Origin: an uncultured Tateyamaria sp. | GTDB taxonomy: Bacteria; Pseudomonadota; Alphaproteobacteria; Rhodobacterales; Rhodobacteraceae | Length of the DNA: 64,000 nt | Assembly: GCA_947501275.1 (NCBI GenBank) | Contig: CANMVD010000001.1 | Location: forward strand, 434,001-498,000 | Direction: 5' to 3' | In this document: positions 1 through 64,000 of the stretch, in pieces | How positions within the stretch are numbered: the stretch's first letter is position 1 | Layout: every line of letters starts with the position of its first letter | Notes under the pieces: generated by a model | Databases searched by the model: none | Seen by the model: only the letters and a program-made list of their open reading frames with translations | Told to the model about the DNA's origin: nothing | Made by a program: the position numbers and the translations under genes

Positions 1-484
1 GCGCCCCTTCGGCTTGGGCCAATGCTCCTCGGGCTTCGCTCAGCGGGTCGGTAAGGCTGCGAATGGACCCGTCTTCCGCACCCAAACGGAACACCGTTTC
101 GAGCCAAGCCGTGACGTCGCGATGAAAGGCATCAAGGGCGTCCTTGCTGTCCGCGGGCAGCGCGAATTGGGTCACGCTGAGGGCCACGCACAGGCACAGA
201 CTGTGTCCGCCCCCCAAGGCCTGACGATATAGGTCAACGAAGGCCAGCAGCCGCCCGCTTGCGCGCGGTTGCGCCACAGAGATGGCCGCCAGCCGATCCA
301 AAAACACGCTGCGATAGCGGTCCAGCAAGGCATAAGACAACGCCCCCTTGCTGGGAAAATGGTAATGAATGGAAGCCTTGCGAATTCCTACCGCCGCTTC
401 GAGGTCACCATAGCTGAAGCCGTCAAAGCCGCGCTGCCGGGCAAGTGTTTCGGCCTCATCCAGAAGGGCAGATTTGGTGTTCAT
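1..484 (-). CDS. TetR-family transcriptional regulator (3' end cut by window start)
   Basis: I translated this from the minus strand; it is open to the window edge, so the C-terminus is missing. The N-terminal helix-turn-helix is clear: the first 50 residues contain an FSYGDLEAAVGI stretch followed by ASIHYHFPSKGAL, the classic TetR recognition-helix signature ending in HYHFPSKG. The rest is the variable ligand-binding domain. The ATG at 484 is preferred; an in-frame ATG at 502 would add six residues, but neither has a strong Shine-Dalgarno. It is divergent from the cupin gene at 609, and a palindrome at 569-590 lies between them, so it probably represses the cupin/amine-oxidase pair and itself. 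A possible promoter for this gene is TTGAAC near 541 with a TAAATA-like -10 near 520 on the minus strand. Its ligand cannot be told. Confidence 0.85.
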   Translation of the reverse strand, partial: MNTKSALLDEAETLARQRGFDGFSYGDLEAAVGIRKASIHYHFPSKGALSYALLDRYRSVFLDRLAAISVAQPRASGRLLAFVDLYRQALGGGHSLCLCVALSVTQFALPADSKDALDAFHRDVTAWLETVFRLGAEDGSIRSLTDPLSEARGALAQAEGA

Positions 485-568
485 CACGTTTCTATCTTCC
501 ATTGCATAGGCAATTATTTACTATAATTTTTGGTGAGTTCAAGTTTTTAGCTTGCAGATAGGATCAAT

Positions 569-590
569 TTGCCTACCTATTAGTAGGCAA
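569..590. promoter_or_regulatory. Perfect palindrome, probable TetR operator
   Basis: Arms TTGCCTAC (569-576) and GTAGGCAA (583-590) are perfect reverse complements around a 6-base centre. The palindrome ends 3 bases before the GAGGAGG-like ribosome-binding site of the cupin gene. A weaker TTGC/GCAA copy sits at 502-513 near the regulator start. Position and symmetry fit an operator for the adjacent TetR protein; binding itself is inferred. Confidence 0.6.
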
Positions 591-608
591 CGGCTGAGGA
601 GGCCTACA

Positions 609-1280
609 ATGGAACTGAATTCTGACTTCACCAAACGGGTTCTCGTGGCGGACCGGGACAACCCGTGGCGCGCATCTCCTTCCGCGGGCGTCGAACGCAA
701 GATGCTGGACCGTATCGGCGATGAAGTTGCCCGCGCCACAACGATTGTGCGCTTTGCTCCAGGCAGCGCATTTGCCCCGCATACCCATGATGGGGGCGAG
801 GAATACATTGTTCTTGAAGGAGTTTTTCAGGACGAGGATGGTGACTTTCCGGTTGGGACATATGTGCGTAATCCCCCGACCTCGCGCCACACTCCAAGCT
901 CGGAGCCAGGTGCGACGATTTTCGTGAAACTCTGGCAGTTTGACCCGGATGATCGTACGCAACTGCGCATCGACATGAACACCGCAGAACTGGAAGATGA
1001 CCCGGCGCGAGTTGGCGTTGCCCAGACCACCCTATTCGCAGACGGTCGCGAGCACGTTGGTCTGGAACAGTGGTCTGGTGGCATTACGCATGGGCTGGAT
1101 GCATCCGATGGCGCCGAAATTCTGGTGCTCGACGGGGCCCTGAGTGATGGCGATCACTCTCTTGGGCCGCGCGATTGGTTGCGCTTGCCTCCCGGTTCTG
1201 TTGCCAAGCTGACGGCTGGCCCCGACGGTGCAAGGATCTGGAAAAAGACAGGTCATTTGCGCGCGATGTTGGCAGAATGA
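609..1280 (+). CDS. Two-domain cupin protein, ChrR-like
   Basis: This is a 223-residue protein with a bicupin layout. The first cupin carries H58, H60, E64 and H94 in the order HTHDGGEE...H, the usual 3-His/1-Glu metal site. A second, less conserved cupin fold covers roughly residues 130-220. The best family match I recognise is the ChrR-type cupin (the C-terminal half of the anti-sigma factor ChrR), but no zinc anti-sigma domain and no ECF sigma gene are present, so it is probably a stand-alone enzyme or sensor. The ATG at 609 is chosen because of the strong GAGGAGG site 7 bases upstream; an upstream in-frame start at 552 would put the operator inside the gene. Its stop overlaps the next start (ATGA), so the two genes are translationally coupled. 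Confidence 0.8.
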   Translation: MELNSDFTKRVLVADRDNPWRASPSAGVERKMLDRIGDEVARATTIVRFAPGSAFAPHTHDGGEEYIVLEGVFQDEDGDFPVGTYVRNPPTSRHTPSSEPGATIFVKLWQFDPDDRTQLRIDMNTAELEDDPARVGVAQTTLFADGREHVGLEQWSGGITHGLDASDGAEILVLDGALSDGDHSLGPRDWLRLPPGSVAKLTAGPDGARIWKKTGHLRAMLAE

Positions 1281-2341
1281 GCCACACACTGGTCGTTGGC
1301 GCGGGACTGGCTGGGCTAATTGCAGCCAGACAATTGGCTTTGGCGGGCCAAAGCGTCACGGTTCTGGAGGCGCGGACACGCGTTGGGGGCCGTGCGTTGA
1401 CGATAGATGGCGTCGACTTGGGCCCGGCTTGGATCTGGCCGGGGTTTCAGCCCAAAGTTACGGCATTGCTCGCGGAATTGGGTTTGGCGCATATTCCGCA
1501 ATCCGAAGACGGCGCGTTTGTCTATGAAACGCAACAGGGCGTTCAGCGCGGCACCTTTCCGTCCCGTTATGGCGATGCGGCTCGAGTGCAAGGCGGTGTC
1601 GGCGCGTTGGCCGAGGCGTTGCATACCGCATTGCCCGAGGATTGCGTGCAATTTGACCAAGAGGTTGTGGCATTGGACAGTGACAACGGTGTTGTCACAA
1701 CCAAAACAGAGCAAACATGGCAGGGCGACCAGATTATCGTGGCTGTCCCCCCACCAATTGCTGCAGCATGGGTAGCGGTTCCTGCGTGGACCGGCCCGCG
1801 CCTTGCTGCGATGACCCGTTGGCCAACATGGATGGCGGCCCACGCCAAGGTTGTCGCCATTTACGATCGCCCTTTTTGGGCCGAGGCGGGACTGTCCGGC
1901 AGTGCTGTCAGTCAGGTGGGCCCACTGATGGAAATTGCGGACCAGAGCGACCCTGCGCAGGGTGTTGCGGCCCTGTTCGGGTTTGTCGGCTGGCCCGATG
2001 CAGCGCGCGCCGATGCGGCTGCGTTAAAGGAGGCGGTCGAGGCCCAGCTGGTGCGCCTGTTCAGCCCAGAGGCTGCGGCACCACGTGCCCTGCACCTGAT
2101 GGATTGGGCCCGCGAGCCGTTTACCGCAACCAACGCAGATCGCGTTCCACCCCATGGTCATCCACCCTATGGATTGCCGGAGTTATCCCAACCTATTGGC
2201 ACAAAAGTCTTTTTTGCAGGCGCTGAGTTATCTCGCACTAATGGCGGGTTGATCGAAGGCGCGGTGCAGACTGGGCTGGCGGCTGCAGCCTCAGTGTTAG
2301 GCCAGAGTGCGCATGCACATGCCACTTTTGCACGAACCTGA
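1277..2341 (+). CDS. FAD-dependent amine-oxidase-like oxidoreductase
   Basis: This 354-residue flavoprotein has an N-terminal GAGLAG dinucleotide-binding loop, the acidic end of beta-2 in LEARTRVGGRA, and a C-terminal FAGAELSRTNGG segment typical of the flavin monoamine oxidase superfamily. At about 350 residues it is shorter than eukaryotic MAOs (about 500) but usual for bacterial family members. The start is the ATG overlapping the cupin stop at 1277-1280. Oxidation of an amine or amino acid is the family role; the substrate is unknown. With the cupin and the divergent TetR gene it forms a small inducible unit. The 43 bases after it, up to the convergent polysaccharide gene, show no clear terminator. 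Confidence 0.8.
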   Translation: MSHTLVVGAGLAGLIAARQLALAGQSVTVLEARTRVGGRALTIDGVDLGPAWIWPGFQPKVTALLAELGLAHIPQSEDGAFVYETQQGVQRGTFPSRYGDAARVQGGVGALAEALHTALPEDCVQFDQEVVALDSDNGVVTTKTEQTWQGDQIIVAVPPPIAAAWVAVPAWTGPRLAAMTRWPTWMAAHAKVVAIYDRPFWAEAGLSGSAVSQVGPLMEIADQSDPAQGVAALFGFVGWPDAARADAAALKEAVEAQLVRLFSPEAAAPRALHLMDWAREPFTATNADRVPPHGHPPYGLPELSQPIGTKVFFAGAELSRTNGGLIEGAVQTGLAAAASVLGQSAHAHATFART

Positions 2342-2384
2342 CATTCCTAAACCTGCCAAAAATCTAAATTCCCGATGTGGCGGT

Positions 2385-3683
2385 CTACAGCCGTAAATCG
2401 CTTTCGGATTCACTGAACGCGGCCTTCATATCGAAGAACACGCCGTTCGGGGTGAGGTAGTTCCGCAGGGCCTTTGCCCCAAGATCAACCAGATCGGCAT
2501 GGTTGACCGCCAGCATCACAGCATCATATTGCTGCGTCGCATCCGGCATACGGGCCAGCATGTCGATGTTGTAGGTGTCGCGCACTTCGCTCGCGTCCGC
2601 CCAAGGGTCATGCAAATCCACGCTCAACCCGAAACTGCCCAACTCGTCCAGCATGTCCACCACCTTGGTGTTGCGGATATCGGCACAGTTCTGTTTGAAC
2701 GTGATCCCGAGGATTAGCACCCGCCCCCCGTTCACCCGAGCCTTTTTCTGGATCATCTTTTTGACCAGAAGCCCGACAGCGTGCCGAGCCATACCATCGT
2801 TGATTTCGCGCGCCATGCGGATGATGTCAGGGATGTGCCCCGCAGCAATCGATTTGTGCACCAGATAGTAAGGATCGACCCCGATACAGTGCCCGCCGAC
2901 AAGCCCGGGTGACAGACGGTTAAAGTTCCATTTTGTCGCCGCCGCATCCAGCACGGCGTTTGTGTCGATGTCGAGATGTGAAAAGATGATCGACAACTCG
3001 TTAATCAGCGCAATGGAGACATCCCGCTGTGTGTTTTCGATGACTTTGGAGGCTTCGGCCACGCGGATGGATGGAGCAAGGTGGGTGCCCGCCGTGATCA
3101 CGCTGCCATAGAGTGCGTCGATCAGTTTGGCTGCTTCGGGCGTGGAGCCTGATGTGACCTTGGTGATCGTTGTCAGGGTGCGTTCCTTGTCGCCGGGGTT
3201 GATCCGCTCAGGGCTGTAGCCTGCGTAGAAGTCTTGGTTGAGAGTCAGGCCAGATGTTGCTTCGACAACGGGCAGACAATCGTCGTCTGTGGCACCGGGG
3301 TAGACGGTACTTTCGAACACCACGATGTCGCCGCGTTTGATAACCTGACCCACTGTTTTGGCAGCCGACAGCAACGGGCCCAGATTGGGCTGACGGTGCT
3401 GGTCGATGGGCGTCGGGACAGCAACAATGTAAACGTTGCAGGCCGCAATCTCAGCAAGATCTGTTGTGTAGGACAGATGTTTGGCGGCTGATAATGCGCT
3501 GGCCTCAGTTTCTCCTGTGCTGTCATGCCCGGATTGCAGCGCTTTGACCCGGCTTTCGTTCACGTCAAAGCCGATGGTTGCGCGGTGCGTACCGAATGCG
3601 ACGGCAAGCGGCAGGCCGACATAACCGAGGCCGATAACGGCGACGCGCAGATCTTGAAGAGCGGGCAATGGGGCGTGGGTCAT
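2385..3683 (-). CDS. Nucleotide-sugar dehydrogenase, UDP-HexNAc 6-dehydrogenase (TviB/WbpO type)
   Basis: This 432-residue cytoplasmic NAD-dependent enzyme oxidises the C6 hydroxyl of a UDP-hexose to the uronic acid for surface polysaccharide. Visible motifs are the GLGYVGLP Rossmann loop (18-25), VPTPID (89-94), FESTVYPGAT (123-132), the catalytic Cys266 in GGHCIGVDPYYL, and the C-terminal LGITFKQNCADIRNTK. The GGHCIGVDPYYL form is the one seen in UDP-GlcNAc/GalNAc dehydrogenases (TviB, WbpO, CapL) rather than in UDP-glucose dehydrogenases, so the product is probably a UDP-HexNAc uronate. Two glycosyltransferase genes lie upstream on the same strand after a 91-bp gap. Substrate assignment from motif resemblance is moderately sure; the family is certain. 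Confidence 0.9.
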   Translation of the reverse strand: MTHAPLPALQDLRVAVIGLGYVGLPLAVAFGTHRATIGFDVNESRVKALQSGHDSTGETEASALSAAKHLSYTTDLAEIAACNVYIVAVPTPIDQHRQPNLGPLLSAAKTVGQVIKRGDIVVFESTVYPGATDDDCLPVVEATSGLTLNQDFYAGYSPERINPGDKERTLTTITKVTSGSTPEAAKLIDALYGSVITAGTHLAPSIRVAEASKVIENTQRDVSIALINELSIIFSHLDIDTNAVLDAAATKWNFNRLSPGLVGGHCIGVDPYYLVHKSIAAGHIPDIIRMAREINDGMARHAVGLLVKKMIQKKARVNGGRVLILGITFKQNCADIRNTKVVDMLDELGSFGLSVDLHDPWADASEVRDTYNIDMLARMPDATQQYDAVMLAVNHADLVDLGAKALRNYLTPNGVFFDMKAAFSESESDLRL

Positions 3684-3774
3684 GGTTGGCTTTCGTCAGC
3701 GTTGCGCTGTGTCATATGGCGTATCTGCAGCGTGATGTGCAGGGGGCAGCGCGCACAATGACGGGAGCGATGTG

Positions 3775-4884
3775 TCATTCCAGCACATCTTCCACCAGTT
3801 TGCGCAGTTGAGTTTGCCACTGCGAAAAGCCGTAGTGCCGTGTGTACGCCGCTTGGATCTTTGTGCTCCAACCCTCTGGGTCGGAGCGAAATGTGGTGAT
3901 GAGTTTGGCGATACTTTGCGCCGCACTCTCCGGGTCCTTGGGGTCGATGGCGCTGGCCAGCGGGTGATGATCGATCAGGTCGTGGCAGCCTCGGGGCATA
4001 GCCAGTGGCAGGCCCGACTGAAAGGCTTCAAGCGCTCCGATGGGCACACCTTCGTAATGCGACGTGAGCAGGTACAGGTCCGCCATTGCCAACAGAGGGC
4101 GCACATCCCCAACAGGGCCGTGGCGCTCCAGCCGTGCCATCGTAGGGTGAGAGACCGTCTGGCGCAGAGTATCGCCAAACTGCGCGCTGTCCGTACCCTC
4201 ACCGCATATGTGCATCTGCATCGTTTCCAAGTGGCCAAGGATGCGCGCAGCGGCGGGCAGGTTCTTTTGCCAGCTAACCCGCCCGGTCATCACGATTTGC
4301 GGTTGATCCTGTCGCATCTCCATAGACAGCGGATCGAGGTCCGAGCTGTTGGACAACACCTTGATGTCGTGCCTGCGCGTGGCCTTGGGTAGCGTTTCAA
4401 TCAATTGCGCACGCGCCGTTTCAGAGAGCACAATCAGGGTCATAGGTGGAGCAAGCCGCAATAGTGCGGCCTCAAGCGTTTGACCAACGATACGCGCCCA
4501 GTCGCGTTGGCCGGGATCGAAGGGCAGCCCGTGATATGTGAGCATCAAGCGTGGATGGCGAGAGCGCCCGCCAAGCCGCAGCAGCAACACAGACAAACGG
4601 GCATGGGCCCAGATCAGATCATACTCTCGCGATTGACGGGCACGTTGCACGGCCCGCCAAGCCCGCCACAGCACGGCTGGTTTCAGCCGGGTAGCCAGAC
4701 CGGGTTGCTCTACCGCGCGCGCGCGCATTGCATCCAGAAAATCATAACCGCCTGCGTTTCGGTCATGCATCACGGTCAGGGCGGCAGATCCGTCCAGTGT
4801 CTGCACGATATGACGCAAGTGTCGCGCCACACCCGACAGCCCGCCGTGGCCACCAATCAACAGAATGCGGGGACGCTCAGACAC
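3775..4884 (-). CDS. Glycosyltransferase family 4 (GT-B fold)
   Basis: This 369-residue retaining glycosyltransferase starts with GTG at 4884 and overlaps the upstream GT2 gene by 8 bp. The N-terminal glycine-rich loop GGHGGLSGVARHL (about residues 12-24) is the acceptor-side start of a GT-B fold. In the C-terminal half, TGRVSWQKN is followed by the EX7E signature EGVPIGALE, the donor-sugar binding element of GT4. It is cytoplasmic or peripheral to the inner membrane. With the GT2 and the UDP-HexNAc dehydrogenase it forms a three-gene minus-strand polysaccharide cluster. No Wzx, Wzy or Wzz gene is seen, so this is a fragment of a pathway or an accessory decoration set. Donor and acceptor cannot be named. 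Confidence 0.88.
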   Translation of the reverse strand: MSERPRILLIGGHGGLSGVARHLRHIVQTLDGSAALTVMHDRNAGGYDFLDAMRARAVEQPGLATRLKPAVLWRAWRAVQRARQSREYDLIWAHARLSVLLLRLGGRSRHPRLMLTYHGLPFDPGQRDWARIVGQTLEAALLRLAPPMTLIVLSETARAQLIETLPKATRRHDIKVLSNSSDLDPLSMEMRQDQPQIVMTGRVSWQKNLPAAARILGHLETMQMHICGEGTDSAQFGDTLRQTVSHPTMARLERHGPVGDVRPLLAMADLYLLTSHYEGVPIGALEAFQSGLPLAMPRGCHDLIDHHPLASAIDPKDPESAAQSIAKLITTFRSDPEGWSTKIQAAYTRHYGFSQWQTQLRKLVEDVLE

Positions 4885-5812
4885 GGCCTAAGCCCATGGC
4901 TACCGTCAGCCCCAATTGACCGCGCGCAGTTTGCCGGTAGGCGCCACTGCGGCGCAGGGCCAGCATTCGACGCACGGGGCCAGATGCGTTACGCGCGGCA
5001 ATGAACTGCCTCAGAATCATTTGGTTGTCACCTGTCAGCAGATCGGCAACCGGATCAAGAGCCGCGATGTTGCGACCCACGCGGTCCGCAAAGCGTCCGG
5101 CAAGAACCTGCGGCACATGACGCATTTGCCGCCCGTGGCCGACCTGATTGGCACTGTGCTGTCGATAAAGCACACCGGGTTCCGGATCAAAGAACACTGT
5201 GCCGCCCGCCCCTGTCACCAGTTGGTAAATCCACCAGTCATGGGCAAACACCTCGCCCGCATACGCGGCGGCACGGCGTGCCAGATCAGCACCCGCACGG
5301 TTTAATACCACTGTATTTCCGGTTGCGATGTTTTCGACCAGTGCATTGGCGAAGCCGGGGGCACGATCAAATAGGGGGGAGAGATGCAGCTTGGTCAATT
5401 CCGCGTCACACACCCAGTTGCGGCTGCAATACAAAGCGGGCTGCGCCGGGTCTTGCCCCTTGATCCACTGCGTTGCGCGTTCCAGCTTGTGCGGCAGCCA
5501 CACGTCATCCTGATCGCAAAAGGCCAGCCAAGGGGCTTGCGGATCAGCTTCGGTCAGGAGCGACAGGAAGTTGGCGACAAAACCGGATTTCGGCCCTTGG
5601 CGCAGTGTTGTGCGCGTTGGATTAGCGCGGGCGAAGGTCGCAAGGATGTCTTGCGTGTCGTCGCGCGATCCATCGTCGCTGATTTGTAGATGCCAGTTGC
5701 CTTCACTTTGCGCGACAAGGCTGTCGAGCTGCGCCCGCACCAGCGCACCGCCGTTGTACGTGGCCAACAGAATCTGGCCGGGGGCCGATTGGTCTAAGGG
5801 GTGGCGATCCAT
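4877..5812 (-). CDS. Glycosyltransferase family 2 (GT-A fold)
   Basis: This 311-residue protein carries the GT2 nucleotide-sugar binding region LLATYNGG near the N-terminus, ISDDGSRDDT about 30 residues later, and the metal-binding FCDQDDVW around residue 100. It resembles rhamnosyl- or hexosyl-transferases of O-antigen and exopolysaccharide clusters. The ATG at 5812 is preferred to an in-frame TTG five codons upstream, because the GT2 core begins about 13 residues after that ATG. It is first in the GT2-GT4-dehydrogenase set and its stop overlaps the GT4 start. It ends the polysaccharide block next to the sugar-acid island. Confidence 0.88.
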   Translation of the reverse strand: MDRHPLDQSAPGQILLATYNGGALVRAQLDSLVAQSEGNWHLQISDDGSRDDTQDILATFARANPTRTTLRQGPKSGFVANFLSLLTEADPQAPWLAFCDQDDVWLPHKLERATQWIKGQDPAQPALYCSRNWVCDAELTKLHLSPLFDRAPGFANALVENIATGNTVVLNRAGADLARRAAAYAGEVFAHDWWIYQLVTGAGGTVFFDPEPGVLYRQHSANQVGHGRQMRHVPQVLAGRFADRVGRNIAALDPVADLLTGDNQMILRQFIAARNASGPVRRMLALRRSGAYRQTARGQLGLTVAMGLGRV

Positions 5813-5882
5813 AGCGGTCCGTTGCAACGCGTCTTGCCCCGATCCTTACACCAGCCACCCCCAAAGTGCACGCCACCTGCGT

Positions 5883-6752
5883 TTAATCGTCTCCGAACAG
5901 GGTCTTGAACGTGCCGATGGACGCGCGGAAACCCGCCTCGAAGTCGCCATCGCCCGGGTGGTAAACACTTTCGAACGAGATGACCCCATCGTAACCATCT
6001 GCTCTGAGTGCGGCCGCCATGGGTGCGAACAATGGCGCCAGTTGCCCGGTGCCCATCTGCCGGACCTGCAGTGTGGCGCGTGGTGTATCGACCTGCACAT
6101 CCTTGATGTGGATGTGCCCGAGATAACCACCTTTGACCTCGGAATAGCCTTCTGGATAGGCTCGTTCGTGGCACCAACAATTGTTGGCCGGATCCCACAG
6201 CACCTTGAGCGCGTCCTTGGCGTCGAGTTCATCAATCAGCTTGCGTGCCGTGTAGTTGGAGTTCACCATCGTACCGTTGCCCGTTTCAACGACCAGCGTG
6301 ATCCCTTCGGCGCGGGCAAGCTCGACCGCGGGTGCAATCATTGGGGCCATCGTGTCCCATGCGCCATGGGCGACGTTCCATATTTCCGCACCGTGACTTC
6401 CCCAGAGGATCTGTTCCTTTTTCTGGGTCATGATGCGTACCAGCGGGCTGCCCACAATATGCGCCATGTCGATCACACGCTTGAGAGCCTCCATGTGCTG
6501 GGTGTGCAGCGCATCACCGGGGCGGTTTTGCGATGTGGTCCCGGCAAAGACATGGCGGCTGAGGCAGGACACAGGCTTGCCGCGGTCCCGCAACAATGCG
6601 TCGATCTCCCTGATCTGTTGGGCTGTGTGGTCGCCGACCTCCGTATCCCCGACAAACTGCAATTCGGCATAGGTGAGGTCATATTCGTCCATGACGTCCA
6701 CCGCATGCTTCAGATCGCGGCTGATGCCGTCCGTGATAACACCCAGCCTCAT
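5883..6752 (-). CDS. Sugar phosphate isomerase/epimerase (AP-endonuclease-2 TIM barrel)
   Basis: This 289-residue protein of the xylose-isomerase-like TIM-barrel superfamily (COG1082) binds a divalent metal. Likely ligands are visible in order: E156 (VVETGNG), D187 (LWDPANN), H213 or H215 (GHIHIKD) and E261 (SFESVYHP). Family members isomerise or epimerise free or keto sugars, act in inositol catabolism, or beta-eliminate 3-keto-glycosides. The start is the ATG overlapping the upstream dehydrogenase stop (ATGA at 6749-6752), which removes 22 spurious N-terminal residues. It is the last gene of a two-gene unit and lies downstream of the MocA/uxuA cascade on the same strand, so a role in processing an unusual uronate or keto-sugar is likely. 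The exact reaction is not assignable. Confidence 0.82.
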   Translation of the reverse strand: MRLGVITDGISRDLKHAVDVMDEYDLTYAELQFVGDTEVGDHTAQQIREIDALLRDRGKPVSCLSRHVFAGTTSQNRPGDALHTQHMEALKRVIDMAHIVGSPLVRIMTQKKEQILWGSHGAEIWNVAHGAWDTMAPMIAPAVELARAEGITLVVETGNGTMVNSNYTARKLIDELDAKDALKVLWDPANNCWCHERAYPEGYSEVKGGYLGHIHIKDVQVDTPRATLQVRQMGTGQLAPLFAPMAAALRADGYDGVISFESVYHPGDGDFEAGFRASIGTFKTLFGDD

Positions 6753-7660
6753 CGCGTGGCCTTGGCGTGGCTGCGGTGCAGTTCTGCGCCCACAATGTCT
6801 TCGATCACTTGTGTGCATGTCCAGTTGTCGCCATCCGGATACCGCGTGCGCCCTGCATGAAAGATCTGCATTGCAGACGCTGCCGTATGGAGCGGTACGC
6901 CAAGTTCCTCGCCCAACGCCATGGAGATCGTGAGATCCTTGTGCATGGTGTTGATGTGGCTGCCCGTGCCTTCGAACTGGCGATCAATGATCTTCTCCAG
7001 AGCGTTGTTCACGACGCCACATCCGGCGGAGGACGTCGAAAATACGTCCAGAATGACCTGACCGGGCACGCCAGCCTTGGCGGCCAGTGCCGCGGCCTCG
7101 AACGTCGCCGAAAACTGGGCGCCGATCAGCGATTGCAGGCAGGCCTTAACCGTTTGCCCCTCGCCCGGCGCGGTGCCGACCCTGTGAATATTGGCCGAAA
7201 CGGCCTCCATCACCGGGGCAGCTTGGGTCATGGCGGCATTTGTACCGGCGGCCATCATGGTCAAGGTGCCCGCCTGCGCACCAGGAAAGCCACCTGACAC
7301 CGGGCTGTCGATCAGGTGCAGATCCCGCCCCTCAAGGCCCTCGCCGATAGCGCGCGCCTCGGCTGGTTTCACGGTGGACGTCAGCAGGATGATCCCGCCC
7401 GGCGCCATGGTGTTAGCAAGTCCCTGCGGGCCAAGGATCACCTCATGCGCTTCGGCCCCTTTCATCACCATGACAAAAACAGCCTGTGCGTTCTGCCCCA
7501 CTTCGGCGGTTGAGGTTGCAAGTTGCCCGCCCATTTTAGTGAAAGCGTCGTTTCGATGGGGAAGAAGATCGCGCCCCCACGTTGTAAATCCGTTTGCAAT
7601 CAGGTTCTTGGCCAGCCCGCTGCCCATATCCCCCAATCCAACGACACCAACTGACATCAT
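6749..7660 (-). CDS. Beta-hydroxyacid dehydrogenase, L-threonate-dehydrogenase-like
   Basis: This 303-residue member of the 3-hydroxyisobutyrate dehydrogenase superfamily has the NAD loop GLGDMG (9-14), the substrate-binding SPVSGG (119-124) and the catalytic Lys172 in GQTVKACLQ. The usual NN after the lysine is replaced by QS, as in sequences I associate with L-threonate dehydrogenase (LtnD), so a C4 to C6 sugar acid is a reasonable substrate. It is preceded by GAAAGGAG, a strong ribosome-binding site, and its stop overlaps the isomerase start. The 153-bp region upstream contains a 20-bp inverted repeat at 7754-7773, suggesting its own regulated promoter within the minus-strand series. Confidence 0.82.
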   Translation of the reverse strand: MMSVGVVGLGDMGSGLAKNLIANGFTTWGRDLLPHRNDAFTKMGGQLATSTAEVGQNAQAVFVMVMKGAEAHEVILGPQGLANTMAPGGIILLTSTVKPAEARAIGEGLEGRDLHLIDSPVSGGFPGAQAGTLTMMAAGTNAAMTQAAPVMEAVSANIHRVGTAPGEGQTVKACLQSLIGAQFSATFEAAALAAKAGVPGQVILDVFSTSSAGCGVVNNALEKIIDRQFEGTGSHINTMHKDLTISMALGEELGVPLHTAASAMQIFHAGRTRYPDGDNWTCTQVIEDIVGAELHRSHAKATR

Positions 7661-7753
7661 CAGCTGCTCCTTTCGTGTGCGTTCTGTTCGGGTGGGGTTT
7701 CACGCCATACGCGGGCGCCGGGCAGGTCCAAAAGACACCCCCTGCCCTATCGC

Positions 7754-7773
7754 GGCACACTGATACGTGTGCC
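7754..7773. promoter_or_regulatory. Inverted repeat, candidate operator upstream of the dehydrogenase/isomerase pair
   Basis: Arms GGCACAC (7754-7760) and GTGTGCC (7767-7773) are perfect complements with a 6-bp spacer. The site lies about 95-115 bp upstream of the ATG at 7660, in the only sizeable gap of the minus-strand cascade. A TTGTGC-like -35 begins just upstream on the minus strand, so the repeat would overlap the -10. The architecture is of LacI/GntR type; the binding protein is unknown. Confidence 0.45.
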
Positions 7774-7813
7774 AGATCACGTTAGCACAAGAAACCGGTT
7801 TGGCTATCCAAAA

Positions 7814-8821
7814 TCACCGCTTGATGGTGACGGCAGCACCGGTTGTAGCAGCTTGCTTGATCGCCTCTACAACCTGCACCGCCCGCAGGCCATCCATGGC
7901 CGACACCAGCGGCACAGCCCGTCCCGCAATGACATCTGCGAAATGCGCAATTTGAGCAACAAGTGGGTCAGCATGCGCCACGGGCATACGTGTTGTCGTG
8001 ATCGGGGCCCACCAGTCCGGCCCATCATCCTGCGACCATACGGTCAGGTTTGGAAGGGCGATCGATCCCTTGGTTCCGCTGATCAGATAGCTGTTTTCGT
8101 CGGTCTTTGGATAGGCAGGGTTTTCGCCAGCCGTTAGTTCCCAACTCCACGGAGCAAGAGACACATCGCTGACCGTGACCGTGCCAAGCGCGCCGCTGGC
8201 AAAGCGCAGGATGGCAACGGCGACCTCTTCGGCCTCGGCACCGCGTTGCGCGTTGCTTTGCATGGCCTGCACCGATGTGATCGGCCCGCACAGATGCATC
8301 AACAGATCAATGTCGTGGATCATATTGATAAACAGTGGTCCGGCTCCGACCCCTTGCCGCCAGCTTTGATCAAAATAGGCGTCAGGTTTGGGCAACCAGC
8401 ATTGGCCATGGATCGCCGTCAGCGGGCCAATCGCGCCCTGGGTCAGGATCTCCTTTGCCCGTTTGATCAAAGGGTTATGCCGACGGTGGTGTCCAACCAA
8501 CACCGGCACGTCGGTTCTTTCCGACACGGCCGCAATCTTTGCGGCGCTCTCTGCAGTGTCTGCAAGTGGCTTTTCGACCAGCACGGGAAGGCCAGCGCGC
8601 AACACGGTTTGCGCCATTGGCAGGTGCAGATGGTTTGGAACCGCCAAAATAACCCCGTCGCTTTGAGCGATAAGCGCTTTGAGGTCGGATACGAAGGGCA
8701 ATGTGCTGTCAGGAGGCGCAACGGGGTCCAGCACTGCAGCCAAACGCACGTCAGGTACTTGACGCATCGCCGCGATATGGCGTTGTCCGACCAGTCCTGC
8801 CCCTGCCAAACCGATCCGCAT
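7814..8821 (-). CDS. Gfo/Idh/MocA family oxidoreductase (copy 1)
   Basis: This 335-residue NAD(P)-dependent sugar oxidoreductase has an N-terminal Rossmann GAGLVGQRH loop, the VEKPL catalytic-lysine motif near residue 95, and IHDIDLLMHLCG, which supplies the conserved acid/His positions. Family members oxidise or reduce secondary alcohols of sugars, inositols and sugar nucleotides. The ATG at 8821 has GGAGGG five bases away and shares one base with the uxuA stop (TGATG); a GTG one codon earlier is too close to that site. It is the last gene of a five-gene cascade that also contains three other, clearly different MocA-family genes. The substrate is probably a uronate-derived sugar; the exact reaction is unknown. 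Confidence 0.87.
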   Translation of the reverse strand: MRIGLAGAGLVGQRHIAAMRQVPDVRLAAVLDPVAPPDSTLPFVSDLKALIAQSDGVILAVPNHLHLPMAQTVLRAGLPVLVEKPLADTAESAAKIAAVSERTDVPVLVGHHRRHNPLIKRAKEILTQGAIGPLTAIHGQCWLPKPDAYFDQSWRQGVGAGPLFINMIHDIDLLMHLCGPITSVQAMQSNAQRGAEAEEVAVAILRFASGALGTVTVSDVSLAPWSWELTAGENPAYPKTDENSYLISGTKGSIALPNLTVWSQDDGPDWWAPITTTRMPVAHADPLVAQIAHFADVIAGRAVPLVSAMDGLRAVQVVEAIKQAATTGAAVTIKR

Positions 8822-10014
8822 CACGTCCCTCCTGCCTGAACGGCGGCCATGATCCCGCGCAATTCAGCCAAACCGCGCATACGGCCAATCAAGGGATAGC
8901 CGGGCAGGCTCTCTCGTTCCTTGTCCATCAGCAACGCTTGCCCGTGATCGGGACGCATCGGGATTATGTGATCATCGCGTCCCTCTGCCCTGCGCCGGGA
9001 TTCTTCGCCCATCAGGGCGCGGATGGTGACGACCATGTCAGTGTCTCCCATTAAATGCGGCGCTTCGAGAAAACCGGGCCGCATTGGATCAGGCGATGGT
9101 AGCCGCACTGTGTTTCGCAGATGCGCAAAGTGGATACGCGGGCCAAGGCGTGTAACGAAATCAACAGGATCAAAGTCAGCCGCCACGCCAAGAGAACCCG
9201 TGCAAAGCGTAGCACCATTCGCTGGCGTATCCACGGCTGTCAATACTTGCGCGTAGTCATCCGTGCTCGACATCACACGTGGCAATCCAAGCAATGGAAA
9301 TGGGGGGTCATCGGGGTGACAACACAGCCTCATCCCAAGGGACTCCGCGTGAGGGGCCACCTCGGCCAGAAAATCGATCAGGTTCTGGCGCAATCGGGTC
9401 GCACTTATCCCGTCATATGTGGCCAAACGCGCACGCACATCTTCCAGCGTCCAGCCGTCATTTGCCCCGGGAAGACCCGCGATCACGGTACGAGTCAGCG
9501 CCACCTTTGCGCTGTCGTCAAGTGCGGCAATGGCGCGTGCGGCCGCTTCCTGTACAGCGTCAGAATAGTCCTGCGGCGCATCCATCCGCCGCAAGATATG
9601 CAAATCAAAGGCAGCAAAGACGGCAAGATCGAACAGCATCGCTGTGCCACCGTGGTCCTGTGGCGCCTGCGTTTGTGTCCGGGTCCAATCAAGGATCGGC
9701 ATGAAGTTATAGCACACAGTGCGGATGTCCTGCGCCGCCAAGGCTGTGAGGCTTTCCTTGTAAGCCGTAACATGTGATTTGAAATCCGGGCCTTGCGTCT
9801 TGATTTCTTCGGAGACGGGTAGGCTTTCGACAACGGCCCATGTCAGGCCTGCCGCCTCGATCATGGCCTTGCGCTCTGCAATCTCCGCCTCTGGCCATAC
9901 AATGCCCGGCGCGAATTGATGGAGAGCGGTCACGACACCCGTGGCCCCAATCTGAGGCAGGTCGCTGAGGTGAATTGGATCCTGCGGACCAAACCAACGC
10001 CAACATTCCATCAT
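8821..10014 (-). CDS. uxuA: Mannonate dehydratase
   Basis: This 397-residue enzyme dehydrates D-mannonate to 2-keto-3-deoxy-D-gluconate (KDG), the last step before KdgK in glucuronate degradation. The N-terminus (ECWRWFGPQDPI, then GATGVVTALH) and the CCHPDDPPFPLLGLPR segment are characteristic of the UxuA TIM barrel, and the length equals the family norm. The ATG at 10014 is chosen because it forms an ATGA overlap with the upstream MocA stop; an ATG at 10023 would overlap further. It is the fourth of five genes in an overlapping cascade, between MocA copies. Functionally it connects with uxaC and the uxuB-like gene (divergent, +) and kdgK (-). Confidence 0.95.
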   Translation of the reverse strand: MMECWRWFGPQDPIHLSDLPQIGATGVVTALHQFAPGIVWPEAEIAERKAMIEAAGLTWAVVESLPVSEEIKTQGPDFKSHVTAYKESLTALAAQDIRTVCYNFMPILDWTRTQTQAPQDHGGTAMLFDLAVFAAFDLHILRRMDAPQDYSDAVQEAAARAIAALDDSAKVALTRTVIAGLPGANDGWTLEDVRARLATYDGISATRLRQNLIDFLAEVAPHAESLGMRLCCHPDDPPFPLLGLPRVMSSTDDYAQVLTAVDTPANGATLCTGSLGVAADFDPVDFVTRLGPRIHFAHLRNTVRLPSPDPMRPGFLEAPHLMGDTDMVVTIRALMGEESRRRAEGRDDHIIPMRPDHGQALLMDKERESLPGYPLIGRMRGLAELRGIMAAVQAGGT

Positions 10015-11054
10015 GGCAACCATCCTTCATGCATGGGGTGATCTGCGGTCAGCGGCAATGATACGGACTGCCCGGACCGATGAGAGGCATATATGGCTGT
10101 GACTAATTCTATGGACGCCATACCGTCCGTCAACGTGACCGCCTGATTGGGTCGATCTTGCAGTGCATTTGCCGCCTCGGTCAGGAATCCAGCGAACCCG
10201 TTTGGCCGCATTGGCGTATTTTTGATCACCGTATCGACAGCATTTTGCTGCGCAGCATTTCTGGCGTGAAATTCCCACTTTCCATCGCCAGGGGCATAGG
10301 GGTTTGAGGCCGACGTTGCCGTCAGATCCCGATACACCATACGCATCCGTGTTTCGTCTGTGCTTGACCCGAGTGTGATGGAACTGGTGGCAAGCGCGCC
10401 GTTCTCCAACACAAAGATTATTGCACCTGTGTCATCCGTCTCGATGGGGTTGACCAATGTGCCAAGCTGCGCCGTGACCTGTGCAATTGGCCCCATCAGA
10501 TGCACAAGCAGATCGTGCGCGTGGATGGCATGACCCAGCACTGCGCCCCCTTGCTCGCCAGCCCAGGTTCCGCGCCATGGAACCGCGTAATAGTCCGCAC
10601 CCCGATTCCAATGTGTCTCAAGGGAGGCCGTTATAGGTGCCCCTGTTAGCCCTGCTGCGCGCAGGGCGCTGAGATGGTCGAAAGCGGGGCCAAAGCGGTA
10701 TTGGAACACGGGGAAAATTTGTTTTTTGGCTGTCTGCGCCGCCTCTTTCATGGCCGCAACTTGCGCCAGTGATGTCGCCAGCGGCTTTTCGCATATGACA
10801 TGTTTGCCTGCCCTCAGCGCCTGCAGCGCAACTGGGGCATGCATGTGTGGTGGCAGGCAAATGTCGATCAGGTCTGCATCGGATACAAGCGCCGCCTCGA
10901 TATCCGGGGCTGCAGAAAATCCCTTACTTTCAAATTGTTGTCGCCGGTTTGCATCTTGATCCACGATCAACGACACATCAAACTCTGACAGGGTTTGATA
11001 TGCATCCAGATGCTGCGACCCAATCCCGCCACCAAGGATTGCGACGCGGATCAT
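10011..11054 (-). CDS. Gfo/Idh/MocA family oxidoreductase (copy 2)
   Basis: This 347-residue protein has the GGGIGSQH NAD-binding loop at residues 8-15, the CEKPLATS lysine motif around residue 95, and GHAIHAHDLLVHLMG in the substrate domain. The EKP lysine and the nearby His/Asp are present, so it is probably active. Both ends overlap neighbours by 4 bp, giving tight coupling with uxuA. Outside the motifs it differs strongly from the other three copies in the operon, so these are not recent tandem duplicates. The substrate is unknown. Confidence 0.86.
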   Translation of the reverse strand: MIRVAILGGGIGSQHLDAYQTLSEFDVSLIVDQDANRRQQFESKGFSAAPDIEAALVSDADLIDICLPPHMHAPVALQALRAGKHVICEKPLATSLAQVAAMKEAAQTAKKQIFPVFQYRFGPAFDHLSALRAAGLTGAPITASLETHWNRGADYYAVPWRGTWAGEQGGAVLGHAIHAHDLLVHLMGPIAQVTAQLGTLVNPIETDDTGAIIFVLENGALATSSITLGSSTDETRMRMVYRDLTATSASNPYAPGDGKWEFHARNAAQQNAVDTVIKNTPMRPNGFAGFLTEAANALQDRPNQAVTLTDGMASIELVTAIYASHRSGQSVSLPLTADHPMHEGWLP

Positions 11055-12055
11055 GCGCGCGCCTCTGCCATGGCTTGAGCCTTGAGTGCCAGTTCCATCG
11101 CCGTGAAACAGTGTGTTTGTGTCATTGCTGTTTCGGTGCGGTGCGCGATGTCATGGGCAAGGCGGTCGAAATAGGGCAATCCGCCCGCCCGCCCGTCGAT
11201 ATTTTCGCAAGTTGAGCCGTTCACGAGCACCAGATGATCCGTCCCGGGCCGCCCGCCAACATCCACGTATTTGCGTAGTTCGATGTAACCTTCGGTGCCC
11301 AGCAACGTCAGCCGTCCATCGCCCCAGTTGGGTAGTGCGTCAGGCGTGTACCAGTCGATCCGGATGTAACCCGAGGCGTGATCGGAACGCAGAGCGAGTT
11401 CACCGAAATCCTGCAATTCGGGGTCCGACGAGTTCGCGTGATTGGCGACATGCGCCATTGTGATCTCAGCACTCTGTGATCCTGTGAAGTGCAAAAACTG
11501 ATCGATTTGGTGGGAACCGATATCCGTCAATACGCCTCCGTATTTTTGTCGCTGAAAAAACCAGTCAGGCCGGGTAGGCCGGTTCAGCCTGTGCGGCCCT
11601 AGCCCGGTGGTGTGGACTACCTGCCCGATGGCTCCGGACTGCACAAGTTCGTCCGCCAGCGTGACCGACGGCACCTCGAACCGTTCAGAGAAGTTGATCG
11701 ACCAGATCCGCCCCGTTTCAGCGACACAAACCTTGATTTGAGCCAACTGCACCATGTCGGTGCAACCGGGCTTGTCGGTCATGACATCGTGCCCCGCTTC
11801 CATTGCGCGGATCGCCAATGTAGCCCTGTCTGCCGGTACAGCTGAGATCAATGCAAGGTCAGCGCCAGCACCCAAGGCGGCATCCAGCGTCTCAAAACGG
11901 TGCAGGTCCGGGAACCGTTTCACATACCCCTCAAGGGGTTGCGGATTTCCGTCGGTCCAATAGCCCAGACAGCGCGCACCAATCCGCTGCATGTTATGCG
12001 TCATGCCATAGATATGACGGTGATCCAGTCCAAGCGCGACAAAAGCAAGTGTCAC
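11051..12055 (-). CDS. Gfo/Idh/MocA family oxidoreductase (copy 3, DKP variant)
   Basis: This 334-residue protein starts with GTG at 12055 (GTGA overlap with the upstream stop). It keeps the fold signature, but the usual EKP becomes TDKPG, and the substrate-side helix is GSHQIDQFLHFTG. The N-terminus FVALGLDHRHIYGM lacks the normal GxGxxG glycine run (G-L-D-H-R-H instead), which suggests altered cofactor handling or a tightly bound NAD. This subclade is often seen next to sugar TIM-barrel isomerases. It lies between copies 2 and 4 in the cascade, and its function cannot be stated beyond sugar oxidoreduction. Confidence 0.82.
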   Translation of the reverse strand: MTLAFVALGLDHRHIYGMTHNMQRIGARCLGYWTDGNPQPLEGYVKRFPDLHRFETLDAALGAGADLALISAVPADRATLAIRAMEAGHDVMTDKPGCTDMVQLAQIKVCVAETGRIWSINFSERFEVPSVTLADELVQSGAIGQVVHTTGLGPHRLNRPTRPDWFFQRQKYGGVLTDIGSHQIDQFLHFTGSQSAEITMAHVANHANSSDPELQDFGELALRSDHASGYIRIDWYTPDALPNWGDGRLTLLGTEGYIELRKYVDVGGRPGTDHLVLVNGSTCENIDGRAGGLPYFDRLAHDIAHRTETAMTQTHCFTAMELALKAQAMAEARA

Positions 12056-13086
12056 GGTGCCACCTCCACCATTTCGTTGGTCCGGGCCGCATGTTCCATT
12101 GCCGCAATGACGGCGTGCACACGCAGTGCGTCCAGCGGAGGTGCGAGCGGTAAAGTGCCGGACTGAACACTTGCGGCGAAATCTTCAATCACTGCTTGGT
12201 GCCATGCATGGGTGAACGCCATCGGATCGGCCCCGCCCCCTGTGCCTGTGTCCACTGCAGGAGCGATTGTATCGCTGGGCCCGTCATGTCTGTCGATCTG
12301 CAATGTGTCACCTTGCAGCTGGATTTGCGCCACTGAGGTTATCAAAGTGATGCTTTCTGCATGGCCGGGATAGGCAGCTGTCGTGGCGCTCAACATACCA
12401 GACGCACCCGTTTGGAAAGTAAGCAAAGCGGCGGCGATGTCCTCTGCCTCCATCCGGTGCAGGGTGCTGGTGCGCATGGAGGCTTGCAGCCGCACAACAG
12501 GCCCGAGAAGCCAAAGGGAAAGGTCTAGCGTGTGGATCGCCTGATTAATCATAACGCCGCCACCGTCGCGGGCATATGTCCCGCGTCCCGGAGCATCGTA
12601 ATAGGCCTGATCCCGCCACCACGGCACACGTATTTCGGCGTGGATCACATCGCCCAGACTACCACTATCGACCATGGATTTCAAAGCCCGCGCCGCATCA
12701 CGGGTGCGGTGCTGGAAACAAAAACCAAGCGGCACAGTGTGTTGGGCATAGGCGTCAATCACGGCGCGAGCCTGGTCCAGTGACCGCTCGACCGGCTTTT
12801 CCATGAGTGTGGGAACATCAGCCGCAGACAGGGCATGGGCATAGTCGAGCCGGGCATCAGGGGGTGTGATCAGCAGAGCCATGTCCGGTTTGCGGGCAAG
12901 CGCATCAGAAATGTCAGTGACAGCAGCAACCTCGTACCCCAGCGTTTGTGCGGCGTCCCGACAAAAGGCGGATGTGCGCGCGCCATCGCGTCCCAGAACG
13001 CAGTCAAGCTGCATCCCCGCCGCGTCGCGCAATGCCAGAATGTGGGTCTGGGCCACCATACCCATCCCGATCAGCAACACCTTCAT
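12052..13086 (-). CDS. Gfo/Idh/MocA family oxidoreductase (copy 4, first gene of the cascade)
   Basis: This 344-residue protein begins MKVLLIGMGMVAQTH, an NAD loop of the family, followed by LMEKPVERS and NQAIHTLDLSLWLLG. The ATG at 13086 is selected over an in-frame start seven codons upstream because GGGAGG sits 8 bases before it and the Rossmann strand begins there. It is the promoter-proximal gene of the cascade copy 4 - copy 3 - copy 2 - uxuA - copy 1, whose junctions all overlap. The 92-bp gap to the divergent uxaC gene must hold both promoters. The substrate is unknown. Confidence 0.87.
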   Translation of the reverse strand: MKVLLIGMGMVAQTHILALRDAAGMQLDCVLGRDGARTSAFCRDAAQTLGYEVAAVTDISDALARKPDMALLITPPDARLDYAHALSAADVPTLMEKPVERSLDQARAVIDAYAQHTVPLGFCFQHRTRDAARALKSMVDSGSLGDVIHAEIRVPWWRDQAYYDAPGRGTYARDGGGVMINQAIHTLDLSLWLLGPVVRLQASMRTSTLHRMEAEDIAAALLTFQTGASGMLSATTAAYPGHAESITLITSVAQIQLQGDTLQIDRHDGPSDTIAPAVDTGTGGGADPMAFTHAWHQAVIEDFAASVQSGTLPLAPPLDALRVHAVIAAMEHAARTNEMVEVAP

Positions 13087-13108
13087 GGATGTCCTCCCGA
13101 CTTCCAAT

Positions 13109-13134
13109 TTGGCGGCATTTCACGGGTGCGCCAA
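13109..13134. promoter_or_regulatory. Inverted repeat in the uxaC / MocA divergent promoter region
   Basis: TTGGCG (109-114 of this kilobase) and CGCCAA (129-134) flank a 14-bp spacer in the 92-bp gap between the two divergent transcription units. The arms are short, so chance is possible. The location is the obvious place for a uronate-responsive operator controlling both directions. Confidence 0.3.
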
Positions 13135-13178
13135 GAGGCATTCGTGATAGGCTGCGATGAAGGTGAGCGGAGGGACAG

Positions 13179-14534
13179 ATGAGCCACGATTTGACCGGTA
13201 TGGCAGGTGATATTTACGAAAATGTGCGCACCGCGCCGATAGTATCGCCGCATGGGCATTGTGATCCGGCTTGGTTTGCCCAAGATGCGGCGTTTGAGGA
13301 CCCTGCCGCCCTGTTGGTGATCCCCGATCATTATGTATTTCGGATGCTGTATTCGCAAGGAGTCCCGCTGGAACGCCTTGGTATCGGAGTCCCAATCCAA
13401 GACAGGGACCCGCGCGCGATCTTTCGAATTTTTGCATCCCATTGGCATCTGTTTCTAGGCACGCCGAGCCATACGTGGATGTCTTATGTATTGACCGAGA
13501 CTTTGGACTGCCCGACTCGGCTGTCCGCAGACACGGCGGACGCAGTTTATGATCGCATTGCTGCGTGGCTGGCGGATCCGGGCAACCGGCCGCGCGCGTT
13601 GTTTGATCGTTTTGGGATCGAGGTACTGGCGACCACGGATGGTGCGCTGGACAACCTTGAACATCACAGTGCCATTGCCGATTCCGATTGGTCGGGTCGT
13701 GTTGTGCCAACCTTTCGCCCGGATGCCGTGCTGGATCCAAACCAACCCGGCTGGGCCGCCTCGGTGGCGCAACTGGGTGCGCAGACCGGCTGTGACACAT
13801 CCTCGTTTGCCGGATTTCTGGAGGCCCTGCGCCAGCGCCGCGCATTCTTTAAGACGCTTGGGGCCACTGCAACGGATCATGCCATTGTCCATCCGCGCAC
13901 GATCTGGCTGGAGCGCCCCGAGGTTACGTTTGCCGCCTTGCTGGGGGGCGATCTGGCTCAGGCAGATGCGTTTTACGGCCACATGCTGATTGAAATGGCG
14001 CAGATGTCGATTGAGGATGGCTTTGTCATGCAGCTGCATACAGGCAGCCGGCGCAACACAAACGCGCAGGTGTTCGAACGTTTTGGCGCGGACAAAGGTG
14101 CCGACATTCCGGTGGCCGTCGATTGGGTGACTGGGTTGGAGCCGCTGCTGAACCGGGTGGGCAATTCGCCTGACCTGACGCTGATCCTGTTTACGCTGGA
14201 TGAAACAACCTATGCCCGCGAACTGGCCCCGATGGCGGGGCATTGGCCCTGTCTGCGGATTGGACCACCGTGGTGGTTTCATGATTCAGCTGCAGGCATT
14301 GCGCGGTATTTTGATCAGGTGGTCGAGACGGCTGGATATTGGAATCTGGCGGGTTTCAACGATGACACCCGCGCCTTTCTGTCGATCCCGGCGCGCCATG
14401 ATTTGTGGCGACGTGCGGTTGGCGTGCATCTGGCGGGGCAGGTTGAACGGGGGCTGTTTTCGCACACCACAGCGCAAGAAATCGCTCCCCTGTTGGCAAC
14501 GGATCTGGCGCGCCAGACGTACAAGCTGGGGTAA
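13179..14534 (+). CDS. uxaC: Glucuronate isomerase (uronate isomerase)
   Basis: This 451-residue enzyme interconverts D-glucuronate with D-fructuronate and D-galacturonate with D-tagaturonate, opening both uronate pathways. It belongs to the amidohydrolase superfamily; the metal-binding HxH is visible as H25 and H27 in SPHGHCDP, and QLHTGSRRN in the second half is a UxaC hallmark. Length is close to E. coli UxaC (about 470). It is the first gene of a two-gene plus-strand operon with the fructuronate-reductase-like gene 3 bp downstream, and it is divergent from the MocA/uxuA cascade. Confidence 0.95.
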   Translation: MSHDLTGMAGDIYENVRTAPIVSPHGHCDPAWFAQDAAFEDPAALLVIPDHYVFRMLYSQGVPLERLGIGVPIQDRDPRAIFRIFASHWHLFLGTPSHTWMSYVLTETLDCPTRLSADTADAVYDRIAAWLADPGNRPRALFDRFGIEVLATTDGALDNLEHHSAIADSDWSGRVVPTFRPDAVLDPNQPGWAASVAQLGAQTGCDTSSFAGFLEALRQRRAFFKTLGATATDHAIVHPRTIWLERPEVTFAALLGGDLAQADAFYGHMLIEMAQMSIEDGFVMQLHTGSRRNTNAQVFERFGADKGADIPVAVDWVTGLEPLLNRVGNSPDLTLILFTLDETTYARELAPMAGHWPCLRIGPPWWFHDSAAGIARYFDQVVETAGYWNLAGFNDDTRAFLSIPARHDLWRRAVGVHLAGQVERGLFSHTTAQEIAPLLATDLARQTYKLG

Positions 14535-14537
14535 GGG

Positions 14538-15719
14538 ATGCCACGAATTTTACATATCGGCGTCGGAAACTTCTTCCGCGCGCATCAGGCCGATTACACT
14601 CAAGCTGCCGGGTGGCGTGTCACGGGCGTCAGCCTGCGGTCCCCCGGCATTCGCGACGGGCTGGCGGCCCAGGGATATGATTACACCCTTGTCGTCAAAG
14701 ACGCAGATGGAACGGAAATGCGGGCCATCACGTGTTTGGATGATGTCCTTGTTGCCCCCGAAAACCCCGGCGCGGTTGTGTCGGCTATTGCGTCGGATGC
14801 CTATGATGTCATCACTCTGACGGTCACGGAGAAGGCATACTATCTGGCCCCGGCGGGTCATCTGGATGTGGCCCGCAAGGAAGTGTTGGATGATCTCGTG
14901 TCCGGGCCCGCAACCGTGATCGGCTATCTGGCGCGGGGGCTGGCTGCGCGCCATGCCCCTGTGACGGTGTTGTGTTGTGACAATCTTCCGAAGAATGGTG
15001 CTAAAATCAAAGCGGCGGTGACCTCTTTTGCCCGGTTGGCGGGCTTGGAGATCGCGACGGATGTGAGTTTCCCCTCGTCCATGGTGGATCGGATTACTCC
15101 GGCCACAAGCGATGCGATCCGGGTCGAGGCAAGCGATCCGATGGCCGTGCCGACCGAGAAGTTTACAGAATGGGTGGTGGAGGACGCATTTGCTGCAGCG
15201 CGACCCGATTGGCCCGGTGTGCAATGGGTCGATGATGTGGCCCCTCATGAGATGCGCAAGTTGCGGATGCTGAACGGAGCGCATTCCTACCTGGCTTATG
15301 CCGGGGTTCTGGCTGGTTACGAATTTGTCCATGAGGCTGTTGGTGATGCTGCGTTGCGCAAGGGCGCGGCGGCTTTGATGGCCGAAGCGTCTCAGACGTT
15401 GCCTGAAGGTGTGAGAGGTCAGGCTCCGGCCTATGCCGAAGCGTTGCTGGAGCGTTTTGATAACCCGAACCTGCATCACCGTTTGCGCCAGATCGCGATG
15501 GATGGATCGCAGAAAATGCCGATCCGCGTGGTCGAAACGATGCGCGCGCGCACCTCGGACAGCCCAGCCTTAGCGGCAGCAGTGACGGCGTGGGTTGCCT
15601 TTGTCCGGGCCGAGGTCGCGGCGGGCCGAGAGTTGGATGATCCACGGGCCGAGGATCTGGTTGCCGCGTGTTTGGGACCGGATCCTGAGGCGGCTTTGCG
15701 GGCGATTGTCGGGGCCTAG
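14538..15719 (+). CDS. uxuB: Mannitol dehydrogenase family reductase, fructuronate reductase-like
   Basis: This 393-residue polyol dehydrogenase has HIGVGNFFRAHQADY at the N-terminus (NAD loop) and the catalytic KLRMLNGAHSYLAY segment (Lys...Asn..His) near residue 240. E. coli UxuB is about 90 residues longer; this short form starts directly at the Rossmann strand and lacks the N-terminal lead. Its predicted job is NADH reduction of D-fructuronate to D-mannonate, feeding uxuA. Because altronate dehydratase is also present without a separate tagaturonate reductase, this enzyme might reduce tagaturonate too. It follows uxaC by 3 bp. Its TAG stop overlaps the complementary TAG of kdgK at CTAG (15716-15719). 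Confidence 0.85.
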   Translation: MPRILHIGVGNFFRAHQADYTQAAGWRVTGVSLRSPGIRDGLAAQGYDYTLVVKDADGTEMRAITCLDDVLVAPENPGAVVSAIASDAYDVITLTVTEKAYYLAPAGHLDVARKEVLDDLVSGPATVIGYLARGLAARHAPVTVLCCDNLPKNGAKIKAAVTSFARLAGLEIATDVSFPSSMVDRITPATSDAIRVEASDPMAVPTEKFTEWVVEDAFAAARPDWPGVQWVDDVAPHEMRKLRMLNGAHSYLAYAGVLAGYEFVHEAVGDAALRKGAAALMAEASQTLPEGVRGQAPAYAEALLERFDNPNLHHRLRQIAMDGSQKMPIRVVETMRARTSDSPALAAAVTAWVAFVRAEVAAGRELDDPRAEDLVAACLGPDPEAALRAIVGA

Positions 15720-16591
15720 AGCGGCAGGATCGCGCCCTTGTGGCCGACCACCTTGGCGGCCAGATTGTGCCCGGATCTGAGCGCGTCTTCTTGCGCAGCT
15801 CCTGTCAGCAGCGCGCCGAGATAGCCTCCGTTAAAGCTGTCGCCGGCGGCGGTGGTGTCGACGACCTTGCTGGCGGCGTCAAAGCTGTGGCTGGCCCCCG
15901 TGCAGAGGCAAAGCGGCCCTTGGGGCCCACGTTTCAGCGCGCCGAGCTTGCCCATGGCTGTGAACCGTGCCGCCACGGCGTCGAGGGTTTCGCCGCGCAT
16001 TTCGGATTCGTCATCCACAGACGGCAGCGCGATATCCGTGCGCGCCCACATGGTATCGTTGGCTGCGATGGCGGTGGCTGCGTCCGCCCAAAGTTTGGGG
16101 CGGTAGTTGCTGTCATAGACCACGCGCCCGGGGTAGCTGTGCAGCCAATCGAGCAAGGCCGCGCACATGGGTGCGGGCAAGATGGCAAGTGAAATGCCCG
16201 ACAAGTAAATCACGTCGTATCCAGCAAGCCCGCTGAAATCTGCGCCTTGTTCGGTTGAGAACATATCCCGCGCCGCAGCGGCACTGCGCCAGTAGGAAAA
16301 GCTGCGTTCTCCTGCCGTGTCCACCGTGATAGCATAGAGGCCGGGAGTGCCGTTTGGATCAATCTCGATCCCATCTGTTCCGACGCCTTGGGCGGCAATA
16401 AAATCTTTGATCCGTCCCGAGAACATGTCGGCCCCGAGCCGCGTGACATAGTCCACTTGCAGTGCAGGTGCTGTGCGTTTGAGGTAGATCGCGGTGTTCA
16501 GCGTATCGCCTGCGACGCCGACACTGGCCTCCGAGCCGTCTTTGCCCATCGTCAATTCGATCATCGCTTCGCCAATACATGCAACTTTCAT
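15716..16591 (-). CDS. kdgK: 2-keto-3-deoxygluconate kinase (PfkB family)
   Basis: This 291-residue ribokinase-fold enzyme phosphorylates KDG to KDPG, the entry to the Entner-Doudoroff aldolase step. The start MKVACIGEAMIEL with AGDTLNTAIYLKR is the KdgK substrate-side signature, and DTTAAGDSFNGGYLG holds the catalytic Asp of PfkB kinases. The ATG at 16591 gives a 4-bp overlap with the upstream DMT gene, and the 26 residues upstream of it in the long reading frame do not look like protein. It is the last gene of the dctP-to-kdgK operon. No KDPG aldolase (eda) is in the window. Confidence 0.93.
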   Translation of the reverse strand: MKVACIGEAMIELTMGKDGSEASVGVAGDTLNTAIYLKRTAPALQVDYVTRLGADMFSGRIKDFIAAQGVGTDGIEIDPNGTPGLYAITVDTAGERSFSYWRSAAAARDMFSTEQGADFSGLAGYDVIYLSGISLAILPAPMCAALLDWLHSYPGRVVYDSNYRPKLWADAATAIAANDTMWARTDIALPSVDDESEMRGETLDAVAARFTAMGKLGALKRGPQGPLCLCTGASHSFDAASKVVDTTAAGDSFNGGYLGALLTGAAQEDALRSGHNLAAKVVGHKGAILPL

Positions 16592-17481
16592 GCCACGTCC
16601 TTTCGGCCCACACGCCACCAGATGATCAGGCCGGACACCACGATGATGCTGGCCCCTGTCAACGTCCACTGATCGGGCACGTCATTGAATACGATGTAGC
16701 TGGCAACGGCCAGATACAGCAGGAAACTGTAGGTATAGGGCATCAGTGTGTTGGCCGGTGCATACGCATGGGCACGTGAAAAGATCTCATGCCCGGCCCA
16801 TCCCCAGACACCAAGCGCGATCAGCAGCCCCCATTCCAGCCCATTAGCGGGCGCGATCCAGACCATGTAGGCAAACGGGGCCAAAGTAACGGCACCAAAT
16901 GCCCCCATCCAGAATTGCATCGTTTCCGGCGCCACCACGCCCGAGATCTTGCGTGTGATGATGGAGTAAAGCGCCAGAGAAAACGCGTTGTAGACGTTCA
17001 GAAGCGCAATCCAGTGGAAATCGGCGTTGAAGGGACGGATGATCACAAGCACGCCCAAAAACCCGAGGAAAATTGCAAACCACCGCCATGGCCCCACCCG
17101 TTCACCCAACAAAGGCCAGCTGAGCGCACAAACAATGATCGGGGCGGAGAACATGATCGATCCCGTCACCGTCAGGCTGAGGTAGTTCAGCGTGATGAAG
17201 TTGAACAGCGTGGCCGAGGCCAGCAAGAAAGCCCGCAACAGCACCAGCCCCATATGTTCGGACTGAAAACTGGACCAACTGACCCCCTGCCGCAGGATCA
17301 ACACCGTAGAGATGATGAAGTGCGGCAGGTAACGCATGAACGCCAATTGAAATGCAGGCAGGCCAGCCAGCACCAGCCACTTGACCGACGTATCGATCAA
17401 CGAAAAGAACACGTATGCCCCAAGCGTCATGAAGATGCCCAAGGTGGCGCGATCCTGAGTGGCCTGCGCCGGGATGGCCAT
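16588..17481 (-). CDS. DMT/EamA family transporter, ten predicted membrane segments
   Basis: This 297-residue inner-membrane protein carries two EamA repeats (about residues 15-145 and 155-290), each with five hydrophobic segments. The AYVFFSLIDTSVKWL start and the GWAGHEIFSRAHAYAPANTLMPYTY region near residue 240 resemble RhaT/S-adenosylmethionine-type DMT carriers. It sits between the dehydrogenase and kdgK in the sugar-acid operon, overlapping kdgK by 4 bp. It may be an exporter of excess keto-acid intermediates or a second uptake route besides the TRAP system. The transported compound is not deducible. Confidence 0.85.
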   Translation of the reverse strand: MAIPAQATQDRATLGIFMTLGAYVFFSLIDTSVKWLVLAGLPAFQLAFMRYLPHFIISTVLILRQGVSWSSFQSEHMGLVLLRAFLLASATLFNFITLNYLSLTVTGSIMFSAPIIVCALSWPLLGERVGPWRWFAIFLGFLGVLVIIRPFNADFHWIALLNVYNAFSLALYSIITRKISGVVAPETMQFWMGAFGAVTLAPFAYMVWIAPANGLEWGLLIALGVWGWAGHEIFSRAHAYAPANTLMPYTYSFLLYLAVASYIVFNDVPDQWTLTGASIIVVSGLIIWWRVGRKDVA

Positions 17482-17484
17482 GTG

Positions 17485-18372
17485 TTAGCCTTTGAACCGG
17501 TCGGCGTAGTAGTCCACCATTTGCGACACCATGTCGTCTCCACGCCCGTTGTCGCGTGCGTCGGTAAGTGCACCCAATGCGCATTTGGACATGACGGAGT
17601 CCACGCCTGCATCTGAGGCCATTTGCGCATAATAGCCCACGTCCTTGGCTGCGTTCTTGATCGCAAAGGCCAGTTGATTGGGGTCCCCGTCCACACCGTA
17701 GGCTTTGACGAAATCCATCATGCCGGATTTGAGCGGCCCGGCGGCGATGACGTCATAAACGCTTTGACGTTCGACCCCCATCACGTCGGCCATGGCAAAA
17801 ACTTCGGCCATGGCGTTGGCGACGGTCATCCCGAAGAAGTTGTTGAGCAGCTTGATTGTATGCCCTGAGCCGAGCGCGCCGAGGTGGAAAACGTTTTCGC
17901 CCAAGTCTTCGAGCACTGGCTTGGCTGTCGCGAATGCGCCCTCGTCGCCGGCACACATGATATTCAGCAGACCGTCGACTGCGTGGGCGGGTGTGCGCCC
18001 CAGTGGCGCGTCAAGATAGTGCCCACCGGCCGCCGCGACCTCGTCACCCAAAGTGCGCGTTGAGCCGGGCAGCGAGGTGCCAAAATCGATCACGATTGCG
18101 CCGGGTTTCAGGCCTGCGATTACTCCCTCACCGCCGCGCATCCGCCCCTCGACGTTCACGGACGTGTCCATGCACAGCATCACGATGTCGCTGGCTTCAG
18201 CGACTGCTTTGGCGGTTGTGACTTCGGTCGCACCGCGTGCGACGGCTTGGTCCACATAGGTGCGTGTACGGTTGGCTATGACAGTCAGAGCATATCCCTG
18301 ATCCTGCAACCGCCCGACCATTGCTCCGCCCATCAGGCCCAGTCCGATAAATCCGATTGTTGGTTTGCTCAT
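17485..18372 (-). CDS. Beta-hydroxyacid dehydrogenase with a GRT substrate loop
   Basis: This 295-residue protein has GLGLMGG (10-16) as NAD loop and catalytic Lys174 in GHTIKLLNNFF, so it should be an active 3-hydroxyisobutyrate-superfamily enzyme. The substrate loop that normally reads DAPVSGG is DAPLGRTPAHA (121-131). A GRT form is what I remember from E. coli YihU, which reduces sulfolactaldehyde/succinic semialdehyde, so an acidic aldehyde or sugar acid is plausible here. The ATG at 18372 lies 1 bp past the upstream dioxygenase stop. In an operon ending with kdgK it could reduce or oxidise an uronate intermediate. Confidence 0.82.
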   Translation of the reverse strand: MSKPTIGFIGLGLMGGAMVGRLQDQGYALTVIANRTRTYVDQAVARGATEVTTAKAVAEASDIVMLCMDTSVNVEGRMRGGEGVIAGLKPGAIVIDFGTSLPGSTRTLGDEVAAAGGHYLDAPLGRTPAHAVDGLLNIMCAGDEGAFATAKPVLEDLGENVFHLGALGSGHTIKLLNNFFGMTVANAMAEVFAMADVMGVERQSVYDVIAAGPLKSGMMDFVKAYGVDGDPNQLAFAIKNAAKDVGYYAQMASDAGVDSVMSKCALGALTDARDNGRGDDMVSQMVDYYADRFKG

Positions 18373-18373
18373 G

Positions 18374-19270
18374 TCAGGTGTCCTTGCGTTCAATGGTGTC
18401 AAAGGCGCGTGTTTTCAGCCCCTTCTGGATTTCATAGATCGAGATCGGCACATCCGGTTGTGGTTGTGGAATGCGGATCGGGATATCTTTGAGGCGGGGT
18501 GTCAGCGTGGGCTCTCCGCACAGAATACGTGTATTGTAGTCCTCGATCCCGTCCCATTTGGTCATGCTGCCCATAATGGGAAAGGCGTCCGCCGCCATCA
18601 TTTCGTAAAACAGGATGCGGCGCGCGCGGTTCGATGTGTTCAGCGCCGAGCCGTGCACAATTCGTCCGTGATGGATACTGATCGACCCGGCTGGCCCGGT
18701 GAGTTCCACCGCATCCTTTGGGTTCAACCCGTTTTCCTCGGGCAACATGGCCCCTGCAAATACGCCATCCACGTGATGGTCATAGACCGGCCCCTTATGC
18801 GAACCGGGATAGACCATGAGTGGCCCGTTTTCGGATGCCATATCGTCGATGCAGATCCCGATGGCGAGGATGTCGTCATTGGTGTGTGGGTAGAAGGCAT
18901 AGTCCTGATGCCATTCCACAGCCGCGCCGTAACCAGCTGATTTCATGTTCAGTTTGGTGGTATGCAGCCGCAGGTTCGGGCCAATCAGATCTCGTGCGGG
19001 GGCCAGCACATGGTCAGAATACATCAACTCGCGCACCACATCCGAGATGGTGTGGGGCAGCTTGATCCGGCGCAGGCGTGGGTCGTCGCTGGTGTGACTG
19101 TCTTCCAGATCGAGGCGGTCGTTGCTGGCCGTCATGGTGGCGGCTTCGGCCTCGAACCGGGTGATTTCATCGCGGATTTTGGTCAGCCAGTCGTCGGGGA
19201 TCTGGTTTGGCACCAGAAGGTAGCCCTGTTCCTCGAATTCCGCCTTTTGCTGTAGGGTCAGGCATTCCAT
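18374..19270 (-). CDS. Phytanoyl-CoA dioxygenase (PhyH) family Fe(II)/2-oxoglutarate enzyme, copy 1
   Basis: This 298-residue cupin-fold dioxygenase has an intact iron triad: H121 and D123 in EWHQDYAFYP and H206 in RIVHGSAL, with R216/R218 placed to bind 2-oxoglutarate. Bacterial PhyH proteins hydroxylate small molecules, with or without CoA. The start ATG at 19270 shares a base with the uxaA stop (TGATG). It lies in the dctP-to-kdgK operon, immediately after uxaA. Neither CoA ligation nor lipid genes are nearby, so a sugar-acid-linked substrate (for example oxidative removal of an O-methyl group) is more likely than a fatty acid. That is inference. Confidence 0.85.
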   Translation of the reverse strand: MECLTLQQKAEFEEQGYLLVPNQIPDDWLTKIRDEITRFEAEAATMTASNDRLDLEDSHTSDDPRLRRIKLPHTISDVVRELMYSDHVLAPARDLIGPNLRLHTTKLNMKSAGYGAAVEWHQDYAFYPHTNDDILAIGICIDDMASENGPLMVYPGSHKGPVYDHHVDGVFAGAMLPEENGLNPKDAVELTGPAGSISIHHGRIVHGSALNTSNRARRILFYEMMAADAFPIMGSMTKWDGIEDYNTRILCGEPTLTPRLKDIPIRIPQPQPDVPISIYEIQKGLKTRAFDTIERKDT

Positions 19271-20769
19271 CACATCACCGCGCCGATCTGCCATGGGACG
19301 AATTCATAGTCCCCCAGCCCTTGGGCTTCGGATTTGGACATCTCTCCGCTCGCGACGCGCAGGAACAACTCGTAGATTTCGCGGCCCTTGTCCTCAAGCG
19401 ACACGCCGTCGCTGAGCATCGCCCCTGCGTTCACATCCATGTCTTCGATCATGCGACCATACATTTCGGTGTTTGTCGCGACCTTGATCGTCGGCGCTGG
19501 TTTGGAGCCAAAGGCAGACCCGCGCCCGGTGGTGAAGCACACCAAGTTACAGCCGCCCGCGATTTGCCCCGTGACCGAGGCCGGGTCGTAGCCGGGGCTG
19601 TCCATGAAGGTGAAACCGCGCGCCTTTACGATGTCCGCATACTTGTAGACGCCGGTGAGGGGGGATGTTCCCCCCTTGGCCGCAGCACCAAGGGACTTTT
19701 CAAGGATCGTGGTCAGCCCGCCCACCTTGTTACCGGGGCTTGGGTTGTTGTCCATGCTGCCTTTGTTGCGCTGCGTATAGTCCTCCCACCAGTTGATCAG
19801 ACCGATCAGGTTTTGCCCGGTGGCCTCATCAACCGCGCGGGCCGTCAGCAGGTGTTCGGCCCCGTAGATTTCGGGTGTTTCGGCCAGCACCCCTGTGCCC
19901 CCTTGGGCGACCAGCAGGTCCGTGGCGTAGCCCAAGGCCGGATTGGCCGTGATACCGGACCACGCGTCCGAGCCGCCGCATTGCAACGCGACCTTGAGTT
20001 CCGACGCGGGGCATTCCGTCCGGGTGGCCTGGTTTGCAAGCGGCAGCATCGCCGTCACTTTGTCGATGCCCATTTCGACAGTGCGGCGCAGGCCCGCAAC
20101 CGCCTGAATGTTCATTGTGTGAAACAGCGGCCCCTGCTTCAGCCCCCAAGCATCCAGTAGCCAGTCGATCTGGTTCATCTCGCAACCAAGGCCCACCATA
20201 AGCACGCCCGCGTGGTTGGGATGGCGGGCATAGCCCCACATCACCCGCTGCAACGCCTCGAACCCATCGCCGGAATCCGCCATGCCACAGCCGGTGCCGT
20301 GCACAAAGGCGACGACGCCGTCGACGTTGGGATAGCTCGCCATGATGTCAGGCGTAAAATGGGCGGCGATCATGCGCGCTGCGGTGGCTGAGCAGTTCAC
20401 GGAGGTGACAATGGCGATGTAGTTGCGTGTGCCCACCTGCCCGTTGTCGCGTTTGTAGCCCATGAATGTATCCCCAGTGGCCGGGGTCACGGAGCGCAGG
20501 TTGGTCGCAAATTCGTATGCCTGATCCGTCGCGCGGAATTCGACGTTGTGGGTGTGGACGTGATCACCTGCTGCGATAGCGTCAGCCGCGTAGCCGATGA
20601 CTTGCGCGTATTTGCGGATTACGTCGCCCTTGGCCATGTCGCGGGTTGCAATCTTGTGCCCAGAGGGGATCAGGGCGCGGGTCTGCGTGTCCTCAATGGC
20701 GACTCCGACTTGTAAGGCGCGGGTGGCGGTGACGACGGTGTCGGACGGGTCGAGGCGAATGAAATCCAT
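19270..20769 (-). CDS. uxaA: Altronate dehydratase, full-length
   Basis: This 499-residue enzyme dehydrates D-altronate to KDG, the galacturonate-branch counterpart of UxuA. The N-terminal SAF domain covers about residues 1-90 (DHVHTHN near residue 70) and the catalytic UxaA domain the rest, with LQCGGSDAWSGITANPALG and CNLVCFTTGRGSAFG as recognisable conserved blocks. Length equals E. coli UxaA (about 495). It is between the two PhyH genes of the TRAP operon. The presence of both uxuA and uxaA means KDG can be made from glucuronate and galacturonate series acids. Galactarate dehydratase (GarD) is a related alternative but less like this sequence. Confidence 0.92.
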   Translation of the reverse strand: MDFIRLDPSDTVVTATRALQVGVAIEDTQTRALIPSGHKIATRDMAKGDVIRKYAQVIGYAADAIAAGDHVHTHNVEFRATDQAYEFATNLRSVTPATGDTFMGYKRDNGQVGTRNYIAIVTSVNCSATAARMIAAHFTPDIMASYPNVDGVVAFVHGTGCGMADSGDGFEALQRVMWGYARHPNHAGVLMVGLGCEMNQIDWLLDAWGLKQGPLFHTMNIQAVAGLRRTVEMGIDKVTAMLPLANQATRTECPASELKVALQCGGSDAWSGITANPALGYATDLLVAQGGTGVLAETPEIYGAEHLLTARAVDEATGQNLIGLINWWEDYTQRNKGSMDNNPSPGNKVGGLTTILEKSLGAAAKGGTSPLTGVYKYADIVKARGFTFMDSPGYDPASVTGQIAGGCNLVCFTTGRGSAFGSKPAPTIKVATNTEMYGRMIEDMDVNAGAMLSDGVSLEDKGREIYELFLRVASGEMSKSEAQGLGDYEFVPWQIGAVM

Positions 20770-20775
20770 GTCTGC

Positions 20776-21714
20776 TCAGGCACAATAGGGGGCGTCGGAC
20801 GCCCAGCGGTGGATGGGGATATGCGGGGTTGTGGCAAGGCGATCGCGGGCGGCGAACCACGCATCGCGCCAGCCCCGCCAGTCGCGCAATTCTGTATCTG
20901 GCGCGCTGCGGCTGCGGGCGACAAAGCTGGGGAAGTGCTCGCGCCCTGTGTTCTGCCCCGTCACGTTGTAGCGCAGATCAAACGACCAGCGAAATTGATC
21001 GGAGTGATTGGCCAGCGAGGCATGCGGCACCAGCGGGTGAAACAGCACCACGCCGCCGGATCTGACGGGCAAAGGCACGGCTTTGGTTTCATCAAGATGC
21101 TTTGGTGCGATGGAGGTCTGCACCTGCGGGCAGTGCGGCAACAGTCCGGCGTCAATCCCCGGCACGACTTGCAAACAACCGTTTTCCGCTGTGGCATCGG
21201 TGATAGCGACCCAAGCCGTAACCATGGTGGTTTGATCCGCCTCTTCCAGTCCCACAGCGCGGTCCTGATGCCAGTCGGTTTGGGTGATGTGGGCGCGGAT
21301 CTCTCCAGCGGCCAATTGCGGGCTGGGTGGTTTGATGCGGACATGCTGGATGGGGTTTGATGTGATCTCGGGGCCAATCAGCGCCTCGATCCGGTCAAGC
21401 AAGGCGTCATGCACAACCAGGTCAAAGATCGCTGGGCCAAAGTGCATCGGGCAATCGTGCGCGATTTCATCACCGGGCAGGCTGATGTCCATAGGCTGGA
21501 ACCAGTCGCAACCCGCTCTGTAGGCCGCGCTGAGCTTCTCCCAGAAGCCGCTTGCGGGCGGCACACGTCCCTCGGCCTCCCAACCGGCATAAAGCCTGTC
21601 GAGCAAATCCGCATATTCCACCTTTACGGCATTGATGACCGAAGACGGGAAGACGTCTTCGATCACCAGATATCCTTGGGTGTTGAACTGCGTGACTTGG
21701 GCCTCGCTCAGCAT
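20776..21714 (-). CDS. Phytanoyl-CoA dioxygenase (PhyH) family Fe(II)/2-oxoglutarate enzyme, copy 2
   Basis: This 312-residue dioxygenase has H149 and D151 in DWHQDRAVG, H231 in PLVPHASLAN and R242 for 2-oxoglutarate, so all catalytic positions are kept. It has little resemblance to copy 1 (18374-19270) outside the motifs, which argues for different substrates or steps rather than duplication. It lies between dctM (10 bp upstream) and uxaA (6 bp downstream). Co-transcription with a dicarboxylate/sugar-acid transporter and KDG pathway genes points to an oxidative modification of the imported compound. The exact substrate is unknown. Confidence 0.86.
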   Translation of the reverse strand: MLSEAQVTQFNTQGYLVIEDVFPSSVINAVKVEYADLLDRLYAGWEAEGRVPPASGFWEKLSAAYRAGCDWFQPMDISLPGDEIAHDCPMHFGPAIFDLVVHDALLDRIEALIGPEITSNPIQHVRIKPPSPQLAAGEIRAHITQTDWHQDRAVGLEEADQTTMVTAWVAITDATAENGCLQVVPGIDAGLLPHCPQVQTSIAPKHLDETKAVPLPVRSGGVVLFHPLVPHASLANHSDQFRWSFDLRYNVTGQNTGREHFPSFVARSRSAPDTELRDWRGWRDAWFAARDRLATTPHIPIHRWASDAPYCA

Positions 21715-21724
21715 CGCGCCCCCG

Positions 21725-23446
21725 TCACAACAGGATCGAGATGATGGGCGGCCAGATCAGCAGCACCGACAAGGCAATCAGCTGGATCCCGATAAAGGGC
21801 AGGAAACCTTTGAAGATGTCTGTCAGTGTGATGTGCGGCGGAGCCACGGATTTAAGGTAGAAGGCCGCAGGTCCAAAGGGCGGCGACAGGAAGCTGACCT
21901 GCATGTTCATGCAGAACACCACCCCGAACCAGATCGCGACATGGCGTGGGTTGAGTTCTCCGAACAGGCCAATCTCGTCCAGCGGCAATTTCAGCACGAT
22001 GGGCAGGAAGACCGGGATGATCAGCAGCACGATGCCGACCCAGTCCATGAACGCGCCCATAAACAGCAGGATCAGCATCATGAACAGGATCACAACCATA
22101 GTCGGCAATTCTGATCCGACGATGAAGTCAGCCACATAGTTCGGCCCGCCCGCAATGGTGTATGCTCCGGCCAACGCCGTGGCGCCGATGGTGACCCATA
22201 CGATGGTGCCCGTCGATTTGAGTGTCCTCATCAGCGAATCCCAGACCAGTTCGGGAGATGCTTCGCCGCGCAGCACCGCAATGACAAAGACCGCCATGGC
22301 CCCCATGCCTGCCGCTTCGGTGATGCCAGTGATCCCACCATAGATCGAGCCCATGACAACGCCGATTACAACGATGGGCGGTACAAGGCCCTTGCCCATG
22401 GACCAGCCGGTTGCAGTGCGCTCCCGACCGAAGACAAAGAACATCAGCACCATGGACACCGCGAACATACCCGCGAAATAGCCGATATACTCCGCCGTTC
22501 CCCAAAAGGCCGCGTCACCAGTGTTCGCCGCATTGGACCCGGAGAATTCAAAGAACGCAGCCCGCAGCATCAGCGCAAAGGTAAAGCCGGCAAAGACCAC
22601 GTTCATGAAGGCCCCAAACAGCGCCCACTTTTCACCGCCGCGTGGTTGGGATTCCAGGTCCGCCTGTTCGGCCAAAAGCTCGGTGCGCTCTTGCTCTTCT
22701 TCCGCGCTCAGATCGTTGCGCGCTCCAAAGGCGGCCAATTTCCGGGCAATGGTTTCTTCGGGCAGTGGCGCGTCTTCCGGTTTCAGGGTCGTGCGGATGA
22801 TGATGTAGATGATGATAAAAGAGGCCAGCATGAAACCGGGGATAAAGGCCGCAGTGAACAGCGCCTTGATCGAGGTCTCGGTGATCAGGCCATAGATAAT
22901 CAACACGATGGACGGCGGGATCATGGTGCCCAGAGAGCCGGACGCACAGATCACCCCGATGGCGAGGTTCTGGTTGTAGCCCAGCCGCAGCATCTGTGGC
23001 AGCGCGATGAGGCCAAGCAGAACAACTTCACCACCGATAATGCCGGACATAGCGGCCATGATCACAGCCATGATCGACGTCACGATGGCAATGCCGCCGC
23101 GTGTCCGGTTCAGCCAGACGTTGAGTGACGAATACATCTCTTTGGCAATGCCCGACCGTTCCAGCAAGGCCGCCATGAAGATGAACAAGGGTATCGATAT
23201 GAGGACGTAACTGGTGAGGACGTCCCCGTATATGCGTTGCGGTAAAATATTAAGAGGCCCGGTTCCCGGTCGCCCGGTCAACAGGCCCTCCCCCCATAGG
23301 GCGGGGTTCATCAACAGGGCCGGTTCGAACTTCATGAACAGCACCACGACCGCCATGAAGGCCGAGGCAAAGCCCAGCGGCATACCAATCGCGAGCAGCA
23401 GGATCAGGCCCAGCATCAGGACCAGAGAGATTGTACCGACGTCCAT
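21725..23446 (-). CDS. dctM: TRAP transporter large permease (DctM), extended form
   Basis: This 573-residue inner-membrane permease drives sodium- or proton-coupled uptake of the solute delivered by the binding protein. Usual DctM proteins are about 430 residues with 12 segments. This one has an insertion at about residues 221-355, made of a charged, Glu-rich cytoplasmic stretch (about 221-272) and two extra hydrophobic segments (about 274-296 and 320-340). Conserved blocks such as GSLGTMIPPSIVLIIYG and the C-terminal FGVVFCMNMQVSFLSPPFGPAAFYLK are present. It follows dctQ by 3 bp. The same extended arrangement in dctQ suggests a distinct TRAP subtype. Confidence 0.9.
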   Translation of the reverse strand: MDVGTISLVLMLGLILLLAIGMPLGFASAFMAVVVLFMKFEPALLMNPALWGEGLLTGRPGTGPLNILPQRIYGDVLTSYVLISIPLFIFMAALLERSGIAKEMYSSLNVWLNRTRGGIAIVTSIMAVIMAAMSGIIGGEVVLLGLIALPQMLRLGYNQNLAIGVICASGSLGTMIPPSIVLIIYGLITETSIKALFTAAFIPGFMLASFIIIYIIIRTTLKPEDAPLPEETIARKLAAFGARNDLSAEEEQERTELLAEQADLESQPRGGEKWALFGAFMNVVFAGFTFALMLRAAFFEFSGSNAANTGDAAFWGTAEYIGYFAGMFAVSMVLMFFVFGRERTATGWSMGKGLVPPIVVIGVVMGSIYGGITGITEAAGMGAMAVFVIAVLRGEASPELVWDSLMRTLKSTGTIVWVTIGATALAGAYTIAGGPNYVADFIVGSELPTMVVILFMMLILLFMGAFMDWVGIVLLIIPVFLPIVLKLPLDEIGLFGELNPRHVAIWFGVVFCMNMQVSFLSPPFGPAAFYLKSVAPPHITLTDIFKGFLPFIGIQLIALSVLLIWPPIISILL

Positions 23447-23449
23447 GAC

Positions 23450-24292
23450 TTACTTCCCTGCCACTTGCGCTTTGATGCGCTCAATTTCTTCTTCGTCGAG
23501 GTCTTCACCGCCATAGTGGACCTCTTCCTTGTTCCAATCCGAGATCAGATTGACGACAGCCTGCAGCGCCACCAGGGACACGATCAGCAGCACCATAGGC
23601 TTCATCGTGGCGGGTATGGGCGGATCAAAGGCCGTGCCGAAAGTTTCCCACCGGTAGAATTTGTCAAAAGCCTCGCCATACCCGCCATAGCAAAGGAAGA
23701 AGGCGAAGATGACGATGCAACCCGTGGAAATGGTGTCGAACACACGCTGGAGCCAGCGCGGAGAGGCGTCATAGAGCAGCACGATGCGGATGTGACTGCG
23801 TTGCTGCATGGCGTAAAGACCCGCGCAGAGAAACACAAAACCCGCCAGCCAAAGCGACATTTCGTTGGCCCAGAGTGTGGGGGCTTCGAACACGTAGCGC
23901 AGCAGTACTTCGAATAGCATCACGCCGGTCAGGATCACGATCAGCATCATAGTGACGCGGCCAATAAACACGGCCAGACGATCAGCGGGTTTCCAGCTTT
24001 CGAATTCCATACCCGCACGTTGGACAGTGCGCACGCCGATGAAAGCAAAGACAGGGATGCCAATCAGCGCCAGCCAATCTACGATATCAGCAAAGCCGCC
24101 AAACAACCCGCCAAGGCCAGAAGACACGTCAACGCGCTGAAACAGGGCGGACAGTTTGTCGAACTGGGATGCGTCGGTGGGCGGATAAAATGTGAGGGTA
24201 AAGGCGGGCATGTGCCAGATCACCCAACCTGCGCACAAGATGAAAGCCAAAGGCACAAGCCATTCAACCAGAGTGCCGGATCGCACCTGCAT
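23450..24292 (-). CDS. dctQ: TRAP transporter small permease (DctQ), extended form
   Basis: This 280-residue membrane protein is longer than the common 160-200. The C-terminal two thirds has the four-helix DctQ unit (GRVTMMLIVILTGVMLFEVLLRY, then EMSLWLAGFVFLCAGLYAMQQRSHIRI), preceded by about 90 extra residues with two hydrophobic segments. A charged tail rich in Glu (about 255-275) ends the protein. The ATG at 24292 has a GGGGGA site 7 bases upstream. It lies between the binding-protein gene, after a strong hairpin, and dctM. Confidence 0.87.
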   Translation of the reverse strand: MQVRSGTLVEWLVPLAFILCAGWVIWHMPAFTLTFYPPTDASQFDKLSALFQRVDVSSGLGGLFGGFADIVDWLALIGIPVFAFIGVRTVQRAGMEFESWKPADRLAVFIGRVTMMLIVILTGVMLFEVLLRYVFEAPTLWANEMSLWLAGFVFLCAGLYAMQQRSHIRIVLLYDASPRWLQRVFDTISTGCIVIFAFFLCYGGYGEAFDKFYRWETFGTAFDPPIPATMKPMVLLIVSLVALQAVVNLISDWNKEEVHYGGEDLDEEEIERIKAQVAGK

Positions 24293-24354
24293 CGTTATAT
24301 CCCCCTTGTCATAGAAAGGCCCGGACCGGTCTTGCCGTCAGTCTCGGGAAGGTA

Positions 24355-24381
24355 TGGGGCCCGGCGCATGGCAGGGCCCCA
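24355..24381 (-). promoter_or_regulatory. Intercistronic hairpin between dctP and dctQ
   Basis: TGGGGCCC (24355-24362) and GGGCCCCA (24374-24381) form a perfect 8-bp stem with an 11-base loop, starting 9 bases after the dctP stop on the minus strand. No T-tract follows, so it is more likely an mRNA 3'-stabiliser than a full terminator. It would keep the binding protein in excess over the permeases. Confidence 0.6.
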
Positions 24382-24389
24382 AGGATCGC

Positions 24390-25415
24390 TTACTGGGACA
24401 CCAGACCCAATTGGGTCAGGTAGCTGAGGTGTGCCTCGACCAGAGCCTTGGCTTCTGGTGTGTCAGCAAACTCAGGCCATGTGGCTTGCGCCGCGTTGCG
24501 GAACTTCTGCAGCTCTTCTGGTGCCCACTGGGACAGCGTCACACCATCGGCGCGCAGCTGAGCAGCCGCTTCGGCGTTCTTTTTCTCGAACGTCAGGGCG
24601 GTGCGCAGCGCCAGCGCTTCCATGGCAACCTTCATGATGGTCTGGTGCGCTTCGGGCATCGCGTCGAACACGGCCTTGTTGCACGCCAAGTGATCCGAAG
24701 GCATCGAGTGGAACCCTGGGAAGTTGGCATATTTCACGATGTCATAGAGACCCAAGCCGACGTTGTTGGCGAGGCCTGATGCGTCTGCACCGTCGATGAT
24801 GCCTGTTTCCAGAGCGGTAAAGATTTCGGTGAAGTCCATCACGATGGGCGAGGCGCCCAGCTTTTCGAAGATCTTGGTTTCCATGCCGGGAGGCGAGCGG
24901 AATTTCCAGTCTTTGAAGTCCGCGACCTTTTCAATTGGCTTGGACGAGGCAAAGGATTCCTGCCCGTAGACCCACCAGCCGATCAGCTCCATACCGTACT
25001 TGTTGTAGAGCGGTGCAGCGGCTTCACGGCCTCCACCGAAATACAGCCAGCTGAGCTGTTGGTAAGGTGTTTCGTAGCCACCCATAATGTCGCCCACAAA
25101 CTGGAACGCCGAGTTTTTACCGGTCTGGTAACCGCCACCCGTCATGTCGCAGTCCAGAATCCCTGTGGCCGCCGCATCGAATGTCTCGACCGACTTCACA
25201 ACGGAAGACGAATAGAACATTTCGACTTCGATGCCGCCGCCGGACATTGTCTGAATGTCATCGATGTATTGCGCGGCCAGCTTGCCGGAAACGGTTTCAG
25301 GCGCGTAGTGCGTCTGGATCCGCAGCTTGGTTGTCGCGTGGCCGTCCGCCATGGCGGTAAAGGCTGTAGACGCGGCAAATGTTGCGGCCGCAGCCACTTT
25401 GAACATTGTCTTCAT
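24390..25415 (-). CDS. dctP: TRAP transporter substrate-binding protein (DctP)
   Basis: This 341-residue periplasmic solute receptor has a signal peptide (Lys-containing start, hydrophobic core to about residue 20, cleavage after about AMA-23). R173 in KFRSPPG is the conserved arginine that salt-bridges the ligand carboxylate in DctP proteins, and ALETGIIDGAD is the second family signature. A carboxylated sugar, a uronate or aldonate, is therefore the likely ligand, in line with the downstream genes. The ribosome-binding site GGGAGG is strong. It is the first gene of the operon and divergent from the GntR gene, 193 bp away. Confidence 0.92.
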   Translation of the reverse strand: MKTMFKVAAAATFAASTAFTAMADGHATTKLRIQTHYAPETVSGKLAAQYIDDIQTMSGGGIEVEMFYSSSVVKSVETFDAAATGILDCDMTGGGYQTGKNSAFQFVGDIMGGYETPYQQLSWLYFGGGREAAAPLYNKYGMELIGWWVYGQESFASSKPIEKVADFKDWKFRSPPGMETKIFEKLGASPIVMDFTEIFTALETGIIDGADASGLANNVGLGLYDIVKYANFPGFHSMPSDHLACNKAVFDAMPEAHQTIMKVAMEALALRTALTFEKKNAEAAAQLRADGVTLSQWAPEELQKFRNAAQATWPEFADTPEAKALVEAHLSYLTQLGLVSQ

Positions 25416-25537
25416 TAGGTCCTCCCTAAGAGTGTTAGCTACTGGGGGACTCTGAACGACCCCTTCTCGTATCGGTTCAAAACCGTAGGCGGAAAATTAT
25501 CGCTTCCGCAAGAAAAAATTTGAATTTCCGCCAATCT

Positions 25538-25550
25538 CAAGAATTTCTTG
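25538..25550. promoter_or_regulatory. Palindrome in the dctP / GntR divergent region, candidate GntR operator
   Basis: CAAGAA-T-TTCTTG is an odd-length perfect palindrome in an unusually AT-rich 100-bp stretch of this GC-rich window. It lies between the divergent dctP and GntR genes, 59 bases before the regulator start. Several GAAATTTC-like fragments surround it (25512-25566). Size and symmetry suit an FCD-type GntR dimer; binding is inferred. Confidence 0.45.
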
Positions 25551-25608
25551 AAATCTCGAAATTTCTGAGTCAGCTTGTTCAAATCCCATTTCGGGCCGGG
25601 AAACCTTG

Positions 25609-26268
25609 ATGGACGTATTCGAAGACATAAAGACACGTGTCATTTCGGGCCAGTTTGCGCATGGTGAAAAGTTGCGCGCCGAAGTATTGCGCAATGACTA
25701 CGGTTGTTCCGCCAGCACGGTCCGCGAGGCCTTATTGCGGTTGTCGGCCGTAGGATTGGTCGAGTTTCAAGAGCAGCGCGGGTTCCGGATGCCCGAATAC
25801 TCAGAGGAACGTCAGCACGATATCACCCACATGCGTATCATGCTGGAAGCCGAAGGCGCGTGCCGCTCCATGCGGCATGGAGGCGTGGGCTGGGAGGCGC
25901 GATTGAACGCGGCGCACCACAAGCTCAGCCATATCGAAAGTCGCATTGGTGCCATGGGACCGACGGATGAACTGGCCCATCTTTGGATGGAGGCCGAACT
26001 GGAATTTCATCAGACCCTTTTGTCGGCCTGTGGGTCAGAGACACTGATGGAAATGCATCTGCAGGTCTACAATCGTTATCGTCAGGTCAAGGCAGACGTG
26101 GATCGGTCCTTTTTCCACCTGGCAGACAACATTCGCGAACATCAGGCCATCGTGAATGCTGCCGTCAGTGGCGATGAAGCGATCATGCGCAAGCGGATCT
26201 TTGAGCATTTTGAACGCCACTTGATGCCTGATCGACCGGTTGACACAGCCATTGCTGCAATGGCGTGA
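25609..26268 (+). CDS. GntR-family regulator with FCD ligand domain
   Basis: This 219-residue transcription factor has an N-terminal winged helix (DIKTRVISGQFAHGEKLR, then STVREALLRLSAVGLVEFQEQRGF) in residues 1-70. An FCD helical domain follows, with the metal-site histidines expected in EFHQTLL, REHQAIV and FERHL. FCD regulators respond to sugar acids and other carboxylates. The ATG at 25609 is used; a TTG directly before it could also start. It is divergent from dctP and is the only regulator seen in the 27-kb island, so it probably controls the TRAP/uxaA/kdgK operon and perhaps the rest. Confidence 0.88.
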   Translation: MDVFEDIKTRVISGQFAHGEKLRAEVLRNDYGCSASTVREALLRLSAVGLVEFQEQRGFRMPEYSEERQHDITHMRIMLEAEGACRSMRHGGVGWEARLNAAHHKLSHIESRIGAMGPTDELAHLWMEAELEFHQTLLSACGSETLMEMHLQVYNRYRQVKADVDRSFFHLADNIREHQAIVNAAVSGDEAIMRKRIFEHFERHLMPDRPVDTAIAAMA

Positions 26269-26293
26269 CACCCGCCAAACGTGCTGGCGGGTG
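26269..26293. terminator. Bidirectional hairpin between convergent genes
   Basis: CACCCGCCA (26269-26277) and TGGCGGGTG (26285-26293) form a perfect 9-bp stem with a 7-base loop, directly after the GntR stop and 8 bp before the end of the convergent DenD-like gene. There is no long T-run on either side, so termination strength is uncertain, but the position is that of a shared terminator. Confidence 0.6.
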
Positions 26294-26301
26294 CCTTGCG
26301 C

Positions 26302-27261
26302 TTAACGGTTCGGCAGGTCTTCGTTCACATAGACATCCACGATCTCGCGGAATGATGATTCGGCCTTGAAGCCCAATGCCGTTGCCCGCTCGGGGGCAAA
26401 ATTGCGCGGCCAGCCTTCGACAATCTTGGCGATCGCTGCATCGGGCACTGACTTGATCAACGCCACCACGTTGTTGCCCGCGACATCGCGCAGTGCCTCG
26501 ATCTGTTCGGCGACGGTGCAGCTGATCCCCGGCAGGTTCAACGCACGCCGCCCCTCCAGTTTCGCCGTGTCCAAAGTGCCCGCGTGCATCAGGAACCCTG
26601 CCGCTGACCGCGGCGAGGCGTGCCAGTGCCGCACGGTGTCGGGAACGGGCAAGATCGCCTCGACCCCGTTAAGCGGCTCACGGATGATCCCGGAGAAAAA
26701 GCTGGAGGCCGCAAGGTTTGCCTTGCCCGGCCGCACGCAGATCGTTGGCAGACGCAGCGACATCCCGTCGATGAATCCCTTGCGGCTGAAGTCCTGAATC
26801 ATCAGCTCGCACGATGCTTTTTGCGCGCCATAGCTGGTTTGAGGGGATGTCAGGAATTCATCGCCGATCTTGTCCGGATACGGCCCGCCAAAGACGGCGA
26901 TGGAAGAGGTGAAGATGACACGCGGTACATATGCGCCACCGGTAGCGCGGTGCTGCGCCCGAAGTGCTTCGAGGAAATGCCACATCGGCCAGAGGTTCGT
27001 TTGCCAACCCAGATCGAAATCCGTTTCGGCCTGCCCCGACACGATAGAAGCGAGGAAGTAGATCGTGTCGAATCGCTCGGCTGCGAGGGTGGCCCCTTCG
27101 GTCAGCACTGAAAGATCACCGACCCGGCGGTCCATTCCCGCGCCCCCTGCCGGGAAGGCAATGTCGTGCAGTGTCAGCGCGACATCGCCAGCCGCTTCCA
27201 GCCGATGCGCCAGCTTCTGGCCCACCATGCCACCGCCGCCCAAGATCAGAACACGTTTCAT
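26302..27261 (-). CDS. NAD-dependent epimerase/dehydratase family protein, D-erythronate dehydrogenase-like
   Basis: This 319-residue extended SDR has GGGGMVG at residues 8-14 and the catalytic YGAQK (YxxxK) near residue 142. The overall pattern (FLASIVSGQAE, SSIAVFGG, RLPTICVRPGKAN) resembles D-erythronate dehydrogenase (DenD) and its relatives, which oxidise C4 sugar acids at C2. It overlaps the upstream beta-hydroxyacid dehydrogenase by 4 bp, so the two probably form one operon acting on four-carbon or six-carbon aldonates. Other epimerases of this superfamily cannot be excluded. Confidence 0.78.
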   Translation of the reverse strand: MKRVLILGGGGMVGQKLAHRLEAAGDVALTLHDIAFPAGGAGMDRRVGDLSVLTEGATLAAERFDTIYFLASIVSGQAETDFDLGWQTNLWPMWHFLEALRAQHRATGGAYVPRVIFTSSIAVFGGPYPDKIGDEFLTSPQTSYGAQKASCELMIQDFSRKGFIDGMSLRLPTICVRPGKANLAASSFFSGIIREPLNGVEAILPVPDTVRHWHASPRSAAGFLMHAGTLDTAKLEGRRALNLPGISCTVAEQIEALRDVAGNNVVALIKSVPDAAIAKIVEGWPRNFAPERATALGFKAESSFREIVDVYVNEDLPNR

Positions 27262-28136
27262 GCGGCACCCCCTTGGCGGGCCTTGAGCTCCAGATAGAGC
27301 CCGGAGTGATCCTGATCCGCACCGTTCATGTTGTCCACAAAGTGAGCGAAACGGTCACGCACCCCTTCTGCCATTGGCAAAGCGAGGCCAAGATGCCCTG
27401 CCTCAGTCATGACGTTGTCGAGGTCTTTGAGTTGGAATTTGGACAGGCCTCCTGGCACAAAATTGCCCGTGGTCATCCGCTCTCCGTGCTGTTGCAGGAT
27501 GACACTGTCGGCAAAGCCGCCCTTGAGCGCAGCGCGCAAGGCGGCCGGGTCTGCGCCCCCCTTTTCGGCCAGCAACATCGCTTCGGCCACCGCGCCAATG
27601 GTGATGGCCACGATGGTCTGGTTGCACAACTTTGACAGCTGACCCGTGCCGGATGGGCCGACATGGACCGGGCGGCCCATGGCTTCGAACACAGGCTGCG
27701 CGCGGGCCACATCCGTGATTTTACCACCGACCATAATGGCAAGGCTTGCCGCTTCGGCCCCGCGTGTCCCCCCGGACACCGGCGCATCAAGATGGCTGAC
27801 CCCCGATTTCGCAAGCATGTCGGCCTGCGCGCGGGCCTCTTCGGGTTTGGTTGATGACATATCAACCCACAGCGCGCCCGCTTTCAGCGATCCCGCATCT
27901 TTCTCCAAGACCGCAAGCACTGTAGGCCCATCGCTCATCATCGAAATAATGATATCAGCACCCGCAATTGCCTCCGCGACGGTGTCCGCCACCGCCGCCC
28001 CGTGCGCTTCCAGCGGTTCCGCCTTGGCCCGCGTGCGGTTCCACACGGTCAGCGGTATCCCTGCACTTGCCAAATTGCGCGCCATGGGAAAGCCCATCAG
28101 CCCTGTGCCCAGCAGGGCCACCTTTTCGGTTGCCAT
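27258..28136 (-). CDS. Beta-hydroxyacid dehydrogenase, tartronate-semialdehyde-reductase-like
   Basis: This 292-residue protein has the loop GTGLMGFP (10-17), the canonical DAPVSGGTRGAE (117-128) and Lys169 in GQLSKLCNQ. It is closest in feel to GarR/GlxR-type 2-hydroxy-3-oxopropionate reductases, but L-threonate dehydrogenases are similar. The ribosome-binding site GGGAGG is strong. It is the first gene of the two-gene minus operon with the DenD-like gene, and divergent from the SDR/IlvD operon. It is the third beta-hydroxyacid dehydrogenase in the island. Confidence 0.82.
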   Translation of the reverse strand: MATEKVALLGTGLMGFPMARNLASAGIPLTVWNRTRAKAEPLEAHGAAVADTVAEAIAGADIIISMMSDGPTVLAVLEKDAGSLKAGALWVDMSSTKPEEARAQADMLAKSGVSHLDAPVSGGTRGAEAASLAIMVGGKITDVARAQPVFEAMGRPVHVGPSGTGQLSKLCNQTIVAITIGAVAEAMLLAEKGGADPAALRAALKGGFADSVILQQHGERMTTGNFVPGGLSKFQLKDLDNVMTEAGHLGLALPMAEGVRDRFAHFVDNMNGADQDHSGLYLELKARQGGAA

Positions 28137-28179
28137 ATCTTACCCTCCCAATGTGCTTCGACCGTCTGGTCAATACGCA

Positions 28180-28208
28180 GCGCTTGTCCTACGCTAACAG
28201 GAAAGCGC
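28180..28208. promoter_or_regulatory. Imperfect inverted repeat in a divergent promoter region
   Basis: GCGCTT-G-TCCT (28180-28190) pairs with AGGA-AAGCGC (28199-28208), ten base pairs with one bulged base and an 8-base spacer. It is in the 117-bp region between the beta-hydroxyacid dehydrogenase and SDR operons. It is a possible operator; no protein is assigned. Confidence 0.3.
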
Positions 28209-28253
28209 AGCCAGTCGGCGTGCGCAACACCTGATCGAAGTGGGGGAGAATTC

Positions 28254-29000
28254 ATGGGCCGTTTAGACGGAAAGCGTGCGCTTGTGACAGCGGCAGGCCA
28301 AGGCATTGGCCGCGCATCTGCGCTGGCTATGGCTGCAGAGGGTGCACAAGTCTTTGCGACTGATGTGAACGAGGCCGCGCTAGGTGACCTCGCTGGCGAC
28401 AACATCGAAACCTATGTGTTGGACGCCCTTGATCCTGTCAGCATCCGCAAGGGCGTCTGGCATGCCCAGCCCGACATTCTGTTCAACTGTGCAGGCTATG
28501 TCCACCACGGCACTGTCATGGACGCAGATGAGGATGACTGGGAATTCGCCTTTGCCCTCAATGTCCGCTCGATGTATCGCTCTATCCGCGCGGTGTTGCC
28601 CGGCATGATCGAGCGCGGGGGCGGGTCCATCATCAACATGTCGTCGGCTTTGGGCTCGATCATCGGCGCGCCCAATCGCTGTATCTATGGGACGACCAAG
28701 GCTGCCGTGGTTGGCCTGACAAAGTCGGTGGCCGTGGACTACATCAAAGAGGGCATTCGCTGTAACTGCATCTGCCCCGGCACCGTCGAAAGCCCCAGCT
28801 GGCACGAGCGTGTCAAGGCTCTGGGAGAAGAACTGGGCAGCTACGACGACGCCATGGCCCAATTCGTCGGGCGTCAGCCCATGGGCCGCGTCGCCTCGGC
28901 CGAAGAAATTGCAGCGCTGGTTGTTTACCTTGCCAGCGATGAAAGCGCATTCACCACAGGACATCCACATATCATCGACGGAGGCTGGTCAGGCCAATGA
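28254..29000 (+). CDS. Short-chain dehydrogenase, 2-keto-3-deoxy-aldonate dehydrogenase-like
   Basis: This 248-residue classical SDR has [10 protein letters not shown] (NAD loop, about 12-21), NCAGYVHHG, the catalytic Ser in NMSSALGSI and YGTTK as YxxxK. The [15 protein letters not shown] segment near residue 180 is typical of the SDRs that oxidise 2-keto-3-deoxy-L-fuconate or -rhamnonate at C4. The ATG at 28254 has GGGGGAG 5 bases upstream; the long upstream reading frame is not coding. It overlaps the dehydratase start (ATGA) and leads the SDR - dehydratase - FAH hydrolase - hydroxyacid dehydrogenase operon, whose order supports this step. Confidence 0.85.
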
Positions 29001-30796
29001 GTAAGAAAATAGGCATCGAGGATCTGAGATCACGCAAGTGGTTCATGAACCCCGACAACCCGGAAATGACGGCGCTTTATCTTGAGCGGTATCTGAACTA
29101 CGGGCTGACGCGCGAAGAACTGCAGTCAGGCAAGCCAATCATCGGCATTGCCCAGACCGGCAGCGATCTGTCGCCCTGTAACCGCCACCACCTTGAGCTG
29201 ACCAAACGTGTGCGCGACGGCATTATCGCCGCCGGGGGCACCTGTATCGAAGTGCCCGTGCACCCTATTCAGGAAACTGGCAAGCGCCCCACGGCGATGC
29301 TGGATCGCAACCTTGCCTATCTGTCATTGGTTGAGACGCTGTTTGGCTATCCGCTGGACGGTGTCGTGCTGAACATCGGCTGTGACAAGACTACGCCCGC
29401 CCTCCTGATGGCCGCCGCTACTGTGAACATCCCGGCTGTGGCCCTATCCGTCGGGCCAATGCTGAATGGCTGGTTCCGGGGCGAGCGCACGGGTTCGGGC
29501 ACAATCGTGTGGAAAGCCCGCGAAATGCTGGCCGCAGGAGAGATTGACGACGCAGGCTTTATGGAACTTGTCGCATCCTCTGCGCCCTCGGTGGGCTATT
29601 GCAACACGATGGGCACCGCGACGACGATGAACTCGCTGGCCGAGGCCTTGGGCATGCAATTGCCCGGCGCGGCGGCGATCCCTGCGCCCTATCGCGAGCG
29701 CGGTCAGATCAGCTATGAAACCGGTCGACGCATCGTGGATATGGTTTGGGAAGACCTGCGCCCGTCCGACATCATGACGCGTGAAGCCTTTGAAAACACA
29801 ATCGTCATCAACTCGGCCATTGGCGGGTCAACAAACGCGCCGATCCACCTCAACGGCATTGCCAAACACCTTGGCGTGCCGCTGGACAATGACGATTGGC
29901 AGAACGTGGGCCACGAAGTGCCGCTGCTGGTCAACATGCAGCCTGCGGGCGAATATCTGGGCGAAGATTACCAACATGCGGGCGGTGTGCCTGCGGTCAT
30001 TGGTGAGTTGATCGCCGCCGACCTGTTGCCCCACCCGGATGTGATCACTGCCAACGGCAAGACGATGCGCGAGAATTGCGGTAGCGTGCGGTCCGAGGAC
30101 AACAAGGTGATCCGTGCAGCGTCTGATCCGATGAAAGAACATGCCGGGTTTATCAACCTCAAAGGCAACCTCTTTGACAGCGCGATTATGAAAACCTCGG
30201 TGATCTCCGAAGATTTCCGCACACGCTATTTGTCCAACCCGGATGATCCCGAAGCGTTTGAGGGCCGTGCCGTCGTCTTTGACGGGCCCGAAGATTTCCA
30301 CCACCGCATCGATGATGAGGCCGAAGGGATCGACGAAAACTGCATTCTGTTCATGCGCGGTGCTGGCCCCAAAGGGTATCCCGGCGGCGCCGAAGTCGTG
30401 AACATGCGCCCGCCCGCCTACCTGCTCAAACGCGGGGTAGAGGCGCTGCCGTGTATCGGGGACGGGCGCCAATCGGGCACGTCGGGCTCGCCCTCGATCC
30501 TCAACGCCTCACCCGAGGCAGCGGATGGGGGCGGTCTGGCCCTGCTCAAGAATGGGGACTTGGTGCGGATCGACCTCAAGAAGTGCACGGCCGACATGCT
30601 GATCGAACCTTCGGAATTGGCGGCCCGTAGTGCGGCGCTGCAAGAAGCGGGCGGCTATGCCTCGCCCGAGAACCAAAGCCCGTGGCAAGAGATCTTCCGC
30701 GACCGTGTGGGCCGCTTTGACGAAGGCATGACCCTGCGCGGCGCAACTGACTACAAAGATATTTCGCGCAAGCACATGCCGCGCGACAACCATTAG
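28997..30796 (+). CDS. IlvD/Edd family sugar-acid dehydratase (xylonate/arabinonate/fuconate type)
   Basis: This 599-residue iron-sulphur dehydratase has cysteines for the cluster at C61 (LSPCNRHH), C129 ([10 protein letters not shown]) and C202 (VGYCNTMGT), and the C-terminal [13 protein letters not shown] block. Length and N-terminus ([22 protein letters not shown]) match the subgroup acting on aldonates (D-xylonate, L-arabinonate, D-fuconate) rather than dihydroxyacid dehydratase IlvD. It would form a 2-keto-3-deoxyaldonate for the co-transcribed SDR. Which aldonate is used cannot be read from the sequence. Confidence 0.9.
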
Positions 30797-30805
30797 GAAA
30801 AATAC

Positions 30806-31648
30806 ATGAAACTGGTACGATACGGAAAGCCGGGCGCTGAGAAACCCGGGATCATCGATGACGACACGCTGCGCGATCTGTCGGGTGTAATTGATGATGT
30901 CAATGGCACGGCGCTGAGCGACGAAACGCTCGACAAACTGCGTAGTTTGGACATGTCTGAACTGCCCGAAGTCAAAGGCAACATCCGCCTTGGGCCATGT
31001 GTCGGCAATATCGGGAAGTTCCTGTGCATCGGTCTGAACTATTCAGACCATGCCGCTGAACAGGGTCTGCCTATTCCGGCGCATCCGATCCTGTTCTTCA
31101 AGGCAAATTCGGCCGTCGTAGGCGCCCATGACGACGTGGTCATGCCGCGCGGCTCCAAGCGCAGCGATTGGGAGGTCGAGTTGGGTGTCGTCATCGGAAA
31201 GACCTGCAAATACGTCTCCAAGGCCGATGCGCTGGACTATGTGGCCGGCTATTGCATCGTCAATGACGTCTCAGAACGTGAGTTCCAGCAGAACCTGACG
31301 GGCCAGTGGACCAAGGGCAAATCCTGCGACACGTTTGGACCAACCGGGCCCTATCTGGTGACAAAGGACGAGATCGAGGATCCACAGAACCTTGCCATGG
31401 CGCTGGATGTGAACGGCAAGCGGATGCAGACCGGGAACACCTCGACCATGATCTTTACCGTGGCCGAGATCATCGAACACTTGAGCCAACTCATGACGCT
31501 GCATCCCGGCGACGTGATCAGCACAGGAACACCCCCCGGCGTCGGCGATGGTATGAAGCCGCAGACATATCTCAAGGTTGGGGATGTCATGGAATTGGAA
31601 ATTGCCGGGCTGGGTCGCCAGCGCCAGGAGGTGAAACAGGATGCCTGA
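30806..31648 (+). CDS. Fumarylacetoacetate hydrolase family, 2,4-diketo-3-deoxyaldonate hydrolase-like
   Basis: This 280-residue FAH-fold hydrolase has the metal-binding acids visible in SDWEVELGVVIG (about 113-124) and CIVNDVSERE, and the TGTPPGVGDG block near the C-terminus. The MKLVRYGKPGAEKPGIID start is that of the subgroup including 2,4-diketo-3-deoxy-L-fuconate/L-rhamnonate hydrolases, which split the diketo acid into pyruvate and a hydroxy acid. Preceding SDR and dehydratase genes supply exactly that substrate class. Ureidoglycolate lyase is a common database name for this fold but does not fit the context. It overlaps the next gene by 8 bp. Confidence 0.87.
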   Translation: MKLVRYGKPGAEKPGIIDDDTLRDLSGVIDDVNGTALSDETLDKLRSLDMSELPEVKGNIRLGPCVGNIGKFLCIGLNYSDHAAEQGLPIPAHPILFFKANSAVVGAHDDVVMPRGSKRSDWEVELGVVIGKTCKYVSKADALDYVAGYCIVNDVSEREFQQNLTGQWTKGKSCDTFGPTGPYLVTKDEIEDPQNLAMALDVNGKRMQTGNTSTMIFTVAEIIEHLSQLMTLHPGDVISTGTPPGVGDGMKPQTYLKVGDVMELEIAGLGRQRQEVKQDA

Positions 31649-32573
31649 TCTTTTGCAAATAGGTGGGATCACCGACGACATGCGTGACCGCCTCGCGGCC
31701 CGGTTCACAATCCACCAAGCGTCAGGCGACTATCCCGCCGAAGCCATCACCCATATCGTGACAAACGGTCATGACGGGGTGCCCGCGGACATCCTTGCTG
31801 CCTGTACCAATGCGAAAATGGCGGCCAGTTACGGCGTCGGTTATGACGCCATCGACACGGATGCCTGCGTGGCCCGAAATGTCATCGTGACGCACACACC
31901 GGATGTTCTGAACGCCGAAGTGGCCAGCACCACCATCCTGCTCATGCTCGCCAGCTTCCGCAATTTCCTCAGCGACGAGGCGCATGCCCGCTCGGGTAAT
32001 TGGGAGGCGAACGGCAACGCGCCCCTGTCTCGCAGTGCAGACAATCGCCGTGTGGGTATCCTTGGCATGGGCCGCATCGGCCAAGCCATTGCCGACAAGC
32101 TCAAAGCGTTTGACGCAGAGATCCACTACCACACCCGCAGCCCAAAAGATGTGCCCTACACCTATCATGACACGCTGGTTGGCATGGCACAGGCGGTCGA
32201 AGTCCTGATCTGCATCACTCCCGGTGGCCCTGCAACCGAGCATCTGGTGAATGCGGATGTGATGGAGGCCTTAGGCCCAGAAGGGACCTTGATCAACGTC
32301 TCACGTGGCTCCGTTGTGGATGAGGTGGCCATGGTGGCCGCGCTGCAATCGGGCAAGCTGGGCTATGCCGCGCTGGATGTGTTTGAGGCGGAACCCAAGA
32401 TCCCGGATGCGCTCAAGACCATGTCGAATGTTGTGCTGTTGCCCCATGTCGGCAGCGCCACCCACGAGACACGGGCAGCCATGGGTTCACTTGTTGTGGA
32501 CAATGTCCTGAGCCACCTCGACACCGGGCGCGTACTCACGCCGGTGCCGGAATGTGTGCATCTGAACGGCTGA
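31641..32573 (+). CDS. D-isomer-specific 2-hydroxyacid dehydrogenase (glyoxylate/hydroxypyruvate reductase-like)
   Basis: This 310-residue protein has GILGMGRIGQAIA as NAD loop (about 138-150), the catalytic Arg in NVSRGSVVDE, Glu in VFEAEPK and His in LPHVGSAT, the full active-site set. It would interconvert a 2-keto acid and a D-2-hydroxy acid, for example the glycolate, glyoxylate or lactate released by the preceding hydrolase. It is the last gene of the operon; its TGA stop abuts the convergent lolA stop in the palindrome TGATCA. Confidence 0.88.
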   Translation: MPDLLQIGGITDDMRDRLAARFTIHQASGDYPAEAITHIVTNGHDGVPADILAACTNAKMAASYGVGYDAIDTDACVARNVIVTHTPDVLNAEVASTTILLMLASFRNFLSDEAHARSGNWEANGNAPLSRSADNRRVGILGMGRIGQAIADKLKAFDAEIHYHTRSPKDVPYTYHDTLVGMAQAVEVLICITPGGPATEHLVNADVMEALGPEGTLINVSRGSVVDEVAMVAALQSGKLGYAALDVFEAEPKIPDALKTMSNVVLLPHVGSATHETRAAMGSLVVDNVLSHLDTGRVLTPVPECVHLNG

Positions 32574-33164
32574 TCAGTTACCGCGGGACGGCACGTTGAA
32601 CAACCGGTTCGCGATCGTCCCGCCCTTGGTCAACTCGCCCAAAATGACAGTGGTGGACCCACCACCGCTGTCATTCACGACCCACTGGCGCAATTCGACC
32701 GGGTTGGATGTGAATTTCATCTGGATATTGCCGTATTCCGGGTTTTCCGGGTCTTGCGCGATGACCACTGTTGCCGTGCCATCAAAGCTGTGGCCCACGA
32801 CCATATTGGCCTTACTCAAATTGATGTTGCGCGCCAAAATCAAGGACAGAGGCGTGCGCCGCAGGGGGTAGGTCTCGGGCCCTTGGTTTGACTTTTTGTC
32901 GATGATGTAGACGGCGTTGGCTGCCGCAATCACAAGCCCCTCATCGGGTGCGTTATATTCAAAACGCATCTTTCCGGGGCGCTTGATCCATATGTTGCCC
33001 GTGCTGGCAGAGCCATCATCGTTGATCTGGGTGAATGTCCCTTGGGCTGTCTTGAGCCCGTTCAGATAGGATGAAATCGCGTTGAGGGGCAGTTTCTCGG
33101 CCCATGCGCCTTGCGCGACAACACTCATCAACGCCACGAGCGCGATACGTTTGAACATAACCAT
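32574..33164 (-). CDS. lolA: Outer-membrane lipoprotein carrier protein LolA
   Basis: This is a 196-residue periplasmic chaperone for lipoprotein transfer to the outer membrane. A signal peptide (MFKRIALVALMSVVAQGAWA) precedes the LolA half-barrel, with YLNGLKTAQGTFTQ and KRPGKMRFEY as the recognisable segments. The start is taken as ATG 33164 with AAGGA 11 bases upstream; ATG 33158, two codons later, is equally possible. It is downstream of ftsK with a 121-bp gap, a conserved neighbour order in Rhodobacteraceae. It marks the return to core genome after the sugar-acid island. Confidence 0.88.
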   Translation of the reverse strand: MVMFKRIALVALMSVVAQGAWAEKLPLNAISSYLNGLKTAQGTFTQINDDGSASTGNIWIKRPGKMRFEYNAPDEGLVIAAANAVYIIDKKSNQGPETYPLRRTPLSLILARNINLSKANMVVGHSFDGTATVVIAQDPENPEYGNIQMKFTSNPVELRQWVVNDSGGGSTTVILGELTKGGTIANRLFNVPSRGN

Positions 33165-33285
33165 ACTGCTCTTGGTCCTTCGCATTATTGGTCTTGGCCT
33201 CTGATATAGGGCCAAGTGACCTGATATGCGATAACAACTGCCCTACCGGCAGCAAGGCGGCGCCGATTGACCCGCGCCGGGACCC

Positions 33286-36171
33286 TTACTGTTCAGGCAC
33301 AAGGATGTCGCGCTTGCCCACATGATTGGCGGGGCTGACAACGCCCTGATCCTCCATCTGCTCAACCAGCCGCGCAGCCTTGTTGTAGCCAATGGCCAGT
33401 TTGCGCTGGATATAGGAGGTCGAGCATTTGCGATCCTTGATCACGATGCCCACCGCCTGATCATACAGCGCGTCCTCGCCATCGGTGTTACCACCAAGCC
33501 CAAGAACAGCGTCGATGCCACTTTCCTTGTCCTCATCCGGCCCATCGACAACGCCGGACACATAATCCGGCACGCCAAAAGCCTTCAGGTGGTTCACGAT
33601 TTCCTCGACCTCTTCATCAGACACAAACGGCCCATGGCAGCGCGTGATCTTGGCGCCACCAGCCATGTAGAGCATGTCACCCATGCCCAGCAGCTGTTCG
33701 GCCCCCATCTCACCCAGAATCGTGCGGCTGTCGATTTTGCTGGTCACCTGGAAGGAGATCCGCGTGGGGAAGTTTGCCTTGATCGTACCGGTGATCACGT
33801 CCACCGACGGACGCTGTGTCGCCATGATCAGGTGGATGCCAGAAGCCCGCGCCATCTGCGCCAGACGCTGAATGCAGGCTTCGATTTCCTTGCCGGCGAC
33901 CATCATCAGGTCGGCCATCTCGTCCACAATGACAACGATGTAGGGCATCGCCTCGGGTGCAAATTCTTCCGTTTCAAAGATCGGATCACCCGTTTCATCA
34001 TCAAAACCGGTCTGAACAGTGCGCGAGAACATCTCGCCTCTGGCCAGCGCATCTTTGACCCGCCCATTGTAGCCATCGATGTTGCGCACGCCCATCTTGG
34101 ACATCTTGCGATAGCGCTCTTCCATCTCGCCCACAGTCCACTTGAGCGCCACAACCGCTTTTTTCGGGTCGGTCACAACAGGGGAAAGCAAATGGGGAAT
34201 GCCGTCATAGACGCTGAGTTCCAGCATCTTGGGGTCGATCATGATCAAACGGCACTCTTCTGGCGTCAACTTGTAAAGCAGCGACAAGATCATGGTGTTG
34301 ATGGCCACGGACTTGCCCGATCCGGTGGTCCCGGCGATCAAGAGGTGAGGCATCTTGGCAAGGTTGGCCACAACAGGGTCGCCGCCAATGTCTTTGCCCA
34401 GCGCAAGCGGCAACTTTTGATTGCCGTCGCCAAAGTCCCGCGTGGCCAGAATTTCGCGCAACAGGACCTTTTCGCGGTTCTCGTTTGGCAGTTCGATACC
34501 AATGACGGATCGTCCGGGCACAGTCGACACACGAGCCGACAGCGCGGCCATGGAACGGGCGATGTCATCGGCCAGCCCGATCACCCGGCTTGCTTTGAGA
34601 CCCGGCGCGGGTTCCAACTCGTACATAGTGACCACGGGACCCGGGCGGACCGAAACGATCTCACCTTTGACGCCGTAGTCATCAAGCACATTTTCCAGCA
34701 TCCGCGCGTTCTCTTCCAGCGCATCATCGCTGAGATGATGGCGTTCGATCACGGTGGGGTTTTCCAGCAGGTTCAATGGGGGCAGTTCAAACCCGGGATG
34801 CGTGTCTTCAAACTTCAGCTTTGGCTGCGCTTCCAGTTGCGCACGCGTGCTGGGTTGCACAGGTTTGCGCACGGGTTGCTGCACAACCTTGCGAGGTTCG
34901 GGCACGGGGATGTGAGGTGCCGCCATCGGCGCTGGTTCAGGTACGGGGTCGTGATACGTCTCGACCAGCGGTGCATCTTCCATGGGTGCGGCCACGTTTT
35001 GCGCCATCTCGGCCATCGGAGCGATGGGCGTCGTCATAGGCGCTACCAGCGGAGGCTCGACCGGCAGCGGCTGTGCGGCACCTGTCAGCGGTGGTTCTGG
35101 CGGCAGTGTGCTGCGCCCTGCCGTGTTGGCAATCAACGGATCCGGGCCACGGCCACGCCCTTTGGTCAGGGGGGCAACCGCCTGCACCTGAACAGCCGGG
35201 TTGGAACGCACCCGCGATTTGATCACGTCAGTGATCTTGGCCGAAATGCGGTCGTCTCTTGGCCCTTCATCGACAGTGACATTCATCTGCGGCTCGACAA
35301 GCTCGGGATCCGGCAGCGGCTCAGGCCGTTTGATCAGCGCAGGCATACGGGCCAGCAAACCAGTTTTGGCGGGCTCCTCTTCCTCCACCGCTTCGGGGTA
35401 GTCAGGCATGACGGGTACGGTGGCGGCATAGGCTTCCGCCTCAGCAGCAGCAGCCATCCGCGCAGCTTTCTTTTCAGCCTGACGGGCCTGCAAAACGCGG
35501 GCCGTGTGAGCGGCACCACTGGCGCCGCGGCCCAGCAGGTTCATCAGGGTGGCATAAACAACAACAGTACCAACCAGCAGGAAGCGACCCAGACGGGCCA
35601 ACTCAGGTCGGGTAAAGCCCAAAACAAAGGCGCCAAATGCAACGATGCCAACAGCCATCAAAAGCGACATCAACTTGACTGCAAAACTGGATCCAAGCGG
35701 CAAAACGGTCAGGATAATCGCCATGACGGTATCACCGCCCAGACCGCCCAGACCAAATCCATGCGTCGCTTGCCATTCCGCACCGGGTTGCAGTGTCGCC
35801 GCATAGATCGCGCCAAAAGCGATGGCAATCGGGGCAAAGATCAAACGCCCAACGGCCCGTTCCGTCCCGGCGTGCAGGACAAAACGCACGCCCCACGCCA
35901 TCAGCACGATCGCAATGCCAAAGACACCCCAACCACCGATCATGAACAGCGGAGCCGCAATAGAGGCCCCCGTCCGCCCCAGCCAGTTCTGCACAGGCGC
36001 ATCCGTCGAAGCCATCCAGTTGGGATCAGACGGCGTATAGCTCAGCGTCATGGCCGCCATCAGCAATCCGACAACCAACAGCGCAATCCCGATCAGTTCG
36101 CGCCCACGCTTTTCCAGCGCCGCAGCCATGTTCTGATCAAAAAGCGGATCCCGTCGGGTCTGGTATGCCAT
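33286..36171 (-). CDS. ftsK: DNA translocase FtsK
   Basis: This is a 961-residue divisome motor for chromosome segregation and dimer resolution. Four or five N-terminal membrane segments lie in about residues 25-200, followed by a Pro/Glu/Ala-rich linker (about 240-450) and the RecA-like motor with Walker A GTTGSGKS (about residue 612) and Walker [10 protein letters not shown] (about 750). The C-terminal gamma winged helix contains [19 protein letters not shown]. The ATG at 36171 has GAGGAAGAG upstream; twelve further residues in the open frame are not counted. Confidence 0.96.
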
Positions 36172-36187
36172 GTCTCTTCCTCGTCTC

Positions 36188-37366
36188 TTATGTGGCGTAA
36201 AGAACATCGCGAATGGCCCTCAGGCCTCGTTCCGTCTCTGCCTTTGGGGCGACCAGAGCCACCCGAATATATGTCTCGCCGGGATTGAACCCGTCGATCT
36301 CGCGGGCAAGATACGCGCCGGGCAGAACCCGCACGCCAGTTTCCTGCCAAAGTTTCAAGGCAGCCGCCTCGCCGTTTTCCACAGGCAACCACAGGAAAAA
36401 GCCGGCTTCAGGGGCAGCATAGCCCGGCACATCCCCAAGGATTGCGTCCGCCAGGTCGTATTTCTCGTGATATTGCGCGCGGTTTTGCACCACGTGGTCT
36501 TCGTCCGCCCAAACGGCTGCCGCCGCGTGCTGCAATGGTGTCGGCAAAGGCGTGCCCGCATAGGTGCGCAATTGCTTGGCCTCTCGGATCGTGCCGGCAC
36601 CACCCACAATGAAGCCCGAGCGCAAACCCGGAAGGTTCGAGCGTTTGGATAGCGAATGGAAAGCCACAACGCGCTCAGGATCTGCGCCCTCAAGACACTC
36701 CAGGATCCCCACAGGCGGGATGTCACGGTAAATCTCAGAATAACACTCATCCGCAAAGACCTGAAAGTCATAGCGCTCCGCCAAAGCGATCAGATCGCGC
36801 CAATAGGCCTTGTCAGCCACTGCTCCCTGAGGGTTGGCGGGCGAACACATGTAACACGCCACGGTGCGGTTCAGGATCTCGACATCAACGGATGCATAAT
36901 CCGGCAAATGCCCGGTCTCGGCCGTCGCAGGCACCAACACGGGCTCTGCGCCGGCGGAAATGGCCGCAAGCATGTAGACCTGATAAAACGGGTTGGGCAT
37001 CAACACGACAGGTTGCTGCCCATTCTTGACTTCGGGGCAAAGCGCCATGCCTGCGTTATAAAGCCCCTCTCGGGTGCCATTGAGCGGCATTACGTGGGTG
37101 TCTGCATCCAGAGCCACACCATAACGGCGACCCAACCAGTCGCAAAATGACTGGCGCAGTTCCGGCAAGCCCTCATTTGGTGGATAATTGTTAAAACCCG
37201 CAGCATGTTGGGCAATGACGTCCGTGACCCACGCTGGAAAAGCATGCTTTGGCTCGCCGATGGTCATATGCACGACGTCTCCGCCAGGTTGGATATGATC
37301 CAACAACGCGCGCAAACGCGGAAATGCATACGCCGGAAGGTTCGAAAACCGCTCGGGAAACTTCAT
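36188..37366 (-). CDS. dapC: Succinyldiaminopimelate aminotransferase-like (class I/II)
   Basis: This 392-residue PLP enzyme has the Schiff-base lysine in [16 protein letters not shown], a form typical of Dap[14 protein letters not shown] and CSPANPQG are the cofactor-binding segments. It would make N-succinyl-LL-2,6-diaminopimelate for lysine and peptidoglycan. The ATG at 37366 follows GAGG; a TTG directly before it is the alternative. It ends 16 bp upstream of ftsK on the same strand. General aspartate or alanine aminotransferase activity cannot be excluded. Confidence 0.82.
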
Positions 37367-37501
37367 CAAACTGCCTCAGGTTCGGGATCGTGTTCGCCCC
37401 GTTTGCCCGAATGTAGCCCAAGCGAGACTCTTTCGTCCAGAAAAAGCCTCGTCAAAACCCGGTCTTGTGGCAAATCCGCCAATCCTCGGCCTCTTCTGAC
37501 C

Positions 37502-37549
37502 AAAAATACCATGGGGGAGGCTGAAAGCCGGGGGCGAAGCCCCCTGAGA
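37502..37549 (-). terminator. Double-hairpin element, copy A (terminator-like repeat)
   Basis: On the plus strand, GGGGGAG (513-519 of this kilobase) is followed by stem GGCT-GAA-AGCC (519-529), then stem GGGGGC-GAA-GCCCCC (530-544) and TGAGA. An A5 run at 37502-37506 becomes a T5 after the hairpins on the minus strand. It lies 26 bp after the amidase stop, in the transcript direction of that gene. A second copy with compensatory stem changes is at 53305-53354. The remaining bases of the 208-bp gap show no other feature. Confidence 0.6.
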
Positions 37550-37574
37550 ATGGCGTCGCGCAGCGGCCTTTGGA

Positions 37575-38903
37575 TTAGGTCAGCGCGGCTTCCGCGGCGA
37601 CACCCAGGCGCAACAGAGCTTCATCTCCATGTCGCAATCCCATCAGCATGATGCCGCAACTCGGAACACCTGTCGGCAGCGTCAACGCGCAAATCCCCAT
37701 CAGATTGCCGACACGTGTATTGCGCAGCGCCAACAGGTTCTCGGTTTTGTAATACGCGCTGTCCGTGTTGAGACGCTCCAGGTTCGGTGGCAGGATCGGC
37801 GCAGAGGGGGCAAGAACCGCATCAAAGCCCGCGACAGCCGCATCCCACGCATGGCGCACAGCCTCCAACTTGGCCCATGCCGCATTGTAATCTGGCGCAC
37901 TGAATTCGGCGCCAAGACGAAAGCGCTGCAAGATCTCGGCATACATCGCGTCCGGGTTGGCCTCGATCACGTCACGCCACAACCCATACACCTCGCCGGG
38001 CATCAACGGGCCAGCTTGATCCATCGCATCCGCCAATTCAGGCACCTCAATCGGAACAATCTTCGCTCCAGCAGCCTGCAACCGTTCGACCGCACTTTGA
38101 TAAGCGGCCATGGGTGCATCGCGAATGTCGTCCAGAACAACTGATTGCAGCGCGCCAAAGCGACGACCCTGCAACGAGGCGCCACGCAGATCCGGTGGTG
38201 ACGCCCCCTCCATGATCGCTGTCAACAAGGCAGCGTCTTCAACCGTCTTGGTCAAAGGCCCAACCGTGTCAAATCTGAAGCTCAAAGGAACGCAGCCTTC
38301 CAGCGACAGCCGACCATGGGTGGTTTTCATCCCAACCAGATCATTCCACGCAGATGGGATGCGCACAGACCCGCCCGTGTCAGACCCGATAGCAGCAGGC
38401 GCGAGTCCAAAAGCAACCGACGCAGCGGCCCCCGAAGACGATCCACCTGGCACAGCATCAGCGTCATTCACACAGGGCGGCGTCGCCGTGCTCGGGTTAT
38501 AGCCAAGGCCGGAAAAAGCAAGCTCGCTCATGTGGGTCTTGCCCAAACACACAAGTCCCATGGACGATGCGTTTTGTACAACAACGGCATCGGCATCAGG
38601 CACCCGCCCTTTCAACAGATTGGATCCGGCTTCGGTCCCATCTCCGGCCGTATCAAACAGATCTTTCCACGACACCGGCACCCCGTCCAACAAGGACAAC
38701 CGCTGGCCCACCTTCGCACGCTGCGAAGCGGCTTCGGCTTCGGCCATGGCACGCTGTGGCGTCACGCGGGCGTAGATGCGATCTTTGAGCTCATGCGCGT
38801 CAATCCGATCCAAAAAGGCGTGGGTCAGGTCCACAGGATCAATTTCGCCCGCTCCAATCAGGCGCCCCAATTCAGCTGCGGACTTTGTCATGTGATCTTG
38901 CAT
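37575..38903 (-). CDS. Amidase signature family hydrolase
   Basis: This 442-residue serine amidase has the Lys of the Ser-cisSer-Lys triad in VSWKDLFD (about residue 77), the Gly/Ser-rich PGGSSSGAAASVAFG (about 152-166), and the nucleophile region GSDTGGSVRIPSAW (about 174-187). This family includes GatA, but the gene stands alone without gatB or gatC, so it is a general amidase of unknown substrate. The ATG at 38903 has a GGAGGTG site 6 bases upstream; 36 residues of upstream reading frame overlap the divergent gene's promoter and are not coding. Confidence 0.87.
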   Translation of the reverse strand: MQDHMTKSAAELGRLIGAGEIDPVDLTHAFLDRIDAHELKDRIYARVTPQRAMAEAEAASQRAKVGQRLSLLDGVPVSWKDLFDTAGDGTEAGSNLLKGRVPDADAVVVQNASSMGLVCLGKTHMSELAFSGLGYNPSTATPPCVNDADAVPGGSSSGAAASVAFGLAPAAIGSDTGGSVRIPSAWNDLVGMKTTHGRLSLEGCVPLSFRFDTVGPLTKTVEDAALLTAIMEGASPPDLRGASLQGRRFGALQSVVLDDIRDAPMAAYQSAVERLQAAGAKIVPIEVPELADAMDQAGPLMPGEVYGLWRDVIEANPDAMYAEILQRFRLGAEFSAPDYNAAWAKLEAVRHAWDAAVAGFDAVLAPSAPILPPNLERLNTDSAYYKTENLLALRNTRVGNLMGICALTLPTGVPSCGIMLMGLRHGDEALLRLGVAAEAALT

Positions 38904-38985
38904 CGTACACCTCCATACGTTGGACTGGACGGTAGCGACGTCGCAGCGCATGGACAATCCCGCGCACCAGCGCATATTGCGGCTC

Positions 38986-40212
38986 ATGAACCATGACACC
39001 GATATCGCCATCGTGGGCGGCGGATTGGCCGGACCTGTCCTTGCGCTCGCCCTTGCGCAAACCGGTCAGCGGGTCACCGTCATCGACGCCCTCAGCACCG
39101 AGACCCGCGCAAATGCCGGGTTTGACGGACGCAGCTACGCGGTTGCGCTGACGTCCTGCCGTTTGCTGGACGGGATTGGCCTGTGGGACGAACTGGCGCC
39201 GCAGGCGCAGCCTATCCTCGAAATCAAAGTTTCTGACGGGCGGGCGGGCGAAGGGCCAGCGCCATTTTTCATGCATTTCGACCATGCCGAAATCGAAGAA
39301 GGCCCCATGGGCCATATGGTGCAGGACCGTCATCTGCGCCCTGCCCTGTTGAATGCCATGGCTGACACAGACGCCATCACCCATCTGACGCGCGAAGAGG
39401 TGGTGGCACAGACCGTAGAGCCGGGCAAAGTCACGCTGACACTGGCCTCGGGGCGAACACTTGCCGCCAAGGTGCTGATCGGGGCTGATGGTCGTGGCAG
39501 CGGCACAGCCGCGCGCGCGGGGATCAAGCGTATGGGCTGGGGCTACGGGCAAACGGCACTTGTTTGCGCCGTTGACCACGAGCAACCCCATAACGGCATC
39601 GCGCATCAATTCTTTATGCCCCAAGGGCCGTTGGCCATTCTGCCGCTGACCGGCAACACAAGTTCCATCGTCTGGAGCGAGACGGATACAAACGCCAAGG
39701 CTTTCATGGCGCTGGACGACGAGGCTTTCCTCACCATGCTTCGCCCGCGCTTTGGTGATTTTCTGGGTGACATTTCACTTGCCGGCAAACGCTACAGTTA
39801 CCCGTTGTCACTATCGCTCGCCACGCACTTGGTCGCGGACCGGGTCGCGCTGGTGGCCGACGCAGCACATGGCGTACATCCCATCGCAGGTCAGGGCCTG
39901 AATGCTGGACTGCGGGATATCGCAGCCTTGGCGGAAATCCTGACAGACGCAGCCCGACGCGGCGAAGACATCGGCGGCGGCAACGTCTTGGCGCAATATG
40001 AGCAATGGCGCCGTTTTGACAACACCGCGCTCGCGATGGTCACGGATGGGTTCAACCGCCTGTTCTCAAACGACAATGCACTATTGCGCGGAGTCCGAGA
40101 TGTCGGGATGGGGATGATCAGCGCGGTGCCTAGGCTACGGCGAGGATTTATCCGTGAGGCGGCAGGGCTAACCGGGGATCTGCCGCGTTTGATGCAGGGC
40201 CGCGCGCTGTAA
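38986..40212 (+). CDS. UbiH/UbiF-type FAD-dependent monooxygenase
   Basis: This 408-residue class A flavin hydroxylase has GGGLAGPVLALALAQ as N-terminal FAD loop, the IGADGRGS central motif and DAAHGVHPIAGQGLNAGLRD, the C-terminal FAD signature of the ubiquinone-biosynthesis hydroxylases. It probably hydroxylates the polyprenyl-benzoquinone ring in ubiquinone synthesis at the membrane. It is divergent from the amidase gene (82 bp). The start MNHDTDIAI is at 38986; weak SD. Which ring position it hydroxylates (UbiH, UbiI, UbiF or UbiL type) is undecided. Confidence 0.88.
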   Translation: MNHDTDIAIVGGGLAGPVLALALAQTGQRVTVIDALSTETRANAGFDGRSYAVALTSCRLLDGIGLWDELAPQAQPILEIKVSDGRAGEGPAPFFMHFDHAEIEEGPMGHMVQDRHLRPALLNAMADTDAITHLTREEVVAQTVEPGKVTLTLASGRTLAAKVLIGADGRGSGTAARAGIKRMGWGYGQTALVCAVDHEQPHNGIAHQFFMPQGPLAILPLTGNTSSIVWSETDTNAKAFMALDDEAFLTMLRPRFGDFLGDISLAGKRYSYPLSLSLATHLVADRVALVADAAHGVHPIAGQGLNAGLRDIAALAEILTDAARRGEDIGGGNVLAQYEQWRRFDNTALAMVTDGFNRLFSNDNALLRGVRDVGMGMISAVPRLRRGFIREAAGLTGDLPRLMQGRAL

Positions 40213-40262
40213 GGACATGCCGCCAAGGCAAAGCGGGGCGAGGTCCGCGCGCCTCCTTCAGG

Positions 40263-40439
40263 TCAGTCCAATGACCGCGCTTCGTCCACCAGCATGACCG
40301 GGATACCGTTGCGGATCGGATAAGCGATGCCAGCACCTTCAGAGATCAATTCCTGCCGCTCCGCGTCATAGCGCAATGTCCCGTGCGTTTCGGGGCATAC
40401 CAGCGCTTCGAGCATGTGGCGGTTGGCTGTTGTGGTCAT
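40263..40439 (-). CDS. Trm112 family small protein
   Basis: This is a 58-residue reading frame, shorter than usual gene-finding limits. It contains the Trm112-like pattern: [15 protein letters not shown], then an [19 protein letters not shown] stretch and a VDEAR end. Most members have two CxxC-like pairs; here only one Cys (C15) is kept, as in many alphaproteobacterial YcaR-type proteins. The ATG overlaps the stop of the LON-domain gene (ATGA at 40436-40439), so the two are coupled. Trm112 proteins stabilise methyltransferases; the partner here is unknown. Confidence 0.88.
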
Positions 40440-41077
40440 TGCATGACCTCCCCTTCACCACCACGCAAATTGAACTCGATCAGAGTGACAAGTGTTTCGC
40501 GACGGGTGGACAAAGACGGCGCTTCGAGCAATGCCTGCTTATCCTCGGCATCAAAGTCCAGCATCATGGACAGCGAATTGATCAGCAGTTCGTCATCTGC
40601 TTCTTTCAGGGTTTCCCAATCTGCCGACAGGGACTGCGCATCAAAGTACCGACCCAGTTGCTCAAGAAACAGTGCGCGGTCAAAACCCGGATCGCCCTCG
40701 GCTTTGCCCTGGTCGCGATCAAAGCCATCCCAGTTCACTTCGCAGCGGCGATAGGGCGTGAACCCTTCGACCTCTTTGACGACGCGAAAGCGGGAAATCC
40801 CTGACAGGGTAATAAGATAGCGGTTGTCTTCGGTTTCCGAAAACTGCGTAATCCGCCCCGCACATCCGATCGTATGCAGGCCCGTGCCCTTGCGCCCTTC
40901 AACCTCGTTGGGTTGCACCATGCCAATCAGCCGATGCGATGTCTTCAGGGCATCGTCGAACATCTGCAAGTACCGCGGTTCGAACAGATGCAACGGAAGG
41001 CGCGCGCGCGGCAGCAAAAGAGCCCCGGGCAAAGGAAATACCGGGATCGTGCCGGGAAGGTCAGCCACTGTAATCAT
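40436..41077 (-). CDS. LON N-terminal (substrate-binding) domain protein
   Basis: This 213-residue protein consists of a stand-alone LON N-terminal domain: [29 protein letters not shown] at the start and the [16 protein letters not shown] segment around residue 70. There is no AAA+ or protease domain, so it is not a protease by itself. Proteins of this kind occur next to trm112 and thioredoxin genes in Rhodobacteraceae, as here. Role unknown; binding of unfolded protein is inferred from the domain. Confidence 0.87.
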
Positions 41078-41104
41078 AAAATGTCAGCTAGCCCGCCAAT
41101 CGCA

Positions 41105-42022
41105 TCAGGCAAATATCATTGAGCTAAGACGACGACGTCCGTTCAAAACAATCGGGTCGTTGGCCTTGAGCGCATCAAAGACGGTGAACAATTGTGTCTT
41201 GGCCGCGCCATCGTTCCATTCACGATCCCGGCGGAACAATTCCAGCAATTCGTCAACTGCGCCGGCAGCGTCATCCGTTGCATGTAGCGCCTGAGCCAAA
41301 TCGAAGCGGGACTGGTGATCATCTGGATTGGCCTCTACCGCCGCCCGCAAGTCCGCCACGGGGCCCGCGTCAGCGGCCTGTCGGGCCAATTGCAGTTGCG
41401 CATGGGCAGCTTCCAGCTCGGGGCTTTTTGAAATCTCGGCCGCGGCGCCGTTCAAAACGGCCTCTGCCTGATCAAGATCACCCATGGCGATATGCGCGCG
41501 CACAAGACCGCCATAAGCACCAGCGTGATTGGGGTCTTCGCCAAGAATAGCCGCAAAAGTTTGGGCTGCATCATCCGCCTCTCCGGCGCTCAACATTTCC
41601 TCTGCCGCTTCGACGGCATCGTTTAGGCTGTCGCCGGGCGCTTCGCCACCAGAGGCCTTGATCACCCGATCCACGAAAGCATTCAGTTCAGAGCCGGGCA
41701 CGGCGCCCTGAAACCCGTCGACCGGTTGACCCTTCCAGAAGGCATACACAGTCGGAATGGACTGGATCTGCAACTGACCTGCAATGCCTTGGGCCTCATC
41801 CACGTTGATCTTGACCATCTTCACGGCACCTTTGGCCGCTGTCACCGCGTCCTCAAGCATCGGCCCCAATGTCTTGCAGGGGCCGCACCACGGGGCCCAG
41901 AAGTCCACAATCACGGGTACGGTCTGGCTGGCTTCGATCACGTCCGCCATGAACGTGGCTTCAGAGCCATCTTTGATCAAATCAGCGGTGGCAGGTGCTG
42001 CGGAAAGTCCCAAATCCATCAT
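41105..42022 (-). CDS. Thioredoxin-TPR co-chaperone, CnoX/YbbN-like
   Basis: This 305-residue protein has an N-terminal thioredoxin domain with an intact WAPWCGPCK active site (about residues 43-51) and the cis-proline region IQSIPTVYAF. It continues into a helical TPR region (about 140-300) rich in Ala and Glu. This domain order is that of CnoX (YbbN), a holdase linked to GroEL. Unlike E. coli CnoX, which has lost the CxxC, this copy keeps both cysteines and may also act as a reductase. The start is the first ATG at 42022 with GAGG 8 bases upstream. Confidence 0.9.
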   Translation of the reverse strand: MMDLGLSAAPATADLIKDGSEATFMADVIEASQTVPVIVDFWAPWCGPCKTLGPMLEDAVTAAKGAVKMVKINVDEAQGIAGQLQIQSIPTVYAFWKGQPVDGFQGAVPGSELNAFVDRVIKASGGEAPGDSLNDAVEAAEEMLSAGEADDAAQTFAAILGEDPNHAGAYGGLVRAHIAMGDLDQAEAVLNGAAAEISKSPELEAAHAQLQLARQAADAGPVADLRAAVEANPDDHQSRFDLAQALHATDDAAGAVDELLELFRRDREWNDGAAKTQLFTVFDALKANDPIVLNGRRRLSSMIFA

Positions 42023-42105
42023 CGTGCGGTCCTCTTTCTTCGGTTTGCGCTGTATATGGACATGTTCTGAGCAGATGCAAAGACACCGGGTGTTGTTTGC
42101 AGGGC

Positions 42106-42894
42106 TTACAGATCAAACGTCGCAAAGACAGGTGCGTGGTCGCTGGGCTTTTCCCATCCGCGCACGTCCCGCAATACGCGGCTTGAATGGGCAGCGTCTG
42201 CAATGTCTGACGTGGCCCAAACGTGATCCAGACGGCGGCCCTTGTCGGCGGCGTCCCAATCCTTGGCGCGATACGACCACCACGAATAAAGCAGCCCCTC
42301 GGGGATATCTTGCCGAGTGATGTCCACCCAATCGCCTGCCGTTTGCACATCTGCCAGATGTTCGACCTCAATCGGTGTGTGGCTGACAATCTTGAGAAGT
42401 TGTTTGTGGCTCCAGACATCATCCTCACGCGGGGCGATGTTAAGATCCCCAACAAGGATGGACTTTTTCGGAGCGGCCTTGGAAAAATGGTCGCGCATGT
42501 CTGTCAGGTAATCGAGCTTTTGGCCGAACTTTTCATTCTTGGTCCGATCCGGCACGTCACCCCCTGCGGGCACATAAAAGTTGTGGATCGTAACGCCATT
42601 CTCAAGGCGGCCTGCGATGTGGCGCGCATGGCCGAGATTCGCAAAATCAAAGGCATCGACCTCTTCCAGAGGGTGACGCGACAAGATGGCGACACCGTTG
42701 TAGCCCTTATCACCGCGCGCCACCATGTGTTCATAGCCAAGGGCGGCAAAACCCTCGCGCGGGATCTTGTCCACCGGGCTTTTGCACTCTTGCAAGCACA
42801 ACACATCCGGGCCCTGTTCTTCCAACAGCTTCAGCACGATGGGTTCGCGCAAGCGGACTGAGTTGATGTTCCAAGTGGCGAGGGTGAAAGGCAT
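42106..42894 (-). CDS. xthA: Exodeoxyribonuclease III / AP endonuclease
   Basis: This 262-residue enzyme of the endonuclease/exonuclease/phosphatase family repairs abasic sites and degrades 3' ends. Motifs are ATWNINSVRLR at the start, LCLQECK with the metal Glu, VGDLNIAPREDDVW with the catalytic Asp/Asn, and SDHAPVFATFDL at the C-terminus, which closes the active site. Length matches the family (about 268). It is a single gene, 83 bp upstream of the thioredoxin gene on the same strand. Confidence 0.94.
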   Translation of the reverse strand: MPFTLATWNINSVRLREPIVLKLLEEQGPDVLCLQECKSPVDKIPREGFAALGYEHMVARGDKGYNGVAILSRHPLEEVDAFDFANLGHARHIAGRLENGVTIHNFYVPAGGDVPDRTKNEKFGQKLDYLTDMRDHFSKAAPKKSILVGDLNIAPREDDVWSHKQLLKIVSHTPIEVEHLADVQTAGDWVDITRQDIPEGLLYSWWSYRAKDWDAADKGRRLDHVWATSDIADAAHSSRVLRDVRGWEKPSDHAPVFATFDL

Positions 42895-43016
42895 GAGATA
42901 CGCTCCGGTCTATCAGGCGCGGCAAACCTATCCCGGCCCCAGTCCCGCCACCAGCCCGAAAGGTGCGCAAAAGCAAAACGCGCTGCTGCGCACCCGCGCG
43001 CATCAAGGAGAACGAC

Positions 43017-43994
43017 ATGGCACTTTCAGACCAACGGCCCACAGGGTCTTCGTTTGGGCACAAAAGCACGGCCGCCGAAGTTGCAGCGCAGGTTGACCTG
43101 AGCGGCAAAACGGCTGTTGTCACGGGTGGGTATAGCGGTATCGGGATCGAAACTGTACGCGCCTTGGCCGGACGTGGTGCCCGAGTGGTTGTGCCAGTAC
43201 GCACGCCTCAAAAGGCCACTGCTGCGTTGGCGGACGTTGAAGGTGACATTACAGCCCTGCCCATGGATCTTGCCGATCTCGGGTCGGTCCGTCGCTTCGG
43301 GCAGGACGTGGCCCAGATGACACCAAGCCTTGATCTCTTGATCAACAACGCAGGTATCATGGCCTGTCCCATGGAACGCGTCGGACCGGGTTGGGAATCG
43401 CAGTTTGGCGTCAACCACATGGGGCATTTCGCGTTGACACAGACCTTGTTCCCGATGCTGGAACGGGCGGATGCGCCCCGCATCGTCGCCCTGTCTTCAA
43501 CAGGGCACAAGCTGTCTGACATCCGCTGGGATGACATTCAGTATGCCGAGACGGAATATGACAAATGGCAGGCCTACGGGCAGGCCAAAACAGCCAACGC
43601 GCTTTTCGCCAATGCAGCGTCGCGTCGCTTGCTGCCCCATGGAGGGCTCGCGTTCTCGGTACATCCCGGTGGCATTTTCACCCCACTACAGCGCCACTTG
43701 CCACAGGAAGAAATGATTGCTCTTGGCTGGTTGGGCGAGGATGGCGCGCCTTCTGAACGCGCCATGCAGGGTTTCAAATCACCAGAGCAGGGCGCATCAA
43801 CGACTGTATGGGCTGCAACCTCTCCGTCTCTGGACGGCAGAGCAGGTGTCTATTGCGAGGATTGCGATATAGCCGCTGTCACGGATCCCGACGACCCAAC
43901 CGCCCGCTTTGTGGGTGTGGATCCACATGCTTGCGATGACGAGTCTGCCGAGCGGCTGTGGACACTAAGCGAAGCCCTTTTGGCACAAGCCTGA
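43017..43994 (+). CDS. SDR family oxidoreductase (retinol-dehydrogenase/WW-oxidoreductase type)
   Basis: This 325-residue SDR has TGGYSGIG (NADP loop, about residues 38-45), INNAGIM, the catalytic Ser in LSSTGHKL and YGQAK (YxxxK). The long insert between the Ser and Tyr motifs and the C-terminal HPGGIFTPLQRHL are usual for the retinol dehydrogenase-like subgroup found widely in bacteria. The ATG at 43017 has AAGGAG 6 bases away; 18 upstream residues in frame are rejected. It faces the response regulator across a minus-strand terminator. Substrate unknown. Confidence 0.88.
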   Translation: MALSDQRPTGSSFGHKSTAAEVAAQVDLSGKTAVVTGGYSGIGIETVRALAGRGARVVVPVRTPQKATAALADVEGDITALPMDLADLGSVRRFGQDVAQMTPSLDLLINNAGIMACPMERVGPGWESQFGVNHMGHFALTQTLFPMLERADAPRIVALSSTGHKLSDIRWDDIQYAETEYDKWQAYGQAKTANALFANAASRRLLPHGGLAFSVHPGGIFTPLQRHLPQEEMIALGWLGEDGAPSERAMQGFKSPEQGASTTVWAATSPSLDGRAGVYCEDCDIAAVTDPDDPTARFVGVDPHACDDESAERLWTLSEALLAQA

Positions 43995-44017
43995 CGGGCG
44001 ACTAAGCCGGGTTGGCC

Positions 44018-44044
44018 AAAAAAAACCCGGGCACGAAGCCCGGG
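44018..44044 (-). terminator. Rho-independent terminator of the response-regulator gene
   Basis: Stem CCCGGGC / GCCCGGG (7 bp, loop of 5) is followed on the minus strand by eight T residues (A8 at 44018-44025 on the plus strand). It lies about 112 bp after the response-regulator stop and between convergent genes. This is a textbook intrinsic terminator. Confidence 0.85.
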
Positions 44045-44156
44045 CAAGTCCAACAGGGAGGTTCATGCCTTAGTCCAACGGACCCCCGGGCATGAGCGGG
44101 ATTACATGAGACGCTAAATGATCTAGGTTAACGAGACATTGATCTGCATCAAATAT

Positions 44157-44843
44157 TCAATTCACCAAACGGTAGCCCCCGGATTCGGTTACAAGAAGGC
44201 GCGCATTTGACGGATCTGGTTCAATTTTTTGACGCAAACGATAGATGTGCGTCTCAAGCGTGTGCGTGGTGACACCCGCGTTGTAGCCCCAAACCTCGTG
44301 CAGCAGCACGTCGCGGGCGACCACACCGTCTGTCGAGCGGTAGAGGAACTTGAGGATGTTTGTCTCTTTCTCGGTCAGGCGGATTTTCTTGTCATCCTCG
44401 GTGATCAACATCTTCACAGAGGGCTTGAACGTGTATGGCCCAAGGGTGAAAACCGCATCTTCGGATTGCTCATGCTGGCGCAATTGGGCGCGGATACGGG
44501 CCAAAAGAACCGGGAATTTGAAGGGTTTGGTGACGTAGTCATTCGCACCGGCATCAAGACCAAGGATGGTGTCGGCGTCCGTGTCGTGGCCTGTCAGCAT
44601 CAGGATGGGCGACTTGACCCCCTGTTTGCGCATTACCCGGCACAATTCGCGACCGTCTGTATCGGGCAGACCCACATCGAGGATCACGAGATCATAAATC
44701 GCTTCTTTGGCCCGAACCAATGCGTCCTGACCGTTGCCAGCTTCGAACACATCGAACTCTTCCGTCATGATCAGTTGTTCGCTGAGGGCTTCGCGCAGAT
44801 CTTCGTCATCGTCGACCAACAAGATTTTCTTCAATTGTGCCAT
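44157..44843 (-). CDS. OmpR-family response regulator, CenR-like
   Basis: This 228-residue regulator has a receiver domain with the acidic pocket DDDED (10-14), the phosphoacceptor Asp in VILDVGLPD, Thr in MLTGHD and Lys in TKPF. A winged-helix DNA-binding domain from about residue 130 (RLTEKETNILKFLYRS, THTLETHIYRLRQKIE) follows. The EEFDVFEAGNGQDAL and MRKQGVKSPILMLT stretches recall the essential CenR regulator of envelope and cell division in alphaproteobacteria. No histidine kinase gene is adjacent, so its partner is encoded elsewhere. It is divergent from ribA. Confidence 0.9.
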   Translation of the reverse strand: MAQLKKILLVDDDEDLREALSEQLIMTEEFDVFEAGNGQDALVRAKEAIYDLVILDVGLPDTDGRELCRVMRKQGVKSPILMLTGHDTDADTILGLDAGANDYVTKPFKFPVLLARIRAQLRQHEQSEDAVFTLGPYTFKPSVKMLITEDDKKIRLTEKETNILKFLYRSTDGVVARDVLLHEVWGYNAGVTTHTLETHIYRLRQKIEPDPSNARLLVTESGGYRLVN

Positions 44844-45007
44844 GGGTATGGACCTCCCGTTCTCTTGTCACAATACATGTGCGGCGGTTCGCTTATGAGC
44901 AAGTTCTTGGCCTTGTCTCTCACGCCCATGTGTGGCTGACATGGCAAATGTTTCAATTCGAGCGTGTTTTGCGTATGTCGACGACGACAGCAGGGGATTT
45001 TTGTAAC

Positions 45008-46096
45008 ATGGGGCTTGGTCCTGACACCATCGAAACGCTTGCGCGCGCCCGCAGTGACCTGCGCATGGGCGTGCCTGTCGTGATTTCGGGGCAAGATTCT
45101 GTGCTGGTGTGTGCGGCGGAAACTCTGACCGACGCGCGCATGAGCCGAATGCTGGATCTGTCAGATGCGCCAGTCATGGCAATCACAGCGCGCCGGGCGG
45201 AAACTCTGAAGGCGCGTGCGTATGATCGCGATCTGGCCCGCGTTTTGGTCTCGGCAGATGCCACATTGGCATGGGTTCAGGCATTGGCCGATCCCGCAAA
45301 CGATCTCGCCTCGCCGATGAAGGGACCATTACACAGCGTGCGGGAAGGGGCCGCGGACGCGCATCGGGCGGCGATACAATTGTGCAAAGACGCGCGCTTG
45401 CTGCCCGCTGCTCTCTGCGTAACCCTGTCTGGCGATCAGGTGCCTGCACTTACACACGGGTTGACCGTTATACCGCTTGAGACAGCGCAACCCCATCTGG
45501 CGGATCGCAGTCCGCTCCACGGTGTTGTGCAAGCACGACTGCCGATGTCCGTTTCAGAAGCAGGTCGTTTGCATGTGTTTCGCCCCGAAGATGGTGGAGA
45601 AGAACATTACGCCATCGAAATCGGGCGTCCTGATCGATCTGCCCCGGTTCTGTCTCGACTGCATTCCGCCTGCTTTACAGGTGATCTATTGGGCAGCCTA
45701 AAGTGTGACTGTGGGCCGCAACTGCGCGCTGCGCTTGCACAGATGGGCGCAGAAGGAGCTGGCGTGCTGCTCTATCTCAATCAGGAAGGGCGCGGAATTG
45801 GCCTTGCGAACAAGATGCGGGCCTACGCATTGCAGGATCAGGGCTTTGATACAGTCGAGGCGAACCACCGCCTCGGGTTTGAAGACGATGAGCGTGACTT
45901 TCGCCTTGGGTCAGACATCCTGAAGTCACTCGGGTTCTCGCAAGTGCGTTTGCTGACAAATAACCCCGCCAAAGTCGCAATGATGGAGGCCAGTGGCATC
46001 GCGGTCACCGAACGCGTCTCTCTGAAAGTGGGAGAAACGACCCACAATCGCGACTACCTTGCGACGAAAGCCGCCAAGTCCGGGCATCTGTTGTGA
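45008..46096 (+). CDS. ribA: GTP cyclohydrolase II with degenerate N-terminal domain
   Basis: This 362-residue enzyme performs the first step of riboflavin synthesis. The C-terminal half has the zinc motif C-x10-C-x-C in SACFTGDLLGSLKCDCG (about residues 220-236), the catalytic NQEGRGIGL and the LLTNNP segment. The N-terminal about 150 residues (LARARSDLRMGVPVVISGQDSVLV...) align in spirit with DHBP synthase (RibB) but lack its acidic DEDRENEGD motif, so the domain is probably non-catalytic. The ATG at 45008 is preferred, since the downstream RARSDLRMG is the start of homologous proteins; ATG 44975 is the alternative. Confidence 0.9.
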   Translation: MGLGPDTIETLARARSDLRMGVPVVISGQDSVLVCAAETLTDARMSRMLDLSDAPVMAITARRAETLKARAYDRDLARVLVSADATLAWVQALADPANDLASPMKGPLHSVREGAADAHRAAIQLCKDARLLPAALCVTLSGDQVPALTHGLTVIPLETAQPHLADRSPLHGVVQARLPMSVSEAGRLHVFRPEDGGEEHYAIEIGRPDRSAPVLSRLHSACFTGDLLGSLKCDCGPQLRAALAQMGAEGAGVLLYLNQEGRGIGLANKMRAYALQDQGFDTVEANHRLGFEDDERDFRLGSDILKSLGFSQVRLLTNNPAKVAMMEASGIAVTERVSLKVGETTHNRDYLATKAAKSGHLL

Positions 46097-46156
46097 CGCA
46101 GGCGGTGCAACAACCGTTGTTTCGACGGGGCGCCCCTTGGTGTCTGCTCCAGTAAA

Positions 46157-46663
46157 ATGACGAATATGACGCCACATGATCTGGTTTTGACTCCGCGCGG
46201 CCTGCGCTTTGGCGGTCGCGTCTTTCCTTGCACCATTGGCAAGGGCGGGATTGCGACCGACAAGCGCGAAGGAGATGGTGCCACCCCTGTTGGGACACAT
46301 CGTCTTGTCGGTATGTTGTATCGTCCCGACCGTATGGCGTGCCCAACAGATTGGGCCATTCCCATAAAACCCGGCGATTTATGGTCGGATGATGGCTGTG
46401 CAGATGATTACAACCACATGGTGCGTGCGCCCTATGCATTCAGCCATGAACGTCTGCGTCGGGCCGATCCGCTTTATGATCTCGTGATACTGACTGACTG
46501 GAACTGGCCCTACGCAGTGCCGGGGCGTGGTTCGGCCATATTCATCCATCGGTGGCGACGCCCCGGATACCCGACCGAGGGGTGTGTCGGCCTCAGACCG
46601 GATCACCTGGCATGGATCGCGCCGCGTATTCAATTTCGTACGCGACTGATCGTGCGTGCGTGA
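46157..46663 (+). CDS. L,D-transpeptidase (YkuD) family protein
   Basis: This 168-residue protein has the YkuD catalytic cysteine in YPTEGCVGLRPDHL near residue 142, with the upstream His in IFIHRW. The family's usual SxGCxR is TEGCVGL here. No signal peptide or LysM domain is visible at the N-terminus, so export is unclear. It would form 3-3 peptidoglycan cross-links or attach proteins to peptidoglycan. It is between ribA and the convergent yggS gene, with 10 bp to the latter's end. The ATG at 46166 is an alternative start. Confidence 0.82.
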   Translation: MTNMTPHDLVLTPRGLRFGGRVFPCTIGKGGIATDKREGDGATPVGTHRLVGMLYRPDRMACPTDWAIPIKPGDLWSDDGCADDYNHMVRAPYAFSHERLRRADPLYDLVILTDWNWPYAVPGRGSAIFIHRWRRPGYPTEGCVGLRPDHLAWIAPRIQFRTRLIVRA

Positions 46664-46672
46664 GGCGATGCC

Positions 46673-47329
46673 TTACTGCGCTGGTGTCCGTTCACCGAAT
46701 ATCGCGGAACCAACGCGAATGTGGGTGGCACCCAAAGCAATGGCGCTCTCGAAATCGGCGCTCATCCCCATCGACAGCTGAGACAACCCGTTCCGCGCTG
46801 CGATCTTTGCCAATAAGGCAAAGTGCAACGACGGCTCTTCGTCGGCCGGAGGGATGCACATCAACCCGACTATTGGCAGATCGAGATCCCGGCACTGAGT
46901 GACAAATGCGTCTGTTTCGGGCGGCATGACACCCGCTTTTTGCGGCTCTTCACCGGTATTCACTTGGATGAACAGGTCCGGGCAATGTCCCATGTCCTGC
47001 GCCAACCGAGCCAATGTGTTGGCCAATTTGGGTCGATCAAGGGCGTGGATCGCCTGACATAATTCCATGGCTTGGCGGGCCTTGTTGGTTTGCAACGGGC
47101 CGATCAGATGCACATCGACATCACCGTAGGTTTCTCGAAAGGCGGGCCACTTGCCTGCGGCTTCCTGCACACGGTTTTCACCAAACAGGCGGTGGCCTTG
47201 ATCCAAAACGGCGGCGACGCGCGCATCGGGCTGGACCTTGCTGACGGCAATCAGTTTGACAGAGCCTGCGGGACGCCCGGCCTTGGCTTCGGCATCCGCA
47301 ATTTTGGTTGTGATATCACTGAGCGCCAC
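46673..47329 (-). CDS. yggS: YggS/PROSC family PLP homeostasis protein
   Basis: This 218-residue TIM-barrel protein binds PLP through the Lys in LIAVSKVQPD (about residue 25) and keeps HLIGPLQTNKAR and GLMCIPP, the family blocks. It buffers pyridoxal phosphate and has no known reaction. The GTG at 47329 (VALSDITTKI) is the best start, with AAGG upstream and normal family length; the 34 residues before it in the open frame are unlike the family. It is convergent with the L,D-transpeptidase gene. Confidence 0.9.
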   Translation of the reverse strand: MALSDITTKIADAEAKAGRPAGSVKLIAVSKVQPDARVAAVLDQGHRLFGENRVQEAAGKWPAFRETYGDVDVHLIGPLQTNKARQAMELCQAIHALDRPKLANTLARLAQDMGHCPDLFIQVNTGEEPQKAGVMPPETDAFVTQCRDLDLPIVGLMCIPPADEEPSLHFALLAKIAARNGLSQLSMGMSADFESAIALGATHIRVGSAIFGERTPAQ

Positions 47330-47390
47330 GGCAGGTAACCTTGATTGTTCATCGGTCCGGTTTTCATCTGCACTTAAAGACAACGGTGCA

Positions 47391-47424
47391 ACAAAAGAAA
47401 AGGGGCGGACCAAAGGCCCGCCCC
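47391..47424 (-). terminator. Rho-independent terminator of the porin gene
   Basis: GGGGCGG (47402-47408) pairs with CCGCCCC (47418-47424), extended by CC/GG past one mismatch. On the minus strand it is followed by TTTTCTTTTGT. It starts 27 bp after the porin stop, appropriate for a highly expressed gene. Confidence 0.82.
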
Positions 47425-47451
47425 AAATCATCAGATGATGATGTTCAACTA

Positions 47452-48435
47452 TTAGAAGTTGAAGATCACACCCAGGTCGGCAATTGTGTTGCCGGCTGTG
47501 TTTTGGCCGATACCGCCGCGCAGCGATACACCGCCGCCCAGACCGTGACGGAAGCCGATTGCGACGACTTCGTCTTCAGCGTCCAGACCGGAGTCGGAGA
47601 ACGCGAAGCGGATCTCGGTGGCTGCACCGATGTCGTACTTGGCGGACAAACCGTACATGGTCTCGTCGTTGATGTCGCTGTCACCAACCAGGATCGAGAA
47701 GGCGAACGCGCCGATCTCACCGTCGAAGGAAACAACCCAGAAGTCGTTTTCGACGCTGGCTGTCAGAGCACCGGTGGTGGAGTCCAGAACGTCTGTGTCT
47801 TCGCTACCGAAGGCGACGCCTGCAGAGTAGTTACCGAAGTTGTAGCCGAAACCGATTTGGTACTCTTCGCGCTTCGTCACAGTACCTGCAACCGTGTCAG
47901 TGACACCGGAGTCGTCTGTGATCGATGCGGATGCTGTGAAGTCACCCATTGTGTAGCGCAGCTTGACAGTTGGGGCGACATCGTCTGTGCCGGTGCCGAA
48001 GCCGGAAGCCGGTACGTTGTTGAACGCGGAAGACTGTTCAGCGAACGATGTCAGACCAACGCCGTAGCCGTAGTAGTTAACCACGTCACCGGAGTCGATT
48101 ACGTCAGACACGTGGCCAACGTCCAGGCGGAAGCCGCCGGATGTTACAGCGAAACCAGCTGCGGAGTTGTTCGCAACGTTGGCTGCGCCAGTGGCTTGAT
48201 CGTCTGTCTGCCAGCGGATACGGCCTTCAAACTCCAGACCGTTGTCTGCAGTTGTTGTGCCTGTGGCTGTCAGACGGAAGCGCTGTTCGATGCGTACTTC
48301 GTCGTTGCCAACTGTTGCGTCATTGCCTTCGTCGTAGAAAAGGCCGAAGCGGCCGAAGCCACCAAAGCTTACTTCTGCTGCTGCCATGCTACCTGTAGCG
48401 ATCAGCGCAGTTGTAGCGAAGAGAACTTTTTTCAT
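47452..48435 (-). CDS. Outer-membrane porin, Rhodobacter type
   Basis: This 327-residue precursor has a signal peptide of about 20 residues (MKKVLFATTALIATGSMAAA). The mature start is EVSFGGFGRFGLFYDEG, followed by alternating beta-strand segments, and the chain ends in Asn-Phe (VIFNF), the C-terminal aromatic needed for BAM assembly. It forms a general diffusion channel. Codon use is markedly more uniform than in neighbours (long runs of preferred codons), a sign of high expression. The site GAGGGA precedes the ATG. The 261-bp region upstream, up to the DUF3576 gene, should contain its promoter; a TATAAA lies at 48607-48612 on the minus strand without a convincing -35. Confidence 0.9.
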   Translation of the reverse strand: MKKVLFATTALIATGSMAAAEVSFGGFGRFGLFYDEGNDATVGNDEVRIEQRFRLTATGTTTADNGLEFEGRIRWQTDDQATGAANVANNSAAGFAVTSGGFRLDVGHVSDVIDSGDVVNYYGYGVGLTSFAEQSSAFNNVPASGFGTGTDDVAPTVKLRYTMGDFTASASITDDSGVTDTVAGTVTKREEYQIGFGYNFGNYSAGVAFGSEDTDVLDSTTGALTASVENDFWVVSFDGEIGAFAFSILVGDSDINDETMYGLSAKYDIGAATEIRFAFSDSGLDAEDEVVAIGFRHGLGGGVSLRGGIGQNTAGNTIADLGVIFNF

Positions 48436-48696
48436 GAGTTTTCCCTCGGGTTTAAGTCACACGCCCTGACCGGGGAATCCGGTGAGGGGATGCAGGGTAT
48501 GTCACTCATTCTCCCGACTATCTCAAGCAAGGCCTGATCTGGCGCCACAATTCCGACATGGGATGGTGCAGCTTTGCCACAGTCGGGGGGACGCACCCAC
48601 AGGCTGTTTATACAAGGGTCCTTGTGGCGCAGTGCCTTGCGGCGTGAATCTAAGTTGTCTATCACGGGGCACGGGCAAGACGAGATTGGGCATCAC

Positions 48697-49197
48697 ATGA
48701 TCAATTTGAGCTGGAATATGCGAAAGGCGGGGCGTTTGGCCGTGTTTGGCATCGCGATTCTTCTGGCAGGCTGTGGCACACGGTTCAGTTCGCGCGGTGG
48801 CGGGGACGCCCCCTTGGATTCCGATATTGCCCGCGAACAGGACGGAATTGCTGGCACCACCATTCAGGAAGCCTTGCGCGGTCGACGCAACGAAGAACAG
48901 GTGGTGCAGGTCAATCGCTATATCTGGACAGCGGCACTGCAAGTGCTCGACTTTCTTCCGGTTCAATCGGTCGATCCCTTCACCGGCGTGATCGTCACTG
49001 GCTTTGGTACTCCACCCGGCGGTGGAACAGCTTATCGTGCAACGGTTCTGGTTCAAGATCCTGCACTTGATGCACGCGCGCTCAATGTTGCGCTGCAAAC
49101 ACGCCGTGGTCCGGCAAGTGCGGCCACCGTGCGTGCGGTAGAAGATGCGATCTTGACCCGCGCCCGCCAACTGCGCATCGCGGACGGTCGCCTCTAG
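48697..49197 (+). CDS. DUF3576 lipoprotein
   Basis: This 166-residue protein has a lipoprotein signal ending in ILLAGC, so the Cys is lipidated. The following domain ([46 protein letters not shown]) is DUF3576, restricted to alphaproteobacteria as far as I know and of unknown function in the envelope. The start may be ATG 48697 or 48718. It is followed by a good terminator, so it is a single-gene transcript upstream of leuS. Confidence 0.87.
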
Positions 49198-49233
49198 CCC
49201 CTTTCGCACGCTACCATTCCATTCTAATACATG

Positions 49234-49260
49234 CGCCGGGCCCAACCAGCCCGGCGTTTT
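49234..49260 (+). terminator. Rho-independent terminator after the DUF3576 gene
   Basis: CGCCGGGC (49234-49241) and GCCCGGCG (49249-49256) make a perfect 8-bp GC stem with a 7-base loop followed by TTTT. It lies 36 bp after the DUF3576 stop and 28 bp before leuS, so leuS must start from a promoter within or near this hairpin or through read-through. Confidence 0.8.
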
Positions 49261-49288
49261 CACGTTCAACACCAGGATCACGAGCCCA

Positions 49289-51826
49289 ATGGCAAGCTAC
49301 ACCCCATCCGAGATCGAAGCCCGCTGGCAAGCTGCCTGGGAAAAGGCTGACGTGTTCAAGGCCCGACGCATCGCCGACAAGCCCAAGTATTATGTGCTCG
49401 AGATGTTCCCCTATCCTTCGGGTCGCATCCACATGGGGCACGTACGCAACTACACGATGGGTGACGTGATTGCCCGTTACAAGATGTCGACAGGGCACAA
49501 CGTTCTGCACCCGATGGGCTGGGATGCCTTTGGAATGCCTGCGGAAAATGCCGCCATGGCCATTGGCGGCCACCCCAAGACCTGGACTTACGACAACATC
49601 GCCGACATGCGTGGCCAGATGAAGCCACTGGGCCTGTCTATTGACTGGTCCCGCGAATTTGCCACCTGCGATCCCGAATATTACGGCCAGCAGCAATCAC
49701 TATTCCTCGACTTCCTCGAAGCAGGTCTTGTCTACCGCAAAAACGCCCAAGTGAACTGGGATCCAGTGGACATGACCGTGCTGGCAAACGAGCAGGTTAT
49801 CGACGGCAAAGGTTGGCGTTCGGGCGCAGAGGTCGAGCGGCGCGAGCTGACGCAGTGGTTCTTCAAGATCTCCGACATGGCCGGTGAGTTGAAATCCGCC
49901 CTGGATGGCCTTGATAACTGGCCCGCCAAGGTGCGCCTGATGCAGGACAACTGGATCGGCGAATCCCGTGGCATCGACATTCCCTTCGTCCGCACGGACG
50001 ACGCCGGTACGATTCTGTGCTACTCCACCCGACCAGATACGATGCGCGGCGCGTCCTTTATTGCCGTTTCCCCCGACCACCCGGTCGCCAAGGCGCTTGA
50101 AGCGGATAATCCCGACTTTGCCGCCTTTATCGATGAATGCCGCAAGATGGACACAACCGAAGCGGCCATGGAAAAGGCCGAGAAAAAAGGCATCGACACA
50201 GGCATTCGGGTGCGCCACCCCGTCTACAAGGATGTCGAACTGCCCGTTTGGATCGGCAATTTTGTCCTGATGGATTATGGCACAGGCGCCGTGTTTGGCT
50301 GCCCTGCCCATGACCAGCGTGACCTAGATTTCGCCCGCAAATATGATCTGCCCGTGCAAAATGCGTTCTACATGCCCGGTGACGAAACCGAAGTCGGCAC
50401 CGAAGCCCTTGTGCCCGCAAAAACCGAAAAAGTTGTCTTTATCGACCATTTCGCAGGCATCAAGAATGTCACGAGCCAAGAAGCGATTGACGCAACCATC
50501 GATTATTTCGAGGTGCACAATCTGGGCAAAGGACAAACCCAGTACCGCCTGCGCGACTGGGGTCTGAGCCGCCAACGCTACTGGGGCTGCCCGATTCCGG
50601 TGGTGCATTGTGACGACTGCGGTGTTGTCCCCGAAAAGAAAGAGAACCTGCCGGTCGTGCTGCCCGAAGATGTCAGCTTTGACATCCCCGGGAATCCGTT
50701 GGACCGCCACCCGACATGGCGCGATGTACCTTGCCCATCCTGCGGCAAAGCGGCCAAGCGAGAAACCGACACGATGGACACGTTTGTCGATTCGTCTTGG
50801 TATTTTGCGCGCTTCACCTCACCGCGCGCGGCTGATCCGACAGATCTCGAAGACGCTGCATACTGGATGAATGTGGACCAGTATATCGGCGGAATCGAAC
50901 ACGCGATCCTGCACCTGCTTTATTCCCGCTTCTTTGCGCGGGCCATGCGGATCACGGGCCACTTGCCACAAGGTTGCGAAGAACCGTTCGACGCACTCTT
51001 CACACAAGGGATGGTGACTCACGAGATCTACCAGACCCGAGACGACAAAGGGCGCCCTGTCTATCACCTGCCCGAGGATGTCACAGACGGCAAACTTGCC
51101 GATGGTACCGAAGTGGAAATCATCCCTTCAGCCAAGATGTCCAAGTCCAAGAAAAATGTCGTCGACCCGCTCGGCATCATCGCCAGCTACGGCGCTGACA
51201 CGGCGCGCTGGTTTGTGTTGTCCGATTCGCCACCCGAACGGGATGTAGAATGGACGGCATCCGGTGCGGAAGCAGCCTATAAGCACCTCGCCCGCGTCTG
51301 GACGATCTGCGACCGGATCAGCCAGATGGACAACGACGCAGCCGGACAAAACGACGAAGACCTGCTGCGCGCCATGCACAAAACCATCCATGACGTGACG
51401 ATGGGGGTCGAATCTTTTGGTTTCAACGCCGCCATCGCCAAACTCTATGGCTTCACGGCAACGCTGCAAAAGTCCAAGGCCAGCCACGCGGCCCAACGCA
51501 CGGCAATCATGACTCTTGCCCAGTTGATGGCCCCCATGACGCCGCATCTGGCCGAAGACATCTGGGCGCATCAGGGTGGCGAGGGTTTGATCATTCATGC
51601 GCCGTGGCCAAAGGCGGACGAGAAAATGCTGGTGTCCGACACGGTCACGCTGCCCATCCAGATCAACGGCAAACGGCGCGGCGAACTGACGGTCGCGGCC
51701 GATCTCGACAAGGCAGAGGTTGAAAAACTGGGGCTGGCACACGAAGCTGTGGTCAGAGCCCTTGATGGGGCCCAACCCAAAAAGGTCATCGTCGTGCCCG
51801 GTCGGATCATCAATGTCGTGGTTTAA
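49289..51826 (+). CDS. leuS: Leucyl-tRNA synthetase
   Basis: This 845-residue class I synthetase has the HIGH-type motif in [11 protein letters not shown] (about residues 47-57) and KMSKS in [14 protein letters not shown] (about residue 616). Between them is the editing domain (about 220-410) with [13 protein letters not shown], plus a CDDCG...CPSCG zinc-like insert around 445-490. It charges tRNA-Leu in the cytoplasm. Its end overlaps lptE by 14 bp, and leuS-lptE-holA is a conserved operon. Confidence 0.97.
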
Positions 51827-52280
51827 AGCCGCCCTTCTCTGTCTGGCACTTGCGTCTTGCGGGTTCCAGCCCGTCTACGGACCAAACGGTTCGGCGACTG
51901 GCCTGCTCAACACCATTGCCGTGGATCCGCCTGTGGACCGCGAAGGATTCTTCCTCGTGCGTCAGCTCGAAGAACGGTTGGGGCGGCCCGCGGAAACGAA
52001 ATACCGGCTCGCCATCGAATTGAGCGTGGCGCAAGAAGATCGCGCAATTGATCCCGATGGCGACATTCGCCGCTTCCATTTGATCGCCGGGGCCAGCTAC
52101 TCCCTAATCGAAGCAAACACTGGCAAAGTCACGCATTCCGGCAAGGTCAGCGACTTTGTCGGCTACTCCGCCACGGGCACCACAGTAGCCACGCTGGCCG
52201 CCAAACGCGCAGCCCAGGAACGGCTGATGACCATCCTCGCCGATGAGATTGTCTTGCAACTGCAGGCCACACAGCTGTGA
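51813..52280 (+). CDS. lptE: LPS-assembly lipoprotein LptE
   Basis: This 155-residue outer-membrane lipoprotein has the lipobox LALASC at residues 11-16 followed by GFQPVYG, the hallmark start of alphaproteobacterial LptE. It plugs LptD in lipopolysaccharide export. The ATG at 51813 is inside leuS, and its stop overlaps the holA GTG start (GTGA). The short body and beta-rich pattern match family expectation. Confidence 0.9.
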
Positions 52281-53278
52281 AGCTCGCCACCGGGCCCGCC
52301 AACGCCTATTGCGCTAAACCGGACGCTGATGCGGCTGGCCTGCTGCTCTTTGGAGCGGACACCATGCGGATTGCCTTAAAGCGGCAGCAGGTGGTGGCCG
52401 CCCTGATCGGACCCAGCGGCGAAGAAGAAATGCGGTTGACCCGGATCTCGGGCAGCGAGTTGCGCAAAGACCCCGCACAATTGATGGATGCGCTCAAAGC
52501 CATCGGTTTTTTCCCAGGCCCGCGTGTGGCGCTGGTCGAAGATGTCACAGAAACCGTGGGGCCGATCATCACTGACGCGCTCGCCGCCTGGGCACCGGGC
52601 GACGCACAAATCGTTGTAACAGCGGGCACGTTGAAACCGACGTCCAAGCTACGCAAAGCCTTTGAGACACATAAACAGGCCTATGCCGCAGGTATTTACG
52701 ATACACCCCCGACACGGGATGAAATCGAACGCGACCTCAAGGCAGCCGGTATCGATCAGCCGCCGCAAGAGGCCATGCACGTGCTCACCGACCTTGCACG
52801 CGACCTCGAACCGGGGGATTTTCGCCAGACTCTGGAAAAGATCGGCCTCTACAAACGTGGCGATGCCAGCCCACTCAACGCCGAGGACATCGCCGCCTGT
52901 GCCCCTACCTCAATCGAGGCGGATGTAGACGATGTCTTGTTCGTTGTCGGCGACGGACAGGCCGCAGCCATTGGCCCGGTCATGCAACGGCTGCAGGCGC
53001 AAGGCGTGAACGCCGTCTCGTTATGCATCGGTGCCATGCGACATTTCAGGACCCTGCACCGTGCTGCCACGGACACCTCCGGCAGACCACAGATCTGGGG
53101 GCCTAACCGTGACAAAATGCTGGCGCAGGCGCGGGCGTGGGGGGCGCCCAAACTGGAACTGGCGTTGACCGAACTTACCGACACAGACCTCAAATTGCGC
53201 TCGGCAGGACAACACGCGCCCGCACTTGCGCTTGTGGAACGCTGCTTTATCCGGCTGGCCATGCTGGCACGGCGTTAA
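52277..53278 (+). CDS. holA: DNA polymerase III subunit delta
   Basis: This 333-residue clamp-loader subunit opens the beta clamp. It starts with GTG ([16 protein letters not shown]), overlapping the lptE stop by 4 bp. The fold markers are LLLFGADTMRIALKRQQV in domain I, LTRISGSELRKDPAQLMDAL, and the C-terminal helical collar with LALTELTDTDLKLRSAG. The position after lptE is the conserved one. A double-hairpin repeat lies 27 bp after its stop. Confidence 0.9.
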   Translation: MKLATGPANAYCAKPDADAAGLLLFGADTMRIALKRQQVVAALIGPSGEEEMRLTRISGSELRKDPAQLMDALKAIGFFPGPRVALVEDVTETVGPIITDALAAWAPGDAQIVVTAGTLKPTSKLRKAFETHKQAYAAGIYDTPPTRDEIERDLKAAGIDQPPQEAMHVLTDLARDLEPGDFRQTLEKIGLYKRGDASPLNAEDIAACAPTSIEADVDDVLFVVGDGQAAAIGPVMQRLQAQGVNAVSLCIGAMRHFRTLHRAATDTSGRPQIWGPNRDKMLAQARAWGAPKLELALTELTDTDLKLRSAGQHAPALALVERCFIRLAMLARR

Positions 53279-53304
53279 AAAACCCGCGCATCCTATCTCT
53301 GTTC

Positions 53305-53354
53305 AAAAAAAATTCCGGGGGAGTCCGTAAGGACGGGGGCAAAGCCCCCTGAAA
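53305..53354 (-). terminator. Double-hairpin element, copy B (terminator-like repeat)
   Basis: On the plus strand, GGGGGAG (53317-53323) is followed by stem GTCC-GTAA-GGAC (53323-53334), then stem GGGGGC-AAA-GCCCCC (53335-53349) and TGAAA. An A8 run (53305-53312) becomes a T8 after the hairpins on the minus strand, so it can terminate the GFA gene, whose stop is 29 bp away. The order and spacing equal copy A at 37502-37549, and the first stem differs by paired substitutions. Confidence 0.65.
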
Positions 53355-53382
53355 CTCAGCGCCGCCGCAGGTGACAATCAGA

Positions 53383-53814
53383 TCAAGCCGGTGGGGCAAA
53401 CATCGCCAACACCTCGGCTTGGGTCATCTGCTGACGCCCCTCACCCGCAAACGCGTAGCCCTCAGGCTTGAGATCAATAAACAACTCGCCTGTCAGCGGA
53501 ATACTGGCCGTATCTTCCAACGTGCCCAATCCCACGTGAAACACACCCTCATGCGGACCCGGTGCGGTCACCCGGTAAAACACCGACGACCCACAGGTCT
53601 TGCAAAACGCACGCTCGGCCCATGCGGACGATGGATAGACAGTGAGATTGTCAGCACCTGTGATCTCCATTGCACCTTTCGGCACTTCAACACCCAGAAA
53701 CACGCCGCCCGACCACTTGCGGCACATCCCGCAATGACACGCGCCTGTCTCGGTCACAGGTGATGTGATGGTAAAGGCAACAGCGCCGCACATACAGGAT
53801 CCGGAATGGGACAT
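53383..53814 (-). CDS. GFA family (glutathione-dependent formaldehyde-activating-like) zinc protein
   Basis: This 143-residue protein has the zinc-binding cysteine pattern: SCMCGAVAF near the start, GACHCGMCRKWSGG about 25 residues later and FCKTCGSSVFYR near residue 75. This is the CENP-V/GFA fold. Gfa was described as speeding S-hydroxymethylglutathione formation, but for most homologues the function is unproven. The ATG at 53814 has AAAGGAG upstream. It is divergent from the GST gene (124 bp). Confidence 0.88.
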   Translation of the reverse strand: MSHSGSCMCGAVAFTITSPVTETGACHCGMCRKWSGGVFLGVEVPKGAMEITGADNLTVYPSSAWAERAFCKTCGSSVFYRVTAPGPHEGVFHVGLGTLEDTASIPLTGELFIDLKPEGYAFAGEGRQQMTQAEVLAMFAPPA

Positions 53815-53938
53815 CGCAACAACTCCTTTGGTTTTGTCCACAAAAAGTAACATCATCCACTGCCAATTTCTGTCAGCACCTTGCGACCACGGCACACCCC
53901 TGCAATCCTGCCAACCAAGCAAATCAGGAGAAAGCCCC

Positions 53939-54523
53939 ATGTACCGCGTTATCGGAACCGCCAAAAGCCGCGCCTTTCGCGTGATGTGGATGCTGGAAGA
54001 ACTGGGTCAGCCTTACGAGGTCGAAGCGGCCATGCCCCAATCGCAAGAAGCCTTTTCCCACAACCCGCTGGGCAAGATCCCTGCTTTGGTGGACGGGGAT
54101 CACGTGCTGACAGACAGCGTTGCAATCATGACGTATCTCGCAGACAAACATGGCGGGCTGACAGCACCAGCCGGCACACCCGCACGGGCCAAACAAGACG
54201 CCATGACCCTCTGGCTGATTGACGAAATGGATGCGCTGCTCTGGACTGCGTCCAAACACAGCTTTGTGCTGCCAGAAAAACTGCGTGTTCCAGAAGTGAA
54301 ACCAACGCTCAGGGCCGAATTCACGCGCAACGCGTCCAAACTCGAGGATTGGCTGATCCATGACTTCCTGATGGGCGATCAGATAACCCTACCCGACATA
54401 CTGGCCTGCCATTGCCTTGGTTGGTCCATCGTGGCCAAGTTCGACCCCCTGTCCGACAGGGTCAAAGCCTACTCGAAACGCCTGCGGGATCGCCCTGCCT
54501 ACGCTGCGGCTGCGGCTAGATAG
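53939..54523 (+). CDS. Glutathione S-transferase
   Basis: This 194-residue protein has a thioredoxin-like N-terminal domain (about 1-80, YRVIGTAKSRAFRVMWMLEELG, then HNPLGKIPALVDGD and LTDSVAIMTYLAD). The cis-Pro and SNAIL-like DSVAI positions for glutathione are present. The C-terminal helical domain contains ITLPDILACHCLGW in place of the usual S-x-A-D capping box. The ATG at 53939 has AGGAG 7 bases upstream. The 3' end overlaps the convergent flavoprotein gene by 25 bp. Its substrate is unknown; the neighbouring GFA protein also belongs to glutathione-related families. Confidence 0.9.
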   Translation: MYRVIGTAKSRAFRVMWMLEELGQPYEVEAAMPQSQEAFSHNPLGKIPALVDGDHVLTDSVAIMTYLADKHGGLTAPAGTPARAKQDAMTLWLIDEMDALLWTASKHSFVLPEKLRVPEVKPTLRAEFTRNASKLEDWLIHDFLMGDQITLPDILACHCLGWSIVAKFDPLSDRVKAYSKRLRDRPAYAAAAAR

Positions 54524-55680
54524 TCCACGACCCCCTGCCCTGCCCAACGCCCCGTTGCAAGGCAAGCGGTCAGCAGATACCCACCTGTTGGCGCTTCCCA
54601 ATCCAGCATCTCGCCCACGCAGAATGTTCCGGGCCGCTCCTTCAGCATGAAGCGCCCGTCCAGTGCGGCAAAGGGCACGCCGCCGGCTGTCGAAATTGCC
54701 TCGTCCATGGGGCGCAGTCCATCGTTGCGCACGGCCAGCTTTTTCAATCGGCGCGCCAAAGCCAGAGGCTCGGCAGGCAGCGGACGCCCCCATTCCTGCA
54801 ACACCGCCAGCTTGAGCGGGTCCAGTTTCAACACCTTGCGCGCATGGTTGGCAAAGCTCGCTTTGCCGCGCGGTCGCGCCAGACGGGCCGCAACTTCATC
54901 CACACTGAGATCCGGCAACAAATCGACAAACAACCGTTCGCCGTCGCGCACCCCACGCGACACGGAATAGATCCCGCCGCCTTCAAGGCCACGGCGCGAC
55001 ACCATCGCCTCACCCCGTGAACGATAAGCACCCGCACGCCACGCAACCCCTTTCAATGGTTTGCCCAGATGGACATCCATGAAGTCTGACCAATCCACCC
55101 AGACCGCTGCATTGGATGGCGCAAAAGCGACAGTTGGCACCGCACCCCACCCCGCCCAAGCCCCATCAGAGCCAAGCCGCGACCAACTCGCACCGCCACA
55201 TGCCAACACAACTGCATCTGCTGTAATGCGTACCGTGTCCGCACCGCCAGTTTGGAAAACGGCGCCGTCACCGTCCAACGCAACACAACGATGGCGCGTC
55301 TCGATCCGGACACCAAGCCCGGTCAAACGGCCCAACCAGGCGCGCAAAAGCGGGGAGGCTTTCATTGCCTCGGGAAAGACGCGGCCGGTTGTACCTGTAA
55401 AGACCTCTTGACCCAGCCCACGGGCCCAAACCTGAATGGCATCTGAATCAAAATCGGCAATCGCCGGGGCAAGCGCCTGCGCCGTTTCAGCGTAATGTGG
55501 CAACAGCGCGTCAAGTGGCGCTGCATGGGTCAGGTTCAGCCCTGACTTGCCCGCCATCAGGAACTTGCGACCCACAGTCGGCATCGCGTCATACACGGTG
55601 ACCGTCAGACCAGCTCCTGCCATGACCTCGGCCGCGGACAGCCCCGCAGGACCACCGCCAATGACAGCGACACGGCTCAT
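54499..55680 (-). CDS. HI0933/BaiN-like FAD flavoprotein
   Basis: This 393-residue protein has GGGPAGLSAAEVMAGAG at the N-terminus, KFLMAGKSGLNLTHA (the family hallmark GKSGxNxTH) near residue 40 and VVLACGGASW. The C-terminal GEMLDWEAPTGGYLLTACLATGRWAG closes the FAD site. It matches the HI0933-type subgroup. The reaction is unknown for most members; some reduce or oxidise ring compounds. It overlaps the MscS gene upstream by 4 bp and the GST gene at its 3' end by 25 bp. Confidence 0.87.
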   Translation of the reverse strand: MSRVAVIGGGPAGLSAAEVMAGAGLTVTVYDAMPTVGRKFLMAGKSGLNLTHAAPLDALLPHYAETAQALAPAIADFDSDAIQVWARGLGQEVFTGTTGRVFPEAMKASPLLRAWLGRLTGLGVRIETRHRCVALDGDGAVFQTGGADTVRITADAVVLACGGASWSRLGSDGAWAGWGAVPTVAFAPSNAAVWVDWSDFMDVHLGKPLKGVAWRAGAYRSRGEAMVSRRGLEGGGIYSVSRGVRDGERLFVDLLPDLSVDEVAARLARPRGKASFANHARKVLKLDPLKLAVLQEWGRPLPAEPLALARRLKKLAVRNDGLRPMDEAISTAGGVPFAALDGRFMLKERPGTFCVGEMLDWEAPTGGYLLTACLATGRWAGQGVVDYLAAAAA

Positions 55681-57020
55681 TCCGAAACTGGCGCGGTCAG
55701 CGTGGTCAAAGGCCCTTTGAACTCAACCGTACGATGGGGATAGGGAATGTTTATGTCGTGCTCTTTCAGAGCATTCCAGATCAGGAACAGCACATCAGAA
55801 GTGTATTTGTTTTTGCCGTCATCAATGCCGTTGACCCAGAACTCGACGGCAAAGTCGATACCGCTGTCGCCAAAGCCGCGCAGTTCGCAATCCGGTGGAA
55901 AGGGCTCGTTCAGCACTTCGGGGTGTTTGGACACGGCTGCCTCGATGATGTCGGGGACAAGGTTGATGTCCGTGTCATAACTCACCGAAAACGGGGCCTC
56001 GAAGCGGTTGGCTGACCCGCTGTCCGAATAATTGACCACGCGGGTCGTGATAAAATCCTCGTTCGGGACAACAATCCACTTGCCGTCAAACGTCTCAAGA
56101 ATGGCCGCGCGGGCTGTCATCTTGACGATGGTGCCTGCCTCGCCGCCATCCAGTTCAACATAGTCGCCGACAGTGGCCTGCCCTTCGACCAACAGAATGA
56201 CCCCTGAAATGAAGTTCGACGCAATCTTTTGCAGACCAAAACCAAGGCCAACACCAATGGCCCCGCCAAGAACGGCGAGTGCAGACAGATTGATGCCCAT
56301 GATGTTCATCAGCACAAGGAAAGCGACGCCAAAGATCACGAACTCCACTGCCTTGGCAACAAGTTGCCGCAGCGATGGGCGCATCTCTTCCTGCTTCTGG
56401 ATAAAGACCGTGGATTGACTGTTGGACCATTGCCCGAGCCAGAAAATCACGCCCGCGACGACAACAAATTGCAACAGCCACAACATGTTGAAGGACAGGT
56501 TGCCCAAAGGGACAATCGTTTCCTCTAGCCGGGTTGCTGCGATCTCCAGCAACCCAAGAGCATAGATGGCCGCGACCGGGACAAGCACGTATTTGCCCAG
56601 CAGTTTCAGGAACGGATCGGTTACGATATCACGCACCAAGGCGCGCACGGCAAGGAACAGGAAGATACGTTTGCCAAATGCGATGACAGCCCCGCTGTCA
56701 AAAATCGAACGCACAACGCTTTCGCCAATGCCCGTGAGGACATAGGCTAGCAAGGGCAGGATCAACGGTAAGAACTGTGCTACGAATCGGCGCGCAGTGG
56801 GGATATAGCCCTCGGCCTCACCGGGATCGAGTAGACGGCCCAGCGTTGGTTGTATTCTGCGCGTCAGCAAGACGGCTGCGATGTAGGCCACCACCAGCAG
56901 TCCGAACTGAGACCATGCTGCCGGGCTCAACAACCAACTCAGCGCCAGTTCCCACCCCTGCAAAGCATAGCCCACGACCGTCTGCACGATCTCCGGTTGG
57001 CTCTCCAGATCAAACTCCAC
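55677..57020 (-). CDS. Mechanosensitive channel of the MscS family
   Basis: This 447-residue inner-membrane channel has about five N-terminal hydrophobic segments, then the pore helix and beta domain. The GGAIGVGLGFGLQKIASNFISG segment (pore-lining helix) and ILLVEGQATVGDYVELDGGEAGTIVKM are family signatures. The C-terminal alpha-beta domain ends with PHRTVEF. The GTG at 57020 has AGAGGTG 6 bases upstream; the 39 upstream residues in the open frame are not credible. It protects against osmotic downshock. Confidence 0.9.
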   Translation of the reverse strand: MEFDLESQPEIVQTVVGYALQGWELALSWLLSPAAWSQFGLLVVAYIAAVLLTRRIQPTLGRLLDPGEAEGYIPTARRFVAQFLPLILPLLAYVLTGIGESVVRSIFDSGAVIAFGKRIFLFLAVRALVRDIVTDPFLKLLGKYVLVPVAAIYALGLLEIAATRLEETIVPLGNLSFNMLWLLQFVVVAGVIFWLGQWSNSQSTVFIQKQEEMRPSLRQLVAKAVEFVIFGVAFLVLMNIMGINLSALAVLGGAIGVGLGFGLQKIASNFISGVILLVEGQATVGDYVELDGGEAGTIVKMTARAAILETFDGKWIVVPNEDFITTRVVNYSDSGSANRFEAPFSVSYDTDINLVPDIIEAAVSKHPEVLNEPFPPDCELRGFGDSGIDFAVEFWVNGIDDGKNKYTSDVLFLIWNALKEHDINIPYPHRTVEFKGPLTTLTAPVSE

Positions 57021-57094
57021 AGCGCACCTCTTGTCTTGCGTGTCCACAGCCACATGTCTCACGTGGTCCGACCGATGTGCAAGAGAGTGCAAAC

Positions 57095-57388
57095 ATGAGC
57101 GATCCGATCTGTCCGCTATGTGATCGCCCGATCCCACCCGACGCCCCGCAAAGCCTGCACCACCTCATTCCCAAACTGAAGGGCGGCAAAGGCGGCCCCA
57201 CAGTCCTGCTCCATCACATTTGCCATCGCGAAATCCACGCTACCCTGACCGAAGCGGAGCTGGCGCGTCACTACAACACACCAGAAACGCTGCGCACACA
57301 TCCTCGGATTGCCAAGTTCGCCGCATGGGTGCGCAAGCGCCCGCCGGAGTTTGCCTCGAAGGTGCCGGGCAAGCGACGCAAGCGCTAA
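57095..57388 (+). CDS. Small HNH domain protein
   Basis: This 97-residue protein has CPLCDRPIP at the start, then LHHLIPKLKGGKGG and LLHHICHREIHA, the ordered His/Asn positions of an HNH nuclease with one CxxC zinc half. The C-terminal 40 residues are basic (ending KVPGKRRKR). It is the only plus-strand gene in this stretch, divergent from mscS and convergent with the enoyl-CoA hydratase gene. It carries no restriction or phage partner genes, so its cellular role is unknown. Confidence 0.85.
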   Translation: MSDPICPLCDRPIPPDAPQSLHHLIPKLKGGKGGPTVLLHHICHREIHATLTEAELARHYNTPETLRTHPRIAKFAAWVRKRPPEFASKVPGKRRKR

Positions 57389-57392
57389 GTCT

Positions 57393-58007
57393 CTAAATGC
57401 CCGTGCAAAGTCCCTTGATTTTGTGTGCGATACGCTGATCCGCGGCCACCGAGTCTTGGGTCAATTCCATCGCACGGGCAATGATCTGGTCCCCCTCCAT
57501 AATCTCATCGACCAACCCATAGGCATAGGCCACCTCTGCCGTGATTTTTTGCCCGGCCAGCAACATCAGTTTCGCGCGCGCAGGGCCAATGAGCGCGGCA
57601 AGGCGCGCAGGGTCGCTGGGTTGGGGCAGATATCCCAGCTTCATCACCGGGTAAAAAAACTTGGCGTGTGGTGGCGCAAGCCTGAGATCACAGGCCAGCA
57701 CCATGCCCATGGCACCCCCTGCCACTGTCCCGTTGAGGGCGGCAATTGTCAGCCCCGGCAAAGCGGCCAATGCACCCGACAAACGCTCCCAATCGGGTGA
57801 TGTTGCAAGACCAGCCTTGGCCGCGTCCAGATCGGCCCCGGCACTGAATACCCGGCCCACCCCCGTCAGGATCACCGCGCGCGCATCCCCTGCGGCCTCG
57901 GCCAGATCCGCCAGTTCGCGCAGCATGTCGGGGGTCAGCGCGTTGGCCTTGTCCGCTCGGTCAAGCGTGATTGTCCAGACCGGGCCGTCATCGTCAACGC
58001 GGATCAC
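57393..58007 (-). CDS. Enoyl-CoA hydratase/isomerase family protein (short)
   Basis: This 204-residue crotonase-fold protein starts with GTG at 58007, overlapping the SDR stop (GTGA). The oxyanion-hole segments are visible in FSAGADLDAAK and NGTVAGGAMGMVLACDLRLA. Full-length members have about 255 residues; here the C-terminal helices that make the trimer contacts are shorter. It probably acts on a short acyl-CoA together with the upstream SDR. Its specificity is unknown. Confidence 0.86.
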   Translation of the reverse strand: MIRVDDDGPVWTITLDRADKANALTPDMLRELADLAEAAGDARAVILTGVGRVFSAGADLDAAKAGLATSPDWERLSGALAALPGLTIAALNGTVAGGAMGMVLACDLRLAPPHAKFFYPVMKLGYLPQPSDPARLAALIGPARAKLMLLAGQKITAEVAYAYGLVDEIMEGDQIIARAMELTQDSVAADQRIAHKIKGLCTGI

Positions 58008-58756
58008 GACAGGCCAACCTTGGCGCGAATGTCTGGATCACGCAGCGAAATTTCCTGACCAATGTAACCATCCGCGTCTGGCGAACACATCCACAACAAG
58101 GTCCGTGCGGGCCAGTCCGCCGGGATGTGGTCGGACCAATCCAACTGGCTGACCCGGTTGATGCCGCTTGCCTTGATCTCACGCTGCATTTGGGTTGCGA
58201 CAGTGCCGGGGCTGAGCCCCATCGCCCGGATACCGTCGCTTGCGTTCTCATGGTCCACACAACGGGTCAGCATCGCCGCACCCGCCTTGGACGCATTGTA
58301 GTGCGACCATGCCTCGGTCGGGCCATGTGCGGCACCTGAACTGACAGTCAGGATGGTGCCCCCTCCGGCTTGTGTCATCACCGGCAATGCCGCGCGCATC
58401 CCGTAAAAGACACCCTTGAGGTTGATATCAATCACACTGCTCCACGCCTCCGGGTCCGCTGCGGCCAAATGCGAGATCGGTTCGACAACGCCTGCATTGT
58501 TGATCATGACATCAAGGCGACCAAACGCCTCGACTGCTTGCGCGACGGCGCCCGCAACCTGCGCATAATCGCTGACATCACAGGCCACGGCGCGGGCCTT
58601 CGGCCCGATCTCGTCGGACAAAGCCTCAATCGCGTCCGTGCTGCGGGCACACAGCACCACATTGGCCCCTGCGGCTGCGAACACGCGACCGGCCTCCGCC
58701 CCGATCCCACGACTTGCGCCCGTAATAAGCACAGTCTTGCCTGTCATGTCGGTCAT
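58004..58756 (-). CDS. SDR family oxidoreductase
   Basis: This 250-residue classical SDR has TGASRGIG at about residues 12-19, NNAGVVEP, the catalytic Ser in TVSSGAAHG and YNASK as YxxxK. The LSPGTVATQM segment is the normal nucleotide-side loop. The ATG at 58756 follows AAAGGGGTG; a second ATG three codons later is possible. It is co-transcribed with the enoyl-CoA hydratase gene, so beta-hydroxyacyl or a related oxidation is possible. Substrate unknown. Confidence 0.88.
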   Translation of the reverse strand: MTDMTGKTVLITGASRGIGAEAGRVFAAAGANVVLCARSTDAIEALSDEIGPKARAVACDVSDYAQVAGAVAQAVEAFGRLDVMINNAGVVEPISHLAAADPEAWSSVIDINLKGVFYGMRAALPVMTQAGGGTILTVSSGAAHGPTEAWSHYNASKAGAAMLTRCVDHENASDGIRAMGLSPGTVATQMQREIKASGINRVSQLDWSDHIPADWPARTLLWMCSPDADGYIGQEISLRDPDIRAKVGLS

Positions 58757-58901
58757 CCAAGACACCCCTTTGTAAACTTGCATTCAGCCGCGTATGTCCC
58801 ATCACATACACGACAGCCTTCGGTCGTCAGGCCTCCGGTCTTGACGCCGCATCCGAGCTGCCAGACCATGCCGCGTATAGCCGTACCAAAGGATTCTCAT
58901 A

Positions 58902-60434
58902 ATGCCCTGTATTTCCCGTTTTGCCAGCACAACGGCGCTTGCTGTTGTCATGCCCGCAACAGCCGCACTGGCCGATGTTACTGCCGCGCAAGTGTGGTCC
59001 GATTGGAAAGGGTACATGACCAGCGCCGGATATGACATCACCGCCTCTGAAACCACGTCAGGCGGGACTGTAACGGTCTCGGATCTGAAAATGGCGATGG
59101 ATTTTGGCGATGACACGATGGATGCCACAACCGAGATCGACTTTGAGACGATCCGCTTTGTGGAAAAGGGCGATGGCAGTGTGTCCATCGAACTGCCTGC
59201 ACAGTCCGCCATCCAAATTGCGCTTGAACCGAATAACGGTGATGCCGTCGACCTGACACTCGACTACACGCAAGACACCCCCGTGATGTCCGCTACAGGC
59301 GACCCTGACGAAATCACCTACACCTACGCAGCCAATGCGCTGACGATGCGATTAGCCAATGTGAACTTCAACGGCGTGATCCTGACCGAACAGGTCGCAA
59401 AAATGGAGTTCTCGTTCAAGGACGTCTCATACGTCACGCAGACCAAGCTGGGTGATCTGCGCAACATCGTGCAGGACATGAGCGCCAGCGCCATGGACTA
59501 TACTGTCTTTTTCAAAGACCCCGCTGGCGAGGGCCTGCTCGACGTCTCCGGCGCGATGGAGGGGCTGACATTCACAGGCGGCGGAGATCTGCCACTCGAA
59601 ACTGATCCCGCCGACCTCAATGCCATGCTGAACGATGGCTTTGCGTTCCAAGGCACGTTCAACAGCACAAGCGGACAGTATCAGGCCAGCTTTGACGGCC
59701 CGGACGGGAGCGGCACTATCAACAGCGTTTCCGGTGGCGGCACGCTGGGTGTGGGCATGACGCCGGACGGTCTGACATACGAAGCGCGCCAAACCGACGT
59801 GAATCTCAACATGCTGCTGACCGAACTGCCGTTGCCGATCTCTTTCATGGCGGCTCAGACCGGTTTTGACATGCTGTTGCCCTTGCAGAAATCCGATGAC
59901 GAACAGGGCTTCGGCCTTGGCATCGCGCTTGAGGATTTTGAAATGGCCGATACGCTGTGGGGCTTGTTCGATCCTACCGGGCAGTTGCCGCGCGATCCAG
60001 CCACGTTGGTTGTTGAACTCAGCGGAAAGGCCAAAGTGCTGTTTGACTTCCTCGATCCAACCCAAGCTGCATTGCTTGAAACCACGGGCGCGGCACCGGG
60101 TGAGTTGAACGCTCTGACACTCGAGAAGCTGGAGCTGGATGCCGTGGGTGCCCGCCTGACGGGGGATGGCGGTTTTACTTTTGATAACGGGGATCTGCTG
60201 ACCTTTGACGGCATGCCACGGCCCTTGGGCGGCGTGAACTTGAGTCTTGTGGGTGGCAATGGCCTGATCAACAAGCTGGTCAGCATGGGGCTGTTGCCCG
60301 AAGAACAAGCCATGGGTGCGCGGATGATGATGGGACTGTTTGCAGTTCCCGGTGATGGTGAGGACAGCCTGAAATCCCGTATCGAAGTCAACGAACAGGG
60401 CCATGTCCTGGCCAACGGTCAGCGCTTGCGTTAA
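58902..60434 (+). CDS. DUF2125 exported protein
   Basis: This 510-residue protein has a signal peptide of about 24 residues (cleavage after TAALA). The body is beta-rich, acidic and rich in Thr/Asp/Gly, with VWSDWKGYMTSAGYDIT and the C-terminal LNALTLEKLELDAVGARLTGDG typical of DUF2125. These proteins are periplasmic or outer-membrane associated and resemble AsmA-like lipid-handling folds at low level; their function is not known. The site AAAGGA precedes the ATG. It is probably a monocistronic transcript with 145 bp of upstream sequence. Confidence 0.87.
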   Translation: MPCISRFASTTALAVVMPATAALADVTAAQVWSDWKGYMTSAGYDITASETTSGGTVTVSDLKMAMDFGDDTMDATTEIDFETIRFVEKGDGSVSIELPAQSAIQIALEPNNGDAVDLTLDYTQDTPVMSATGDPDEITYTYAANALTMRLANVNFNGVILTEQVAKMEFSFKDVSYVTQTKLGDLRNIVQDMSASAMDYTVFFKDPAGEGLLDVSGAMEGLTFTGGGDLPLETDPADLNAMLNDGFAFQGTFNSTSGQYQASFDGPDGSGTINSVSGGGTLGVGMTPDGLTYEARQTDVNLNMLLTELPLPISFMAAQTGFDMLLPLQKSDDEQGFGLGIALEDFEMADTLWGLFDPTGQLPRDPATLVVELSGKAKVLFDFLDPTQAALLETTGAAPGELNALTLEKLELDAVGARLTGDGGFTFDNGDLLTFDGMPRPLGGVNLSLVGGNGLINKLVSMGLLPEEQAMGARMMMGLFAVPGDGEDSLKSRIEVNEQGHVLANGQRLR

Positions 60435-60509
60435 TTGCGCCTTGCCTGCGCCCCTTGCACTGTGGCGCGGGCAAAGCTACCTGATGCGCACCCACAGGCG
60501 GAGCCGCGC

Positions 60510-61853
60510 ATGACCAATCATTCCGAATTGACCCAACGCCTTTTGGCCGCCGCGCGTGACGCAGGCGCCGACAGTGCCGATGCATTGGTTGTCCAAGGCA
60601 CATCAACCTCGGTTGACGTTCGCATGGGTGCGCTAGAACAGGCAGAGCGATCTGAATCGATAGATCTTGGGCTGCGGGTCATACTTGGTCAAAAGCAGGC
60701 CAACGTCTCTTCTTCGGATGCATCCGACACCACTATTGTCGAGATGGCAGAGCGGGCGGTGGCGATGGCGCGCGAAGCGCCGGACGATCCCTATTGCGGG
60801 CTGGCAGACGCATCAGATCTGGCAGCAGATTGGGACATTGATGCGCTGGAACTCAGCGACGCTACCCCGGAACCCACACCCGAAAGCCTGCAAAATGATG
60901 CGTTGGCCGCAGAAGCCGCCGCACAGGGTGTCTCAGGCGTATCGCAGGTCCAGCAAAGCACCGCAGCTTACGGCATGCGAGACATCTGGCTTGCCACATC
61001 CAACGGGTTCTCCGGCGGTTATCGCCGTACAGATCGTGCCATCAGTTGTGTCGCCATCGCCGGGGAAGGTGCCGCAATGGAGCGCGACTATAGCGGGGAC
61101 AGCCGGATCTTTCAGACTGACCTGCGCATGCCTGACGAGATCGGGATCGAAGCCGCCGAACGCGCCGTGGAACGCTTTGGCGCGCGCAAACCTCCGACCG
61201 GGTCCTATCCCGTGCTCTTTGACGAGCGGATCTCCTCAAGCCTGATCGGGCACCTTTTGGCCGCTGCAAACGGGTCCAGCATTGGGCGGGGCGCCTCTTG
61301 GTTGCGCGAGCGGCTCGGCGCGCGCGTATTGCCCGACGGCATTGATCTGATCGAAGACCCGCACCGCCCCCGCGCCACCGCCTCACGCCCATTTGACGGC
61401 GAAGGCATGCCGACACGACCACGCGCCATTGTGCAGGATGGCGTGCTGACAGGCTGGACACTGGATCTGGCCACGGGGCGCAAATTGGGCATGCCATCGA
61501 CTGGCAATGCCGCACGTGGCACATCCGGGCCTCCCAACCCCGCCACGTGGAACGTCGCGCTGACACAAGGTGACGTGACACGCACAGACCTGATCCGGGA
61601 CATGGGCACCGGGCTGCTTGTGACTTCCATGATTGGCTCGACGATCAATCCCAACACCGGAGACTATTCACGCGGCGCCGCCGGATTGTGGATCGAAAAC
61701 GGCGAAATCGCCTATCCTGTAAATGAATGCACAATCGCCGGTAGCCTGCCGGAAATGCTGCGCGCAATTGTGCCTGCCAATGACGCGCGCACCCACCTTA
61801 GCCGCGTTGTGCCTTCGCTGCTCGTAAGCGGAATGACCCTTGCCGGCGACTGA
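60510..61853 (+). CDS. pmbA: TldE/PmbA-type metalloprotease-system protein
   Basis: This is a 447-residue partner of TldD in proteolytic maturation of peptides. As usual for the TldE branch there is no HExxH. Visible blocks are DSADALVVQGTSTSVDVRMGALEQAERSE at the N-terminus and LVTSMIGSTINPNTGDYSRGAAGLWIENGEIAYPVNE at the C-terminus. TldD itself is not in the window. The ATG at 60510 is the start of the conserved region. The cysQ gene begins within its last codons. Confidence 0.92.
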   Translation: MTNHSELTQRLLAAARDAGADSADALVVQGTSTSVDVRMGALEQAERSESIDLGLRVILGQKQANVSSSDASDTTIVEMAERAVAMAREAPDDPYCGLADASDLAADWDIDALELSDATPEPTPESLQNDALAAEAAAQGVSGVSQVQQSTAAYGMRDIWLATSNGFSGGYRRTDRAISCVAIAGEGAAMERDYSGDSRIFQTDLRMPDEIGIEAAERAVERFGARKPPTGSYPVLFDERISSSLIGHLLAAANGSSIGRGASWLRERLGARVLPDGIDLIEDPHRPRATASRPFDGEGMPTRPRAIVQDGVLTGWTLDLATGRKLGMPSTGNAARGTSGPPNPATWNVALTQGDVTRTDLIRDMGTGLLVTSMIGSTINPNTGDYSRGAAGLWIENGEIAYPVNECTIAGSLPEMLRAIVPANDARTHLSRVVPSLLVSGMTLAGD

Positions 61854-62625
61854 CCTGCCCCTGCTGATCGACGCGGCACGCATGGCCGGGCGCGTGGCCA
61901 CTAGCTTTGCCGGGCCCACAGCCAACCGTTGGGACAAACCCGATGATGCGGGGCCTGTGACCGAAGCCGATCTTGCTGTTAACGCGCTGTTGCACAGCAC
62001 GTTGCATACGGCGCGGCCCGACTATGGCTGGTTGTCAGAAGAAACCGAGGACAGCGCAGCGAGACTGGCCAATGACACAACGTTCATCATTGATCCGATT
62101 GACGGCACGCGCAGCTTTGTCGAGGGGTCCAACACGTGGGCCATCTCCATCGCCACTGCACACCGGGGAAAAGTCACCGCCGCCGCGATCTATCTGCCCT
62201 TGCGCGACAAGCTCTATGCCGCCGGTCTTGGGACGGGCGCGACCCTGAACGGCGCGACCCTGCAGGTGTCCGGCCGCAATCTCAAACCAGAGACACGACT
62301 GTTGGCAGCACGGCCCAACTTTGCAGACAAGAACTGGACCACAGGCGCGCCGGATGTCGAACGGCACTACCGCCCTTCGCTGGCCTATCGTCTGGCTCTG
62401 GTCGGTGAAGGACGGTTCGACGGCATGCTGACGTTGCGGCCCAGTTGGGAGTGGGACATCGCGGCAGGTGCGCTGATCATCAGCGAAGCAGGCGGGCGGA
62501 TCACGGATCGCACCGGGGCAGCGCTCAAGTTCAACAACGCCATTCCCAAACTCAACGGCGTGGTGGCCGCTAACCCCACCTTGCACGACGATATCGTTGA
62601 ACGGCTGGACCCTTCCGCCGCTTGA
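61840..62625 (+). CDS. cysQ: Inositol-monophosphatase superfamily, 3'(2'),5'-bisphosphate nucleotidase-like
   Basis: This 261-residue Mg-dependent phosphatase has the metal-binding EE in WLSEETED and the DPIDGTRSFVEG motif (about residues 85-95). The C-terminal WEWDIAAGALIISEAGG is complete. Either PAP/PAPS turnover (CysQ) or inositol-phosphate hydrolysis is possible. The start is TTG at 61840, which overlaps pmbA by 14 bp; the next ATG would remove the conserved N-terminal helix. It is followed by the DUF4170 gene. Confidence 0.88.
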   Translation: MPATDLPLLIDAARMAGRVATSFAGPTANRWDKPDDAGPVTEADLAVNALLHSTLHTARPDYGWLSEETEDSAARLANDTTFIIDPIDGTRSFVEGSNTWAISIATAHRGKVTAAAIYLPLRDKLYAAGLGTGATLNGATLQVSGRNLKPETRLLAARPNFADKNWTTGAPDVERHYRPSLAYRLALVGEGRFDGMLTLRPSWEWDIAAGALIISEAGGRITDRTGAALKFNNAIPKLNGVVAANPTLHDDIVERLDPSAA

Positions 62626-62688
62626 CCCGCCCTGCCATATAAGCAAACTGCCGCTGACCGCGATACGCGCAACACAAAGGATCCAGCC

Positions 62689-62931
62689 ATGACCCAACGC
62701 CTGCACCTCGTCTTCGGTGGCGAGCTTGTCGATCCAACCCAAAACGTTTTCAAGAACGTGGATGATCTGCATGTTGTCGGCATCTTCCCCGACTACGATA
62801 CCGCCTATAACGCCTGGAAATCCGAAGCGCAGCGGACTGTAGACAATGCCCATATGCGCTATTTCATTGCGCACCTGCACCGCCTGCGGGACGAAGAGAA
62901 TGCTGCGGCGGCAACGGAGGAACTGGGCTGA
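62689..62931 (+). CDS. DUF4170 small protein
   Basis: This 80-residue acidic protein has the sequence features LVFGGELVDPTQNVFKNVDDLHVVGIFP and AYNAWKSEAQRTVDNAHMRYFIAHLHRL. This family occurs in alphaproteobacteria next to lipid-A genes, with unknown function. It lies 63 bp after cysQ. Its stop overlaps the apparent CTG start of the next gene, and its last codons carry the GGAGG site used by that gene. Confidence 0.9.
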   Translation: MTQRLHLVFGGELVDPTQNVFKNVDDLHVVGIFPDYDTAYNAWKSEAQRTVDNAHMRYFIAHLHRLRDEENAAAATEELG

Positions 62932-64000
62932 CCTCATCCACCCGAGGCTCACTGGGGCTTGCGGCCTATCGCACCCTGTCAGGACGCCGGGCGGCTCCGG
63001 CCTTTCATCCGGTCGCAGCACGTCCCGAGGGCGAAGTGATCTGGATTCATGTCGGTGAAGCCGCCAATACGCGTGCGGTGGTCGACCTTGCACATCGTAT
63101 GGTGTCCGCACGCCAAGGATGCACAGTGGTTCTGACAGATGTTGATGGACTGGCGTCCATTGAAGGCGATCCCGGGCTGATTGCAGAAGCCCTTCCCGTC
63201 GACCACCCCGATCTGACCGAGGCATTTGTGCAGCATTGGAAACCCGATGTGGTTGTCTGGACGTGGGGCGGATTGCGGCCCAACCTGATCCTGTCGGCAG
63301 CAGATAGCGGGGCGTACATGATGCTGGTCGATGCTGCCCGCAATGGTTTTGAACGTCGCCGCGACAGGTGGCTACCCGAGGTGCCGCGCCGTCTGCTTGC
63401 CCGATTTGAAACAGTAATAGCGCGCTCTCAGCCCGCACATATGCGGCTTGCCCAGCTGGGACGCCCCCTGTCTGACATCGAGATCGCAGCCCCACTGCGC
63501 CCATTCGGACGCACCCTACCTGCAGCAGACACTGACCTGACGGACATGGCCGAAGCCCTGGGTGGGCGGGCGACGTGGTTGGCCGCAAATGTGCAACAGG
63601 GCGAACTGACAACCGTTATTGCGGCACATCGCCAAGCCCTCAAAACCTCGCACCGCCTGTTACTCATCCTGCAGATTCCGGACAGCAACCATCTGACAAC
63701 AACCACGGCTGTGCTGCGCAAACGCGGATTGCGCTTTGCCCTCTGGGCAGATGGCGAAATGCCTGATGACAATACCCAAGTGCTGATCGCTGAAACGGAT
63801 GACGACCTTGGGCTTTGGTTGCGCATAGCCCCTGTCGTGCTGATCGGTGGAACGCTTTTGCCCGGCGACATCATTTGCGATCCCTACACGGTTGCCGCGC
63901 ATGGGGCCGCAATCCTCTATGGAAACCATGTCGGCCAGCATGGTGATGCCCTAAACCGCCTGCTCAACGCGGGGGCAGCGCGCCTCGCACGGGATGCAAG
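62928..64000 (+). CDS. Kdo-transferase-like glycosyltransferase (3' end beyond window)
   Basis: The frame is open from 62928 to the window edge (357 codons). It resembles WaaA/KdtA: WKPDVVVWTWGGLRPNLIL, LLARFETVIARSQ, LGGRATWLAANVQQGE, and APVVLIGGTLLPGD...DPYTVAAHGAAILYG. Key WaaA residues differ: the SVGE catalytic Glu position reads AANT, and the ESELWPN segment reads WGGLRPN. No ATG, GTG or TTG is near the start. GGAGG at 62916-62920 is 7 bases before CTG 62928, which overlaps the DUF4170 stop as CTGA, so CTG initiation is likely. It may be a divergent Kdo- or other sugar transferase of lipopolysaccharide synthesis. Confidence 0.72.
   Translation, partial: MTSSTRGSLGLAAYRTLSGRRAAPAFHPVAARPEGEVIWIHVGEAANTRAVVDLAHRMVSARQGCTVVLTDVDGLASIEGDPGLIAEALPVDHPDLTEAFVQHWKPDVVVWTWGGLRPNLILSAADSGAYMMLVDAARNGFERRRDRWLPEVPRRLLARFETVIARSQPAHMRLAQLGRPLSDIEIAAPLRPFGRTLPAADTDLTDMAEALGGRATWLAANVQQGELTTVIAAHRQALKTSHRLLLILQIPDSNHLTTTTAVLRKRGLRFALWADGEMPDDNTQVLIAETDDDLGLWLRIAPVVLIGGTLLPGDIICDPYTVAAHGAAILYGNHVGQHGDALNRLLNAGAARLARDA

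Follow-up and report, generated by a model that had tools for sequence, protein, structure and literature searches.

A Rhodobacteraceae-wide repeat at gene 3' ends with a predicted hairpin and third-strand core

Introduction

Two GGGGGC-loop-GCCCCC hairpins, and only these two, occur in the window analysed here, a stretch of 64,000 nucleotides from an uncultured Tateyamaria sp., and both belong to a longer G/C-rich element. A first-pass annotation of the DNA took this element for a dispersed structured terminator or a small mobile palindrome. Is it one of these, or something else? As shown below, it is an intergenic repeat, mosaic in the manner of REP/BIME elements and present throughout the Rhodobacteraceae, a family of mostly aquatic bacteria. 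The hairpin pair is the lesser half of it, the rest being a three-block core and a tail.

Results

The core consists of block A (a G-run), block B (a C-run that forms a hairpin with A) and block C (a second C-run), followed by a spacer, TATTT, three free bases (NNN) and a tail that is rich in purines and about 10-12 nt long. On the plus strand, copy 1 reads GGGGG (37513-37517), A, GGCT-GAA-AGCC (37519-37529), GGGGGC-GAA-GCCCCC (37530-37544) and TGA, and copy 2 reads GGGGG (53317-53321), A, GTCC-GTAA-GGAC (53323-53334), GGGGGC-AAA-GCCCCC (53335-53349) and TGA, which confirms base by base the layout described earlier. The small stem, GGCT/AGCC in one copy and GTCC/GGAC in the other, is indeed paired in both; it is optional and, where present, separates B from C. 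The TGA, in contrast, is no general part of the layout, as the bases preceding block A differ among copies.

Read on the minus strand, the element's own sense, copy 1 (37491-37544) runs in the order A, loop, B, small stem, C, spacer, TATTT, NNN and tail. Block A (GGGGGC, 37539-37544), identified from its sequence and three-block covariation, is followed by the loop TTC (37536-37538), whose penultimate T predicts the A found in the spacer, block B (GCCCCC, 37530-37535), the optional small hairpin (37519-37529), block C (CCCCC, 37513-37517), which is the proposed third strand, the spacer ATGG with TATTT (37504-37512), and the tail GTCAGAAGAG (37491-37500), of the T1 class with one change compared to GTCAGAAGAA. 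Copy 2 (53296-53349, minus strand) comprises block A (GGGGGC, 53344-53349), block B (GCCCCC, 53335-53340), the optional small hairpin (53323-53334), block C (CCCCC, 53317-53321), and a spacer, T8 run and T2-class tail (GGAATTTTTTTTGAACAGAGA) at 53296-53316. Plus-strand A-tracts lie at 37502-37506 and 53305-53312, respectively. Each copy sits directly after a minus-strand gene, as first reported: an amidase-family gene (37575-39011) upstream of copy 1 and a GFA-domain gene (53383-53964) upstream of copy 2. A plus-strand ORF, ending at 53278, faces copy 2 from the other side. The window also contains ordinary hairpin and T-run terminators.

The window's own genome holds 32 GGGGGCNNNGCCCCC sites compared to 0 for the control pattern, so the copies are not due to chance. 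One tail motif is present in 63 copies (controls 0), and the pattern GGGGGC-N3-8-GCCCCC-N0-30-CCCCC is matched 16 times forward and 24 times in reverse, with some overlap (control 0). The distal C-run accompanies 29 of the 32 palindromes in one orientation and is absent from three (L041-L043). The further copies that the first-pass annotation had asked for thus exist by the dozen, and its idea of a dispersed, structured element with compensatory changes is borne out. The triple block is present in 47 of 61 genomes, with at least five copies in 38 of them, and summed over the 61 genomes gives 890 matches compared to 28 for the control. Nearly all named matches belong to Rhodobacteraceae, including Rhodobacter capsulatus, Paracoccus and Ruegeria.

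The element has no match in Rfam at gathering score, where the sole match of the window is SorX, elsewhere; seven loci searched at E up to 1 gave a single weak match, which lies outside the element. Spread on plasmids was rejected, as copy 1 found no match in PLSDB at E 1e-3. Phage origin was rejected as well: the T1 tail pattern occurs in 13 viral-contig stretches, none of which, by eye, is preceded by a hairpin and C-run, and these matches are therefore taken as chance. A replichore bias in genome G132 was discarded, the loci lying on both strands. Searching publications for sequence strings led to papers on other subjects, and the literature searches on Rhodobacter, Roseobacter and Rhodobacteraceae (including PMC12306157 and PMC7866481) brought up no description of such an element.

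What does the distal C-run do? The 312 parsed elements were fetched partly by the tail and partly by patterns fixing run lengths of 4 or 5, two of which also required an A before block C; 85 loci chosen by tail or orthology were therefore counted apart. Block C is as long as the shorter of A and B in 224/231 short-connector and 59/81 long-connector elements, many of them fetched by patterns asking for runs of 4 or 5, and in 67 of the 85 pattern-free loci, compared to a mean of 44% and a maximum of 60% under within-group permutation. In these 85 loci, T stands 5' of C in 10/12 cases where the next hairpin pair is A-T, and A in 10/12 cases of T-A and 11/13 of C-G; T is found in 0/25 of the latter two together. 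The mirror rule thus fails at C-G pairs, where the expected G is found in only 2/13, and information comes from the A-T cases alone, because connectors usually have an A there anyway. By sequence, a triplex motif in the wide sense, with the third block mirroring the second so as to allow Hoogsteen triplets, is seen at G-C and A-T positions but not at C-G. In the long-connector class, A precedes block A in 51/77 and T precedes C in 56/77 elements, and these flanking bases were not used as evidence because the two show no clear correlation.

The first-pass annotation had noted that the outer G-run might pair with the C-run of the neighbouring hairpin. This points to the distal block, though not as a competing Watson-Crick strand: such a competitor would be a direct repeat of B, whereas the block grows as B's mirror image and so behaves like a third strand. 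Strict strand exchange, with C directly repeating B and pairing with A, was rejected, as it needs CCCCTC where A is GAGGGG, and CTCCCC is found. Comparative evidence thus predicts a core in which a third strand folds back along the A:B hairpin, forming an intrastrand triplex or pseudoknot. A point against this prediction is that acid conditions favour C-containing pyrimidine triplexes. An upstream module, U, is also visible at congener sites.

A second layer of compensation links the hairpin loop to the spacer. In 3-nt loops, a penultimate T is matched by a spacer A in 29/33 elements and a C by G in 134/139. Over all loops, four T>G and six C>A exceptions occur; copy 2, with loop TTT and G as first spacer base, is among the rule-breakers. 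Loop and spacer are fully paired in 287/307 elements overall (permuted mean 227, maximum 238), in 163/170 with 3-nt loops (142, maximum 149) and in 61/66 with 5-nt loops (26, maximum 36); with 2-nt loops, 61/67 are matched, which equals the permutation maximum of 61 and is thus no excess. Loop/spacer types include TGTCT/GA, TGACT/GT, TGCCT/GG, TTCGC/GCG, TTCAC/GTG and TTTGC/GCA, and in the common size classes the spacer equals the loop-spacer pairs plus 3 nt. The covariation sought by the first-pass annotation is therefore present above permutation, both for the three blocks (85 pattern-free loci) and for loop and spacer (3-nt and 5-nt loops), although p-values overstate it because the copies are related to one another. 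Read on the element's own strand, mismatches show no surplus of the G-U type: those in small stems are A-C 4 and T-G 1, those of A:B are A-C 6 (four outermost), G-T 1 and other 9, and those between loop and spacer are the C>A and T>G exceptions given above. By this wobble test, folding in the RNA sense was rejected, on small numbers.

A plain stabiliser of mRNA 3' ends, in which the strong A:B hairpin alone matters in either sense, would work in both senses and would fit the location at 3' ends and the perfect 6-bp arm pair of 299/335 tail-anchored cases. It leaves block C, the loop-spacer complementarity and the tail unexplained, and we regard it as highly unlikely.

Gene contexts of 226 sites were assigned by a simple codon-usage gene finder, and the orientation counts leave out 30 sites, namely 19 'inside' called genes (partly artefacts) and 11 of unknown side. 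The elements lie at gene 3' ends in either orientation: 67 sites are between convergent and 8 between divergent genes, and at tandem sites the element runs with the gene in 69 and against it in 52 cases (two-sided binomial p 0.15). Of the expected strand bias, the 3'-end location thus held, but no clear orientation bias appeared. The copy-1 slot is occupied in most of 18 congeners. One copy, antisense to both neighbours and, by eye, just upstream of a putative ribosome-binding site, keeps its place and orientation in 14 of the 18, one being degenerate. Free orientation and this antisense copy render a plain one-way terminator unlikely, and the T-run is not conserved. Although a T-run follows the hairpins at both window copies, as first described, it is only partly kept among the copies, whose conserved part is TATTT and the purine-rich tail beyond.

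A structured intrinsic terminator deserves separate consideration. Here, the nascent RNA would fold at the RNA exit into a knot of A:B hairpin, third strand and loop-spacer pairs, with release in UAUUU eight nt on, and antisense-oriented copies would stop antisense transcription. The 3 nt and TATTT at a fixed distance after the predicted structure, the 3'-end location and the filled copy-1 slot all agree with it, as does the fact that each window copy comes straight after a gene and is oriented as a terminator of that gene would be. Intrinsic (Rho-independent) terminators likewise have G/C hairpins after genes with a T-rich stretch nearby. However, the repeat is orientation-free, with TATTT at a distance rather than a U-tract at the hairpin base (usually 3 nt and TATTT, then the free NNN; T8 in copy 2) and conserved sequence beyond. 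A U-tract oriented after the hairpin of the upstream gene is found at both window copies but is not the rule among the sites counted, the wobble excess expected of an RNA-sense strand is lacking, the antisense copy persists, and ordinary terminators stand in the same window. We consider this reading, including its antisense part, rather unlikely.

The tail speaks a 'dialect' that differs between genomes, and genomes of the window's genus each carry more than one tail class. Within the tail the free NNN varies and its flanking bases are constant. Such genome-specific dialects suggest recognition by a co-evolving factor. They also resemble the DNA uptake sequences of Neisseriaceae, described as short motifs with species dialects (PMC3630211), and the tail might be read by a competence or DNA-import receptor, which would give species dialects without strand preference; about equal numbers on both strands and the 3'-end location would suit this. 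Yet T1 tails nearly always come with the adjacent hairpin module, even the seven richest genomes have few matches (24-91 each), several classes coexist in one genus, and the literature searches brought up no link. We judge an uptake role for this repeat to be the most far-fetched of the readings.

Discussion

Is the repeat a mobile palindrome? Like REP/BIME elements, it forms dispersed palindromes of mosaic build that lie at gene 3' ends whichever way they point, falls into several classes per genome and has variable stems with compensating changes. A REP-like non-autonomous palindrome, moved by an enzyme that would bind the folded strand and cleave close to the tail with no host benefit needed, would also account for the many matches at other congener positions (some 42-65 bp at 90-98% identity), a nested copy (L445), inverted pairs, and class swaps at orthologous slots. 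However, orthologous sites across the genus retain the element while its class and tail change, and copying alone does not explain a tail whose NNN varies between constant neighbours. Furthermore, the Y1/RAYT profile PF01797 has 0 matches in the own genome (5/14 control genomes match), and identity with REP/RAYT was rejected on this ground; the long conserved tail and third-strand block are further differences. Of the mobile palindrome first suggested, dispersal thus survives, and we find mobility alone improbable. REP/RAYT elements are described as having a GTAG or CGTC head where the hairpin begins (PMC3733652).

BoxC/PIT intrastrand triplex repeats, which date back to the 1990s and have no assigned function (PMC4666352), are with REP/BIME the closest known elements, and the repeat departs from each of them in some of the features tested. 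According to the published description, BoxC/PIT/TMECO elements also have three short G/C-rich blocks with short loops and a predicted intrastrand triplex, are intergenic without strand bias, sometimes form inverted pairs and are of unknown function. TMECO has the order Y-R-R and 9-nt stems, CCCTCNCCC...GGGNGAGGG...GGGNGAGGG (PMC4666352), whereas the 312 parsed elements, compared with that description, are R-Y-Y with runs of 3-7 C (class III, and class I on the other strand, versus class II of TMECO). Loop-spacer complementarity, the optional inserted stem and the dialectal tail also distinguish the repeat. Rhodobacter, Roseobacter and Rhodobacteraceae are absent from the main text of PMC4666352.

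We favour, at a probability of about 0.4, an orientation-independent boundary at gene 3' ends that acts at the DNA level, with a core folding as hairpin plus third strand and a factor binding the tail. When single-stranded, the core would form the A:B hairpin with the distal C-run running back along it, a knot that comparative evidence suggests is locked by one to three base pairs between loop and spacer. A co-evolving candidate factor would bind the tail, and the extruded hairpin or triplex may stall polymerase or end transcripts from either side; the strong hairpin might in addition shield the 3' ends of mRNAs of either sense. Against such a boundary count the fixed 3-nt gap between knot and TATTT, compatible with an RNA-polymerase terminator, and the placement of copy 1 where a terminator belongs, as does the coexistence of several tail classes in the window's genus, where the dialect is thus not uniform. 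Moreover, earlier work described in PMC4666352 detected no terminator activity of PIT/BoxC elements.

Tentatively, and with some doubt, the repeat may be a DNA element of a new class, in which a natural triplex-pseudoknot is combined with compensatory evolution across a family, a fast-evolving tail-binding factor and a direction-independent mark of gene ends. With hundreds of copies family-wide that carry both three-block and loop-spacer compensation, the role of the third strand would be open to a direct test by mutation and rescue. A protein that binds the tail, should there be one, would be a family-wide factor at gene ends in widely studied bacteria.

Architecture of the repeat in the window and the host genome

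Both window copies, copy 1 (37491-37544, minus strand) and copy 2 (53296-53349, minus strand), read in minus-strand order as GGGGGC (block A), a 3-nt loop, GCCCCC (block B), a 4-bp small hairpin, T, CCCCC (block C) and a T-rich stretch, matching the layout of two hairpin copies described in the first-pass annotation. Copy 1 lies downstream of an amidase-family gene, and copy 2 sits where two genes converge, one with a GFA domain and the other a plus-strand ORF for which no Pfam match was found. No Rfam family was found for the element. A further repeated module, TGATCCAAAGGCCGC-TGC-GCGACG.., is located upstream of block A at 37545-37577 (minus strand), where it directly follows or overlaps the stop codon; it recurs at the equivalent place in congeners, the same-genus genomes (loci L137-L155 and L290-L309), with short separate matches elsewhere in the genus. 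The window also contains a SorX small RNA (Rfam RF02784, 78.7 bits) at 44019-44102 (minus strand), which ends with an ordinary hairpin and T8. In contrast to the repeat, the site at 47402-47424 (minus strand) is an ordinary intrinsic-terminator-like sequence with a 10-bp stem, TTTTCTTTTG.

The suggested dispersal extends well beyond these two copies: GGGGGCNNNGCCCCC occurs 32 times in the 4.6-Mb genome, of which the window is C1:434001-498000 (control pattern, 0), and the distal C-run is present at 29 of these sites. Read in the same sense, the copies display several tail classes, namely T1 (GTGGTATTTNNNGTCAGAAGAA, copy 1), T2 (GGATTTTTTGGAACAGAGAAG-like, copy 2), T3 (AAGTTTA..TGGCAAGATGAAG-like) and T4 (two copies). 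The T1 tail has 63 matches at up to 2 mismatches, 50 of them exact (control, 0), with a pattern that leaves three middle bases free, at which the matches vary. The majority of T1 tails are preceded by the A-B-C block, and others come after a short hairpin of GCCTCCGGCGG type, the second upstream module; both modules are also found in other genera. At L048, L053, L062, L087 and other loci, the same tail is joined to an alternative upstream module, GCCTCCGGCGGT, which also appears as CCCTCCGGGGGT, a compensated stem. One of the 63 matches (L056) lies within a long gene and has neither upstream module; the match at L071 is intragenic too, but carries a hairpin-like module.

Covariation of the three blocks

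From all collected loci we parsed 312 elements, requiring the C-run, spacer and TATTT and excluding T2-T4 tails without TATTT and interrupted runs; judging by a few unusual loops, the set includes some false members. The run length of block C equals that of the hairpin in 224 of 231 elements with a short connector, the bases between B and C, and in 59 of 81 with a long one. In a subset of 85 elements selected through their tail or through orthology, the C-run length is equal in 67, whereas permutation within groups gave 44% on average and 60% at most. The connector is 3 nt in 25 of the 85, predominantly GGA, AGA or AAA; roughly twelve more carry TCnnnCT, equivalent to a 3-nt connector with B and C two bases longer each (A, GAGGGG; B, CCCCTC; C, CTCCCC). 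In this set, T stands 5' of C in 10 of 12 elements whose next hairpin pair is A-T; none of the 25 elements with T-A or C-G at that position has it. A T-A pair is accompanied by A, the mirror prediction, in 10 of 12, and a C-G pair by A in 11 of 13, the predicted G occurring in 2. The mirror rule thus applies only at positions that allow a standard triplet.

Predicted pairing between loop and spacer

In 3-nt loops of the 312-element set, the penultimate base is matched by its complement at the first position of the spacer (T/A, 29/33; C/G, 134/139; Fisher p ~3e-24, although the copies are related). For 2- and 3-nt loops, the same relation is observed inside the host genome (5 T>A, 1 T>G, 32 C>G), in genome G002 and in both the genus and the named set; genomes G051 and G027 lack T loops and hence fall outside the comparison. 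Loops of 5 nt allow two or three pairs, and the spacer lengthens equally: with two registers allowed, 43 of 44 elements whose spacer is 5 nt can form 2 pairs, and 17 of 21 whose spacer is 6 nt can form 3. As the spacer grows with pair number, TATTT keeps a constant distance of 3 nt from the last pair. Permutation within loop length gave 61/66 paired versus 26 (maximum 36) for 5-nt loops and 163/170 versus 142 (maximum 149) for 3-nt loops; for 2-nt loops (61/67 versus 57), the maximum of 61 was equalled, not surpassed. The compensated small stem noticed earlier also recurs: of the 77 long connectors, 57 carry a stem of at least 4 pairs, one G-T or A-C tolerated (after shuffling, 5.9 on average and at most 12), and 34 distinct stems occur among 67.

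The best-fitting fold, as judged from sequence covariation, would be an A:B hairpin with C folded back alongside and the spacer pairing with the loop. The nearest description found is in the intrastrand-triplex literature (PMC4666352), which presents BoxC/PIT/TMECO as a class II motif; by that scheme, the present element would instead be class III on its own strand and class I on the opposite one. No description of the element itself was found among open-licence papers.

Gene context

Orientation to genes is free across 226 sites from five sets (+>+ 69, ->- 52, +>- 67, ->+ 8; the rest inside a gene, 19, or unknown, 11). The tandem counts of 69 and 52 differ with p 0.15, and convergent versus divergent sites (67 versus 8) with p 1e-12. 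Gaps of at least 40 nt between the 58 called genes of the window comprise 15 tandem, 7 divergent and 4 convergent ones, which makes the convergent excess a strong one. On its own strand, the element shows no G-U preference among the non-Watson-Crick pairs, which are small in number. The constant spacing to TATTT, like the position of copy 1, favours a terminator, an explanation to which we give a somewhat lower probability than to a DNA-level role. The absent G-U preference and the free orientation favour an element that may act at the DNA level, to which we assign a probability of roughly 40%.

Distribution across genomes

In a survey of 61 genomes of the family, one per genus, TATTTNNNGNCARANGAA occurs in 22, seven of which have at least 24 matches, and the triple block in 47, with at least five matches in 38. 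Genomes with long lists of matches each show one dialect, a genome-specific form of the tail, among the matches listed, for example GACAGAAGAA in G002, GCCAGAAGAA in G027 and GCCAAATGAA in G009. Inverted tail pairs ~20 nt apart are seen at G002:C8:168528-168582 and G028:C147:756-810. A sample of 76 genomes at class level comprised the host genome, a second member of its family, which has 0 matches, and 74 others; outside the family, at least five triple-block matches occur in only three: G091 (5), G152 (8) and G132 (182). Under a stricter pattern, all but six of the 80 stretches listed for named genomes name Rhodobacteraceae, Rhodobacterales or genera that belong there; one further title among the matches listed (Carideicomes) could not be placed.

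G132 is a 1.7-Mb genome from a different family of the same class, whose blocks (contig C1; L477, L480-L499) read GGGGGGC-TA-GCCCCCC-AAA-CCCCCC and variants, mostly followed by TTCAC/TTAAC-like sequence. Neither TATTT nor the loop-spacer rule was found in the G132 matches examined.

Conservation and turnover at orthologous sites

Orthologous slots were counted by eye on alignments. The copy-1 slot holds the element in 15 of 18 congeners, which differ in the kind of connector, the length of the runs and the class of tail; the exceptions have a different hairpin (L150, L152) or a degenerate one (L154). At the copy-2 slot, the element is clear in ~8 of 18 and partial in ~4, the remainder being decayed or empty. 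An antisense-oriented T1 copy (L051) keeps element and orientation in 14 of 18, including L440 with a degenerate hairpin, and is not kept in L444, L446, L447 and L448. The copy with the second upstream module (L087) is kept in 16 of 18, one of them degenerate. Near-identical copies exist at other genomic places. At L445 (genome G072), an old A/B hairpin precedes a new, complete element that carries a T3 tail; it looks as though an element inserted into another or took the place of part of it. The alignments thus indicate that the positions of the element are old and its sequence classes are turning over.
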